64,000 bases of DNA from Erodium maritimum (lineage: Eukaryota > Streptophyta > Magnoliopsida > Geraniales > Geraniaceae), in the NCBI GenBank assembly GCA_963921825.1, contig OY997589.1, positions 81,700,523 through 81,764,522 on the forward strand. Direction: 5' to 3'. Below are positions 1 through 64,000 of the stretch, piece after piece. Both the position numbers and the translations under genes were made by a program. The notes below the pieces were generated by a model. The model had not been told where the DNA came from and ran no database searches. It worked only from the letters and a program-made list of their open reading frames with translations. Each line of letters begins with the position of its first letter. Within the stretch, counting starts at the first letter, position 1.

Positions 1-1016
1 GTAAAATGCAGTCCAAGATACAGATTTCCCACGAGGAGAAGACCAATGAAAACAATGAAAAATAAAACTACTCATACAGACACTGAGAGGCAAAAAGGCC
101 TAATGAATGAACAACAAAACTGACTGGAAACACAGAAATAAAGATACCACTGAAAAGAAACCAACAAGAGAGAAACCACTGAGAAAAACACTGAGTGTCA
201 ACACGACCACCTGGATTCAGAAAGACGGCTACCAAGCAACAACAGCCTCAGGAACGAAGATGGTCACTTTGATCAGACTCTCCACTCATATCCTCAACAA
301 AAGTCTGCCAATTCTTCTTGACCTCCCTTAAAGAAACCAAGTGTTCTTTCCGCATATCATTTTTTTCATTTAGTATTGAACCTTGAAAATTTTGATAACC
401 CCAGCAAAAACATCACTGATAAAAAAAATAAATAATAATTAAATAAAAAAACAGAGATGATAACAGGCAGGCTCCCAAGTACACGTAGCTATCTGTGATT
501 GGTGACACGTACGCACTTTAGCGCTTAGCCACTATAGTTATTTTAAGAAACTCAGATTTGGATAATGTAATCATTAATCATGATTATTAGGAGCTCGTGG
601 CTTCCTCTGTAATTGCAGTATGAAGACGAGGTTATTTCAGGAATATTTTTTTATGGTCGCCACCTAACTTGTTTACCGTTGGGTTTTGTGGTTTGTGATT
701 AGATTTTGTTAGCTTTAATCCAACCACTCTCGTTTGCTTTGGGTTGAAGTAAGGACCGTTTTTGACCGTTGGTGTTGAAAAAAATGAACAGAATTTGATT
801 GAACAATGTTGGATATTAAGCAAAATTCATATATAAATCCACAGTTTCATCATTTCATGTAAATTCTAGCCGTTGCTATGATTGTGATTACTTCTATGCA
901 TCTTGTACTATTTCTGAAATTCAATCTGATAATGAAGTTTCGGACATATAGATTTTCTAGACATCATTTATCATCTTCCTTAGTATTTGTGAATTGTATT
1001 TAAAGTATTTCTTAAG
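1..1016. other. AT-rich intergenic DNA, no gene seen
   Basis: No ORF here has recognisable protein character. The open frames of 60-75 codons have low-complexity composition and no splice context. Nothing else stands out. Confidence 0.5.
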
Positions 1017-1029
1017 AATGATACTCAAT

Positions 1030-2950
1030 CGACATTATTGTGGTCGCCTAGGAAAACGCTCTCATTTCTAGAAATCATTTGTTAGGGTTGGGAAGAAAAA
1101 TGTGACAGCGTAGATAGAATTCTCGTCGACGACAATGGAGGAGAGGAGAAATGACACAGGCAAACCTGTAGGGTTGGCAACAAAGGTGGTCGATGTCTGA
1201 AGTGGACCCAAGGTATGGCCCGCCCCTGGGCGTAGGTCGACTTAGCGATGAGCGGGCCTTATGCGACTGGGGTGGCAGAGGACGGTGGAGACCAGATCTT
1301 TCCGATGTCCCTAAGATAGGCGCTGCAACCCGTTGATCGTGCGATGGCTAGGCGTTTTTGGGAAACTCTGACCACGCCTCTTCCACATGTAGGGGCGGGG
1401 ACGACATGCAACCCTAAGACTGGTGTATCTGGACATGCATGGCTGAGAACGCAATCTCCGGGGTCCAACGGAAGTTATGGAAGATCTAGGCAACCAGATG
1501 GGGATCTGGCGATCCAAGAGGGGTGGTGCCTCTAACGGAGGTATGTGGATGAGGGGAAGTTTCACATACGCCTTGGAGGGAAGAGTCTTGACCCCAACTG
1601 TTTACCACTAGCAGTCTTTTGTAGATTGACTCTTGAAATCGTGTAGGATACCAGAGCTGATCGCAAGGCCTCTTGAGGGATGCGTTGTGGCGTTCTCCCT
1701 CCGAAAAACGAAAGAACGAGCGTGGGTGTCGGCGGGAGAGCCGCATGCTTTCTAGTGAGCGCTAGTGGTGTTGGCAAAACTCCAACTAGATGAAGATGTG
1801 AATGACATGAGTTGGGTGACTTCATGCATATATGGGTAATGTTGGAAGTGGGACAACTACCTCAACGATAACTCTAATTCAAGGAGTCGGATTCTGAGGT
1901 CATGTCTCTCTTGACCCTATCGTACGAGTACTTATCTGACCATTGTTTTATCAATGATCGGGTGGGGCACTTGGTCAAGAATTATCCTTAATGGGCTGGA
2001 GAACGGGAGCTCACCATGAGAGTCGTTATTGAACCACGAGCCAATAGCTAGGGTCTAGAGGAGGATAAGGAGAGGCAAGAAGTTACAAGGTCACCCCTGA
2101 GGTACGGGGCCTTTAGGGGGACCTCGGGCCCCAATTCTTAAGGGACCTTGAGGATTGCAGATGGGCCCCCCCTCGGTAAACAAGAAGGGAAATGGAAAGG
2201 GGAATTTTATGGAGGAGACTACCAGTTCGCAAGATCAGGAGAGAACACAGTCCGTTAGACATTAGGATGACAATTCTACCCCTATGTCACGGGGGATGAC
2301 ACATTCCTTCAAGAGGGGATCCCTCCATTCCGCCCATGGGGATGGAGGGACATGGAAAGGTAGGGAAGCTTCCCCCGTTTCGACGTCATTTGGACAACCA
2401 ATCTAAAGGGAGTCCACGTCTGGCTCATTCCCGAGTCTCAAGAAACGGTCGATTATGGATTTTCTGAGGGTAGCATTAGAGGGCTCCGCGTAGTAAGACG
2501 GGGTAGTGGGGAAACCTGGGGTTGGTGGGAGGGTTGTAGATACCCCCTATGATGACGTTTTTTCAACTGAGTATCGGCGCAATACCTCCCAACCGTTTTG
2601 GGAGCCAGCACCTTCACGTTACTCAGGCTCTTGTAGATTATCCAAGGGAGGAGGACGTTCGCTAGTTATTTAGTCCAGTTGTGCACCGTCACATCTTAGG
2701 TTTCGGGCAGGCCAAGCCTTCTTTGTCAGTCTTTATTTGTTGTATCAATGGTCCCAATTGTTAACACATCATCACCCTAGAGGCCCTTTTCTGATTCGTA
2801 TGACATATTTCATGCTTTATAGTCCAACGATGTTTCACTTTATTATTATGTTACTTTTCAATTTTCCTATGGTTTTTCGACTCTGCTTATTTATCGTTTA
2901 TTAGTTTGTGTCTTCGGACGTTTATATATAAAACGCTTCTACATCAAAAA
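1030..2950 (+). mobile_element. Decayed LINE-related retroposon with DUF4283-like ORF1 remnant
   Basis: This GC-rich island ends in a short A-run at about 2945-2952 and is flanked by an imperfect direct repeat, AATGATACTCAAT (1017-1029) and AATGATGCTCGAT (2951-2963), 11 of 13 matching. That fits target-primed reverse transcription. Inside, the + frame at about 1920-1990 reads YEYLSDHCFINDRVGHL. I align this to the zinc-knuckle end of the plant LINE ORF1/DUF4283 family (usual form CxxCGxxGHxxxxC); here one Cys and the Gly-His pair remain. Many stops interrupt all frames, so it is dead. No endonuclease or reverse transcriptase is present, so it is either an ORF1-only derivative or a heavily deleted LINE. 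The family call is moderate; the boundaries are tentative. Confidence 0.5.
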
Positions 2951-3384
2951 AATGATGCTCGATATATTTATCATAAAACAAGACATTTAAATTATACTAA
3001 ATGAGCAATGGTCATGTACGAAAAAATTTAAGGAAAAATTTTGTTTCCTTATAACTATTACATGTATCTATACTCCTTTACAATCTTCTCTCACTCTCAA
3101 GTCCTTCTTAAATCGATAATACCTAAAAATTGAGGTAGCTCAATCGATTATTCAACTTCTGTGATTATTCTCCCTTTGATAATGATGATTTCAGAGTGTT
3201 TTTTCAAATGAATCATTTGTGAAAGCTGATGCGACCCAAGTGTCTGATTCCCATCAATAAACCACTATATATATTTATGTTCACCACATTCCATCTTTGT
3301 CGGTCCTATGTTACAACCACTGACATCTGTTCCGATACAATCAATCAGACGAGTGTATAGAAGTAATCTGCGTTGGATCAAGGG

Positions 3385-3860
3385 GAAACTAAAGACTACT
3401 ACAAAAGGAACCATAAGATTGGAGACATATTTTGGAAGTTTGCTCAATTCGATTACTACAAGAATCATGACATATCTCAAAATTATCAGAGAACTCCAAA
3501 AAAGTTCAATGATTGTTTTATGCAATGTGAAAAAATCTACACCAGTGGTTAGTTTGATGATTGGTTGTACGATAAGGTATTGAAGATGTACAATATGAAT
3601 GAAACACCAAAACACTTCATCTCGAAGCATTGGAGGATGCAGTTTGAATGGAGCCCAAAAGACTGGGAATTACAAGACTTAAGGCGATAAGAGAACACGA
3701 TTGGATGGTTTAGGATCATATAGCTCGTCCCAAAAAATCGGATAAAAAGATCACAAGTGGCATGAATCAAAACGGTCCGCGCCCCCGTTGAAAGAGCTCC
3801 ATCTCCCATGCCCGAAGTACGTCCATAATGCTAGAGGACGGTTAAAATGAAATGAAAAAA
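3385..3860 (+). pseudogene. NAM-associated-domain protein relic (PIF/Harbinger-companion type)
   Basis: Reading from 3385, a 101-codon frame runs to TAA at 3688-3690 with a single internal TAG at 3550-3552. It contains GDIFWKFAQF, then RTPKKFNDCFMQCEKIYTSG, then WLYDKVLKMY, then HWRMQFEWSPKDWE. This is the order found in plant proteins with a 'No apical meristem-associated' C-terminal domain (PF14303), often annotated glutathione S-transferase T3-like and common beside PIF/Harbinger transposons. Past the frame, around 3780-3860, an alternate frame resembles the basic RPxGRKxxK tail of those proteins. The N-terminal trihelix part is not recognisable. I infer a transposon-derived pseudogene rather than a host gene. 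Confidence 0.55.
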
Positions 3861-5677
3861 ATAAAATGACGAATAGTGACACATGATCCATTGTCAAGGT
3901 GAAGAACTCACAACTAACACTCATGTTGGAGCTGAATTTGAAGCTCAATCAACATGACAAGGTATTTAAGTAACAACACAAACTCGATATACTTCAAAAA
4001 TTGGATAACACATATCAATTTCGAATGACAACGGACAACCTAGATTTCTATATAAGTACAATAAAATAGTACAAGAACCTAATAACACACACTTTGATCA
4101 GTATTCCGTAATGTGTAATTTCAAATATTATGCCAAGACCACTATTTTTCAATATAGTTGACCTTGAGATATATGTGACGTTTATGTAACTTTTAAGTTA
4201 ATTACAATAAAATTATATTTTTAATTAATAAGTTATATAATCTCAGCATAGATCGTATTTATGTAATTAAATAAATACGAATTCATACCATTAACGAAAT
4301 TAACAGATACATACAATCTTAAGAAGCATTCTATATATGATCTTCCTCCGATTTTTATTTCCTCAATCAACAGAACTAACATACAAAAACAACTTTACGA
4401 AGAAGCTGACCATTTTACAATCTCCTAAATAATCACAGTTAAATAATAAAACCATTTTATAAATATGATTAAAACAAAATAGTAGTTACTTTTAATATCA
4501 AACATTTTTTACAAGCATCAACGGACACAAGAATTAGGACAAACACGAAATGGAGAGGGTGAGAGCAATGGCCCATGGTTAGATTTACAAATGTATTATC
4601 GAAAAGGACACTCAAAACAGTACTCAGTGTAAAGTGATCACAAGCTTACATTACCATCTCCACATTTGGCCTATATTTGTTGTCTTCATCACATATATTT
4701 TTTTTCAAAAGAATATCGGAATTTTCAACTCTTACTGTTTATTACATATTTGACCATTTATTAACGTAGAAATATGCATGGAACTTGCAAAAAGAATTTA
4801 CCAAAGGAATGTGTTCTGTTCATATTTCTGTAACCTCGTGCTTCTTCTATGCATGATTCAAACTCCACATGCTCAGTTTGCACGTAAATAAATGCATATG
4901 GACCACACCAAAACCATGCCCTATTTTAATGTCTAGGGTTTTTGAATGCTAAGCAATGAAGCATCACAAAAGAAGATGAATCATTACTAATCATGGCCTC
5001 TTGGATGACATTGACCCATCAATCCGTTAGTAGGGTCTATACGGAAAATATACGGTTGTTATACGAGGATTATGTAATTTATTATCAGGTATATCGTAAT
5101 AAATATAATTTCTATACATATAAACCTCCGGAAGGTATGCTTTTTTTAAAAGGCGAGCCGAGAGAGGGCATTGTATTAATGTCTTGAGAACATAATAGTG
5201 TTTGGGCCTCCAGTAGGACACCCAGCGCTCTGAACCCGTAAAAACAATCTAGTTGGCATCCTAGACAACAATAGAAGTCCCTACGGTCAAGCCGGTCAAA
5301 ACAAAAAAATAACCTAACCGAAACACCAAATACCAAATTCCAAAATAATACTGAAAGGAAATAACAGAATAGAAACAACAGAAATAAAGCGGATCCTCGA
5401 GTAGCATCCTTTGCTCCAAAGTCGCCCATTCCGGCCGTTGGTGCCGCATAGGCAGACCCCAATCTATCAGTCCTCCTCCCGGATCCCAAATCCACCGTTT
5501 GTAATGCTTCGAGACCTTTCCCCAATGGTTCGGGCATGTGTTCGGTTGATAGAGTTGTACCAAAACCAAATCTCGGTAAATCGAAACCATTAGTTGATGG
5601 AATCGATATCGGATTAGCCTTGAAAGCTCTTCATAATCTCTTAAATTCAGAATAAAGTCTCTAAGACTAAGTAGAGA
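3861..5677. other. AT-rich DNA with an unidentified exon-like patch
   Basis: Most of this is AT-rich and featureless. At 4993-5187 a + ORF of 64 codons starts MASWMTLTHQ and ends in TGA. It is protein-like, but I do not recognise it. At about 5450-5650 a second + frame reads LPDPKSTVCNASRPFPNGSG and continues about 40 residues without a stop. The base composition here differs from the flanks. These may be pieces of one decayed gene or an organellar fragment. I cannot assign them. Confidence 0.3.
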
Positions 5678-5682
5678 AATAC

Positions 5683-5896
5683 TGTAACACCTCGCCGTCC
5701 CACACAGGGCCCCACGCGCGGCGATGTTAGGTCTGCAGCCCAATACACCCCAACCCCTCTCGTGGGTTCAAGTCTCACCAACAACCTAGGTTGGTATTTG
5801 TCTGTGGACAGTACACCAGAGGGGTTGGGGTGTATTGGGCTGCAGACCTAACATCGCCACGCGTGGGGCCCGAGTCTGGCACGGCGGGATGTTACA
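5683..5896. mobile_element. 214-bp hairpin element with TG...CA ends
   Basis: The element starts TGTAACA and ends TGTTACA, and its two ~77-bp arms are near-perfect inverted repeats of each other (for example TTAGGTCTGCAGCCCAATAC in the left arm and its complement in the right). The arms are joined by a ~60-bp loop. A 5-bp direct repeat, AATAC, flanks it at 5678-5682 and 5897-5901. Long arms suggest a foldback MITE, but TG...CA ends with a 5-bp duplication are what an LTR-type integrase leaves. The family is therefore open. Confidence 0.65.
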
Positions 5897-5901
5897 AATA
5901 C

Positions 5902-7171
5902 TATGGTTGTGATCGGATAGAGAAGAGAGACCATTGTTGGACCCGTCTTTCGTGGTCCCCATCGAACGGTTGTCGCAACCTCGCCAGGTGATTTTGCGAT
6001 TGAAGACGTCATATTCCGACATCTTTGCTGTTGTGATCAATAGGAACAGAGCCATGGCGCAGGCTATGACCAAAGTGTTGTGCGGCTAGGGTATTTTCGC
6101 AAACGGCAGAGAGCCCTGAAAGGTATGATGAAATAATATACATAAGAATACATTGGAAATACATCTAGTCTCGGAGAGTGATAGTCTAACATCTAAGAGT
6201 ATATTGTATGTAAGATTACCTCGCACTTGAAGAGGCCAGTTTCAACAGTTTCATTAAGTCATCTATTCAAGACATAATTAAGATAATTTGTCAATATGAA
6301 CTTTTAGATAAATCAAATTTCAACATAGCATCCATTTGTTGTTTGAGGTGGATCCTCTCATTGCTACTTGCATGGTTGATGATAGATTTAAGAAAAACAA
6401 ATCTTTCCATTTATCACCTTTCATAGTTTAGAGTTTAGCTTTAGAATCTAAAGTAATACCAATGACTTAAAACTGACTGAAGTGCATGATCAGTGAAGAT
6501 ATCAATTTGATTTATATCACATAATAAGGGTCACTTTCATTTCAAAACCTATTTTTTTCCTTTCCTTTCTAAAATTGGCATCATGATATAGGTAAGTCCC
6601 TTTTATGATAGATACATATGGTGGTACTTGCCATTTTGGTTACAAATTAATAGCTAGACAGCTTGTACTTCACCTCCTTTTTACTTTCCATTCAAACCTA
6701 CTCATTCTACAGTCTACACCATCTTTTGTGATGTGTACTTTTCAAATCCATCAACAACCATAAAATAATTGAAGGTGTCAACATTAGAGTATTGAATCAA
6801 ATCACTATCAACCTTTTAATGTTTATCAATTAAAAACTTAAAACACATAAAAAATTGATTTTTTTTCTTTAATTACTATTTTTAAAATTGAAAACTTCCA
6901 TGGTGTAATTTTCATTTTATCGGAACAAATTTATACAAAATACAAAAAGAAAAGTTTAGGACATTCTTTTACAATTTTAAAAATAAGGATTACAAGTTGC
7001 AGGAAGTAAATCAAAATACTCTTATGTAATTATCTTTTGAAGCAAATCACTGTCAATCTTTAACATCAATATACTGATTAGTTATTGAGATCAAATAAAT
7101 CTATTCTGAACTTATAAAACTAGAAATGACCCTATTCATGTAAATTCGAATTTACAAATCTTAATATGCCT
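5902..7171. other. AT-rich intergenic DNA, no gene seen
   Basis: No coding frame, inverted repeat or RNA gene was recognised in this stretch. Confidence 0.5.
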
Positions 7172-7187
7172 ATCTATTTTCAGTTTA

Positions 7188-8620
7188 TGTTTGTGGGAAA
7201 GAACACTTAACCATGTCTCTCTAAACTTTTTATCTCTCTCTCTATTAAACCCTAGTTCTTCCTGGTTTGGGCCGGTCGGTGGCCGGCCGGTCTTGGTGAC
7301 TAGTCGGCTGGCGGTGGCTCCCCTCCTTCTTCTTACTCATTTGCTCTTCTTTCTCCCTCCGTTTTTAGCCCCGATTCATCGGTCGTCGCCCTGTACCGAA
7401 ACAGATCTTGACTTCTTCAGATCTACTCTTCCTCGTTGACCAGAGGCTTCCTTCGCCGGCCAAGATGCGTCTTCTCTCCCTCACGTGCTCGGGTTTCCTG
7501 TGGGTAATCATCAGTAGCAGATATAGTGGTCGGTGGCTTTTCTCTCGCGCGTGGAGGGTTGGGGCAGCTCGGGTTGGACTGTGGGACGATTTTCCTTCTT
7601 CCGGAAAGGATTGTCGTTGACAAGGGCTACCCTCGCTACTGTGGTGGCCTCTTCATCCTCGCGCTTCTGCGATTACGGCGTCCGGTACCGGTTTCAGTTG
7701 TGGGACTCGCTTCTTCCTCTTGCTGGTGAAGATCGGGTGATTCAGGTTCGGTTCGTCTCTCCTAGTTGTTGCCCTGAGAGTTTCCTTGTTTGGTTTCTCT
7801 CGTGTTATCTCTTTCACACTTGATCCCCCTCTTCTGATTCCGATCTTGATGATCCTTCTCTCCGACCCTGTTTTGGCGGAGACTCGACGTCCGTTTGTTG
7901 GCCGGCGTCGAGAGTTGGATATTGAGCCTTTGTTACGGAAAAATCTTGATCGGGATCGGGTAGTGCTTTATCGTTGTGGTGTTGGCCACTGGTGTGTCGG
8001 AGTCCTCGTGACTCCGGTGAGTTTTGGGGGGTTTAAGTTTGGAGTTTTGGCAATAACTGGGTTGATCTGTTGGGTGTTGTGGAGCTGTTGGCTGCCTTCC
8101 CCTTTGGAGAGGGGTGCGATTTGGCTGGGTTAGTGCTGGGTTTTCCCTTCTCTTTTGTTCTCTCGCTAGCTCTTCTATGCCCGACCTTGTTTGGGTCGGG
8201 GCCACTCGGTTTTCGGGTGTTGGCCTCCGAGTTGGTTGTTTTGGCTGTTCTGAAGTTCTGGTGGGAGAATTGAGGGTCGGGTGTGGCGGCGGCCGGTTAG
8301 TGTGGGTGTGGTTCTTGTTTAGTTATATCATTGTTGCCTGTTTGTTATGCTTAAATGTTGTTTTTTACTTGGATAAGAGTCATGTTTCAACCCCTACGTG
8401 AGTTTGTTTTGTTGGGTTTGTTCTGTTTATTTGTGTACTTAATGTGTGTCAAATCTGGGTAAGTAGAAATGTGTATACCCATTGTTTTGGGTTTGTTTGT
8501 ATCTGTTTGGAGGTGCCAAGTTGGCATGCTCTGTGTTGTACCTGCGGGTTCGCCCTTGACCTTATTTTCAGTTTTTGAAAACTTGTTTTTTTTAAAAAAA
8601 AATTGTTGATCAAAAAAATA
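7188..8620 (+). mobile_element. Non-autonomous retroposon with 16-bp target-site duplication
   Basis: A GC-rich, CT-rich-headed segment (a tctctctct tract followed by AAACCCTAG) ends in A-rich DNA at 8593-8620. It is flanked by ATCTATTTTCAGTTTA at 7172-7187 and ATCTATTTTCAATTTA at 8621-8636, differing at one base. Duplication length and A-rich 3' end indicate LINE-machinery retroposition on the + strand. Several overlapping frames of 60-115 codons exist but share no family signature, and no reverse transcriptase is seen. It resembles the 43239-44514 element in size and head style. It could be a long SINE-like element, an internally deleted LINE or a processed transcript. Confidence 0.6.
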
Positions 8621-8695
8621 ATCTATTTTCAATTTAGGCAAATTGAAGTCCTTTTGATCAGGGTCAATTAAACCGAGTATATTTTTGTGACATCT

Positions 8696-9174
8696 ATGGT
8701 TAGAACTCTAAAAAACATTGGCTTAGTGATGCAGTCCATATCGAAGATGTATTAATGCAGCAGTTGGAGAACCCGGAAATGCGATAGTGTCTGAATCCGA
8801 CAAACCTTTAACATTTTTTGGGTCGAAACGGGACTCGAGCAAAACTCATTGCTTTTCCGTGACCGACGATGTTTTTCGGCTATCCGGGGTCATATGGAGG
8901 GACAAATTCGTATATTTGGAGTCCGAGTACTCATTTTCTTTTTGTTTTAGGGTTTTGAGGTTTCTTATTCGTTTTAGGACTTTAAGGTTTAGTTTCCTTA
9001 TTGTATTAAGACTTTGGGTTTAGTTTGTTATATAAACACATGATGTTTAGATTGTAAGACGGTATTCTGAATCAATAAACACAAAACGAGTTTCAAACTC
9101 AAACTATTTTGTTCGATATTCATTGTGAACTAACGAATCTGATAAATAACTCTTTTTCCGCTATACATTCTACA
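8696..9174 (+). repeat. LTR-like block (possible solo LTR)
   Basis: The block begins TGTGACATC and carries a TATA-like TATATAAACA near 9030 followed by an AATAAA polyadenylation-type signal near 9073-9082. This resembles the promoter-to-R layout of a plant LTR. Boundaries are approximate, and I found no convincing 5-bp duplication or partner LTR. It could instead be a decayed gene end. Confidence 0.28.
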
Positions 9175-10638
9175 TCACTTAGTAACTAATGTTAGGGGAG
9201 GGATTGTGTGAGCAGTTAGATTATGAATTATGTTTATAAAAGTTATGTTTTTGGTTGGGGAATTTAGCCCCAAATTAATTGGGGTTGTCGACCAATCGTA
9301 ATGGGTGAAAATGAACATATGCTGAGTGAATTGAATAAAAGTAGCCGGCCTATGCTATGCATTTTTGATGTTTCATGATGCATTCATTACAATAATATGA
9401 AACAACAAACCTTAATATATATAAATTCTTAATTTAAAAAAATATATAAGGAATTTCTTTTTCTCTCTGTTTTTATAATATGTTTAGAATCCTAATTGAC
9501 CTAACAAATCTTGGTGGTTGATACATTATTCCAACGATAATTTCTAATACAGCAAAGCTCAATCCCATTGACATCCATTTCATGGTCAACGCACCAAATC
9601 ACGGGAGTAAGTGTATCTTAAACATACACTTCCTGGCTTTAAAATGCATGGTAGGTGATAGTGGGATAGTTGTATTAAATTTGGGAGTGGTAAAACACAA
9701 TCCCCTCAAATCAAACTTAATTTGATATACTTAAAAGGGTGAATTATGATTTTACTTTGAACTGATGTGTTTACAAATGGGTCTGATTACGATAAGAGCT
9801 TCAAAAATGAGACATAAAAAAAGATCGATTAAGGGAAAATAACATGAATAGAGAAATAATAACATTATGTAAGATTCATGATTTGAACTCATGTATGCAA
9901 AAAAAAAAAAAAAAAAAAAAAACAGGCTTTGATACATGTTAAACTAAGAACTTAATTATGATTTTACACTCTTAAGCGTATCTCAATCGAAGGTGTGGTG
10001 TACAAACACTATAGAAGGGCGATGACAGGGTTAAAGCTACCATACGCGATGCCTTTTTTTTTATATCAGAAAGTAATTAATGCATTAAAAAGTGGCGTGG
10101 GTTTCGGGAAGAAAACCACAAACCACCAATCCAACAACAACACTCAACAAAATGACAAATGTTTGAATGACAAAAGAAAGCAAGAAAACATGAACACTCT
10201 CAAAAAATGAGGAGCACTAGAAAAAAAGGAGGAAGAGGTTAAGTAGGCTGATAAGCAGACTGCGAAACCAACCAAAAAATAGGAGACGGAGCTTACCCTT
10301 CCGCCTACGTCAAAATAAGAGGTCTAAGCTAAATACTCCTCAGAATGATAGTCGGATCAGAGACCGGAGCTCCTGGCCTGACCACAAGGACAATAACGCT
10401 TAACAACCAGGCATCACTGGCCCACACTTCTTCTGCTCTTTTTCTTGTGACACATGATTTTTTTCTTCTATTGTCTTTCTTGAGTGACACTTATTTATCT
10501 AATTATCTGTTAGAACAAATTAAATAACACTATCATAAACACTCTAACACACTATCTCTCAAAGGTTACATAATCATGTCCTATGTGTGCAAAAACATGG
10601 ACTAGAGCTCTAGTTGACAAGGTTCAGACCACTCCCAT
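9175..10638. other. Non-genic DNA with a possible LINE 3'-end fragment on -
   Basis: A run of more than 20 A lies at about 9899-9922. On the - strand, 10430 down to about 10050 ends in TTTCTGATATAAAAAAAAA, which looks like a plant LINE 3' tail. No coding sequence was recognised. Confidence 0.35.
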
Positions 10639-10648
10639 GTGTGCAAAA

Positions 10649-10684
10649 GAGATTTTTACTGAAAATGCCTTATTTTTTGTAAGT
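10649..10684 (+). repeat. Left terminal inverted repeat of the MULE
   Basis: These 36 bp mirror 20489-20524. The shared core CTTATTTTTTGTAAGT is identical at both ends. The target-site duplication GTGTGCAAAA lies immediately outside at 10639-10648. Confidence 0.88.
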
Positions 10685-11039
10685 CTTAGGAGGGTAGACC
10701 TCGTAATATACCAACTTTATTTTCTTTTCATTTTGATTTTCTTTTTGTATCTAAAAAAATATGGTTTTACCCTTATACCCTTTCAACACTTAGCCAAAAA
10801 ACCAGGAATCTCTCCATCTCCATTCCAGCCAGCCTTGTTTTTTTTTTTTCCCTCCTTCACGTTTCTTCACCTGAACTCAAACGAAACCCCACGAAACCCA
10901 ACTGTTTTCCGGCGCCCAGTTCATCTCTGCTCTTCTCCTTCGTCGTCGTCATCTCCAAGCTTGGAGGATAAGTTCCAGTTGCATTTCTTCTCCTTTTCCG
11001 ACCAGTTTCAGTACTGTCTGAGCTACCCACTGATCTGAT

Positions 11040-14000
11040 ATGGTAAGTAATCCCTAACCATCTGATTTCCATTCCTTTGTATGCTTAGATAGCATAGCTA
11101 GGTTTACTTGTTGTGTAGATACATTTAATTTCAGTCTGAAAGTATGCATTTAGGGGATTTGTATGCTTGGACGGTTCAGGTGATTTCTAGGTCGTAGTCT
11201 GTTCGGGGTCGACGTCTGGTAATTATCTCCCCGAATGGATGGTTAGGTCGAAACATTTAGACCAGTTCTGGTTAGCTGTCGGGAAATTATATCCCCCTTC
11301 TATGTGGTTCTATGTGTGTTATTACATTTTTGCAGCTGAATTATTTTGTGTAATTCCTTGTGTGTACCCTTCCAGGCAAGTTTGTCATCCTTAGATCGTA
11401 CGTCAAACTCATTTGATGAAGAAGTTGAAAGTGCTAGGACAATTTCCTCCGACCAAGAAATTCCTAGTTTTGAGGGAGAAAGTTCCAGCTCAGAAAATGC
11501 AGAAGTAGTACAAATAGAGGTGCCTCCTTTTGAACCTGTGTTGGCCGAGAATGAACATTTTGACTGCAAGATTTCAGTCAAAAGTCATTTAGGGGCAACT
11601 TCCAAGTTCATCAAGGGAGAACTTGAGAAGTTAAATGATGAAGAGGTCCACCTGAGAGAGCTGCGGAGATCTCCATTCGGGCATTTGTTGGACATCCAAC
11701 CGAATAGTGATAACTCTTGTCAAATTCCTTGGGCGTTGTTAGTTCGAGAAATTAAATTGGAGCGGTCGTCCGAGATTTGGTTTTTGGTCCAAGGTAGGCC
11801 AGTGAGATTATCTTTGAAGGAATATTGTTTAATATCGGGGCTGAGGTGTGAAAATTTTCCAGAGGAAAAAGACTATAAAAAACAATTGAAGTCCAAAGTA
11901 TTTTCCACCAAACACTTCCCGACCCTAGAAGCTAGTATGGTGACCTTAGAGAAGAAATTGACTGACTTGGTTGAGGAACAAATGGTTGTTAGGCCTCAGA
12001 CGAAGCGTAATTGGGATATCATTAAGGTGTGTTTGCTGTTGATGATCGGCGGAGTATTGATGCCATTGGACAGACGATACCATAAGTTGGATCGAGACTA
12101 TTTGGCACTAGTAGATAACCTAAAGATGTTCTACACATACCCTTGGGGCAATCTATCCTTCAAGTATCTACTGAAACAAATAAAATCAAAGAAGTTGAGA
12201 AGTAAAGCAATTGTGGCTCAAAAGAACCCCAAAAATGAGAGCAGTATGACGTATACCGGATTTATTCTTCCTCTAACGGTAAGTAGATATTCATTAATAC
12301 CAAATAAATATCTTAGTATACATGCTTTCTAATGATTTGTATCTTATGTCGTAGGTACTTGCATTTGAATGCATACCATCACTAGCAAGGAAGTTTGCAA
12401 CAATTCGTCAAGATTTCTGCTCAAACTTACCTAGGATTTTGAAATGGAGGACAACGTGGAGTAGAAATCCCTCTTACAGTGCTGTTAAGGAAGCACTCTT
12501 ACAAAGCACACCGGAGGTTAGGAATTTAGTTGCAACTCCACTTTTGAAATAGTTTTTAACATACTAATTTTATTTGTTTTTTGTGCTCAGGAAATAGTAA
12601 GTTTGTTGGTCCCCAATGAGGAAGAAAAGAAGCAGTCTTGGATGATAGAATTCCAAAACCTTGATGAAGAACATCCGAATCTGTTGCTGGACCACATGGT
12701 TGAGAAGTTGGAGCAAGGCTATGTAGTCTCATTTCCTCAGGATGAGACCGTCCATGTGGCAGCGCCAACCCCAGCAGAGGTTGATACGTCACACCCAACG
12801 GTAGAGCCTCAGTCACATCCACAGTCCGATGATGGACTTTCGAAGGCTGTCATGGAGCAAATTGAGGTGCTAAAGACACAATTCCTGGAACTAAAGGCTG
12901 ATCTGGAAAGGTCGATGGAAGTGTAGAAGAAACAATTTGATATGATCATGGATGCGCTGTCCATCAGGCATGATGCATTCAATCATGCATCAAACGACTT
13001 CCATCCACCTTCTGAAGCATCAATTCCTGATCAGTCCAACCAGAACAAGCACGATGACATGCACATGTTCGAGAATTTGACGGATGGGAATGTGAACCAA
13101 GACAACCAGGATGTGAACCACGGACTGCCCGTTGGAGTTGAAGTTGAAGGGAACCGAGAAGAAGAAAAAGTAGTAGCTGTTATACCTGCCGTACCTGTTG
13201 TACCTGCTGAAGAAGATAAAGAAGAAGAGGAAAAAGAAGAAGAGGAAAAAGAAGAAGAAGAAAAAGAAGAAGAAGAAAAAGATGAAGAAGAAGAAAAAGA
13301 AAAAGAAGAAGAAGTAGTACATGATGTACCTTTTGTGAACCAAGAAGAAGAAGATGAAGTGCCCAATGTAGAGGAGGTCGTAAAAATTGGAATGGCCGTT
13401 GTAGATGAAGTGGCCCAACGAGAAGAAGAACAAGAGGAAGAACAAGAGGCTGTTGTTGAGGAAGTGGCCCAACATGAAGAAATGGCTGCTGAAAATCTGG
13501 AAATGGAAAAGGATGTCCCCGTTGAAAAGAATGTCCCCGTTGAAAAGGATGTCCCTGTTGAAAAAGATGCCGGTGAAATGGAAATGCCGGATGTGAACCA
13601 AGAGATGGAGATGGAGATGGAGCTGCCTGCTGTGAGGGAAGCTCCAGTTACAAGAGGGAGACGGAAGCGTCTCGCTGCCAAGATCACCCCAAACAAGCCT
13701 GTCACAACAAAGAAGCACGTCGCAACAAACAAGCGGAAGAGAGAACCAAAGATTGAAGTACCAAAACCTGTGGTACACAAAGATGACAGTGAAGCAACAA
13801 AGACCAAAAAGAGGAGACTTCTTGTCAATTTGGAGAAGTTGGACCCTCTTCTAAAACCTGATCCATCCACAGCCCAGGTGTATGCGGATGCAAGAACACT
13901 ACTGCGGATGAAGAACGTAGCCAAGGAAAAAATCCCACGTACAGCTTACGGGGAGCTCGACCGGTATTACTTCCATTTGTTAAGCCGGTGTCACGACAAG

Positions 14001-14830
14001 TTGACTGACAAGGTAAGGTGTAATTTTACTTATTATTTGCATTGTTTTCAATTTACTTTTATTAGGAATTTAATTCACTTTCATGTATACTGCAGCACAT
14101 GGATGATGGGCTGTTGGGAATTAGAAAGCGGCAGGGGCGTTTCACTAAGCACTATGCACAAGATGCTGTGGTGTTGGACACAGCATTTGCTATTGCAATC
14201 AAGGAAGAGCACGTGAAATGCAGCAGGACTGATTTATTGAAAGTACCACAGTGCTTAATGGCGTATGTTAGAGGTGATCGTCCGCTGCATGCTGGTAAGG
14301 CTTGGGGAGGGTGTGAGAAAATTTATTTTCCTGTGGAGCTTGACGAACAAGAGGCACATTGGGTTATGGTCGTGGCGGACATATCTCGATGCATCCTTTT
14401 TGTGTATGATAGTGATACACGAGTTGTTCCAGAAGCATCTGTCTTAGACGGCATGATGAAACCTTTTTTGGAAATGATCCCACCCATGCTCATTGCTTCG
14501 AAGATGTTTCACGGGGAATTACTGAATTCGGGGACGAGTTGGACGTATGAAAGGGCATCGGGTGTGCCTCAACAAGAGCTGAAGTATGGGTGTGCATAAA
14601 CAGTTTTTATCTTCAAATTTATTTATAACTTAATATTTATTGTCACTAATTCGCTTTCATTGTGCAGAGGAGACTCAGTTGTGTATGCCATAAAGCACTG
14701 CGAGCTGCAGCTACAAGAATTTCCTATTGCCGATTATATGCAACAGTCTCAAGTCCCTATTTATCGATCGAAGATGTGTGTGGATGTAGCCAACAACTTC
14801 GAGAAGCTACTTGATTACAAATATGAGTGA
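11040..14830 (+). pseudogene. DUF1985 / ULP1-like (peptidase C48) MULE cargo gene, six exons, one in-frame stop
   Basis: Exons read as 11040-11042 (ATG alone, at a GTAAGT donor), 11376-12278, 12355-12516, 12591-14012, 14096-14589 and 14668-14830. All junctions are GT..AG and stay in frame, giving about 1,049 codons. Exons 2-3 carry a DUF1985-type region (LEASMVTLEKK through LAFECIPSLARKFA). Exon 4 is long, Glu/Lys-rich and low-complexity, with repeats such as VPVEK and the basic patch RGRRKR. Exons 5-6 form a C48 cysteine-protease fold as in SUMO proteases: His in EAHWVMVVAD, Asp in VYDSD, then YGGDSVVYAI. In active members the last motif is GDCG, so the catalytic Cys appears to be Ser here and deSUMOylation is unlikely. 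One TAG at 12924-12926 (about codon 470) interrupts exon 4; the frame resumes directly after it. Otherwise the gene is open. It could be a young pseudogene or could express a truncated DUF1985 protein of about 468 aa. Confidence 0.78.
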
Positions 14831-15542
14831 ATATGGTTTTGGAGAACTTTTTAATTGATTTGTATTGGAAACTTATTTGTTGGTTTAAGCTACTGGATTA
14901 CAAATGTTGAATGGATTATTAATGTGTATGGCTAATGTTTTTGGTTAATGTTTGATTAATGTGTTTCAGAAATGCATGTTTGATTATTAATGTGTAATCT
15001 ACTTTTTTTTATACCCTGCATTTTTATTATAACCTGATTTTAGTTGTTTGAATGGGTTATAATCAGATTCACAAAGGGAGATTCGGTCGGGTACACAGTC
15101 GGACCAAATCTGGGATTCATTCCATCAAAAGATTTGTATCATTAATGTCTACAATCATATAGATTTGCACAATATATTTAGAAACACTAAGTCTGATTTA
15201 TGGTTGAACCGTATAGTATTGTCTTGTCTTGTCTTGTCAAATTAATTAGTGGACTACACTTGTATTAATGGATGTATAGTGTAAATTATAAGGTCGGGGA
15301 CTCAGTCGGACCAGATCCGGGTGTCGATCTAGACGATTATGGTCAGGTAGGGTTCTTGTTCGGGTCATGATGACATGTGTCAGTCCCCATTTAAGGGTGA
15401 ATAGTGGGGTCTTGTCAATTAAATAAGTTGAACCGACGAGTCTCTTCGAATTACTACTAATAGGTGCCTTTTTAATAACTTCTTAACCCTAAGTGTCATG
15501 TCTCTTCGATTTTTGTAATGATGAATTTCACTTTTTGAACCC
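14831..15542. other. MULE spacer between the ULP1-like gene and the Pro-rich ORF
   Basis: This is AT-rich. It contains two copies of a motif with core CAGTCGGACCARATCYGGG (near 15101 and 15311) and a short CTTGT repeat near 15220-15240. A related GGGTCGGGTCGGGT string recurs at about 16932-16945. No gene is seen. The motifs may be subterminal or regulatory repeats of the element. Confidence 0.4.
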
Positions 15543-15550
15543 TATTTAAG
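15543..15550 (+). promoter_or_regulatory. TATA-like box upstream of the Pro-rich/acidic ORF
   Basis: TATTTAAG lies about 120 bp before the ATG at 15671, with a CT-rich leader between. Spacing and sequence fit a plant core promoter; there is no expression evidence. Confidence 0.4.
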
Positions 15551-15670
15551 AGCCGATCTGGAACCCTTTCAATCCATTCTGGTTTTGACACCCTTAGAGC
15601 CTTCTGAAAACTTCTGCTTTCTTGCTTTCTTTCGTTCCTTCCATCCTTCCATCATCCTTTGATCGTCGTC

Positions 15671-16420
15671 ATGGCCCCTTCAGCACCACCACCACCACCA
15701 CCACCACCACCACCACCACCACCACCACCACCACCAGCCCGTCAACCACCACCACCACCACCGTGTTTGCGTCAACCACCACCACCACTACGACGCCGCG
15801 GATCAGTACCACCACCACCACCACCGCCGCCGCCATCCCCGGATGCTCCTTGGTTCTTCGGGGACGCAGACTATTTCCAACCGGGGGAGGACTTCTCCTG
15901 GTCCGATGTGACCAGCATACACTCCTCTGACGAGGAAATTGGGGAGGATGAGGTCGGTTCTCGGAGGTTGGGCTGGTCCGACGACTACGACGAACTCCCG
16001 GAGGACGAGGCGTTTTCCGGCGAAGACGAAGAGGGAGACCCCTTCGAAGACGAGAACCTCGCCGGCGAGGAGGAGGAGGAGGAGGAGGAGGAGTACTCCG
16101 AGGAGGAAGAGGTAGAAGAGGAAGAGGAAGAGGAAGAGGAAGAGGAAGAGGAAGAGGAGGAAGAAGACGACGAAGCCCTGGCCATGGACGAAGACGAAGA
16201 CGACCCGGAGGAAGACGACCGGACAATGGAAGACGACGACTCGGAGGAAGAAGACCTGACCATGGAAGACGACGACCCGGAGGAGGAAGACGACCAAGCC
16301 CTAGCCATGGACGAAGATGACGTTGGAGAGAGCTGCGGCTCCAATGCTGGTGGAGAGAGTTGCGGCTCCAATTCTGGTGGAGAGAGTAGCGGCTCCAATG
16401 GTCATGATGGTATGATGTAA
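15671..16420 (+). CDS. Polyproline / acidic low-complexity protein inside the MULE
   Basis: A 249-codon frame starts MAPSAPPPPP and ends GHDGMM then TAA. I chose the ATG at 15671 over an upstream in-frame one at 15659 because its context is better. Residues 1-60 are runs of Pro encoded largely by an ACC/CCA repeat. Residues about 60-105 are ordinary sequence (WFFGDADYFQPGEDFSW). The rest is Asp/Glu-rich with an almost pure Glu block, two repeats of ALAMDED and TMEDDD, and a terminal triplet of GESCGSN-like 9-mers. There is no signal peptide or membrane segment. I recognise no family. The coding strand is far more GC-rich than its neighbours, which may mean capture of host DNA. It could be a third MULE gene, or repeat DNA that happens to be open. 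Confidence 0.45.
   Translation: MAPSAPPPPPPPPPPPPPPPPPARQPPPPPPCLRQPPPPLRRRGSVPPPPPPPPPSPDAPWFFGDADYFQPGEDFSWSDVTSIHSSDEEIGEDEVGSRRLGWSDDYDELPEDEAFSGEDEEGDPFEDENLAGEEEEEEEEEYSEEEEVEEEEEEEEEEEEEEEEEDDEALAMDEDEDDPEEDDRTMEDDDSEEEDLTMEDDDPEEEDDQALAMDEDDVGESCGSNAGGESCGSNSGGESSGSNGHDGMM
15684..15736 (+). repeat. (ACC)n microsatellite coding for polyproline
   Basis: About 17 uninterrupted trinucleotide repeats near the start of the Pro-rich ORF. Length variation here would change only the number of prolines. Confidence 0.85.
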
Positions 16421-17162
16421 CCCACCCCCACCCCCGCCAAGGAAGAAGGAAGAAGAAGAAGGAAGAAAGAAGAAGAAGGAAGAAGAAGAACATCCAGGAT
16501 GTAGTTATGTTAGTTTGTTTTTTTTTGTTTTTTTAATCTAGTCAGACTTTGGATGGTTGACTTGCAACCATCCTTAAAAAGTGTTTTTTTGTTGATTTGA
16601 CTGATGTGTAGTCAAATCTGTTTTGGTGAAATAGTAATGAAGGTTTAATTATCTATGTCTGAAACTTGTAGTTGTGTTTCTGAGTTTCTGCAATTTGGAT
16701 CTCCATCTACCTAACATCTGCAATCTGGAAAATTTATATTAGATCTAGCGTAATAATAATAGATCTATAATGAATAATGCAGTTCATATTGTGTATATGG
16801 GACTTACTAGCCAGAATGACAGTATGGTATGGGACTTACTAGCCAGAATGACAGTGTGATATGGGAAATACAGGCCGATCATACTGTTGATCTGGGAAAT
16901 ATAGGCCGATCATACTGTTAATCTGGGATGTATTTAGGGTCGGGTCGGGTAACACAGAGAGCAAAGTGTTCTTGTACATAACTGATGATAGAGGTATAAA
17001 ATCCATCTAGGGACAATCAAAATAGCAAAGTGTTCAACAAATTTATTAATGCTCTATGACAAACAAAAAACCACCACAAAGTGTTCATAACTCCACAACG
17101 TCTTGAAAATACACTAATGTTCAAATTAACAAATGTTGAAATTAACAAAGTGTACATGAGAA
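16421..17162. other. Convergent 3' spacer of the MULE
   Basis: This separates the + strand acidic ORF from the end of mudrA on -. It begins with a purine-rich GAA/GGAA tract (16438-16492) and carries the two tandem doublets listed separately. No gene is seen. Confidence 0.5.
16797..16928 (+). repeat. Two adjacent tandem doublets (32 bp x2, 31 bp x2)
   Basis: A unit containing GGGACTTACTAGCCAGAATG occurs twice with period 32 from 16797. A second unit containing AGGCCGATCATACTGTT then occurs twice with period 31. They sit between the convergent MULE genes and may be part of its 3' regulatory DNA. Confidence 0.75.
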
Positions 17163-19690
17163 TTACATAACAGATGACATGGAACATGTTGTCCTTGTAT
17201 GACCAATTGTACCACATAGTCCACATTTTCTTGGTGCCCGACGACGTGGCTCATCCGCGGATGGGATTCGGTTCATTACTGGTCTACCGCGCTTCAATGT
17301 TAACTTTGGAGGAAGAACATTCATAAACGGTTCAGAGCTATCAGAAAACCAATCTCGTTCAGCTGGAACAGGATACAGGGTTTCAGAATACGCCCTTCTC
17401 CACATGTCGAGCGAGTAATATTCGGAGCAGAACTGATGACAATCAATTTTCCTTAATTTGACAGCTGTTATTGCATGCACACAAGGCAATTTATCCAAGT
17501 CGAACACACGACATTCGCATCGCTTCTCAGATAAATTAACTATGGATACATGATTCTTACCAGTAACTTGAAACTCCGACACGTTGAGTTATATCACTCT
17601 CATTTTTTCAGCAACTCTTGTCCTTCCCCGAATGAGTTTTTCTGCATGCTGAGTTAATGTTGTACCTGGAGGTATACATGCAATTAGAAGGCGACGCTTG
17701 TTGAACCACTCAAAAACTTTCGCCTGCATAGCATCAAGCAATGCAATGATTGGCCACTCTCTTGGCTCTCTCAATGCTGCGTTTATCGATTCGACTCCAT
17801 TTGTTGTCATAATATTGTACCGAGCACCTTTAAAATGTGCTCTTGCCCACTGATGCAAGTCTATATTTGTTTCTTCAAGATACGTGATGGATGTTGGGAA
17901 GTCTTTGCTCATATTTGCATACAATCTGTTGAAGTCAGATACCTTGTAGGCCTCAGCAACTTTTTTGAAACTTTCTACAACCCCGGTCTTATTACTTGAA
18001 TGAGTTCTGACATTTCGACCGAGATGCCACCTACAGTGTCCATGCTCTGCTTTGGGGTAGATCTTCAACCTCCCATTGATGATACTTTGATGCCTATCAG
18101 AAAGAATTACTAAGTCATCTCCATCTGGTATACATTCCTGTAACTTCTGAAAAAACCATGTCCATGAAGCATCATTCTCCGAGTCTACAACTCCCCAAGC
18201 AATAGGATATTGCTGATGATGACCATCTTGTGCCGTTGCAATAAGCATTACTCCTTTGAACTCTGTCTTCAAGAAGGTACCATCAACTGCAACGACTTTT
18301 CTCATATTCGACCATCCTCGAACACATGCTGCATATGCAATAAATACATATTTGAATCTGCTTTCGGTATCCACCTCCAAACGAGTGATTGTGCCTGGAT
18401 TCTTCTCTACAACCATCTCCAAATATGCCGGAAGGAGTCCATAACTTTTCGCGGGATCCCCTCTAAGTAAAATGTTGGCAAGTCTTCGGGCCTTCCACGC
18501 TTGCCAGTATGGTATTTGGCAGCCTCCCTGTTCAGCATTTTGCATAAAAATTTGAATTAATCTGGGGACTGGTGTTGTATTTTGACCCTCACAACTTTTC
18601 CTCACACATTCAGCAACATATTTAGTACTTGGTCCACGGTTGTGGGCCGTCGCTGATTTCGCAGAGCAGTAGTGAGTATTGTAATATGTTCTTATGGTGA
18701 ACTTATCTGAATTTCCAATTTTGGCAGCACGCACTCTCCATCCACAATTCTGGTCAGCACATTTTGCCGCATACACCGTCTTGTTAGATTTGGCAACTCG
18801 AAAGCCAAACCCGCCCTTCACAGCAATACTTGACAAAAGATTTTGAAACTCTTCTTTTGTGTCAAATTCATCACCAACTGCTAAATCTGACCCATCTTGG
18901 AAACCAATCGAGTTTGATTCGACATCACACACTTCAGCCAAAAGTGCTCTACAGGATCATAATGTGTTTGTTCGTCTTCATGGTCCCTATATTCCATCTC
19001 CTCCTCATCATCATCCTCACTGTATTGTTCTGAATACTCTTCTTCTTCCATATCATCATAATCCGTATCCTCAAAAGAACTGTAGTTTTCGTCATACTCA
19101 CGTTCGTATTGGTGTTCTTCATCATCCTCATACAAATCATCATCAAAACTTAACTGATGTGGAATAGGATTTGACCCCGCTATTGGTGCATCAGTAGTAC
19201 CCGTACTAACAGCTCGACGTGGGAGATAAACGCCTTGCCCACCTACACCACTCATCATAACAACAGACAATCATGTATTTACCGGGGGAATACACATGAT
19301 GTTCCCAAAGTACTCAGCGGGGGGCGGAATTATTTCCATACCACGGGAAACTTTCTTACTGGCCTCCACACGCAATATGTTCTTTCGACTCCCAAGTCCA
19401 TATTCAACAAGATAACCCCAAACAGTTTCATCGTCTTCTAAAATAACAGGATCAATTGCTACAATATCGATAGGCATGTCCGGTACTAAGTAACTCACTT
19501 TAAGTTCCATTTCATTTTCATCCAGACCGGTCTTCTCATATAGTTTATCCCATAAACTCTTCTTCAATGATGTATCCGACTCATCCAGAAGGATATTCAT
19601 CGACTTTGAGTTACGTGGTATCCACCTGTAATTCCCGTTCTCTTCCTTATATTCTCCACCATAAGAAGCATGAATAAGCGCTCGAACCAT
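17163..19690 (-). pseudogene. mudrA: mudrA-type MULE transposase, near full length, three breaks
   Basis: On the - strand, ATG at 19690-19688 follows a plausible acceptor (GTTGTAG). The order is: an N-terminal region of ~135 aa (MVRALIHASYGGEY); an acidic linker (19270-18950); a MuDR N-terminal zinc region (CADQNCGWRVRAAK, YYNTHYC); the MULE transposase core with acidic motifs VVAVDGTFLK and VILSDRHQSI plus HGHCRWHL; a SWIM zinc finger (CECRVFDLDKLPCVHAI); and a C-terminal zinc knuckle (CGLCGTIGHTRTTC). It would cut and rejoin element ends in the nucleus. Breaks: an in-frame TGA at 19271-19273, a one-base frame change near 18945 between linker and MuDR region, and an in-frame TAA at 17589-17591 just before the SWIM finger. 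The first could instead mark an intron (GTAAATAC donor). The family is certain; activity is unlikely. Confidence 0.9.
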
Positions 19691-20488
19691 TCCTACAACA
19701 ATTAGGAACATATAAAGTTAGAATTTACCATAATGGACTTCTACTAATAATTTACCAAAAGGAATCTGTAAATAAATAAAGGACTTGTACAAATATTTTA
19801 AAACAAAACCAAAAAGGCCTCAGTTATTACAGATATGATGAGTAAATAACGGATTAGCACAACATTCTGTTACATTAAATACTGGATGGACACCCGGGTC
19901 TGGTTTACATAAAACCAGATCGTCATGCCGAGCTGATAATACCTCATACCAGAACGTATAAAACTGAGAGGACTCTACGATCATTCAACCTCAAAATCGT
20001 GAAATGGAGTCCAATACAAGTTCGAAATATGATTCAAAACCATTCCATGACAAACATATTGCGAAAAATCTTCAAATTCTATGCATAAACTACAAATTAG
20101 CTCTTTCCCAATTACTTACCTCTACCTAGGGCTTTTCTGTGCAGGCTTCTTTGCCAATTAATTGAGCTACTTGGACGACCAATTAAAGAAGAAAAAACAG
20201 ATAAGAGGACCAGCAATGGACGGGACGGAAGGAATCAGCGAGTAAAGGTGCAAAACGAGGATGAAGGAGAAGGAGCTGAACGAGAACCCGAGAACAAACC
20301 CCCAATTCAGCTGCCTCATCGTGCTGACGTGGATTTCCCGCCAAACTTCTTGCTGAGTGGGCGCTGACATGGACCACACTTGGCTGCTGACATGGATCAG
20401 ATAAAAGGGTAGGTTTGGCATTAATGAACTGCCATAAATGAGAGGGCTACTTTAGTTAGAGATAAAAACTGAAGCTTACATAAGTAAC
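19691..20488. other. 5' region of mudrA and MULE right subterminal DNA
   Basis: This should hold the leader, a 5'-UTR intron and the promoter of the - strand transposase. No coding sequence is recognised; the two overlapping - strand frames near 20170-20420 lack family signatures. Confidence 0.4.
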
Positions 20489-20524
20489 ACTTACAAAAAA
20501 TAAGGCCCTTTTGGTAAAGAACCC
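20489..20524 (-). repeat. Right terminal inverted repeat of the MULE
   Basis: This is the complement of the left end, with 7 mismatches in 36, all in the outer half. The target-site duplication GTGTGCAAAA follows at 20525-20534. Confidence 0.88.
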
Positions 20525-20890
20525 GTGTGCAAAACATGTTGATAGGGTTCATACTAAAAGTGGCTTCAAAACCATATTTACACCGATCTTTCCTCTTTTA
20601 CATGCCCTAATCTATAAACGGCAAGTTATGGATAAACAAATCTCCAATCTAGCTGTGGCTCCACATGGTGTGAGATACTAATTCGTATGCAAAAGTCAAA
20701 ATACATCTCTGTCCACCAACAGACATCCTTTTGACATATATCATGCGCTTTGATCTCCATGAAACAACCTGCATTTCCTCAAACACACTAATAAAATAGG
20801 ATTTGAAACATGTTTTGAGCAAGTTTAGCACAGATTGATGACAAGTTTTTTAAGGAAGAAACAGTTGGATATGCTTTCACTAATGGATAT

Positions 20891-21700
20891 TGATGTGGAC
20901 ATAAAATACATCTATTTTACACGTTATTACCCTACATTTATGTTTTTTTTATTCCTGAGTCAGAATAAATTGATGCATTTTACTCTCATATTGTGTAATT
21001 AGTCTTGTTTCAAGGTTCACCAATTTTTCGGAGCAAAAAGCGGCAATTCAGGAGCGAAATGGAGCGAAATTGGAAGTTGGACAGAAGGGCCAGTAAAGCG
21101 CACCAGTTTGTTGCACGCCGCGCAAAGAACTAGTGCATTCTGGACAGAGGCGTCAATTAAATGCACCAGAAACTTGCACGGCGTGCAAGTTGCCGTGCAA
21201 CTTAAGATGCACCAGAAACTTGCACGGCGTGCAAGCGACTGCGCAAGCTCCAGAAACGCGATTTTCAACTGCGTTTCCCGTTTTTAATCAGAGTTAACCC
21301 GTCATATAAAAGGGACTTTAAGTCAGATTTAAGGGGATCACGAAATTGAGGAGAAAAAGACACTTGGGAGCTTGGAGAACTTGGAGAGAAGATCGAAAGC
21401 AAGAGATTAGAACATCGAGGTTTTGTGTAGTTTGGATTCAAACTTGATATTGGTATTACTCTTATTGTTTAATATGAATTTCAGTGGTTTATTCATCTCC
21501 TTGTGTTCTTATTCTTGTGCTATGAACTAAACTCTCATCATCTCCTTGATATTGTTCTTATTGCCTCCTCTCTTATTGTTTACTCTTATTGTTTACTCTT
21601 ATTGTTTAATCATGACTGCACACGACTAGGTCATCTTTTCTCAAATACTTATACGAATATGAGAGAGAGGAGGCATTATTAAAACCTAAAACCTTGGATT
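20891..21700 (+). repeat. LTR-like fossil, Gypsy type (approximate ends)
   Basis: The block starts TGATGTGGACATAAAATAC, a form seen at the 5' ends of some plant Gypsy LTRs. It carries a TATA box (CATATAAAAGGG near 21303) followed by a leader-like region. A unit containing CACCAGAAACTTGCACGGCG occurs twice (near 21160 and 21210). No internal coding domain or partner LTR is recognised in the window, so it is a solo or isolated LTR; the end is a guess. Confidence 0.4.
21571..21609 (+). repeat. Short tandem repeat, unit CTCTTATTGTTTA
   Basis: About three copies of a 12-13 bp unit lie in tandem within the LTR-like block. Confidence 0.7.
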
Positions 21701-22169
21701 CCAAATCTTGGAAAATAATAATTTCCGGATAAGAATTGAGTAAGGGTTAGTTGGGAACTTTAGAGACTAAAAAACCCATGGAAAGACCTTAAAAAAGAGT
21801 ATTCCTCAGCAAACAAAAGAAGTGGGTGTGGAGTGGAAGCTCCATGAATAAGAGATGGCACATATGATATATTAAATCTCCGAAACCAGAGTTGTTGAAA
21901 TCATATATGCAAATCATGATGGGCCACTGGGAATTGCATATACATATATACATACAGCTCAAACATATACTTTCATCGTATAAAAACAATAGCAAGTAGT
22001 TGAAGAACATTCCTCGGACAAGTATACAAAAGTTAGCAGTTATGATGACAGATTTAAAGAGCCCACACTATATGTAAGAGATGCATCGTTAGATATCTTA
22101 TTCCGATTTCAGTTTCAATTCCTTCTGTAGGGATGTGTAGTTGACAAATTGATTCCAAGAATTTTAGTG

Positions 22170-23040
22170 TTTTTTTTACTAAAAGGTCATAGATTTCATT
22201 AATAGATGAAAAAAGCAATTATAATGTATAGAGCCTCAAAAAGTTTCGTTACAAAAAGCTTTAGGACAATTGAACCGTTAAGAACGATGTGGAAAAAAAT
22301 CATATAGACAAACTGAAATTAAACTAAGCCAAAACCAACGAATACTGCTCAAGGTATTGGACAGACCACGGAACAGCCGGAGCAAGGATGGCCTCTAACG
22401 GTGATAGAGTCCTTCCCCATTAACGCAGCATATATGTCAGGATAATAGGGAGGGATGGGATGATCGTTATACGATATGCATTTGGCAGTGGGATCGACAC
22501 GCATGGCGAGAACCCATCCTTCACACGCATGGGTGGTTGGCCCATTAGGCACGGTACAAAGGCATGCATAAAATTTACGCACCATGGTGATTCAGGACCA
22601 TCACCAAGGGGAGGAGGAGGAGGCAGGCGGTTGCTTGCGGTCGACACAATTAGGGTTTTCGGTGGTCGGCCCCTTTTCAATGGCGCTCGTGGGGGTTCCA
22701 GAGACGAGGATCCCGAAGAGAAAGAGACGATCGTCGTAGAGGGATGCAGTAGAGTCAGGGATGGTTTCAGCACTGGTGTTGATTTCATGGTCACGGGCTT
22801 CGGCTTCCTCTACCGACATCCTTTTAATGGGCTAGCCACATCCATGGAGGGTCGATGTGGTAGGTTAACTATCCCTACTCCCATTAGAGATGAAAGCGGT
22901 GAGGGGACATGTGTAATGACCATAGGGGCGGCAGGTGTGGTGGTGCTGACGGCGTAGGTGGGGGCATGGATTAGAGTTTTCTCGAGAGGAGCACACGATT
23001 GACGTGAGAGAATGGAATAAATTTGGGAGTACATTATGAA
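22170..23040 (-). mobile_element. Retroposon fragment, DUF4283-LINE-like tail family
   Basis: On the - strand the segment ends in CTTTTAGTAAAAAAAACAC (left edge at 22170). The same tail string, CTTTTAGTAAAAAA, ends the 60130-61966 element, so I place them in one family. The body has overlapping - frames of 72-124 codons rich in Pro and Ser, with a KRGRPPK motif like an AT-hook, resembling the variable C-terminal region of LINE ORF1. There are stops in all frames. No target-site duplication was found. Confidence 0.45.
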
Positions 23041-23129
23041 TAAATACTAGTGTTTTCTAATGACCGGATAAATACCATTTTCTTTAATTTAAATAATAAA
23101 AAATGAATCGGTTTTTAAATACTATAAAT

Positions 23130-26010
23130 CATATATATGAAACAGTCGCTTTCACACATGTATTTCCGGATGAATAAGAGAATTGAAAAGAGCGGGACAT
23201 AGTCTTGAACAACATTTTCTAGACGCTAACCATATACCGAAATACGCGGCTAATCCAGGTGATAATTGATGAGGTAGATCCTCATGAAGGTAGGCGCTCG
23301 ACCGTAGCGTACCTTGCACAGTTCCCGATTGCGTATAACTAACCATTTCTTCCATAATAAAAATTGGTCCAGTTTATCATTCATATCATGCATATCCTAG
23401 AAACCCATCCCTCCCTCCTTTTTTGGCCTACACAACTTGGTCTAGCCCTGTAAAATAATCGGTTTAATGGCTCGAGGAATACCCTCCCACCAATACTGAG
23501 CTAAATCGATATGAGTTTTCTCCACCGATCCCTGGGGGAGGAGAAAAACGCTCATAGCATATATAAGCAATGCTTGTAACACCGAACGACCCATTACCTC
23601 TTTCCCACCAACCGATATCATCTGACACTCCCAATCCCTAATCTTGACCAAAAGCCGATTATAGATAAATTATAAGTTCTGACCACGACTCTAACCCTCC
23701 ATGTTTGGAACCCCCAAGTACATTGATCCCTGCGAAATCTTCTGGATACCCAATGTAGCACAACAGACCAAACGAGTTGTAGGGGTAGTATTGGTACTGA
23801 AAAAGATGGAGGACTTTGCTTTATTGATTACCTAACCCGATAGTGCACCAAAGGTTGTGAGGATACTTTATAGGCATTCTACCTCTTTTCAACCCGCCCG
23901 AAAGAAGATATAGCAATCATCTGTGAAGAATATATGAGATATTATTGGTACTCCTCTAGACACCAAAACCCACACAAGTTCCCCTCTTGTTTTGCTTGTG
24001 CTAACATTCGAGAAAGCCCTTCCGTACAAAAAAGAAAGAGGTAATGAGATAGCGGGTCCCCTTGTTGGATACTTCTGCTTGTTGTGAATGGAGTAGTCCC
24101 CCCTTTAACTGATAGTATACCAGATCATTGCATGCAAGCCAAAATAAGTTCTCTCTACTGAGGATCAGGCCCGAACACCTCCATCATGGCCAAATATGAA
24201 AGACCAGTCGACCCGGTCATAAGCCTTATTCATGTCGAGTTTCAGGGACATAAAATCATCCGTCTCTTGAGTTTGGGGCCAAAGGAAGTGAATGACCTCG
24301 TAGGATATAAAGATGTTATCCAGAATCGACCTCCCTGGCATGAAGACTCCTTGATTGACCGTACTGATAGGGTCTAGGAGCGGTTTGAGATTAGCTAGGA
24401 CCTTGTACGAAATGCGAAAAATCACATTTCATCATGCAATAGGTCGGAGATCCGCCACCTTCCTCGGTGTTTACTTCTTAGGAATTATCACAAGTATGGT
24501 ATTGTTGACGTCCCGATCGAAGATCCTGTCTCAACTGCCTCCCGCACATAGGTAATGACTTTCCTATTCAAGATCAGCTAATAATGCTGATAGAATAGAG
24601 GGTTCAACCCATCCGGTCTCGGGGATTTATTAGGTCCCATTTGGAAAACTACAACCCATACCTCTTCATTTGTAACTCCCTTGGAAAATAAACGGTTCCG
24701 CTCCCTGAAATCAAAGTCGAGACATGGATGGGGAGATCCTGCAAATTCTCAAGTCCTGCCGTGAAAATCTGCTGAAAATAATGTAGTAACATTGCTTGTA
24801 TCCCCGAGTCCTTAGTTTCCTCCTTTCCCCCATCAGTTTCCAAAACCTTAATACCATTATGGAGTTGTCTCTTTGTTTCTACCGCGTGATATTTTTTTTT
24901 TGGTAGTACGGTCTCCATCTACTAACTATTGTTGCTTGGCTCATTGCTTCCAGAAAGCCTCTTGTCGGGATAGTGCTTGTTCGTATTTCTTTTGTATGGC
25001 CAATCTAGACCGAATCCCTGCATGGTCCCTCATGCCATTTAGTTCACTGAGGGTACACTGACATCTTCTGGTCGTGTTAATACTCTCCCAGTATATTGTC
25101 TAACCCCATACATCCAACGACCGATCAGAGTCTTGGGTATCATGCTTTATGTGACGTCCTCCAAGAAGACCCCAATCATGTTGGATGAGGTGGCCACACC
25201 CAAGTTCCTCGATCCAACCATTTTTGAAACAGAATTGACTCTGTGATGGGCCCGACCGTTTATCCATCAACTGAAGGAAAAAAGGCATATGATCAGATGT
25301 CGTATAAGCATTCCGAAGAGTGGCTTGGCTGAAATGTACCCTTGCTGCCGAGAAAAATAGACCCATATCCACACGAACCTCTAGGCGAGTCCTCAAGTCC
25401 TTTCCTCTCATCCAAATAAACTGATATCCCTCCATTGACATGTCCTCAACCCTTATGTTGGTGAAGGCATGATGAAAAGCCTGCATGAGGGTCTCGGGAT
25501 ACCTAAACCCGCCTTATTTTCTCACATGGTGCAGAATGCCATTAAAATCCCCCATGAGAATCCAATCACGTGTCTGATGAGCTCGAGCCAATTGATCGAG
25601 TAACTCCCACGTACGATGTTTTTGTTCCTTAACTGGCTCCCCATACAGTCTGGTGAATCGTACAACCGGCTCATGTCCCAACCATACATGCACATCAATG
25701 TGCGTATGATCCTGCTCCTCAACTACAACCCGACATCGTTCTGATCAAAGTAGGGAAATGCCCCCTTTCTTCCCCTCCACATGCAGTCTTGTACACCCGT
25801 GAAAGCTAAGGCTGCACCAGAGCAACGCCAGTCGTAACCGAGTGGCGTGATTCCGAGTAATATGTCTCAATAAGGAATACAATATCCCATATCCCATTTC
25901 AACCGAAGGACCAAGTCCTTGAGTTGTTATCGGTTTCGATCAGCCCCAAGACCACATCAATTCCATGCCAGGAACGAGGCCAAACAAAACCCAAGAAAAC
26001 ACAAAGGAAG
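23130..26010 (-). mobile_element. L1-like LINE, ORF2 remnant, 3'-truncated
   Basis: Reading the - strand from about 26000: an endonuclease start (SWHGIDVVLGL, matching the usual SWNCRGLG), then endonuclease fragments including DSHGG near 25540 and the TSDHMPFFLQL motif near 25290 (usual SDHxPL). Reverse transcriptase follows with QGVFMPGRSILDN and LDMNKAYDRVDW (24165-24425). Downstream RT sequence is VMGRSVLQALLIYAMSVFLLP (23442-23651), then a start of the zinc-binding RVT region near 23150-23350. The final FADD box and RNase H/tail are absent, so the 3' end is lost. At least ten stops or shifts occur, so it is long dead. Confidence 0.82.
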
Positions 26011-26335
26011 TAGATGGGAAACTGCGTACCCGAGAGGACTTTGATGGGGTTTGTGTAGATACCCAATCAGTGATACGGAAGAAACTAGAAGCGGTCTTGT
26101 AACAATGCGTGTGACGACAATGTAAGGAGGTGTAGGCGGCGACAAAAACGGACGACGACGGTACTCGTATATCCCTAATCAGAATCTCTCGGACTCTTGT
26201 TCCTAACTTGTTAGTCACATGTTCCAAAACTTTTAAACTGATATTCCGTTGTCTTTTGTATATGTTCCATAACTGTGTTTTGGAGAGTGACATTGCATAT
26301 TCATACTCGTTTATCGGATGGCATAATCGTTTCAA
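26011..26335 (-). other. Unidentified ORF segment upstream of the LINE
   Basis: A - strand frame of 131 codons opens at 26335 and runs into the LINE endonuclease start. Its first ~58 residues (MSLSKTQLWNIYKRQRNISL and onward) look protein-like, but I do not recognise them. It may be the C-terminal part of LINE ORF1 or the target sequence. Confidence 0.25.
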
Positions 26336-26535
26336 TTCCTAAGGATTGCGGGTAAAAGTGAAAGAAATTATAAATTCCAAAACTACCCTCTTTTTCTTTT
26401 ATGTTTTTTTCACCATTTCATTACAGGAGGATTGTGCATAATCGTTAAAATTCTTTAGGATTGCGGGTAAAAGAGAGAAATTATACATTCCAAAACTAGC
26501 ATCTTTTTCTTTTATATTTTTTTCACCATTTCATT
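26321..26535. repeat. 115-bp tandem duplication
   Basis: Two copies, starting GCATAATCGT at 26321 and 26436, share GGATTGCGGGTAAAAG and CACCATTTCATTACA. Period 115 bp, roughly 88 % identical by eye. It lies just 3' of the OB-fold gene. Confidence 0.75.
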
Positions 26536-26802
26536 ACACACGATATAAGCTAGTATATGCGAAGCATGTTGTAAGAAGAAAAGAACAATGACTGTCCAAA
26601 ACACAAATTGATCATAGACAAACCAGGGCAAGTTCCAAAAACCAAAGTGTCCTCAATTTACAGCAATCATCACCATCTGTTTATGAGGACACAACTTAGA
26701 TAAGCACGTGTCTTCCCGATTTTCTCGCGTAGATGAAAACATAATTTTGCTCCAGAATTTTTGCTTATTTTTAGGCCGCGACATAGTAGGGATACATGGA
26801 AG

Positions 26803-27922
26803 TCACTGTTCAACCACGTTCACTAGTTCGTATTCAATCAGTGATAGATTGCAATCTTCCTTCACAGTGAAACTTGCAGGGTCGGTCACTTCTACACGGC
26901 CCCATTTATCAACGGCAAGTCTCATTGATCCTTTGAACATGTCAATCTTTGCATTGCGAAGGGTCACCGTGCTCCCCTCTTTCATAAACTCAACTACTCG
27001 GGCAAACACAAGAAAAGAATCAATGGCATGTACTTGCATTATTCAAAATAGTAATTAGGACTTGGAAATCTTATACTAAGAATTAAGAAATCACTCTAAT
27101 TGGTGTAATGTAACATCAAACATGCCATAGCATTGTATCTTTCTACAAAGCTTTTGATAGACAAGCTATACTCTGTTTTTCATTTTGAAGAATGTAAATA
27201 CACAATTATAAATCGATAACGCAACTTTTTTGAAGAATTTATCCCAAACAAAGTCTCTTCGGAGTTATCTTGACAAATTTTATAGGCATGATTGAGGGAT
27301 ACAGCTTATAACGAGTAAAAGACAAAAAATTGTTTTGGTCCAAACCAAGATAACATTATAAACTTGTAAAACAATTCAAAAATAACAAGTATACAGATAA
27401 CACTTTTTTTATCAAAAAAGATGATTACATTCACTACCCGATTTTCAATTCATTACTCCCCACTTTTTTGTATCAATTCACCGCTATAAACTTTGATTTT
27501 GTTTCAGTTTATCCCAATTTGAAATTTAATGACGAAATTGTCCCTTACATAAAAAAATATTGAAAAAGATACAGGCCGTGAATTGAAAATCATGTAAAGT
27601 ACATGGCAGTAAATTGCAATTAACCCTAAAAAACGGGAGTATTTAAAACGTTGAGCATTGATTCATAGAAGCTAAAACAAAAAGATCTATACCACATACC
27701 TTGGTCATTCCTGGCTGTAAAGACAATAATTCCAGTCTCATCGCCAACCAAGCACTCAGCAATTCTCATGTTCCGCATTTGGGGCCCATCAGAACGGCCC
27801 TTTTGTAGTACCATTTTTGTACTCACAACCTTCACCGTAAGAGTGTGCCCGCTCGTTCCTGGTCGAAGCTGCTCAACCTTGGTGAATACCGGTTTCCTTA
27901 GTGCAGCTTTAGCTTCAGCCAT
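26803..27922 (-). CDS. OB-fold nucleic-acid-binding protein, At4g28440/SOSS-B-like
   Basis: Two coding exons, 27922-27700 and 26996-26803, join in phase 1 (donor GTATGTGG, acceptor CCCGAG) to give 138 aa with no disruption. The protein starts MAEAKAALRKPVFTKVEQL, continues RPGTSGHTLTVKVVSTK, and has EGSTVTLRNAKIDMFKGSMR and a C-terminal LIEYELVNVVEQ. This matches the small plant OB-fold family typified by Arabidopsis At4g28440, whose single OB barrel resembles SOSS complex subunit B, a single-strand DNA binder. Length is close to the family's usual size. The start is chosen because the family begins MAEAKPxLRKPVF and an intron acceptor (TTGAAG) abuts it. This is the one clearly intact host gene here. 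The single-strand DNA-binding role is inferred from the fold. Confidence 0.93.
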
Positions 27923-28012
27923 CTTCAATGAACACAGAGCACATGAATGAAAATCATGAGTAGAACAAGCAACATACACACTCAAAATGCCAACCACTCA
28001 TCCATTTACTCG

Positions 28013-28520
28013 CGTGTCTCTTCCGACGTGGGCCATAGGCCTGTAGCAGGACTGGGCTTCAGCATATACGTCGAAGTTCACAGGGATCCCATAACACAAG
28101 CCCAAATAGACCAAGTTAATTCTGATAGCATGTAAGTTTTTTTTTTAAATTGGGGGTGATTATATCGGATCGGACTCCACAACTAAAAGATCAACGTCGT
28201 TATATGGGTTTGGCCCTAGACTTTATAAGTAGCCATTTTGTTTTCTTTCTATTCAATGCCCCATTTCTCTTCTGATGTGGGCCATATGCATATAGCAGGA
28301 CTCGACTTCTGCCTATAAATTAGAGTTCACAGAGGAGCTAAGGCATAGGGTGCCAATAACACATGCCCCAAAACGACCAGGTTATCTCTAATAGCATGTA
28401 AACTTTAATCAAAATGGGTAATTACATTGGATCGGACTCCACAGCTGAAAGGTCAACCTTGCTATATGGGTATGGCCCTAGACTTTATAAGTAGGTACTT
28501 TGTTATCTTTCTATTCGATG
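28013..28520. repeat. ~250-bp tandem duplication in the leader intron
   Basis: Two copies share GTGGGCCAT, TAGCAGGACT, TAATAGCATGTAA (first copy TGATAGCATGTAA), GGATCGGACTCCACA and GGCCCTAGACTTTATAAGTA. They start near 28018 and 28269. The second copy has a small insertion. Sequence diverged by perhaps 15-20 %. Confidence 0.75.
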
Positions 28521-28639
28521 TGGGTTTACATTCTTAGTAAATACCAACGACCCAATGCATATAAATAAATAAACATAGCAAGACAAAACCAATAATGGGT
28601 ACTCTTCCACTCCAGACAGAACGATTGGAATTAGTATTA

Positions 28640-28887
28640 GAGCATCTCGAATATGGAAGAATTTAGCGGGTGAATCACCTAAAAGGGGGTTTGGCTGGGT
28701 GAATCACCCACGTTTTGGGCAAAGGATTCTTCCCCCAAGCGAAGTGCTGATGCACGTGGATGAAAGAGGAAGGGTTGTGGTCACTTGTCATGTTACACTG
28801 GGCTAAGACCACCGTGGGAGGCTGGGCGAATCTCCCAATAAAATCACTACGCACCTGGGCTAACCGCCCAGACCACTGGAGATGCTC
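28640..28887. mobile_element. Tourist-like MITE (248 bp)
   Basis: The ends are inverted: GAGCATCTC at 28640-28648 and GAGATGCTC at 28879-28887. Flanks are TTA (28637-28639) and TCA (28888-28890), close to the TTA/TAA duplication of PIF/Harbinger MITEs. No coding content. It lies within the leader intron of the OB-fold gene. Confidence 0.65.
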
Positions 28888-29626
28888 TCAGTTCCGAAAA
28901 TTCATTGCTCAATTACGAGCGTTCTTGGCGTAATCCTTGAACTTTCGACTTTCCAGTGAATTGCAAGAGACAATACTCTACATTTCAACTAAGCAGTCCT
29001 AACCAGTCTCATGGTGCTACAAATCAAACAAGTTCACACATGCAATTCCCTATTTTTACAAAAATCAGGATAAAAATAACAATCAAAATGTTGTTAAAAA
29101 CTAACCAAACTCATACAGTTTCTTTCCTCAATCTTCCACACAACTAACTACTAATCAGTAAATAAGAAGAGAAAAAATAGTTTCATACGTAAGAAACCTC
29201 AGACATTAGCTTCATGGAACCTTAACAAAACCCAACACTTACTCCAACCTCAACTGTTCACACACATTTAAAATCAAAATTATAAAATTTATCATCCATG
29301 AACACCGAATCACAATCCACAAGCCTCTATCTCACAAACGAAACACAAGCAGATCAAAATCTTAACAATTATGATATGAATGTGAATTGAAATGCTCAAA
29401 CAAACAGAGAGACGAAAAAATGAGACATTTTGAGATATGGGTTCGAGAAATCACCACAGATGTTGCAGAGATTCGGAGAGGCGATTTGGGGATTGAGCGT
29501 GAGATCTGATTGCGATGACGAAGACTGAGAACCGTAGCCGTCACCGTGTCAATAAGAATAAAGGCAGGGTTTTTATGTTAGTATCGACCGTCGATGTTTG
29601 CTAGCTTGACTAGTGATCGGACCGTA

Positions 29627-29723
29627 CACGTGGCAGTTCTCAGAGTCTCGGACATAATTCACATGAGAGAAACAGAAAGTACAGAACTAACTTTCCAAAT
29701 AAAACGACAAGCAGTCACACGTG
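29627..29723. promoter_or_regulatory. Two G-box motifs upstream of the OB-fold gene
   Basis: CACGTG occurs at 29627-29632 and 29718-29723, about 70 and 160 bp upstream of the inferred leader exon. In plants this hexamer binds bZIP and bHLH factors. Function here is inferred from position only. Confidence 0.4.
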
Positions 29724-29889
29724 TGCAAAGCTGTTTGTTTGCATACGATAATCGGATTTTTATCTTGAATGAAATTCCAATTTCACAACGTAATTGTTCC
29801 ATAGAAGAAAGGGGTGATTATTTTTTATACTTATGATAGACTTTGATAATTATATAAAAAAACATTTTTTAGCATACGAGAACGAATTT

Positions 29890-31490
29890 ATTAATGAAGA
29901 AATGAAAGGGCCGAAATGATTATACAGAAGTGGAAATCAACTAATGAGATGAGATATAGTTTCGCTGACATCCGAAACACTGATCTTGTAACTAAATATC
30001 TGGTAAAGACTAAGGAGATACTAAGGGGTGGTTTCCTATTCCAACTGTGATTGGTGCTGTATATCCATGAAACTTTTTCCGTCTCGACTTGATCGGGCCT
30101 GTCATGTCGTAACAATCGGCCAAGGAGTACGACAGGGAAAGGAGGAGGTTGGGATACAGAAGGGTTCTGATTAGCGAGGGTCGTGGTGTGTCTCCTCAAT
30201 GACACCCCGAGAGGCCATGGGTGAATCATGGTGACCCGCGATGCAAGCCAACGTGTCTCGCTACTTCCCCATCGGGATTGACGTCCTTAGTAGTGTCCGT
30301 GGAGGTCATGCTATCTTGGGTAGGGGTGTTGGATTCATCTGACCCCGGGGATGAGATATACCATAGGGAATCTACCATCCGGTGAGTAGGGGTGTGAGAG
30401 TCGTCTGACCTAGGGTGATGGGTACCAGCGGGGCTCCTCAAAGTACCGGTTAGAGGGGTCCCAGGATGTTTGACCAGGCCGGCGATCCGAAACCCGCTAC
30501 TATCATGGTATTTCTAGTGTCCGTGGATGTCATGTTGCCTTGGGTAAGGGTGTCAGATTATCCAACCTCGGGGAGGAGATGTATCATCGAGGTTCTGCCA
30601 TCCTGTGAGTAGGGGTGTAAGAGTCACCCGACCCGGTGGGGATGAGTACCAGCGAGGCTCCTCGTAGTGTCGGTCAGAGGGGTCATGGGATGCCGGACCA
30701 GGTCGGCGATCCGCAACCCGTCTATTATCATGGGATTGATAACGATCTTTTCTCGGGATGTCCATAGTCGTGAAGATATCCACCACAACGCGGATTCTCA
30801 TCATTGTGTCAGTTCTTCGTAGTGATCGATTTGGGGCCCTACTCGTGTAAGGTAGCGTTGAACGAATTTGAGATGATCTGCTCATGGTGGCGGATCGTCG
30901 TCCCTGGGTAGGGTTCTCTAGACCGGGACCAGCGACCTTGTGTGGGTTGTGATTGTGGACTAGAATCTTCCTCCCGAGGTTCGTCTGGTCGCATGGTCTT
31001 CTTACTTCCCCTAGAGCCAGACTTGGTTCTGGATTCCAGTGATAGGGATGGGGCGTGGCGAAGGCCAACGATCGTGCCATAATGGGTCCCCAGATCCATC
31101 TCCCATCGTCATATCATACGGTAGCCATTGTAAGGGGGGATCTCATCGGCTTCATCAGTTTGCTTGCAAGGCGGTAGGCGGCGAGAGTCTGCCACAATTG
31201 GTCGATCCCTTCCTTGGTTGTAGATCATTTCATATGACGAAGCTTGTGGCGGCACCTAGTAATGACTTTTGGGTCTTCATGTGGTAGGATCCACGGTCCC
31301 TAACGTGTTAGTCGTGCCAAAGAGGGCAGCGAGTTGGCAGACGAGAGGCAGTAGGGGTCGGTGGGCATTGTGGTTGGGGTTTCATGGTAGTTATGGTGGA
31401 AAAGTGGTGAGGGTGATCGAAGAGAGAGGATAAGTTTGAAGCAACAGAGCTAAAAGGGAAGGAGAGAATTTAAGAGAAACCCTAAGTTTC
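29890..31490 (-). other. GC-rich repeat-derived block, unclassified
   Basis: On - it begins with a CT-rich leader (near 31480-31380) and continues as Arg/Pro/Ser-rich frames of 70-175 codons (MARSLAFATPHPYHW; MDLGTHYGTIVGL). Composition is unlike the AT-rich flanks. No protein family, LTR or tail was recognised. It could be a leader/gag-like part of an old element or a LINE ORF1 derivative. Confidence 0.35.
30293..30740. repeat. 224-bp tandem repeat, two copies
   Basis: Copies start GTGTCCGTGGA at 30293 and 30517. They share GAGTAGGGGTGT, GTACCAGCG and CCAGGYCGGCGATCCG. Period 224 bp keeps neither copy in frame with the other, so a coding constraint on the repeat is unlikely. Confidence 0.8.
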
Positions 31491-31639
31491 AATGGACTCA
31501 TTTTTCTTGTTTATTTTTTTGTTTGTTTGTTTGTTGTAATTTATTAATTTTAAATTTAAAAATAAATATTCTTTCTTTTCCCAGATGGGTATAGATGAAT
31601 GAGAAACAAAGATGCTGAATATAAAGCACAGGTATTTCT

Positions 31640-33420
31640 CTCAAATGACTTGAAGCCAACTTTTGATAAAGTTGTGTTGTGTGATCACCATGGTATATTT
31701 GATATACGTACTCACTGCTAATGGTACTTTGAGTTCCAACATTTATAAAAGTCCCTGAAGGACTTGCATTGCCTGAAGCATTGCAATTTTCCTGAAGCAA
31801 ATCTCATGCATTGCCTGAAGCAAATCCCATGAAAATTTAAATTTCCAGAAGCAATGCCATTCCCCAAAGGATTTATGATTATCTAGAGAAATGACTCTCT
31901 AAAGGCTTTAATTTGCATGAGGCAATAAGACATGGTATGAGAAACCATGTACTTAGTAAGCAGTGTGGGTTGATAATATATGGACTCTTGAAGAGGTCCT
32001 TGAAACTGCGGTATGTCTAAGGAAAGACTTTCAAATGAAAGTTTTGATGATGAAGTATTATCTCGGCCTGAAGATCGAACATACTTCAAATGGATCCATA
32101 AATATGCATTTGTTAAGAAACGCCTGAAGCGCTTTCGACTTGATATTCAAACGATCGATAGATATTTAGATCCTAAAGAGGATCTCATTTGTCTAAAAGA
32201 AATGAAAAGATATTTGGTCCTGAAGTGCCATATCTAAATTTGAGACATTATGATGTACAAGGCCTGACAGAAAATTCGCAGCAAATGTGCTAGTCAGCTT
32301 GAGCTCAGAAACTACTTACCGATTTTGAGAAAGAAGCAGATCTGCAAAGCATGTCTAGGGACGGCGATAGTTTGAGGTGACAGTTTTTCAGTGTTCAGTA
32401 TTTTGGTTGCAACCATAAGCTGCTCAGAAATCCGTGTATCATGAATTCCAGAAGAGTCATGAGATTGACGTCAATCAGAATCACAAAGTGAAAATCCTAC
32501 ATGTTTGATTCACTGAAATTTGGGCAACATCAGTTTGTTTTTAGGAAAGTCAGTGTACAAGATAATATGAGTCGACTTCGCAAGCAACCGAGATTACTCA
32601 GTTGGTCTTTAGGGGGAGCGACAGTTAGGAGGAGTATGTTTCCGTGCGCTGCATTCTTTTTCCCTTATTCAGGTTTTTTCCCATGAGGTTTTCTTGGAAA
32701 GGTTTTTAACGAGGCAGCTGTTATGCACGTCCAGCTCACCAGAAGTGAGTAAATGGAAGATACACTCTACTCGGTATGGCTTTCCTGACATCCACTTGTT
32801 GAGAAGTTGATGTTTGACCGAACAACCAAAGTAACCTGCCTGAAGTCAGGGGGAGACAAGTTTTGTGCGCTGTGCTCTTTTTCCCTTATCCAAGTTTTGT
32901 CCCACATGGTTTCTTGGAAAGGTTTTTAACGAGGCAGCATCAAGCACAGCTTCAAGCACATCTTGTGCGTTGCACTCTTTTCCTTACAGGTTTTCTCCCA
33001 CCGGGTTTTCCTGAGGAGGTTTTTAACGGGGCAACTTCAACTTGAAGCACATTGTGGTGTCCAAGGGGGGGTGTTGTGGAAATGGCATGGGTATGCCATG
33101 TGTGGCCACCACAATCAACATGGTACCACTACTTGCATGTGTGTAGTATATGTGGCATTACCTCATGTACTCTTGGTTCCTATTAATAGAGGTGTCAACC
33201 CCTTGTATTAGATGATCATCCACCACACCACAACACACATCCAACACTCTCATCTTGTAGGAAAGTTTTCAAGAAATTAATGAAAATTCTCTCTACTCTC
33301 TAATTTGTAAGTGTTCTTTCGTGTTTTGCTTGGTAACCAACCCGTAGACACTAACCTTCTTATTATTCTTGGGCCATTGGTGTCTTGGTGTTGATTCCAA
33401 TCAAACTTGATTTTACAACA
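31640..33420 (+). mobile_element. Ty1/Copia fossil, 3' end with one LTR
   Basis: Fragments of Copia reverse transcriptase are readable on + at about 32020-32240 (LKRFRLDIQTIDRYLD, then KEDLICLKE). A non-coding stretch follows with the plant Copia 3' signature AGGTTTTTAACGAGGCAGC (near 32700 and 32920; related GGTTTTTAACGGGGCAAC near 33020). A purine tract (AAGGGGGGG, 33063-33071) and an LTR follow. The 5' half is missing and the coding part is heavily broken, so it is an old fossil. Confidence 0.75.
33072..33420 (+). repeat. 3' LTR of the Copia fossil
   Basis: 349 bp beginning TGTTGTGGAAATGG and ending TTTTACAACA, with matching inverted ends TGTTG/CAACA, directly after a polypurine tract. 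Confidence 0.75.
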
Positions 33421-34733
33421 TAGTCTTCATTGTTTGGGACTTGGAAAATTATTAATTCTTCATTCATTTTAGTTTAAAATACTTTCTAAAATAAGTTCTT
33501 ATCCTATTTGTTGGCTGGCGGGCTTATCTTAGTGTTCTCTAAACTAATCAAGTTTAGACATTGGTAGAAACATTATTAATACACCAAGAATCAAATTTAG
33601 GCTTATAATAATTTGATTGATTGTACATTATGTCAAGAAGTGTACCACTATCCCAAGAATTTTTGTAACTTATATGTGTTATTGCATCAAAAACGGCTTA
33701 ATCATGAAAAGGATCCGGAGAAACAGCATGCGTATCATATCCGTTTCTTGGAGGTACTTCTATTTCACATAAATTGAATGCCTTCAACCAAAGGGTGGAT
33801 ATCGTTTATGTATGAAGTATGGTGATTTGGTCAATGTGGACAAAACACTAAGGGTACATTATAAATATCTACCCCAAACTTGTAGCGTTTAAGTGATACA
33901 TACCCTAAAAAAATTTAACTGATACCTACTGAGATGTTTAGTTATATAACAAATAGCTCAAGCTGTCAACTAAAATGACGAAAATACCCTCAGTGAATTT
34001 TTAATTAATTTTTTTAAAATAAAACTGAAGTGACTTTTTAAATAAAATTAAAGTGATTTAATAAGTACATATATATACCTAACAAAAGTGAATTTTTTAA
34101 ATAGAATATGTCCTTGATGGTAAGTTAATGTAATTATAACTTCCACCGCCGTCCATCGTTGATATTTCATGTTATCCTAACGACATGCGACACAATAGAA
34201 TGGCTCCGAGTCCTTATTTTGAACCATATTTTCCCTTCTGTAATGTTTGATTTTATATATTTTGTTTGGTTTTAAGTATGTGTCCTATTTATTTTATTCT
34301 TTCCTTTGTAATCATGGTACAAAATTGTAAGTATCTTTTTTTTGTAATAGGTGCTCTTAATAAAAACATGTTCAAAGAAATCAGTTATCAGTATATTTTC
34401 TACCGTTTAAAACTCTTTTTTGCTCTTGAGTATAATGATCGGTTTGAATAAGAGGTTTTTGTATTTTCATATTTAGATATCGATTTAGCATCAATTTCAA
34501 AGTCAATTGAAGCTTACCAATTACATGTATGAGTTACCCATTGTGATGTATTGGAATATTTGCATATATTGGTCCATCATCGTTCCTTTCCGGTTACCAT
34601 TTTACTTATACCAATCGCCATGATCAGCGTCTCCAACCCTAAGAACAAAAAAACCAACGTTCGTCTCCACAACCAAGTATCACATGCGATTTCTCACACC
34701 ATGTACCGCGCATCGCACAGTACCCTTGCCTAG
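33421..34733. other. AT-rich intergenic DNA, no gene seen
   Basis: Open frames near 34266-34451 and 34551-34733 lack any family signature or splice context. Unit A of the tandem array begins at about 34734. Confidence 0.45.
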
Positions 34734-35648
34734 TATAAATTAATTACAATCCTTTACATTTCGGGTAAAGTCTATTTCATACATCAAAAAAAGTAAGGTG
34801 CATTAGTTCTTCTTTAATTTAGAGTTTCAAAATTCACTAAACATGATTTAATAAAATTTGGTACTAAAAAATATATTAACGATTCAATATAATTATTTAT
34901 ATGTGCTAATTTCTTTTGAAAGGTACATAAATTTATCTCCATTTCGTGTAAAAATATTCTTAATATGTTTTTGCATATTTTTATGTTAATAATATGTTCC
35001 ATCAGAATCACTAACACCTGGTATTAATGATGGTCAAACACTTTAATTTTACTTTTATATTTTATAAGTGGTTCTATAATGATTTGTTTTTCTTGTAGGA
35101 AAAAAAACACTCTTGTTATTTATATTTAAAAAATTAATAAACATATTATATAGTCTTTCAAAATAAAAATTATAGTTTGTTTTATGTTTTATATTTCATA
35201 AAATAAACCTCTAGAACTATATGAAAAATGGATTACTAAATCACCTTCAATTACTACATGATCCCTTTGATCACCCATAAAATGTATTTATGTGTAGAAA
35301 AATGCTTTATGAGTATAAAATTATCGTACATATTTCACAAAAATGCATTAATTATCTCGATCATATGGTTTGTTACCAATTAACTTTGAAAATATTTTAT
35401 TTAACAATCAGTGTATAAATTACATATTCTAATGATAGGAATGGTAGTATAATTTAATTAAATATTCTACAAAGCATAATCAAATTAATGTTCTTTTCCT
35501 TTTTCATGATTTTATATTTTAATTTTCAATTATCTTGAATTAAAATTGATAAATATCCATATATATAAATGCAACAAAAAAATTTGTTGAAACAGACTTA
35601 CGCACACCTATCACAATTCAATTCATTATATATCAGGATTCAACTATC
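34734..35648 (+). repeat. Tandem unit A (first part), peptide gene mostly lost
   Basis: The sequence aligns with units B (46050-47240) and C (62360-63575). It keeps the promoter-side ATTAATTACAATCCTTTACA block, a short end of exon 1 (TCACTAACACCTG at about 35008-35020), the intron and the 3' region. The signal-peptide part of exon 1 and nearly all of exon 2 are deleted, so the peptide gene is dead. The unit continues after the insertion at 42861. Confidence 0.8.
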
Positions 35649-35672
35649 ATAATACAATCAGGTGCGTAACCT

Positions 35673-38210
35673 TGTCACGCCTCAAAATCGGTTTTGACCG
35701 GACTCGAGACGTGACTTAAGTGAAACGATTTTAAATGCAATAATTCAACAGTAACTTCCTGAAAATCTCCAATATAAAACTCAGATCCACATAAGTCAGT
35801 TTAAAACATAAATAACCCTCCAGTGGTGTAATAATAATCCTCCAACAGCTTCGTTCAAAAAGACAAATAGAAAACAAAACATGTCCGAAATCTCTAATAG
35901 ACACCCACACCAAGAAGCTCCCGAGCCTCTATTCCTCAATCCTGCCTGTAATCACAACAATAAACTCATAGGGGTGAGCTTGCGCTCAGTAGAGAAAGTG
36001 CATAACAAGGTGACCATTAGGTCCAACAGTTGCTTAATCAAAATCCAGGGGATGAAGCTTGGCAATTAACAAGAAAGAGACAATTCAACAATGTCGTGGC
36101 ACGTGGAGTCACCACCCTCCGATCCACACCTAATGTGTCCTCTCGGATTTTCCCTCAGTTCAGAGGAGACGCATATCATTGAGGCTACAGGAAACAACCC
36201 CCTGAGGGCGCTTATCATCGGGATTCTCATAAACGCCTCCAAGGAACTATATGTCCTCGGGAACCAAGGCATAACTCCCATAAGAAGCATACTCTTGGGC
36301 AATTCAATGATATTCAAAAATAAAGAATAATACACTCAAGTAAACACTAAGTAATCAATCCTCAACGAGTCATACTTTCATCATAACACACAACACACGA
36401 ATCACATAACCTCAACTTACCGTTCACTTACCTGTTATGACCCTTCAGTCTATCGATCACCTGATTGTACCGCTCGGCACAACCAGTCATACTCGATTCA
36501 ACAACCAAAGGATCGCGCAAACATTTAATACAATCAACCATCATGTACAGTCAATCCATCAATCAAGTAAACCTTCAACTAAGCATTCAAGCATGCAATT
36601 CAACTAGTTTCATTAGACTCTTTAGCCTATCCACTAATCAACCAAACAACCAAACATGTGATCCTAACACACAACTAATCCGAGGGCCTTGCCAAGGCCA
36701 CTCTACCAGTAAAACAATTCCCAAGTATTGAAAGCGAGTTACACTAGTGATTGGCATCATAAGCATGCACTACTAGACACATCCGGTTATTAGAAATGTA
36801 AAGACAATTATTCTAGTTATTCGCATCTTATAGTCATTTCTAGGACCCTTCCGATTTTATTAGACTAACATGCATACTAAGCAATTAAACGAGAAGTTAA
36901 GACTTTCCCTACCTCGAGGTCTTCCTCTCAACACTCTAATGATAAGCCCGGTGGTCACCACTCCGTTCTTCACACGGGTTCCGGCGTGATCTTTGCTTCT
37001 CTAGCTCGGTCCCAAAGTCTTGGACACAAAGAAACGCTAATTAGATTCCACTTAAACAGCAAGCAAGACCCCCAAAGCCCTTCCAAAGTTCAGCTCAAAA
37101 CCAAGGTCAAACAAGGTGAAAAACCTTCAAAGAAACCCCCACCCTGCTCGGCCACGGACCTGGTCATGGACCCGTGACGCCAACCCTCACGGTTACCGTC
37201 ACGGAGCCGTGACGAGTGCCGTCACGGACTCCCTCACGGAGCCGTGACGTCGCCCGTCACAGGATCCGTCACGGATCCGTGGCGCTCCAGGGCAGTTTCG
37301 CCCTTCTTCAACCTCCAGCTCATTTTCTCCGAAAAACCACCTTCAAACCCCAAATTTTACCACTTCCAACTCCCAAAACAGTCAAATACTTCCAATACTC
37401 CTCTACCCATGGTAGGAATCAACAAATAAGCAAGTTTCTAATGATTCATCAAATCATAAACAACTCAAAAGCTCCAACAAACTAAGGATTTCCCACAAAA
37501 AACCCAACAAAGCTTCTCATCAACATCACCTCACACCATTTCCACTCAAATCCAACAACATCTAGCAATTTCAACCAAGACCCATGAAAAGAGATGAAGG
37601 GAAAAGAGAATTAGAGAGTTCCATTACCTCTAGGAGAGTGAGATGAATAAGATGGTGAGGATTTGGAGAAGGGATGGCTAGAGAAAGACTTCAAGTAGCC
37701 TCTTTTTCCTTGCTTCTTCTTCAAAGCTCCATAGGAGCTCCTCCCTCTTTCTTCTCCTCCAAATTTCGGCTACACCACCAAAAATGGGTTGGTTTTGCTT
37801 TTCCAAACTCATATAATACCTAGATGTGTTAAATGACTAAAAGTCCTTTAGCTAGAATCCCTTGTAGAAGCTTTTGGGAGGGTATAATGGTCCAAGACCA
37901 CTCCCCTTTCTCTCTTTCAACTAAAAAGGGACAAGTGTACAAGTAGGTTCTTTTAGTTTTCCAAAATAATTTCCAGCCCAATAAAATATTGCTTTAGTCG
38001 ATAAAAAGTCCCGTTTTGACTAAATTTGACTTCCTCCAACATTACACTCAAACGGAAGGAAATTATCCCCTTAAGCCAACCGTGATGACGGCTAAGTCGT
38101 TTGGGTTCCGGAAAAGCCCCGAGTGACTTCTTGAGTCATCGATTGACTTTTCCGGTAGAAAGTCAAACTTGCTTGAAAAGCCACCGGTTCGACCGGGAGC
38201 GGGTCTTACA
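35673..38210 (-). repeat. 3' LTR of the Tekay/Del-like element
   Basis: 2,538 bp with TG...CA ends, followed by the purine tract (complement of ATCTACCCCCCTTAA, 38211-38225). It contains a dense cluster of GTCACGG/CCGTGAC words at about 37165-37285. Confidence 0.85.
37165..37285. repeat. Palindromic CCGTGACGG-type word cluster inside the LTR
   Basis: At least eight occurrences of CCGTGACG, CGTCACGG or close variants occur in 120 bp, many as mirror-paired arms around CGGA(G/T)CCG. This may be a binding-site array in the LTR promoter or a hairpin-forming region. Confidence 0.75.
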
Positions 38211-38244
38211 ATCTACCCCCCTTAAAGAAATTTCGTCCTCGAAA

Positions 38245-41139
38245 TTAAAAACAAAGTACCTCAATGCCGAACAGGTGGGGATACTTCACGCGGATCTCAT
38301 CCTCGCGCTCACAAGTGGACCCTGCTCCCTGATGTCCCCACTGTACTAGTACCAACGGAATCGTCTTGTTCCGCAAGACCTTCTCCTTTGTACCCAAAAT
38401 CTCGACGGGCTGCTCCTCATAGGTGACATCATCAGCTACCTCGATGTCTGACCACTCAATAATGTGCGAAGGATCTGCCATGTACTTCCGCAGTTGGGAC
38501 ACGTGGAAGACGTTATGCACGTTCCCAAGCTGCGGTGGCAAAGCTAACCGGTAGGCTACAGCTCCAATCCTCTCTAAGACCTCAAATGGTCCAATGAAAC
38601 GCGGTGCCAGCTTGCCTCCGTTGCGGTTAAACCGCACTAGACCCTTCTTTGGGCTCACCTTCAGAAACACGTGCTCCCCGACCGTGAACTCAAGTGGTAT
38701 GCGACGTCTGTCTGCATAGCTCTTCTGCCGACTCTGTGCGGTCTTCAACCGCTCTCTAATCAAAGCGACCTTTTCGGTCGTCTCTCTGACCATGTCCGGT
38801 CCAAGTAAGCTCCGGTCCCCAACCTCAGCCCAACATACCGGCGATCTAGAAGGTCTGCCATACAAAGCCTCAAATGATGTCATACCAATGCTGGACTGGT
38901 AACTGTTGTTGTAAGCAAACTCTGCCAAAGGCAAATGAACCTCCCATGATCTCTGAAAGTCAAGAACACAAGCTCGAAGCATGTCCTCTAGAATCTGAAT
39001 GGTGCGTTCTGATTGTCCATCTGTCTCAGGATGGTAAGCTGTACTCAACAGTACCTCAGTGCCCAAAGCCTTCTGTAGACTCTTCCAGAACCTGGATGTG
39101 AAACGAGGGTCCCTATCAGATACCACTGACACTGTTACTCCATGTAGGCGAACAATCTCCCTGACATACAACCGACCCAACATGTCCACAGTATCAGTCA
39201 TCCTCATAGCTAGAAAGTGTGCCGACCTGGTCAGTCGATCAACCACCACCCAAACAGCATCGTGCCCCTTCGACGACCTTGGTAACCCACACACAAAATC
39301 CATAGTCACGTGCTCCCACTTCCACTCGGAGATCGGTAAAGGCTGTAGCAAGCCTGCGGGACGCTGATGCTCGTCCTTCACCTGTTGGCAGGTGAGGCAC
39401 CTGGAAACAAAGTCTGCAACTGCCCCACGCATCCCGCTCCACCAAAACTGTCGTCGCATGTCTCTATACATCTTGTTGCCGCCGGGTGCACAACCAGACG
39501 GGAGTGGTGGCACTCTCGCAATACGGTGTCTCTGCAATCGCTGGGCACAAACAACCGTCCTTTAAAACGGAGACCCTGATCGGTGCCCATCTCCTAACCC
39601 TCGAGCTTGACACCTTCGATCAATCTCTCACGAATCCCTGCTGTCTCGGCATCCTCGGTTTGTGCCTCAAGCACTCGAGCAAATAACGTGGGCTGAGCCA
39701 CCAAATCACATAAGGCCATACCATATGTGACCTCCTCCAACTCCATTCTGAATAAGCTTAACTGCTCCAGCATGTCCCACTCTCGGACAGCCATGCTAGC
39801 AACACAATGACTCGACTTCCTGCTCAAAGCATCGACGACGACATTCGCCTTTCCCGGATGATAGAGCAGCTCGAAGTCGTACTCTTCAAGTAACTCCATC
39901 CATCGCCTTTGGCACATGTTCAGATCGCGTTGTGAGAAGATATACTTGAGGCTCTTGTGATCTGAAAACACCCTGAACTGCTCACCGTACAGATAGTGTC
40001 TCCAACTCTTCAGTGCAAATACCACCGCTGCTAGCTCAAGATCATGGGTCGGGTAGTTGCGCTCATGCACTTTCAACTGCCTCGAGCCGTAAGCAACTAC
40101 CTTTTCACTCTGCATCATAACACAACCTAGCCCTTCGCCTGAGGCGTCACAATACACGTCATAGCCTACTCCCCGCTCTAGAACAATCAACACTGGAGTG
40201 GTAGTCAATCGATCCTTTAGCTCGCGGAAAGAGTGCTCACACTCATCCGTCCAAAGGTACTCTGCCCCCTTGCGGGTCAAAGCTGTCATAGGTGCTGCTA
40301 GACGCGAAAAATCCTGAACAAAGCGTCGGTAATAACCTGCCAATCCCAGAAAGCTCCGAATCTCAAATACACTACTGGGTCTGGCCCACTTCGACACTGC
40401 ATCAACCTTGGCTGGGTCGACCAATATGCCCTCTCTGGATACTACATGCCCGAGGAACTTCACCTCTATGAGCCAAAATTCGCACATCTCCAGATTCCCG
40501 TACAACTGGTGAGTGCGTAAGAGTGTCAAAACGGTCCTCAGATGCTCCTCATGCGCCTCCTCACTGGGCGAGTAAATCAAGATGTCATCGACAAAAACTA
40601 CTACGAACTGGTCCAGATAAGGTCTGGCCATTCATCAAGTCCATAAAGGCGGTTGGTGCGTTCGTCAAACCGAACGGCATCACCAGAAACTCAAAGTGTC
40701 CATAACGAGTCCGGAACCCTGTCTTCTCTACGTCCTCGGCTCGGACCCTCAGCTGGTAGTACCCCGATCGAAGATCGATCTTCGAGAAGTACTTTGCTCC
40801 CCTCAGTTGGTCGAGTAGATCATCAATCCTCGGCATCAGATAGCGGTTCTTTACTATCACCCGGTTCAACTTCCGGTAATCGATGCACATCCTCAAGGCT
40901 CCACCATTCTTCACGAAGAGGGCGGATGCTCCCCACGGAGATACGCTCGGGCGGATGAAACCCTTCTGCTGAAGTTCCTCGAGTTTTCGCTTTAGCTCGA
41001 CCAACTCGGCTGGCGCAAACCGATACGGCGTCATCGAGATCGGCGCCGTACCCGGGATCAGATCGATCCTTAACTCCACCTCGCGCGCTGGCGGCAAGCC
41101 TGATAGCTCCTCCGGGAAGACCTCCGGGAACTCGCGCAC
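38245..41139 (-). pseudogene. Gypsy pol remnants (RT, RNase H, integrase)
   Basis: Reading on -, frames carry reverse transcriptase sequence with [13 protein letters not shown], RNase H with [14 protein letters not shown], an integrase zinc region and core (CLTCQQVK, TMDFVCGLP, HPETDGQSERTIQ) and a C-terminal segment with HNVFHVSQLRKY typical of chromodomain-bearing Tekay/Del elements. It is a fossil and broken. Confidence 0.85.
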
Positions 41140-41174
41140 TACCCTCGATAGCTCCTCCGGGAAGACCTCCGGGA

Positions 41175-41988
41175 ACTCCTCTACCCATGGTAGGAATCAA
41201 CAAATAAGCAAGTTTCTAATGATTCATCAAATCATAAACAACTCAAAAGCTCCAACAAACTAAGGATTTCCCACAAAAAACCCAACAAAGCTTCTCATCA
41301 ACATCACCTCACACCATTTCCACTCAAACCCAACAACATCTAGCAATTTCAACCAAGACCCATGAAAAGAGATGAAGGGAAAAGAGAATTAGAGAGTTCC
41401 ATTACCTCTAGGAGAGTGAGATGAATAAGATGGTGAGGATTTGGAGAAGGGATGGCTAGAGAAAGGCTTCAAGTAGCCTCTTTTTCCTTGCTTCTTCTTC
41501 AAAGCTCCATAGGAGCTCCTCCCTCTTTCTTCTCCTCCAAATTTCGGCTACACCACCAAAAATGGGTTGGTTTTGCTTTTCCAAACTCATATAATACCTA
41601 GATGTGTTAAATGACTAAAAGTCCTTTAGCTAGAATCCCTTGTAGAAGCTTTTGGGAGGGTATAATGGTCTAAGACCACTCCCCTTTCTCTCTTTCAACC
41701 AAAAAGGGACAAGTGTCCAAGTAGGTTCTTTTAGTTTTCCAAAATAATTTCCAGCCCAATAAAATATTGCTTTAGTCGATAAAAAGTCTCGTTTTAACTA
41801 AATTTGACTTCCTCCAACATTACACTCAAACGGAAGGAAAGTATCCCCTTAAGCCAACCGTGATGACGGCTAAGTCGTTTGGGTTCCGAAAAAGCCCCGA
41901 GTGACTTCTTGAGTCATCGATTGACTTTTTCGGTAGAAAGTCAAACTTTCTTGAAAAGCCACCGGTTCGACCGGGAGCGGGTCTTACA
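41175..41988 (-). repeat. 5' LTR (partial) of the Tekay/Del-like element
   Basis: About 814 bp nearly identical to 37399-38210, ending at the same TCTTACA terminus. Only this part of the LTR is present. Confidence 0.85.
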
Positions 41989-42189
41989 ACCCTCGATTAC
42001 AATGTGAACCTGTGAACTCAACCACAATGCGACAAGTGTCGCGCTCAACAAATTTCTCCCCCATTTTTATAATAAAGTTTACTAATTTAATTATTCCTGC
42101 TTCGTTTCAACTCCGATTTATTTTTTTCTTGTGCCAATATTTTTTTTCAAGGGTTTCTAACAAGTAGTGTATTGAATATGTTTTTGATT

Positions 42190-42590
42190 TGTTTTTGTGG
42201 TTTGCAAATATGGATGTTGTGGTTTGAGAATATGGTGATGCGAGTCGAGAATATGCGGGATGTGATTTGAAAATAAGAAGGATGTGGGGTTAAGAATATG
42301 AGGGATGTGAGTTTGAGAATATGAGGGATGTGGTTTGACAACACAAGTGAAGTGAGTTGAGAATATGAAAGATGTGAGTTTGAGAATATGAGAGATGTGA
42401 GTTTGAGAATATAAGTGATGTGAGTTTGAGAATATGATGAATGTGGTTCGAGAGTATAAGTGAGGTGGTTTGAGAATATGAGGGATGTGTGGTTGTGCAT
42501 GTATGGGACACAGTTTGCAAATATGACATATATGATTTGCAATAACAGTTGTATGGTTTGAGAATATGGTAGATATGGTTTACGGATATT
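42190..42590 (+). repeat. 23-bp minisatellite, about a dozen degenerate copies
   Basis: Consensus close to GTGAGTTTGAGAATATGAG plus GGAT. Three adjacent copies near 42375-42440 keep an exact 23-bp period; others vary by 1-3 bases. It lies within the inverted-repeat transposon. Confidence 0.85.
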
Positions 42591-42860
42591 GTATGTATCA
42601 TAGTTTTTTTTTGTACATGTCTTTTCTTGCTTCAAACCATATTAAATATGCTACTTAATAGATAGATCTTGGAAAAATAAAAATATTGGCGCAAGAAAAA
42701 ATTAAGTCGGAGTTAAAACAAAGCGGGAAAGATCAAATTGATAAACTTGATGGGAAAAAATGAGCATTTTCTGAGCGCGACACCTGGAACGTTGTGGTTG
42801 AGTTCGTAGGTTCACATTTTAAAAAGGGTTCGCACGTGATTGTCTCCCCGTATAACTATT

Positions 42861-43238
42861 GGTAAATATTTATTTTGTAGTAAACTAGAATCGATAAAAT
42901 CAAGGATCTGAACTCATTTTTATATAAAAAAATAATAGTAAAATAATGCTTAGATACAAGAAACCACACACAACGATCATCAAGTATTTGAATTTTATTC
43001 GCCATTCCATCTAACTATATGAAATTCAATCCTACCAGTCCCTTTTACCTATGTATGTCTATAAACAAGTACATTCTCGGTAAGGTAATCCCGTAATGAA
43101 TTTTCGATGGATAAATATTTTTCAAAATTATATGCATAATATCTATAACTGTAAACATAGAAGAGGTTTAGTTATAAGACCGTGTGACGATTCAAAAATC
43201 AAGATAAATATTTTAGAGAATTTTAACAACTAAACCAT
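42861..43238 (+). repeat. Tandem unit A (second part)
   Basis: This continues unit A after the insertion: GGTAAATATTTATTT, ACTAGAATCGATAAAATCA, then the ATAAGACCGTGTGACG block, all shared with unit C (63570-63890 and 61970 onward). Confidence 0.8.
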
Positions 43239-44514
43239 AACACGCGCAACAGTATAGAGTTCCTTTCTCTCTGGCTTGAAGCCTGTGCCCCGAAACCCTA
43301 GCTCCCGTTGTCCTTCTTCTCCCCTCACCAGTGACGGCGCGGCTCCAGCCAAACTGTTGTCGGTGAGGCTTCGATGTCCCTCCCCCTTCGCCTTCTCAGC
43401 CGCTCCACTCCGACTCCGGCCTCCGTCTCCTCCACCGCTCACCTCCGACTCTGGCCTTCTTCTCCGCCGCACGCCGCCGTTTTTTCCCCCAGCCTCCTTC
43501 CTCCGGTGGCTTTCTCGACCCCTCCAACCTGGTCCTTGAATCCTTGGCGAGATCTGGTCGTGGGACACCATTTGGGTGCAGATCTATCGATCTGGTCGTG
43601 GGACTCCCTATGGGTGCAGATCTACTCAAGCTCGACGCCATGGTTGCCGGTCTGACTGTCTCCTCTCATGGCCCTGTTCATGCGCCCCCTTCTCCCGTCT
43701 CGCCGGAGCTCAGACCTCCTGCTCGCCGGACCCCTCTTCTCTGGCTTTGATAGGTTTTCTCCTCCATTCCTTCCTCTATACTTTTTTATTGTTGTTTTGT
43801 GCTCTCTTCCATGTATATGATAGGAATTATCGTTTTGGTGCTGGCCAACGATGAAAGCATAGGGCTTCAGCCCTTGAAACCGATTGATTGTATAGTTGGA
43901 TTGGTTTTTGTCCCTATCGTCTTTTGGTGCTGACCAACGACATTTGCAATCCCTCTGTCCAATTCGGATTTGGAGGCTTTGTGGACTAGGGTGTGGTTTT
44001 AATTCCTGTCTAGGCTAGTCAAGAAGGTTTTTGTGCTCCCTTTTTCTTTTCTTTTCGCAATTTAAAGCCTTTGTTCCTGTTGAAGCCTTTGAAATCAGTT
44101 TGAATTCCCCCTCCAACCTCCTGCTTTTGCTGTCTTGTTACTCACTCACAACCTGGTGCCACTTTCTCCAAGAGCTAATTCAACAATCACACCTTTTGTC
44201 GAAGAACAATCTCTATCTACTGAAGTTTTCTGCAAAGACTCCATACTCTTGATGCACACCAATCCACTATTGGTGCCTACTACTCATACTTCTGCTCAGT
44301 CGTGAAGAAGCCTTTCCACACTCTTGTGCTCATCAGACTCCACCTTGACAGATTGCTACACTACTCTATTGTTGGGTTGTTTTCATATGTTTGAGGCTTT
44401 TGTTATAGTTTCACTGGCTTTTGTTTGCTGCAATTTGTAGTGAGATTGCGTTTTTTTTAACCTTTTCCACCTCGGAATTGAGGTTAATCTTAATTTGCTT
44501 TCGCCGATAAAAAA
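43239..44514 (+). mobile_element. Retroposon with 14-bp target-site duplication
   Basis: AACAACTAAACCAT flanks it perfectly at 43225-43238 and 44515-44528, and the insert ends in an A-run after TCGCCGAT. The intact sequence in unit C (AACAACTGAACCATTAAC) shows the empty site. The body has a CT-rich, GC-rich head with AAACCCTAG and Pro/Ser/Arg-rich frames (longest about 90 codons) that I read as non-coding. No reverse transcriptase. It is the same style as 7188-8620, so the LINE-mobilised non-autonomous class is likely. Confidence 0.78.
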
Positions 44515-44890
44515 AACAACTAAACCATTAACATTATTATTTGAACGTATTTATAGTATTTGTATGTATAGAATATCATTTTATTTATATTTTATAAGAG
44601 TTAAATATACTTCAAAATTTTAAAATTATTTGCATGTTCCTTGGAAAACATGAATATTTTATTTGAAGTTATTGTATGTATTTTAATATAGATATTAGAC
44701 CTCGAGAATAAAATATTCTATTCAAATCGTCATCCTCCATTGTTTGGTTTAGTCAATGGGCTTCGTTCAGGTCAAATATGATGTAATCAAGAAATGAATT
44801 ATTGAAACAAAATAAAATACATGCATATAAACGTTAAAGTAAATTTGTTTAATATAAAGTTTGACGATAAAAATATTACGTTTTCTTTCT

Positions 44891-45917
44891 AGGGAAATTT
44901 GGAAATATATGCTTAACATAGCATATTTTTTTAGTATGCCACTATGATTCAATATTTGTAAATCTATGCTTTTGAAATATTTTAGGACAAAAATACCCTC
45001 ATTACTATTAGTTTAAATTTCAAAATAAATTGTATGTGAGAGGATTTGAACCATGGTTGTTCAAGAAAAAGTGTTTGGACTTATCCACTTGTGCTAAATT
45101 ACTTACATGTATTGTAGCCTTTTATTATTTTTTTTACTATACTTTATTATATACTAAGTTCTCGTACTACACCAAAATTTAAAATAAAAATATGAATAGT
45201 TGAAAAATACTTATGATGAACTCTGCACGTTTTGCAAATACTTACGGTGTACTGTTTTTATTACAAATACTTATAGTGTATTATTTTTCATGTGTTAAAA
45301 GTGTGAAAACTAACGGAAAATTGGGATTTTAGAGGGTGTACAACTTTAAAATTTTCAAAATAAATAAATAAATATGATGTGTATACCAAAATAAATAAAT
45401 AAATACTATTTAAAAATATATTTATATATATACATATTTATTTATTTTGAAAATTTTAAAGTTTTACATGCTCTAAAATCCCAATTTTCCGTTAGTTTTC
45501 ACACTTTTTTCACATGAAAAATAATATATAGTAAGTATTTTCAACAAAAAACAGTACACCGTAAGTATTTACAAAACGTGCAGAGTTCACCATAAGTATA
45601 TTTCAATTATCCGTATTTTTATTTTAAATTTTGCTGTAGTACGAGAACTTAGTATATAATAAAATATAGTAAAATAAATAATAAAAGGTTGTAATACATA
45701 TAAGTAATTTAGTACAAGTGGCTAAGTTCAAATATTTTTTTCTTGAACAACCATGGTTCAAATCCTCTCATATACAATTTATTTTGAGATTTAAAATAAT
45801 AATAAGGGTATTTTTGTCCTAATATATTTCAAAAGCATAGATTTACAAATATTGAATTATAGTGGCATACTAAAAAATATATGCTATGTTATGAAGCATA
45901 GATTTCCAAATTTCCCT
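44891..45917. mobile_element. 1,027-bp palindromic foldback element with tRNA-like motifs in both arms
   Basis: The ends are AGGGAAATTTGGAAAT and its complement. The two ~480-bp arms stay inverted copies through to an AT-rich centre near 45360-45440. TCTTTCT flanks both sides (44884-44890 and 45918-45924); unit C shows the uninterrupted site TTTTCTTTCTATT. Each arm carries an A-box-like TAGTACAAGTGG (45709-45720 on +) and a B-box GGTTCAAATCC (45755-45765 on +; complement at 45042-45052), as in a pol III/tRNA-derived SINE. No ORF. It sits about 460 bp upstream of the unit B peptide ATG. Confidence 0.82.
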
Positions 45918-46379
45918 TCTTTCTATTGCATCATAACATTCAATCAATAAAAAGTAAAAGTTATAATAAACTTTGATTGTATAAATTAACTCTTTATATT
46001 TCAGTTTACTGTTATTTATTGGGAGAAAATAAAATATAACGTTAAAAAAACATATAATATAAATTAATTACAATACTTTACATTTCATGTAGAGTTTATT
46101 TCATACATCTAACAAAAGTAAGGTGAATTACTTCTTCTTTGATTTAGAGTTCCAAAATTCGGTAAACGTGATTTTATAAAATTTGGTACTAAACAGTGCA
46201 TTAACGATTCAATGTATTTATTTATATGTGCTAACTTATTTTGAAAGGTACATATATCTATTTCTATCTTGTGTAAAAATATACTGAATATTTTTTTGCA
46301 GCTTTTTAAAGTTAATAATATGCTTTAAATGTATAATATAATAATATACATAATAGGGCTATTGTTATTATGATGCAGG

Positions 46380-46650
46380 ATGAAGATTTCAACGAAGCTT
46401 CAGTTACTAAATGTACTCTTCTTTTGTTTCATTTTATTTGCTCAAGCCCAATCGTCGGCGGTTTGGGAAGAAACATACCAACCACAATCGGCTCCATCCG
46501 AATCACTAACACCTGGTATTAATGACGGCCAAAAACTTTAACTTTATTTTTATATTTTATAAGTGGTTCTATAACGATTTGTTTTTTCTTGTAGGAAAAA
46601 AATACTCTTGTAAGGGTGCAGAAGGTTGTAGTAATCAGTGGTATAAGTGA
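46380..46650 (+). CDS. Small secreted peptide, two cysteines (unit B)
   Basis: Exon 1 (46380-46515) and exon 2 (46595-46650) join in phase 1 across a 79-nt GT..AG intron, giving 63 aa. Residues 1-24 are a strong signal peptide (MKISTKLQLLNVLFFCFILF then AQAQ). The middle is Pro/Ser/Glu-rich (ETYQPQSAPSESLTP). The C-terminus has GKKYSCKGAEGC, then SNQWYK and TGA, two Cys spaced by five residues. The ATG lies one base after a likely 5'-UTR acceptor (TATGATGCAG), which decides the start. The intron after the signal exon is as in plant cysteine-rich peptide genes. After the stop, another frame reads FGAGCCCICLKSA, so the ancestor may have been longer. I do not recognise the family. Confidence 0.6.
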
Positions 46651-47318
46651 TCATATAACTATTATAGTGAGTTTTGGAGCGGGGTGTTGTTGTATTTGTC
46701 TTAAATCAGCTTGATGCAACTAATAAATTGTTATTTACATTAAAATGTAAAAAATTAATAAACATATTATATAATCTTTCAAAATAAAAGTTATAGTTTC
46801 TTTTATGTTTTATATTTCATCGAATAAACCTATAGAAGTATATGAAAATGGATAACTAAATCACCTTCGATCACTACATAATCCCTTTGATCACCCATAA
46901 AACATATTTATGTGTAGAAAAATACTTTATGAGTATGAAATTATTGTACATATTTTACAAAAATGCATTAATTATCTCGATCGCATGGTATGTTATCAAT
47001 TAACTTTGAAGATATTTTATCAACAATCAGTGTATAAACCTAATGTGTCAATTTCCATAATTAAATATTGTACACAACATAATCAAATTAATGTTCTTTT
47101 CCTTTTTTTCATGATTTTATATTTTATAATTCAATCATCTTGAATTAAAATTGATAAATATCCAGATATAAATGCAAAAAAAAATTGTTGAAACAAACTC
47201 ACGCAGACCTATCAATATTCATTAAATATTAGGATTCAACTATCGGTAAATATTTATTTAACAGTAAACTAGAATCGATAAAATCAAGGATCTGAACTCA
47301 TTTTTATAAAACGGAATA

Positions 47319-48469
47319 GTAACCCGCATTGTTATTTCAATAAAATATTATAATTTATATATATATAATAACAATACTAATACAAAATTTGTTGTGTGGT
47401 CATGTTTGTAGAACTAAAGCAATGTCTTTTTCTTCGTTTACTGAACATACTAATACAAAATTTGTTCTTGTTTGATACCATGATAGAGTTTATAGCTTTT
47501 GTTAACTTGCTATTCCAACTTTTAAGATATTTGAGTTGTGATTGTGATTTAATATTGATATTGATATAAATGATAATCATGTATAATATAATTGTATCAC
47601 CTTATGTGTATGTAACACTGATTTTTTATTAAGGTTATATACTTTTTGGTACCTTTTTGTTTCGTCCACGAATGATTTGGTACCCTTTTGAATTTTTATT
47701 CCAATTTGATACCCTTATGTTCGGTCCACGAATGTTTTGAGTTAATGGGTTGAAAAACTAACAAAGTAATGTGAAATGACCATTTTACACTTATATTGAT
47801 TTAGTTGACTTTTGACTTTAATGTAAAATGACCATTATATCCCTAAGATGTAATTTCATCAATAATTTAATTAATTATTATTCAATAATAATTGGTTTCT
47901 TTATATTTTAATAAATTCTTATTAATTTTTTATTTATAAATTATAAATTTAATATTATTTTATTCAGTTCATCAAAAAAAATCAAACGAGCTTCAGTACA
48001 ATCAGTTCATAAAAAAAATCAGTTCCTCTTTTCCACCGAGCTTTAGTACAACAACAACACAGATCTGAAAATTTCTAGAATCAAAATTTTTCCATAATCA
48101 ACACAGAAATCAAACGCCCTTGCCGGAGAATTTCCGACGAGGGTTGAAATCGAAACCCCAAAATTTCCAGATGAACGATGAACAGAAATCGATAAAAATC
48201 AAAACATAAACATTTCAAAAATCTCTTAACACATTTCAAAAATCTCTAATCTCAGTCGAAAAAGAAAAAAGAAGCCCAAAAACTCGAGTTAGATTGGCTA
48301 CGATTTCAGGTGAGCTCGTCGTCGTTACAGATCTGGGTTTGGCCAACGAAGACGCGGCGTTCCAGATCCCTCGTTCCAGGTCACCGCCCGTGCTCGTAAA
48401 GTCGTCGTCGCCGCCATGGGCCACTGAAGACGGGGTTTTAGCATACCCTCTTTAACGTACTTCCGTACA
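47319..48469. other. AT-rich DNA with a repeat-like block
   Basis: 47650-47745 holds two copies of a GTCCACGAATG-containing unit (near 47669 and 47719). On -, 48424-48236 is a 62-codon frame starting MAHGGDDDFTSTGG of no known family. It may be a non-autonomous element, but its ends are not defined. Confidence 0.35.
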
Positions 48470-49408
48470 CGGTCGTTCAAGCAATATATTTATAACGGTA
48501 AGAAACCGGTCGAACACTAGGGAGCAATCGGGCCAAAGATGATTAAATCTATTGAAAATTGGTAAAAAGGGCGAAAGGTGTATAAACGTCACTAAATACA
48601 CTCTTCTAAAATAAGCAAATGGTTCAAACAGTAAAAACGGAAAAGTAACTGTTCATGAGAATTTTAGAGAGGAAATAAGGAAAGACAAAACTGGAAATAA
48701 AAATGGAAACTTTGTATAGGAGAAAACAATCATGGGTGTCGTGCTCATACATAAAGTCAATCAATGCATAAGGTAATCAATGTGATGATGATGATGAATA
48801 GAATTCTCCCGTCATGGCTCCAAAACCAATCATCGGAGTAAATGTGCAAGTATGGGTCCGAGTAAAACCGATCATCGAACCTTCATACATCTGTTTTGCA
48901 TTCTCTTAAGTTGCTTCTCTAATTGATAATCTATCTCATCGATAAATAATCAAAACGAGTCAACTTACATAGGATACGCGATGCTAACCCTAGTAACACA
49001 CAAATGCTAAAATAGACAAGCACAAATAAGGAATTGTGTCTAGCTACTCCTAGTTCACTTCTCGAATATCGTGCACCGACAATCAAGTTGAACTAAATAG
49101 AACCTCGTTCTAATAATACTCAAGCATAGAACACAATCTCTACGAAAAATGAATTATCTAGCTACGCATAAATCAACTTCTCTAACCCGACCATTCCGAA
49201 TTAAACGTGAACGTATTGGTTAGAGTATGATCTACATAAGTCCACTAATAAGGGGCTTGGTATCACCCAAACTAGATAAATCATCAGTAAAAACAATGAT
49301 GCAATTTAATGTCTCAAATAGTCTCAAAGTGCACAAATAAATCATACACCGATCCTAGATAGTTATAATTAACAATTCACGGGGAAATCCACACCCAAAA
49401 CAATAAAT

Positions 49409-49884
49409 TGTTAGAATTTAGGGATTAAACAACTAATAAACCCTAAATCATATTTCTATAAAAGCTTTGTTGAATTAAAAGGAACACACAAATAAATAAC
49501 AGCGGAATTTTTACTTACTTAATGCCATTGATGAACGATGAACGAAGAATCTCCAAGTTGTATTTTGGTCTTCCAATAAAGTAGACGCTCTCTAATTTGG
49601 TTATTCTCTCAGATGTGGGTGAAACAGAATAAGAGATAACACGTCTATTTATTGGGGACCATAACCACAACAACCCTAATTAGGTTTCCAAGTTTATATA
49701 ATTTGTTATTCGGCCCCTCAACAATTAACAAATTATGAATCCGGTATCTACACATTAAATAACATGATAATATATATGATACCTATGATACAATACTTTA
49801 AATTGGTCACTTTAATTTGTATCCACCTTTATGATAACATGTACATTAAATTACATATGTGCCCAATAGGATTTTAATCCAACA
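49409..49884 (-). repeat. 3' LTR of the Copia element
   Basis: 476 bp ending TTTTAATCCAACA, next to the purine tract on its right. Confidence 0.92.
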
Positions 49885-50272
49885 ATCTCCCACTTGGGCA
49901 ACATATGTTTTTCCCGACAAATGTACAACCTTATGAGCTCAAAATTGTTATCACATAATAGGTATCCTGTAACAATCTCGTCCATCAACCATACTCATAT
50001 AGAACCAAAGCAGCAGTCATCAAATTACTTATGACTAAACCATCAATGATCACATATACAAATATAGCTAAACGACGTAGATCAATCATGGATGTGTAGC
50101 ATGAAAATAACATGCAATGTGATCCGACATGTCTATTTCCAACTGGTCCTCCTTAAACTTAAGTGAGGTCAATAACCAAAATAGAATGCATGAACTGAAT
50201 ACTTTATTTCTGATCAGAATATATCCAAATACTTTAACTTTAAACATAAAGCAATCAAAATACAAACTCCCA

Positions 50273-52207
50273 CTAAACCAAAATATCCTCAAGTGATATA
50301 ACACCCATATGAGCAGTGTGCTCATGAAAGACCTTGGGTGGTAAACCTTTTGTGAGCGGATCCGCTATCATGGAGTTTGTCCCAATATGCTTTATGGATA
50401 TTTGTCCATTTTGCACTTTTTCTTTCACAACAAGGAACTTTATGTCTATATGTTTAGACTTTGATGAGCTCCTGTTGTTGTTGGAATATAAAACTGCTGA
50501 GTTATTGTCACAAAATAAATTTAGTGGTCTTTCAACATTTTCCAAAATGCGCAGCCCAGTGACAAAGTTTCGCAGCCATATTCCATGGTTCGATGCCTCA
50601 TAGCATGCTACAAATTCTGCTGCCATAGTTGAAGAAGCTACTAGTGTTTGTTTAACACTTTTCCAAGATATAGCTCCTCCAGCCAATAAGTAAATGTAAC
50701 CTGATGTAGACTTTCTGCTATCTTGGCACCCAGCAAAATCAGAATCTGAATACCCAATAACCTCCAAGCGATCTGATTTCATGTAAGTGAGCATGTAATG
50801 CTTTGTCCTCTTTAGATATCTCATAACCCTCTTGGCTGCTATCCAATGGTCCATACCAGGGTTGCTTAGATATCTGCCTAACATCCCAACAATATACACT
50901 ATATCTGGACGCGTACATACTTGAGCATACATTAGACTCCCAACAGCTGATGCATAGGGAATCTCTTGCATTTTCTGAATCTCAAGGTTATCTTTAGGAC
51001 ATTGTGCAAGACATAATTTGTCTCCTTTAGCCACAGGGGTGTCACCTGGTTTACAACCTTCCATGCCAAACCTTTTAAGTACCTTATCGATGTAGCTCTT
51101 TTGTGATAATCCAAGAACGCCTCGAGATCGATCTCGGTGTATTTGGATTCCTAAAACAAAAGAGGCGTCCCCAAGATCTTTCATCTCAAAATGAGCAGAT
51201 AGAAATTTCTTGGTTTCATGCAATAACCCTACATCATTAGTGGCAAGTAATATGTCATCGACATACAAAACCAGGAACATATACTTACTCCCACTGAACT
51301 TGTGATACACACAATCATCAACCATATTTGTCTCAAAACCGAACGAGACAATTACTTTGTGAAATTTGTGGTACCATTGACGGGAAGCTTGCTTGAGTCC
51401 ATAGATGGATTTCTTTAATTTACAAACCATTTTCTTTGGGTCACCGAACTCAAAGTTTTCTGGTTGTACCATATACATTGTTTCTTCAATGTCACCATTG
51501 AGAAACGCAGTCTTAACATCCATCTGATGCAACTCAAGATCAAGATGAGCGACAAGTGCCATAATTATCCTGAAAGAGTCTTTCGATGAAACCGGAGAGA
51601 AAGTCTCTATAAAGTCAATGCCTTCCTTTTGAGTATAGCCTTTAGCTACAAGACGTGCCTTATACTTTTCCACATTACCATTTCCATCCCTCTTGGTTTT
51701 AAAAATCCATTTACAACCAATTGGTTTCGTACCTTCAGGTAATGGGACAAGTTCCCCAACTTTATTGTCTTGCATAGACTTATACTCTTCTTGCATGGCA
51801 TCAATCCATTTTAGAGAGTTTGAACTTTTCATGGCTTGAGGAAAGTTGATTGGATCATCTTCCCTTATTCCATCCTCGCGTTCTTGGAGAAATATGACAT
51901 AATCATCTGGAATAGCACTTCTCCTCTCTCTTGTAAATCTCCTTAGTGGCACATGTTGTTGAGGTAGTTGAATTTGTTCTTCTGGAACAACTATTTCAGC
52001 CTGAATGGGGAGTTGTTCAACATTGTCTTGTTGAGGCTCCGGATTCACTTCTTGATCAATGACAGGTGTATGATCCTGAACATTATCAAAAGTGATAATA
52101 GGAATTGAGTTTGACGTCATTTCCTCCTCAAAGACAATGTTTCTAGCCTTATTCCCCCCCCCCCCAAATTCAACATCCTCAAAAAAATGCTGCAATTGCC
52201 GCCTCAA
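50273..52207 (-). pseudogene. Copia reverse transcriptase and RNase H region
   Basis: The - frame contains LEWIDAMQEEYKSM-like entry sequence, KTAFLNGDIEETMYM, the catalytic FLVLYVDDILLATND, and the RNase H part YSDSDFAGCQDSRKSTSGY with the DPLTKGLP end typical of Copia pol. It is part of a fossil element. Confidence 0.9.
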
Positions 52208-53981
52208 AAATGTTTTTGTTTATGGGATCATAAAACTTATACCCTCTAGAGTGCTCAGAATAACCAATAAAGTAGTTGCTTACAGTTTTGGAGTCCAATT
52301 TCTTTTCTTGCGGCCTGCAAGGCATTGCCTCGGCTGGACATCCCCATATATGAAAATGCTTTAAACTAGGCTTTCGACCTGTCCAAAGCTCATAAGGTGT
52401 TTTTGCAACTGCTTTACTTAGTACTCTGTTTAGAATATAAGCTGCTGTCTTTAGTGCTTCTCCCCAGAGAGACTCGGGTAAGGTAGAATGAGCAATCATA
52501 CTCCTTACCATGTCCTTAAGAGTCCTATTTCTTCTTTCAGCTACACCATTCATGCTAGGCGATCTAGGCATGGTGTACTGCGGAACGATACCACATTCCT
52601 CTAGGAATTTAGCAAATGGACCTGGACGTTGTTCTCCTGAGCCATCATACCTACCGTAGTACTCACCACCACGATCAGATCTGACTTTCTTAATTCTGAG
52701 GTTGAGTTGATTCTCAACCTCAGCCTTATAAGCTTTGAACACGTCCAAAGACTGAGATTTTTCATGAATGAGATATAGGTACCCAAAACGTGAGTAATCG
52801 TCTATGAATGTTATGAAATATTGTTGACCATTCCAAGAAGCTGTAGGGAATGGCCCACAAATATCCGTATGAATCAATTCTAAGATGCCTGATGATCTGT
52901 TGGCACCTAATCTCTTTGTTTTGGTCTGTTTTCCCTTGATGCAATCAACACAAACTTCAAAATCTGTGAAGTCGAGTGATTCCAGAATTCCATCAGACAC
53001 AAGGCGTTCCATTCTACCTTTTGAGATATGACCTAAGCGCTTATGCCATAATGATGATGAAATTTCCTTATTTAATTTGCGTTTAGTGCCCCGTGATTCC
53101 ACATGCAAGGCTTCATTGTAAGATGCAATCGTTTCCAACAAGTAAAGGTTGTCATAAGCACTTAAATAACCGGTCCCGATAACATTTGAATCAAAAGAAA
53201 AACTTAACTTCCTGTTTCCAAATGAACAAAAATATCCCAACTTGTCCATTAAAGGAACAGAAACCAAATTCCGTCTCAAAGACGGTACCACAAAAGTGTC
53301 TTTTAAATCCAAATAGAAACCGGTTGTTAACAACAACCTAAAATGTCCAATTGCTTCCACCTCCACCGATTTTCCATCGCCCACATAGATGTTTATTTCA
53401 ACATCACTTGGCTTTCGGTGACTCAGACAACCTTGCATAGAAACACTTATGTGGGCAGTGACAGCCGAATCCATCCACCAAGTGTTTCTAGGCACTGAAG
53501 CTAAATTAACCTCAGAACAGACCAAAGAAAAATTCTCACTTTTCTTTGCAGCTTGAAACTGAACTTTATCGTTTTCAGCAAAACGATGTTCGATTTCGTC
53601 AAGGAAATCTTTGGCCTTAATAATCCTTTCGGATTCCTTTCCTCTAAAGGCTTCTGGAATAGTGTGTTTCATTATCATGAGACACATGCAGTTTGAACGT
53701 TCCCACCTCTCAAAAAACCCTTTCTCATCATATGAGCCTTTTGCAGTGAGAAGTGTGGATTGTTCTCCCCTTAACGCAAGGTCCATATTCATGAAACCTA
53801 GCACTATTTCTAAATGTCCTTTCCAATCCTTAAAATTTGTACCATTAAACATAGGTATAGAATCGATGTTAGCAGATATCGACACAGCAGAATAATTGTC
53901 TGAAATGTAACAAAGCAAGTAAAACAAGCTCACGTCAAAATCCTGAGTAAACAATAAATTCAAAATAATGGTGACTCCCAT
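52179..53981 (-). pseudogene. Copia gag, protease and integrase region
   Basis: The - frame starts with a gag region ([20 protein letters not shown]) and continues through a protease-like segment and the GAG-pre-integrase domain ([18 protein letters not shown]). The integrase core follows ([46 protein letters not shown]). It is part of a fossil element. Confidence 0.9.
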
Positions 53982-55114
53982 CTCAAGATACCAAACGCTA
54001 CATTAATGTCTATCCTTTGGGCATATCAACATTAACAACAAGCGGTACTCTTGGTGCAGTAATCAAACATTGACAATAAAAATATGCCAAACAAACACCT
54101 ATCTTTGGACCAGTGCATTGCTCACATAAAAATTGCTCACATTGAACACCTTATAATTGTCACACATTTATCACCGCAGTTGTCATATGAAATTCGGCCA
54201 AATATTAACTCGCCTTTGGGTCCGTTAATAAACGCATGAATAACAAAGACAAACAAATTCATCTTGATATTTTAATTAAACTAATCTACACAAAAGAGGT
54301 CACTTTGGCGACATTATGTTTCAATTAATTTACAAAATACCAGACATCACCAAAATATGAATTTAATCGTTTCCGAAAAACTAAATTCGTACAATCATAA
54401 TTATGCCGAACTAAGACTTTATATGATTATACTAGGAGCTAATTATATACACATCCGATATATATATATATATAACTTTATAATATAAAAAAAAACATAC
54501 CACAGTATGTCTACCATGAATTCAGAACTCATGTAACCGAATATTACATTCAATGTAATCAATGACAATTAACATTATCATTCAATGTTTGATTTCATAA
54601 TAAATATAAAATCATGCCTTATATAAAACTTCAAAAGATATCCATCAACCACGTGACCTTTAATTAACCACTTTGATTGAAGATTAACAAGTCAGAGACA
54701 TAATACTCCATATTCTAACCAATTATATTATATATAAGGCTATGGCTCAGTGACTTGAATCTATACAATGAACTAATACCAAATTAATTCATTCCCAGAG
54801 TACAGGCACCCGTATAAGACAAGAAAGAAAAAAAAGGTTTAAATCTTTTTTTTTCTTTTTTTTAATCAAACCAATGTGCGGAGACTTCAACAAACATACT
54901 TAATACTCACGAAACAGTATTAGATTTCAGAGAAAGGTCCCACACAAAACCGGCATCACTTATTCAATAACAATGATTTGAGTAGGAACACAGTACCGGT
55001 TTCACTCAGCAGAGTTCCAAAGCATCGACCATCGATATAATATTCACGAAACAAATCACCAAAACATATTTCATGAATCAAAATATCGTATTCACAATTA
55101 ACCCAACAAAGAAA

Positions 55115-55126
55115 GCTCTGATACCA
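55115..55126 (-). other. Copia primer-binding site (initiator Met-tRNA)
   Basis: The complement reads TGGTATCAGAGC, the classical plant Copia primer site, one base inside the 5' LTR. Confidence 0.9.
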
Positions 55127-55127
55127 C

Positions 55128-55604
55128 TGGTTAGAATTTAGGGATTAAACAATTAATAAACCCTAAATCATATTTCTATAAAAGCTTTGTTGAATTAAAA
55201 GGAACACACAAATAAATAACAGCGGAATTGTTACTTACTTGATGTCATTGATGAACGATAAACGAAGAATCTCCAAGTTGTATTTTGGTCTTCCAATAAA
55301 GTAGACGCTCTCTAATTTGGTTATTCTCTCAGATGTGGGTGAAACAGAATAAGAGATAACACGTCTATTTATTGGGGACCATAACCACAACAACCCTAAT
55401 TAGGTTTCCAAGTTTATATAATTTGTTATTCGGCTCCTCAACAATTAACAAATTATGAATCCGGTATCTACACATTAAATACCATGATAATATATATGAT
55501 ACCTATGATACAATACTTTAAATTGGTCACTTTAATTTGTATCCACCTTTATGATAACATGTACATTAAATTACATATGTGCCCAATAGGATTTTAATCC
55601 AACA
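55128..55604 (-). repeat. 5' LTR of the Copia element
   Basis: 477 bp, about 98.5 % identical to the 49409-49884 copy. Confidence 0.92.
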
Positions 55605-58600
55605 TAAATCACTCAAGAGCAATCCACGCCTGAAATCATCAATTTAGCTTAAAACACACAAGGCATAAACAACAATCATCGAAGAATAATCAATCTCATA
55701 TAGAATGCAATAACTACATCAAGCATCCAAAATAAGTACTAAACATATTAAGTAACTAATGCTACGAAAATATGAATTCAGCACTTTATATTCGCTCAAG
55801 AGATCAAAAATTCTCCTAATCAAGTTCGTACCCAAAATCTCTAATTTAACATGCAATTAATACATAAAAATCATTTTCCCCGATTAAATTAACCTAGGAT
55901 TCGATCTACGTACATAAATCGACCAAAATCAATTAAATCGAGTGACGAACACAAATGGGTATCGAACTCAACATCGCAAAAATCATCATCTAACATAACA
56001 AATGAATAATCTCGTGCATCAATTAAACTAAAATGTATTTACAACGACATCCATAGCTCGGAGTTACTACTTCCGAGCCATGAAGCTAAAATCGACAAAA
56101 TCAAAGTGAGAAATCGACATTAAGCTAAGAGAAAGGATGGTATAAGTTAAACCCGTGCTAGGAATGTCGATTCCGAGCTCAAATCCTCGAATCCTAGCTC
56201 AAATCGACTTCAAACACCGAAATGGATGCGTCTGGGCTTTATTTGTAAAAGCATTGGGCCTTTTTTCAGTGTAGAAAAATGGGCCCTGACCCCTCTATCT
56301 CCCAGAATTGGCGTCCCTCTGTATTAATAAATCAGCTCCCTTTTTTTGTTCATTTTCCTTTCCCTCACGTGCATCAGCTGGAGAGCAAAAGGGAGTGCTA
56401 CCATTGACCGGTCAATGGACATGTGTCAAGACTATATTGGCTCTTCTAGTTTTATAGCTCGTATCTACTCTGTTTTAGTTTCGATTTGATTCGTTTTTTC
56501 GTCAATATTTTTCTTTTTTTCAGAGGCCTAAAAAATGAGACCAATATTGGATATATTATGAAGCAACAAAAAATATATTAAAATATGCTAAAAATATAAA
56601 AAAAACGAGCACAAACAAGATAAAAATATAGGGAAAACTAGTCAATTTAGATGGGACAAATTTACGCTCATCAAGTTACCCCACACTTAAAACTTGCTCG
56701 TCCTCGAGCAAACTAAAATAACATACGATAAGTACCAAGGTAAACCCGCCGATATAAAATTCCCTAAGCGGATCTTGGCGGCTCCGGATTATTGAAAGCA
56801 AAAACAAAATGCATATGCTGACTCAATTACCTGGACTAAAATACCTCATGCAAATGCACAAGCAAATAAAAGACCAAAAATCTACGTCTCAAAGAACGTG
56901 TGTCCTTACAACTTGGATTTATTAGCAAAATTGGCCTAGAGCTCGCTAATGGAGTGAAACTTCCCTCATCATTTCTCTCCACCTTCCGCAAACCGTTATT
57001 TACTTGTTGTAGATTAAGAGTGTATATGGTGGTGGTCTACAAAATGAAATGAAATGACTAGAAAAATTTCAAGCCTCCCTATCATCATTTAGCCCTTTGC
57101 TCTCTCGGCCTTAACATATTAGCGATATTAATCAGGAGCATGCATAGACTCATTCACAACTCACACGATCGGTGTTGTCATGCAATTAAATTGCCTTAGA
57201 ACTATGTGAATCGTAAGCCCATTTAGTTTCTTTACGAGTCTAGTGGAAGATCAAAGTTTTGTTTGGTTTTTTCGATTACGTGTAGAAAACTTTGGATCAC
57301 TAAGATAGGGTGGGGGTTCACTTTTTATTACTATTTGAGAGGTTCCGGGTGTGAGGTCTCTTTCTGCATGCGATCCGCCGCACCTCACACCCTTTCCCAA
57401 GTAAAGATTTTATTAGATCCCCTTTCCCCGGGACCTATACTTAATTTCCCGTGCATAGTGTGTGAGATTTTGAAAAAGATGGTACCACAAACGCACAATG
57501 GGACTAACCACTTGAACACGACTAGATTTTTAATCTACCAAAACACACAGTTTGATCCATCAACAATAAGCATGTGAACTCAACACTTTCTCAATGTGAC
57601 AAGTGAAATAAGTCTACCGTCTCCTAATCAAACTCGTTATAGGCAAAAACCAAAATAGAATTAGGCTGGCGATGATAAAGAGAATTGAAATCTAACCACA
57701 CCTAACAAATGGCGTGACCACCTTTTTTGTGTTACTCTAAGGCATCTAGTATTGCATAATCATTTTGTACCCGATATGCCATAAAGCATGAACACAATAT
57801 ACAACTCATTAACACTACCAACAGTAAATCCTCCATGCATTCCTCGAAAATCCAAAATGATGAAAAATCTACTCTCGGCTTACTCATATTGACCAAATTC
57901 AACAAAAAAAATGAGTGAAAATGATCTTAACTAAATGCAAGACTCGACATGTAGTAAAATTCACCAAACCAAAAGCACAATAATCATCCCCTCCCCCACA
58001 CTTAGGGTGTACCAATCTCTAGAAAATGTAATAATGTGATGTGAAATGCTACGCATGTTATAAATTTAAATTTTTAGCACAACAGCGGACGCTCAGCGTC
58101 TCCAGCACACAACACAATATCAAGGAGCATATAAACATAAAAGCTCGAAAGGAACAAAAATACCGTCACTGTTCATAAGTAGCTCCAAGCATAACTCAAG
58201 ATTACGGGGAGAGAAATAACGCTCTAATGTTGGCTTGGCAGGTAAGAGATGGCTAGACGAGCTCCAACAGCTAGCTCGATCCATAATATATTCGGTACAA
58301 GCTCTCCAATATCCACTCCTTCATTATGAGCAAGCCAACATAAGGAAATGATGGGCAAGATGCTAAAACGACTCAACAAAAATAAAAAATAAGTCAAAGA
58401 AAAAGAAAGAAAAGTAAGACAAGGATAGAATCATCTGGGTTGCCTCCCAGGAAGCGCTAAGTTTAATGTCGCTAGCTCGACGGGTGGCGGCTCAACGGCC
58501 GCATCAGAACTCAATCAACTCAAACCAACCGCCTCCTTGACGGTGTGGCAACAGCATGAACAGACAACAGGATAGCAAGCAGATACAACGCACGACCAAC

Positions 58601-58916
58601 AAATAGTAGCTGAAGTGGACAACCAACACCCTCCAGTCTTCAGCTTCTTCCTCTGCTCTGATCGCAGCATCATGGGGCTCATCTTCCTCTTATTCTTTTT
58701 GGTCTTCTTCCCAGATGGTATAGAAGTAGACTCATCAACCACTGCAACTCTAGGAAGCACGGTCCCACAAAAAGGGTCAGGTACTACATGTACAGATGAT
58801 ATGCTCAACCGGGGTGACCTCTTCGGATGTCTCATGGAGAAGACTGTGCTAGTCCTCCCACTACTCACGGTGACTGTCCTATCCTTCACATCTATGGAAG
58901 TTGTCGCCAAGAAAGG

Positions 58917-59969
58917 TCAGCCCAATATGAGAGGTACATGCAGGTTCTCAGGGAAATCCATGACAAAAAAGTCAGTAGGAAACATAAGTCCTCCAACCCT
59001 CACCAATATGTCCTTTACGACACCTGCTGGTCTAGACATAGATTTGTCAGCCAACTGTAGAGTAAAATTTGCGGGTTGTAGATCACCCAACCCCAACCTC
59101 TTGTATAGAGATAGTGGCATCAAGCTAACGCCTGCTCCCAAATCACAAAGAGAAATAACAAAATCAGACACTCCGAATAACACTGGGACTGTGAAACGCC
59201 TAGGGTCTCGTTCCTTGAGTGGAATGGTACATCTAATAATGGAGCTACTGTCCGGACCCATAATAACATGCTTGCCATTCATATATGGGGTCTCCTTCTC
59301 TCTTCCAATAAAACTATCTCTAAGAAGGGTTAAAGATGTCGGTGTCTTCTCTAACAATCTAATCATGGGGACATTAGCCTCTTTCTTCTTCATATAGGCC
59401 AAAAAGGCCAAGAAATATTTGCTAGCACATCTTGGCTTTGTCCTCCTATCTTCTGCTCTCACAAAAATATTAGGATTACCATGGCCATCAGAGCCAATGG
59501 CATCCACTACAAATATCCCTCTCCGGGGATCATCAATTAATGTAGTTTCTATAGAATCACTGACCCTCCCAACGTGGTCCATAATATCATCACATTTAAC
59601 AGGCAATGAAACTACTAAGCTACCAACTCTCAAATCATCAGCAGATAAATCAACAGAAGCATGCACACCAGCATCAATATCAACATGTATTTAATCAACA
59701 ATAGGATTGGCTAACACATGGAGCAATGGATCAATAAAATATGAATCAAGCATGCTAGTACTCTCGTGTAGGTAAGAAGTGTGGTTAGAAAACACATGAG
59801 TACCATAAAAAGCTACCTCAGCTAGCATCTTAGCATGATCCTTTTGAATTTGAAACTGATCCCTCAACAACTTATCTCTGAAGTCATTCCATTCATCGAT
59901 CTCATCCGGATCTATGGCAGCCTGTATTGCAACAATAATAGTCTTAAGTGTAACATCGGTCTTAGCCAT
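58917..59969 (-). pseudogene. Tat/Athila-type gag end and aspartic protease remnant
   Basis: The - frames contain VPVLFGVSDFVISLCDLGAG, then SLMPLSLYKRLGLGDL and FFVMDFPENLHVPLILG, the family's retropepsin region, preceded by gag-like sequence (59691-59969). It is a fossil and broken. Confidence 0.7.
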
Positions 59970-60129
59970 ATACTTATCAAGGGCTGCTTGAGGATCATCT
60001 TCATCTGAATGTAATCAACCTATTATTTATAAATCAAGTAAATTTTAAGTGCAATTTTGTTGGATTTTACTTTTAATCTTCTTTTTACATATGATATTTT
60101 CTTATCAAGGTGATACAACTATATTTAAT

Positions 60130-61966
60130 CATTCATTTTTTCGGGTGATGAGAACAGAGTAGGGAATCCCATCCTCTGTGGTGTGAGATCAGGGCGGGGA
60201 ATAAAATCCATGTTCCCTGCGGGGACGGGGCGGGTGGCAGGGACACGGGACAGGGACGAGGCCTTGGGTCCCCTCCCCATTTCCATCCCTATTCAGCACT
60301 CTGTCGCCTCCGTTGGTCCGAGATCATCTTCGAGGAAAGGCTCTCATGTCTGAACCGGAGAATGAGGAACCGAGGCGGAGGGAACTAGAGGCCCTTTGCG
60401 AGCGGATCTGGGCTCCCAATGCTGACCGTGTTCCTGTGATTCCGGTGCTACTCTCCTCACCTTAGGGTATGATCCACCATCGTAGGACCTTCAAATAGAA
60501 AGAAACTAGATCCACCTCGAAGGCTCCAGTTCTGCCGGTGTCTCTAGACTCGCATCTGATCAGAAACCAAGATGGTCTCTCGGCCTACTCCTTATAGGAG
60601 GAAGAAGGAGTAGAGGTGGAGGTATCGTATGCGCCGGTGAGTCCATCGAGCCTGACTCGACAACAATTTTCCATGATGGGAAAATTGTGAACCACCAACC
60701 CACTCCATAAGGAGGTTCTTCTTAAGATCACCATTAAGGCGTGGGGGAAGTCGGTCGAAGGTCTGGTAATCAAGGACATCAGCCCAGGAATCTTCGGGTT
60801 TTACTTTGAAACAAAGATAACCCGTGCATGGGTTCGAGGGAACGACTGTGGTGCTTCGGTGGAAGGCCACTTCTTTTGGGTAACTTGGACCTGCTCGCTA
60901 GGGAGCCTCTCACTTTGGATTGACTGCAACTATGGGTACATGCCCATTGAATTCCCCCGTTGGTACAGACCAAGACCATAGGAGAGACGATCGGTTCGAC
61001 TCAAGGATTGTGTGTTTATGTCCCATGTGACCAATTGGGCACATGCTGGGGAGGAACAATGAATGTCATATTTTGGCACCTTGTGGAGCGTCCTCTTCGT
61101 CGACAGTTTCTGCTTCGTTTTCGGAAATTTCCCGACCCGGTTTGTGCCACAACTATACAAAACTGCTATTTTTTTGTTTTAATCGTGGTATGATCGGTCA
61201 CATGGAAGCCGAATACGACCAAGAGGTGGTGGGTACTCTACGGTTCGACTACTCTATCCTGGAGTTCCAGAAGGATCGTCAAACCAAGACATATGCAACA
61301 GATTGGGACGGTCAAGCGTCCCGTAAATCGATATCATCGACTTCTGCACCTAAGGGCCCCTTGTCTCACGGTAGGGGTCTGATAATATGCCCAACTACTA
61401 CACCTAACTGTGCGTGTCCTCGGAGCGTCCCTCAGACCCGCTCGGTCGATCCGGGCTGGAAGAAGTTGGTTATTGGCCAGCTCTCTAGTAGCAGGAAAGT
61501 CAACACTCTGGATCTGCTTGGGCACAGAGGTAGAAATGGACTTAGAACTGGAGTTGAGTTTGGTATTGGAGCAGGAGCCAGAGAGTGAAGAGGGGGTCCA
61601 CTAGGAACCCTAGGAAGATCAGGATAGGGCGGGGAAACAACACCGCACAGAGGAATGAAAGGAATACATTGATCTAGGGATAGACCTTAGGAGAGGTCCT
61701 TGGAAAGAGTTCTGCCTCCGTTAGAAACTGATGACAACATATTCGGTCGCACTCTATAGAGTATGCAACAGCTAGGCAATAGCTTGAGCCGTAGTCATTG
61801 GCTTCGTCATAGTTTAGCTTTTATTTCAGTTCGTCTTTATGGCTCCTCAAACTCCGCACGTGTCGGTTCACTTGTCTCATAGTTATGTGTAGAAAGACCT
61901 TCGGACTCGATATCATGTAATGACTTTTTTAATTAATAATATATGAGTACCTTTTAGTAAAAAAAA
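60130..61966 (+). mobile_element. Decayed retroposon with DUF4283-like ORF1
   Basis: It opens with a G-rich head (60140-60270), then a + frame with MSEPENEEPRRRELEALCER at 60347. At about 60690-60950 a DUF4283-like segment reads WGKSVEGLVIKDISPGIFGF then ETKITRAWV. A zinc-knuckle relic follows near 61136-61225 (NYTKLLFFCFNRGMIGHMEA, aligned to CxxCGxIGH). The 3' end CTTTTAGTAAAAAAAAAA abuts unit C exactly at 61967. The tail string is shared with 22170-23040. There are a dozen or more stops. No endonuclease or reverse transcriptase is seen. ORF1 of plant LINEs binds nucleic acid; this copy is dead. Confidence 0.6.
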
Positions 61967-63889
61967 AATATAAGACTGTGTGATGATTTAAAAATAAAGA
62001 TAAATACTTTAGAGAATTTTAACAACTGAACCATTAACCTTATTATTTGAACGTACTTTTAGTATTTCTATGTATAAAATACCACGGTTTTGTTTGGTCC
62101 ACGGGCTTCGTTCAAGTCAAATCTAATATAATCATGAAATATTGGAACAAAATAAAATATATCTCGTATAACCGTTAAGGAAAATTTGTACAATATAAAG
62201 TTTGACGATAAAAATATTATGTTTTCTTTCTATTATATCATAACATTCAATCAACAAAAACTAAACGTTATACTAAACTTTAATTATATAAATTAACTCT
62301 TTATATTTCAGTTTACTATTATTTATTGAGAAAAGATAAAATCTACTGTTAAAATAAAACATATGATATAAATTAATTATCATCCTTTACATTTCATGTA
62401 GAGTCTATTTCATACATCTAACAAAACTAAGGTGAATTACTTCTTCTTTGATTTAGAGTTCCAAAATTCAATAAACGTGATTTTATAAAATTTTCTACTA
62501 AAAATACATTAATGATTCAATATAATTATTTATATGTGCTAATTTGTTTTGAAAGGTACATATATCTATTTCTATCTTGTGTAAAAATATACTGAATATT
62601 TTTTGCAGTTTTTTAAAGTTAATAATATGCTTTAAATGTATAATATAATAATATACATAATAGGGCTATTGTTATTATGATGCAGGATGAAGATTTCAAC
62701 GAAGCTTCAGTTACTAAATGTACTCTTCTTTTGTTTCATTTTATTTGCTCAAGCCCAATCGTCGGCGGTTTGGGAAGAAACATACCAACCACAACCGGCT
62801 CCATCCGAATCACTAACACCTGGTATTAATGACGGCCAAAAACTTTAACTTTATTTTTATATTTTATAAGTGGTTCTATAACGATTTGTTTTTTCTTGTA
62901 GGAAAAAAAATACTCTTGTAAGGGTGCAGAAGGTTGTAGTAATCAGTGGTATAAGTGATCATATAACTATTATAGTGAGTTTTGGAGCGGGGTGTTGTAT
63001 TTGTCTTAAATCAGCTTGATGCAACTAATAAATTGTTATTTACATTAAAATGTAAAAAAATAATAAACATATTATATAATCTTTCAAAATAAAAATTATA
63101 GTTTCTTTTATGTTTTATATTTCATCAAATAAACCTCTAGAAGTATATGAAAAATGGATAACTAAATCACTTTCGATTACTACATAATCCCTTTTATCAC
63201 ACCCATAAAACGTATTTATGTGTAGAAAAATACTTTATGAGTATGAAATTATTGTACATATTTTACAAAAATGCATTAATTATCTCGATTGCATGGTATG
63301 TTATCAATTAACTTTGAAGATATTTTATCAACAATCAGTGTATAAACCTAATGTGTCAATTTCCATGATAGGAATGGTAGTATATTTTAACTAAATATTG
63401 TACAAAGCATAATCAAATTAACGTTCTTTTCCTTTTTTTTGTGATTTTATATTTTTAAATTCAATTATTTTGAATTAAAATTGATAAATATCCACATATA
63501 AATTCACCAAAAAAAATCTTGAAACATACTCATGCAAACCTATCACAATTAGTTATATATCAGGATTTAATTATCGGTAAATATTTATTTAGCAATAAAC
63601 TAGAATCGATAAAATCAATGATCTGAAATCATTTTTATAAAACGTAATGGTAAAATAATGCTTAGCTACAAGAAACCACACACAACGATCATCAAAGATT
63701 TAAATTTTATTCGTCATTCCATCTAGTTATATCAAATTCGATCCTACCACTCCCTTTTACCTATGCATGTCTATAAACAATTACATTCTCAATAAGGTAA
63801 TCTCGTAATGACTTTTCGATGGATAAATATTTTTCAAAATTATATGCATAATATCTGTTACCGTACACATAAAAGACGTTTAGTTATAA
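61967..63889 (+). repeat. Tandem unit C
   Basis: The most complete unit: ATAAGACTGTGTGATG, AACAACTGAACCATTAAC, the TTTGACGATAAAAATATTA promoter side, the peptide gene and the 3' region, until ATAAGACCATGTGA starts the next copy. The distance between equivalent TTTTCTTTCTATT sites in C and D is about 1.76 kb. Confidence 0.85.
62687..62921 (+). pseudogene. Small secreted peptide gene (unit C), frameshifted in exon 2
   Basis: Exon 1 (62687-62822) matches unit B with one coding change (Ser to Pro in the QSAP segment), keeping the same signal peptide, donor and 79-nt intron. Exon 2 starts at 62902, but the A-run after the acceptor has eight A rather than seven. The frame shifts to GKKILL and stops at 62919-62921, losing both cysteines. 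The downstream alternative frame also has one Cys codon fewer than B. The predicted product is 51 aa. It could be a pseudogene, or an A-run sequencing error could hide an intact gene. Confidence 0.6.
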
Positions 63890-64000
63890 GACCATGTGAA
63901 ATATTGGAACAAAATAAAATATATGTCATATAACCGTTAAAAGAAATTTGTACAATACAAAGTTTGAACATGAAAATATTATGTTTTCTTTCTATTGTAT
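63890..64000 (+). repeat. Tandem unit D, start only
   Basis: TGAAATATTGGAACAAAATA through TTTTCTTTCTATTG repeats the promoter side of unit C, with about 170 bp missing between ATAAGACCATG and TGAAATATT. The window ends before its peptide exon. Confidence 0.8.

Follow-up and report, generated by a model that had tools for sequence, protein, structure and literature searches.

The window, by which we mean the whole 64,000-nucleotide stretch analysed here, contains an array of repeated units whose gene belongs to a family that has at least 27 loci in the same genome, distributed over chromosomes 1, 2, 3, 5, 7 and 8. With a probability of roughly 55%, we suggest that this is a dispersed family of small secreted prepropeptide genes, whose products would be precursors of a short signalling peptide with a cysteine ring. 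An intact two-exon model was found in 16 of the 27 loci, that is, in gene B of the window and 15 further copies, and the remaining 11 loci are broken.

The array in the window and gene B

Self-comparison at 34734-64000 yields four copies (A, B, C and D) of a 1.8-kb unit, all in the same orientation as originally predicted, and the reversed unit used as a control query gave no matches. The coordinates are given in Table 1. The three pieces of the upstream part of unit A correspond to positions 281-543, 714-833 and 947-1489 of unit C. Unit D extends in pieces for 5.2 kb beyond the window, up to window-equivalent position 69154, and apart from these pieces no unit match was found in the next 20 kb.

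Table 1. Features of the unit array, with positions in the window
Feature	Position	Strand	Remarks
Unit A, upstream part	34734-35648	+	Collinear pieces 34734-34996, 34998-35116, 35113-35648
Gypsy-type LTR retroelement	37397-41989	-	Splits unit A; LTRs 37397-38211 and 41175-41989
Unit A, downstream end	42853-43184	+	Unit C positions 1482-1810; behind LTR retroelement
Unit B, start	44742-44891	+	Unit C positions 1-146
Palindromic element	44892-45916	.	Inside unit B; 1025 bp; terminal inverted repeats GGGAAATTTGG
Unit B, remainder	45917-47322	+	Unit C positions 138-1567
Gene B, exon 1	46380-46515	+	Signal-like segment, then QSSAVWEETYQPQSAPSESLTP segment
Gene B, intron	46516-46594	+	79 nt, GT-AG, phase 1
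Gene B, exon 2	46595-46650	+	(G)KKYSCKGAEGCSNQWYK, then stop
Copia-type LTR retroelement	49409-55604	-	Between units B and C; TSD TAAAT
Unit C	62087-63896	+	Complete, 1810 bp
Unit D, start	63897-64000	+	Continues in pieces beyond the window

Transposon insertions do separate the copies, as had been claimed. The element in unit A is assigned to the Gypsy type because it has integrase and Tf2-1-like domains, and its LTRs are 98.65% alike; those of the Copia-type element are 98.5% alike. The palindromic element inside unit B, which we take to be of the Mutator-like foldback type, is flanked by a perfect 9-bp target duplication, TTCTTTCTA.

The variable state of the genes is in keeping with the birth-and-death evolution first proposed for the array. 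The gene of unit A has been lost, with the beginning of exon 1 and the greater part of exon 2 missing. In unit C the gene starts at 62687 and, as assembled, has a frameshift in the A-run that opens exon 2. The gene of unit D, which lies outside the window, is also broken: exon 1 contains a TAG, and a longer A-run, as assembled, shifts the frame in exon 2. Only unit B has an open gene. This two-exon gene (46380-46650) encodes a predicted 63-residue precursor, MKISTKLQLLNVLFFCFILFAQAQSSAVWEETYQPQSAPSESLTPGKKYSCKGAEGCSNQWYK, with coding exons of 136 and 56 nt, two tail cysteines five residues apart and an intron that aligns in position with those of the other intact copies. This fits the original description of a two-exon gene with a signal peptide, which here and in all other copies was assigned by eye.

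Two subfamilies and selection on the tail

The description of the locus as a tandem array holds for its four copies, but the family is not purely local, as 23 of the 27 loci lie elsewhere in the genome. Intact copies share an N-terminal hydrophobic segment whose last residues are (A/V)QA, a spacer containing (Y/W)EET(F/Y)QPQ, a common intron position and a 17-19-residue tail that starts with GKK and contains two cysteines. In an alignment of ten of the 16 intact members the invariant columns include QPQ, GKK, a serine and both cysteines. Agreement on intron phase, KK and cysteines is partly built in, because the rule for an intact model required a phase-1 intron, KK and two cysteines. Exon 1 is 130-139 nt and coding exon 2 is 53-59 nt across the intact models. 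The tail cysteines are five apart in 15 of the 16 models and seven apart in one, a count for which the rule admitted only spacings of 3-6 and the sixteenth model was added by hand. A degenerate exon-2 pattern with at most one mismatch had 19 matches in the genome, compared with ten for a reversed control. Fourteen of the 19 are exact and all lie in known loci; the five with one mismatch have no family exon 1 that we could see just upstream, and were taken for chance. One of these, with the reading GKKHSCSG at C2:15.94 Mb, may be a stray fragment. No convincing extra locus came from further protein queries of this genome. In the same assembly, the rbcL of contig C40 is closest to that of tobacco among PDB entries, and the contig has no Carboxyl_trans match; Platycodon was considered as the source plant and set aside, the nuclear accD of Campanulaceae having an intron.

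The family falls into two subfamilies. Subfamily I, to which the window array belongs, has 13 loci; the seven with an intact model are on chromosomes 1, 2 and 5. Subfamily II is found on chromosomes 7, 8 and 1, is 55-62% identical to gene B and has the intron at the same position. Its copies mostly end in GKKYSCRGSELCTLGPW, and YSCRGSELCTLGPW is present in 12 of the 13 loci that retain the tail, broken loci included; the thirteenth, the divergent copy at C7:6.10 Mb, has a different tail. DNA matches between the subfamilies are confined to the gene, four covering exon 1 only and one running from exon 1 through the intron to exon 2.

Variant counts in eight of the nine intact subfamily II copies, the most divergent (C7:6.10 Mb) being left out, gave 15 synonymous and ten nonsynonymous variants over the whole coding sequence (P 5e-5), and eight synonymous and no nonsynonymous variants in the 17-residue tail (P 6e-6). 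The subfamily II tail is thus under strong purifying selection, and the family is therefore protein-coding, with the tail as its constrained part. In subfamily I, with codons 1-2 and everything past the second cysteine left out, there were 17 synonymous and 35 nonsynonymous variants over the whole coding sequence (residues 3-58, P 0.058), 14 and 24 in residues 3-46, which leans to constraint (P 0.04), and three and 11 in the tail, where no constraint is seen (P 0.57). All these tests ignore the tree and count base changes singly, in copies chosen by the KK and two-cysteine rule. Pairwise dN/dS in the subfamily I tail is 1.45; because the variant count is indistinguishable from neutrality, we do not claim positive selection there. 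The peptides were originally regarded as fast-changing, which applies to subfamily I, whose tail varies freely, but not to the nearly invariant tail of subfamily II.

Because the subfamily I tail shows no constraint, gene B may be decaying. The whole window array may even be a relic drifting to loss, in which gene B is open by recency and without present function, a reading that we consider a real but lesser possibility. Three of the four array copies are broken, the variant counts in the subfamily I tail and whole coding sequence fit such drift, and gene B is 98-100% like the broken unit C over the gene compared with 85-91% at the outer unit ends, as would follow from recent gene conversion. 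The intact models at seven of the 13 subfamily I loci, on three chromosomes, and the lean to constraint in residues 3-46 argue against it. Its odds overlap those of the other readings, because function elsewhere in the family stays compatible with it.

A putative cyclic peptide and the alternatives

From the sequences, the family most likely encodes precursors of a short cysteine-ring peptide, with one arm of the family fixed and the other drifting or diversifying. The precursor would enter the secretory path and lose its signal after the Ala; a protease might then cut close to the KK pair, and a small ring might be closed between the two cysteines (C-x5-C, or C-x7-C in one copy), both steps being guesses. 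The product would be a short apoplastic peptide acting as a signal, probably perceived by a cell-surface receptor by analogy with the CTNIP peptides, which we take to be those also named SCREW. Subfamily II would retain one ligand. Subfamily I would have a relaxed or diversifying tail, and its turnover would come from tandem duplication, transposon damage and, probably, gene conversion. The peptides may act in defence, in pollen-pistil recognition or in signalling, as first suggested. Should this account be correct, it would bring in one more family of small secreted peptides, for which the candidate active part is defined (14-17 residues) and could be synthesised and tested directly. It would also offer a natural contrast between the arm that is conserved and the arm that diverges; our general view of peptide signalling in plants would stay as it is. 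Only tentatively would we go further and propose that the family consists of cyclic plant peptide hormones and has not been described before, with a fixed subfamily II ligand (YSC-RGSEL-C-TLGPW) under strong selection and the ring and tail of subfamily I diverging with spacer, GKK and cysteines kept, so that ligand specificity evolves by birth and death in tandem arrays.

Alternatively, the tail could hit microbes or pests directly, with subfamily I diversifying in an arms race. Small size, a signal-like start, two cysteines, tandem arrays and many broken copies would all suit an antimicrobial or anti-herbivore peptide, and there are below-cutoff Pfam matches to LEAP-2 (three of ten members, best E 0.025) and to the defensin-like PF25052 AtDEF-like (four of ten members, best E 0.087); the LEAP-2 match covers residues 6-31, mostly signal segment. 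However, no Pfam match lies above the cutoff among gene B, one relative and ten of the 16 intact members. The tail has only two cysteines, and its near-invariance in subfamily II is more easily reconciled with a receptor ligand than with an arms race. We regard direct toxicity as unlikely. Other plants use secreted cysteine peptides in fast-turning tandem arrays for reproductive recognition, and the family might likewise act between pollen or pollen tube and pistil. Nothing in the sequence points to flowers, however, and to our knowledge the known groups of this kind have more cysteines; we consider this reading quite improbable. Least probable of all is that the 1.8-kb unit is a mobile element with a captured gene: copies lie on six chromosomes, 3.3 kb is collinear between the window and chromosome 5, and a few weak, partial matches among the 41 of the subfamily II unit are far from family genes (for example C7:65.21 Mb, C7:5.10 Mb and C1:29.04 Mb), but the extent of matching stretches varies from copy to copy and none of the 36 matches of the subfamily I unit is more than about 15 kb away from a family gene, which is not proof because the search skips very common words.

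Comparison with known peptide systems

The original prediction recognised no family, and searches of Pfam, PDB and the literature have not supplied a name; no Pfam match exceeded its cutoff. By sequence, a PDB search with gene B to E 10 gave 28 matches, the best at E 0.0017 and none to a plant peptide. Nearly all are antibody light chains aligned from residue 15 on, which we take for leader-peptide likeness. By profile there were three PDB matches (best E 0.4), again none to a plant peptide. Eleven distinct peptide fragments matched no full-text paper, a weak negative, with figures and supplements outside the search, and the available text of a review and a survey on the topic names no such family. 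AtDEF-like peptides are small secreted cysteine peptides of defensin-like kind, and the family resembles them in being small, predicted to be secreted and cysteine-bearing. It differs in having only two tail cysteines, and gene B scores 13.5 bits against a PF25052 cutoff of 25, which argues against membership.

According to the available text, CTNIP phytocytokines, whose receptor is HSL3, are made as short precursors with a signal peptide, and two conserved cysteines in the bioactive C-terminal part are required for activity and receptor binding (PMC9191895). Our family likewise has short precursors, with a signal-like start, and two C-terminal cysteines. However, CTNIP candidates were filtered for cysteines 9-11 residues apart (PMC9191895), a spacing found in none of our 16 intact models, where it is five or, in one copy, seven; we therefore reject membership. 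The PROSCOOP/SCOOP genes of Brassicaceae, as far as the accessible account goes, are lineage-limited, have two or three exons and a signal peptide, form two tandem clusters with transposon remains and have roles in defence and the root (PMC6382344). Our family is similar in its signal peptide (by eye), exon number and tandem clusters, but the absence of cysteine is noted for PROSCOOP/SCOOP in that text (PMC6382344), whereas the two tail cysteines are invariant in our intact models (ten of ten aligned members), which excludes it from that group. EWR1 (At3g13437), in the available text known only in Brassicaceae, is made as a 70-residue precursor for which a signal peptide is predicted; its two exons are 97 and 116 bp long, its small intron is 87 bp, and three homologues have two adjacent cysteines (PMC3914955). 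Short precursor, signal-like start, two exons and small intron are all common to both, but exon lengths of 130-139 and 53-59 nt and cysteines five or seven apart set our family, and specifically gene B, apart from EWR1. What the family does share with small secreted peptide genes as a kind is a short ORF, a start judged signal-like by eye and, in subfamily II though not in subfamily I, a constrained C-terminus.

Gene B and the tandem units

In a self-comparison of the window, the unit was present four times (A, B, C and D), always in one orientation, and the unit written backwards found no match. The same-orientation array of the original prediction thus holds, and following it past position 64000 finds unit D continuing in pieces. 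Gene B, the open copy in unit B, has exons of 136 and 56 nt around a 79-nt phase 1 intron and encodes 63 residues, in agreement with the predicted two-exon structure. About 23 hydrophobic N-terminal residues end in AQA, followed by QSS, a boundary that by the usual rule would suit cleavage by signal peptidase; this fits a putative signal peptide. A splice-acceptor-like sequence lies immediately 5' of the start codon in subfamily I, the arm of the family to which the window belongs, and one resembling it is found upstream in the sister subfamily II; they may mark a 5'-UTR intron.

Reading the other copies also confirmed that A has lost its gene, B is open and C is frameshifted. Unit C has the same gene as unit B, but the A-run that opens exon 2 is longer there and shifts the frame; in unit D, exon 1 contains a TAG and the A-run is likewise longer. 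This run, beside the splice acceptor, is longer in broken copies A, C, D (L009, past the window end), the second C5 copy (L011) and the genome stretch L024 than in intact copies. Since it also varies in one copy of subfamily II, in the second C5 copy and in A, which is truncated, it is a weak point, either a mutational hot spot or a homopolymer error of assembly.

Loci of the gene family and other features (positions without a contig are those of the window)
Feature	Position	Copies or state
Unit A		interrupted by Gypsy-type element; exon 1 start and the bulk of exon 2 lost
Unit B		interrupted by 1025-bp palindromic element with perfect 9-bp duplication
Unit C	62087-63896	whole
Unit D	from 63897	pieces up to 5.2 kb beyond window
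Subfamily I	window array (C2)	4 loci; A, C, D broken
Subfamily I	C5 near 61.43 Mb	2 loci; second broken
Subfamily I	C2:20.85-20.90 Mb	4 loci; one broken
Subfamily I	C1:20.60 and 35.97 Mb	2 loci
Subfamily I	C3:1.97 Mb	1 locus, broken
Subfamily II	C7:6.1-6.67 Mb	6 loci
Subfamily II	C8 (7 loci)	two at 13.9 Mb; three at 29.95-30.0 Mb (29.98, 30.0 broken); one at 23.08 Mb, broken; one relic at 11.09 Mb, broken
Subfamily II	C1:133.9 Mb	1 locus, broken
Acceptor-like sequence	46366-46379	subfamily I example
MULE transposase frame	17592-18956 (-)	upstream of array
DUF1985 frame	11340-12329 (+)	upstream of array
Carboxyl_trans frames	C6:58387284; C6:58409779; C8:8148271	long, unbroken, nuclear; 689-757 aa

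Family census and constraint

The gene family extends beyond the window's array. DNA and protein searches of the whole genome (763 Mb, 40 contigs; the window is C2:81700523-81764522) found at least 27 loci, 13 in subfamily I and 14 in subfamily II, these counts being lower bounds. An intact reading by a fixed rule (ATG, phase 1 GT-AG intron, KK, two cysteines 3-6 apart) was obtained at 15 of the 27; the copy at C7:6.10 Mb, a sixteenth intact model, was added by hand because its cysteines are 7 apart, and 11 loci are broken or truncated. DNA matches between the subfamilies are confined to the gene, four in exon 1 and one running from exon 1 into exon 2. When 10 of the 16 intact members are aligned, both cysteines, the S preceding the first of them, QPQ and GKK are among the invariant columns, the invariance of KK and the cysteines being partly built in by the rule.

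In variant tests, which are rough and ignore the tree of the copies, the last 17 codons have 8 synonymous variants and 0 that alter an amino acid among eight intact subfamily II copies, all but the divergent one at C7:6.10 Mb (P 6e-6, with an expected nonsynonymous share of 0.78). Synonymous and nonsynonymous variants number 3 and 7 in the spacer (P 0.36), 4 and 3 in the signal part (P 0.05) and 15 and 10 in the whole CDS (P 5e-5). Selection in this sister subfamily therefore supports a protein-coding family with the tail, which begins at GKK, as its constrained part. In seven intact subfamily I copies the tail to the second cysteine has 3 synonymous and 11 nonsynonymous variants (P 0.57), matching the expectation without constraint; residues 3-46 lean to constraint (14 and 24; P 0.04), and residues 3-58 have 17 and 35 (P 0.058). 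For the tail, pairwise dN/dS comes to 1.45 in subfamily I and 0 in subfamily II, and gene B sits in the less constrained arm.

The genome also holds a plastid contig, C40 (L038), in which rbcL, the sequence that marks the source as a flowering plant, is followed by opposite-strand frames, presumably rps18 and rpl33, and for which the genome search listed no Carboxyl_trans match; it is perhaps a rearranged plastome without accD. The three nuclear Carboxyl_trans frames may perhaps be homomeric acetyl-CoA carboxylase copies that would replace a plastid accD, should it be absent.

History of the copies

In a tree of 24 of the 27 loci, built without the C8 relic, the C3 copy and A, B and C cluster with the first C5 copy, and D pairs with the second. 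Window positions 61118-64413 are collinear with 4830-8094 of the C5 stretch (3.3 kb, 92%), and the two-unit tandem is therefore older than that duplication. In bins of 100 columns, the similarity of B and C is 98-100% across some 500 bp that include the gene (46315-46808), 94-99% in the adjoining parts and 85-91% towards the two edges of the unit. The comparison of B with the C5 copy peaks in much the same way, with 96-99% in these bins and 86-93% towards the edges, and that of C with the C5 copy is even, at 93-99%. The simplest and probable reading is local gene conversion into B; under constraint on the gene alone, the intron and 3' side would be less well preserved.

Each of the 36 genome matches of the subfamily I unit has a family gene no farther than about 15 kb away. 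This favours, without proving, a duplicated gene segment rather than a transposon, since the search skips very common words.

Comparison with known peptide precursors

The precursor would be secreted, a putative cut, perhaps at the KK pair, would free a short peptide from the tail, and this peptide would form a cysteine ring through a putative disulphide. Pfam and PDB searches by sequence and profile gave no named family, as the original prediction had also recognised none, and 11 distinct peptide fragments occur in none of the papers searched in full text, figures and supplements lying outside that search. As far as these searches reach, the family is new, although of a known gene kind. Compared by description, it belongs neither to CTNIP, in which the cysteine spacing differs (PMC9191895), nor to PROSCOOP, whose precursor is described without cysteines (PMC6382344). 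By anatomy these two are its closest analogues: CTNIP, like the present family, is described with two cysteines near the C-terminus, which are required for activity (PMC9191895), and PROSCOOP genes, as here, with tandem arrays marked by transposons (PMC6382344).
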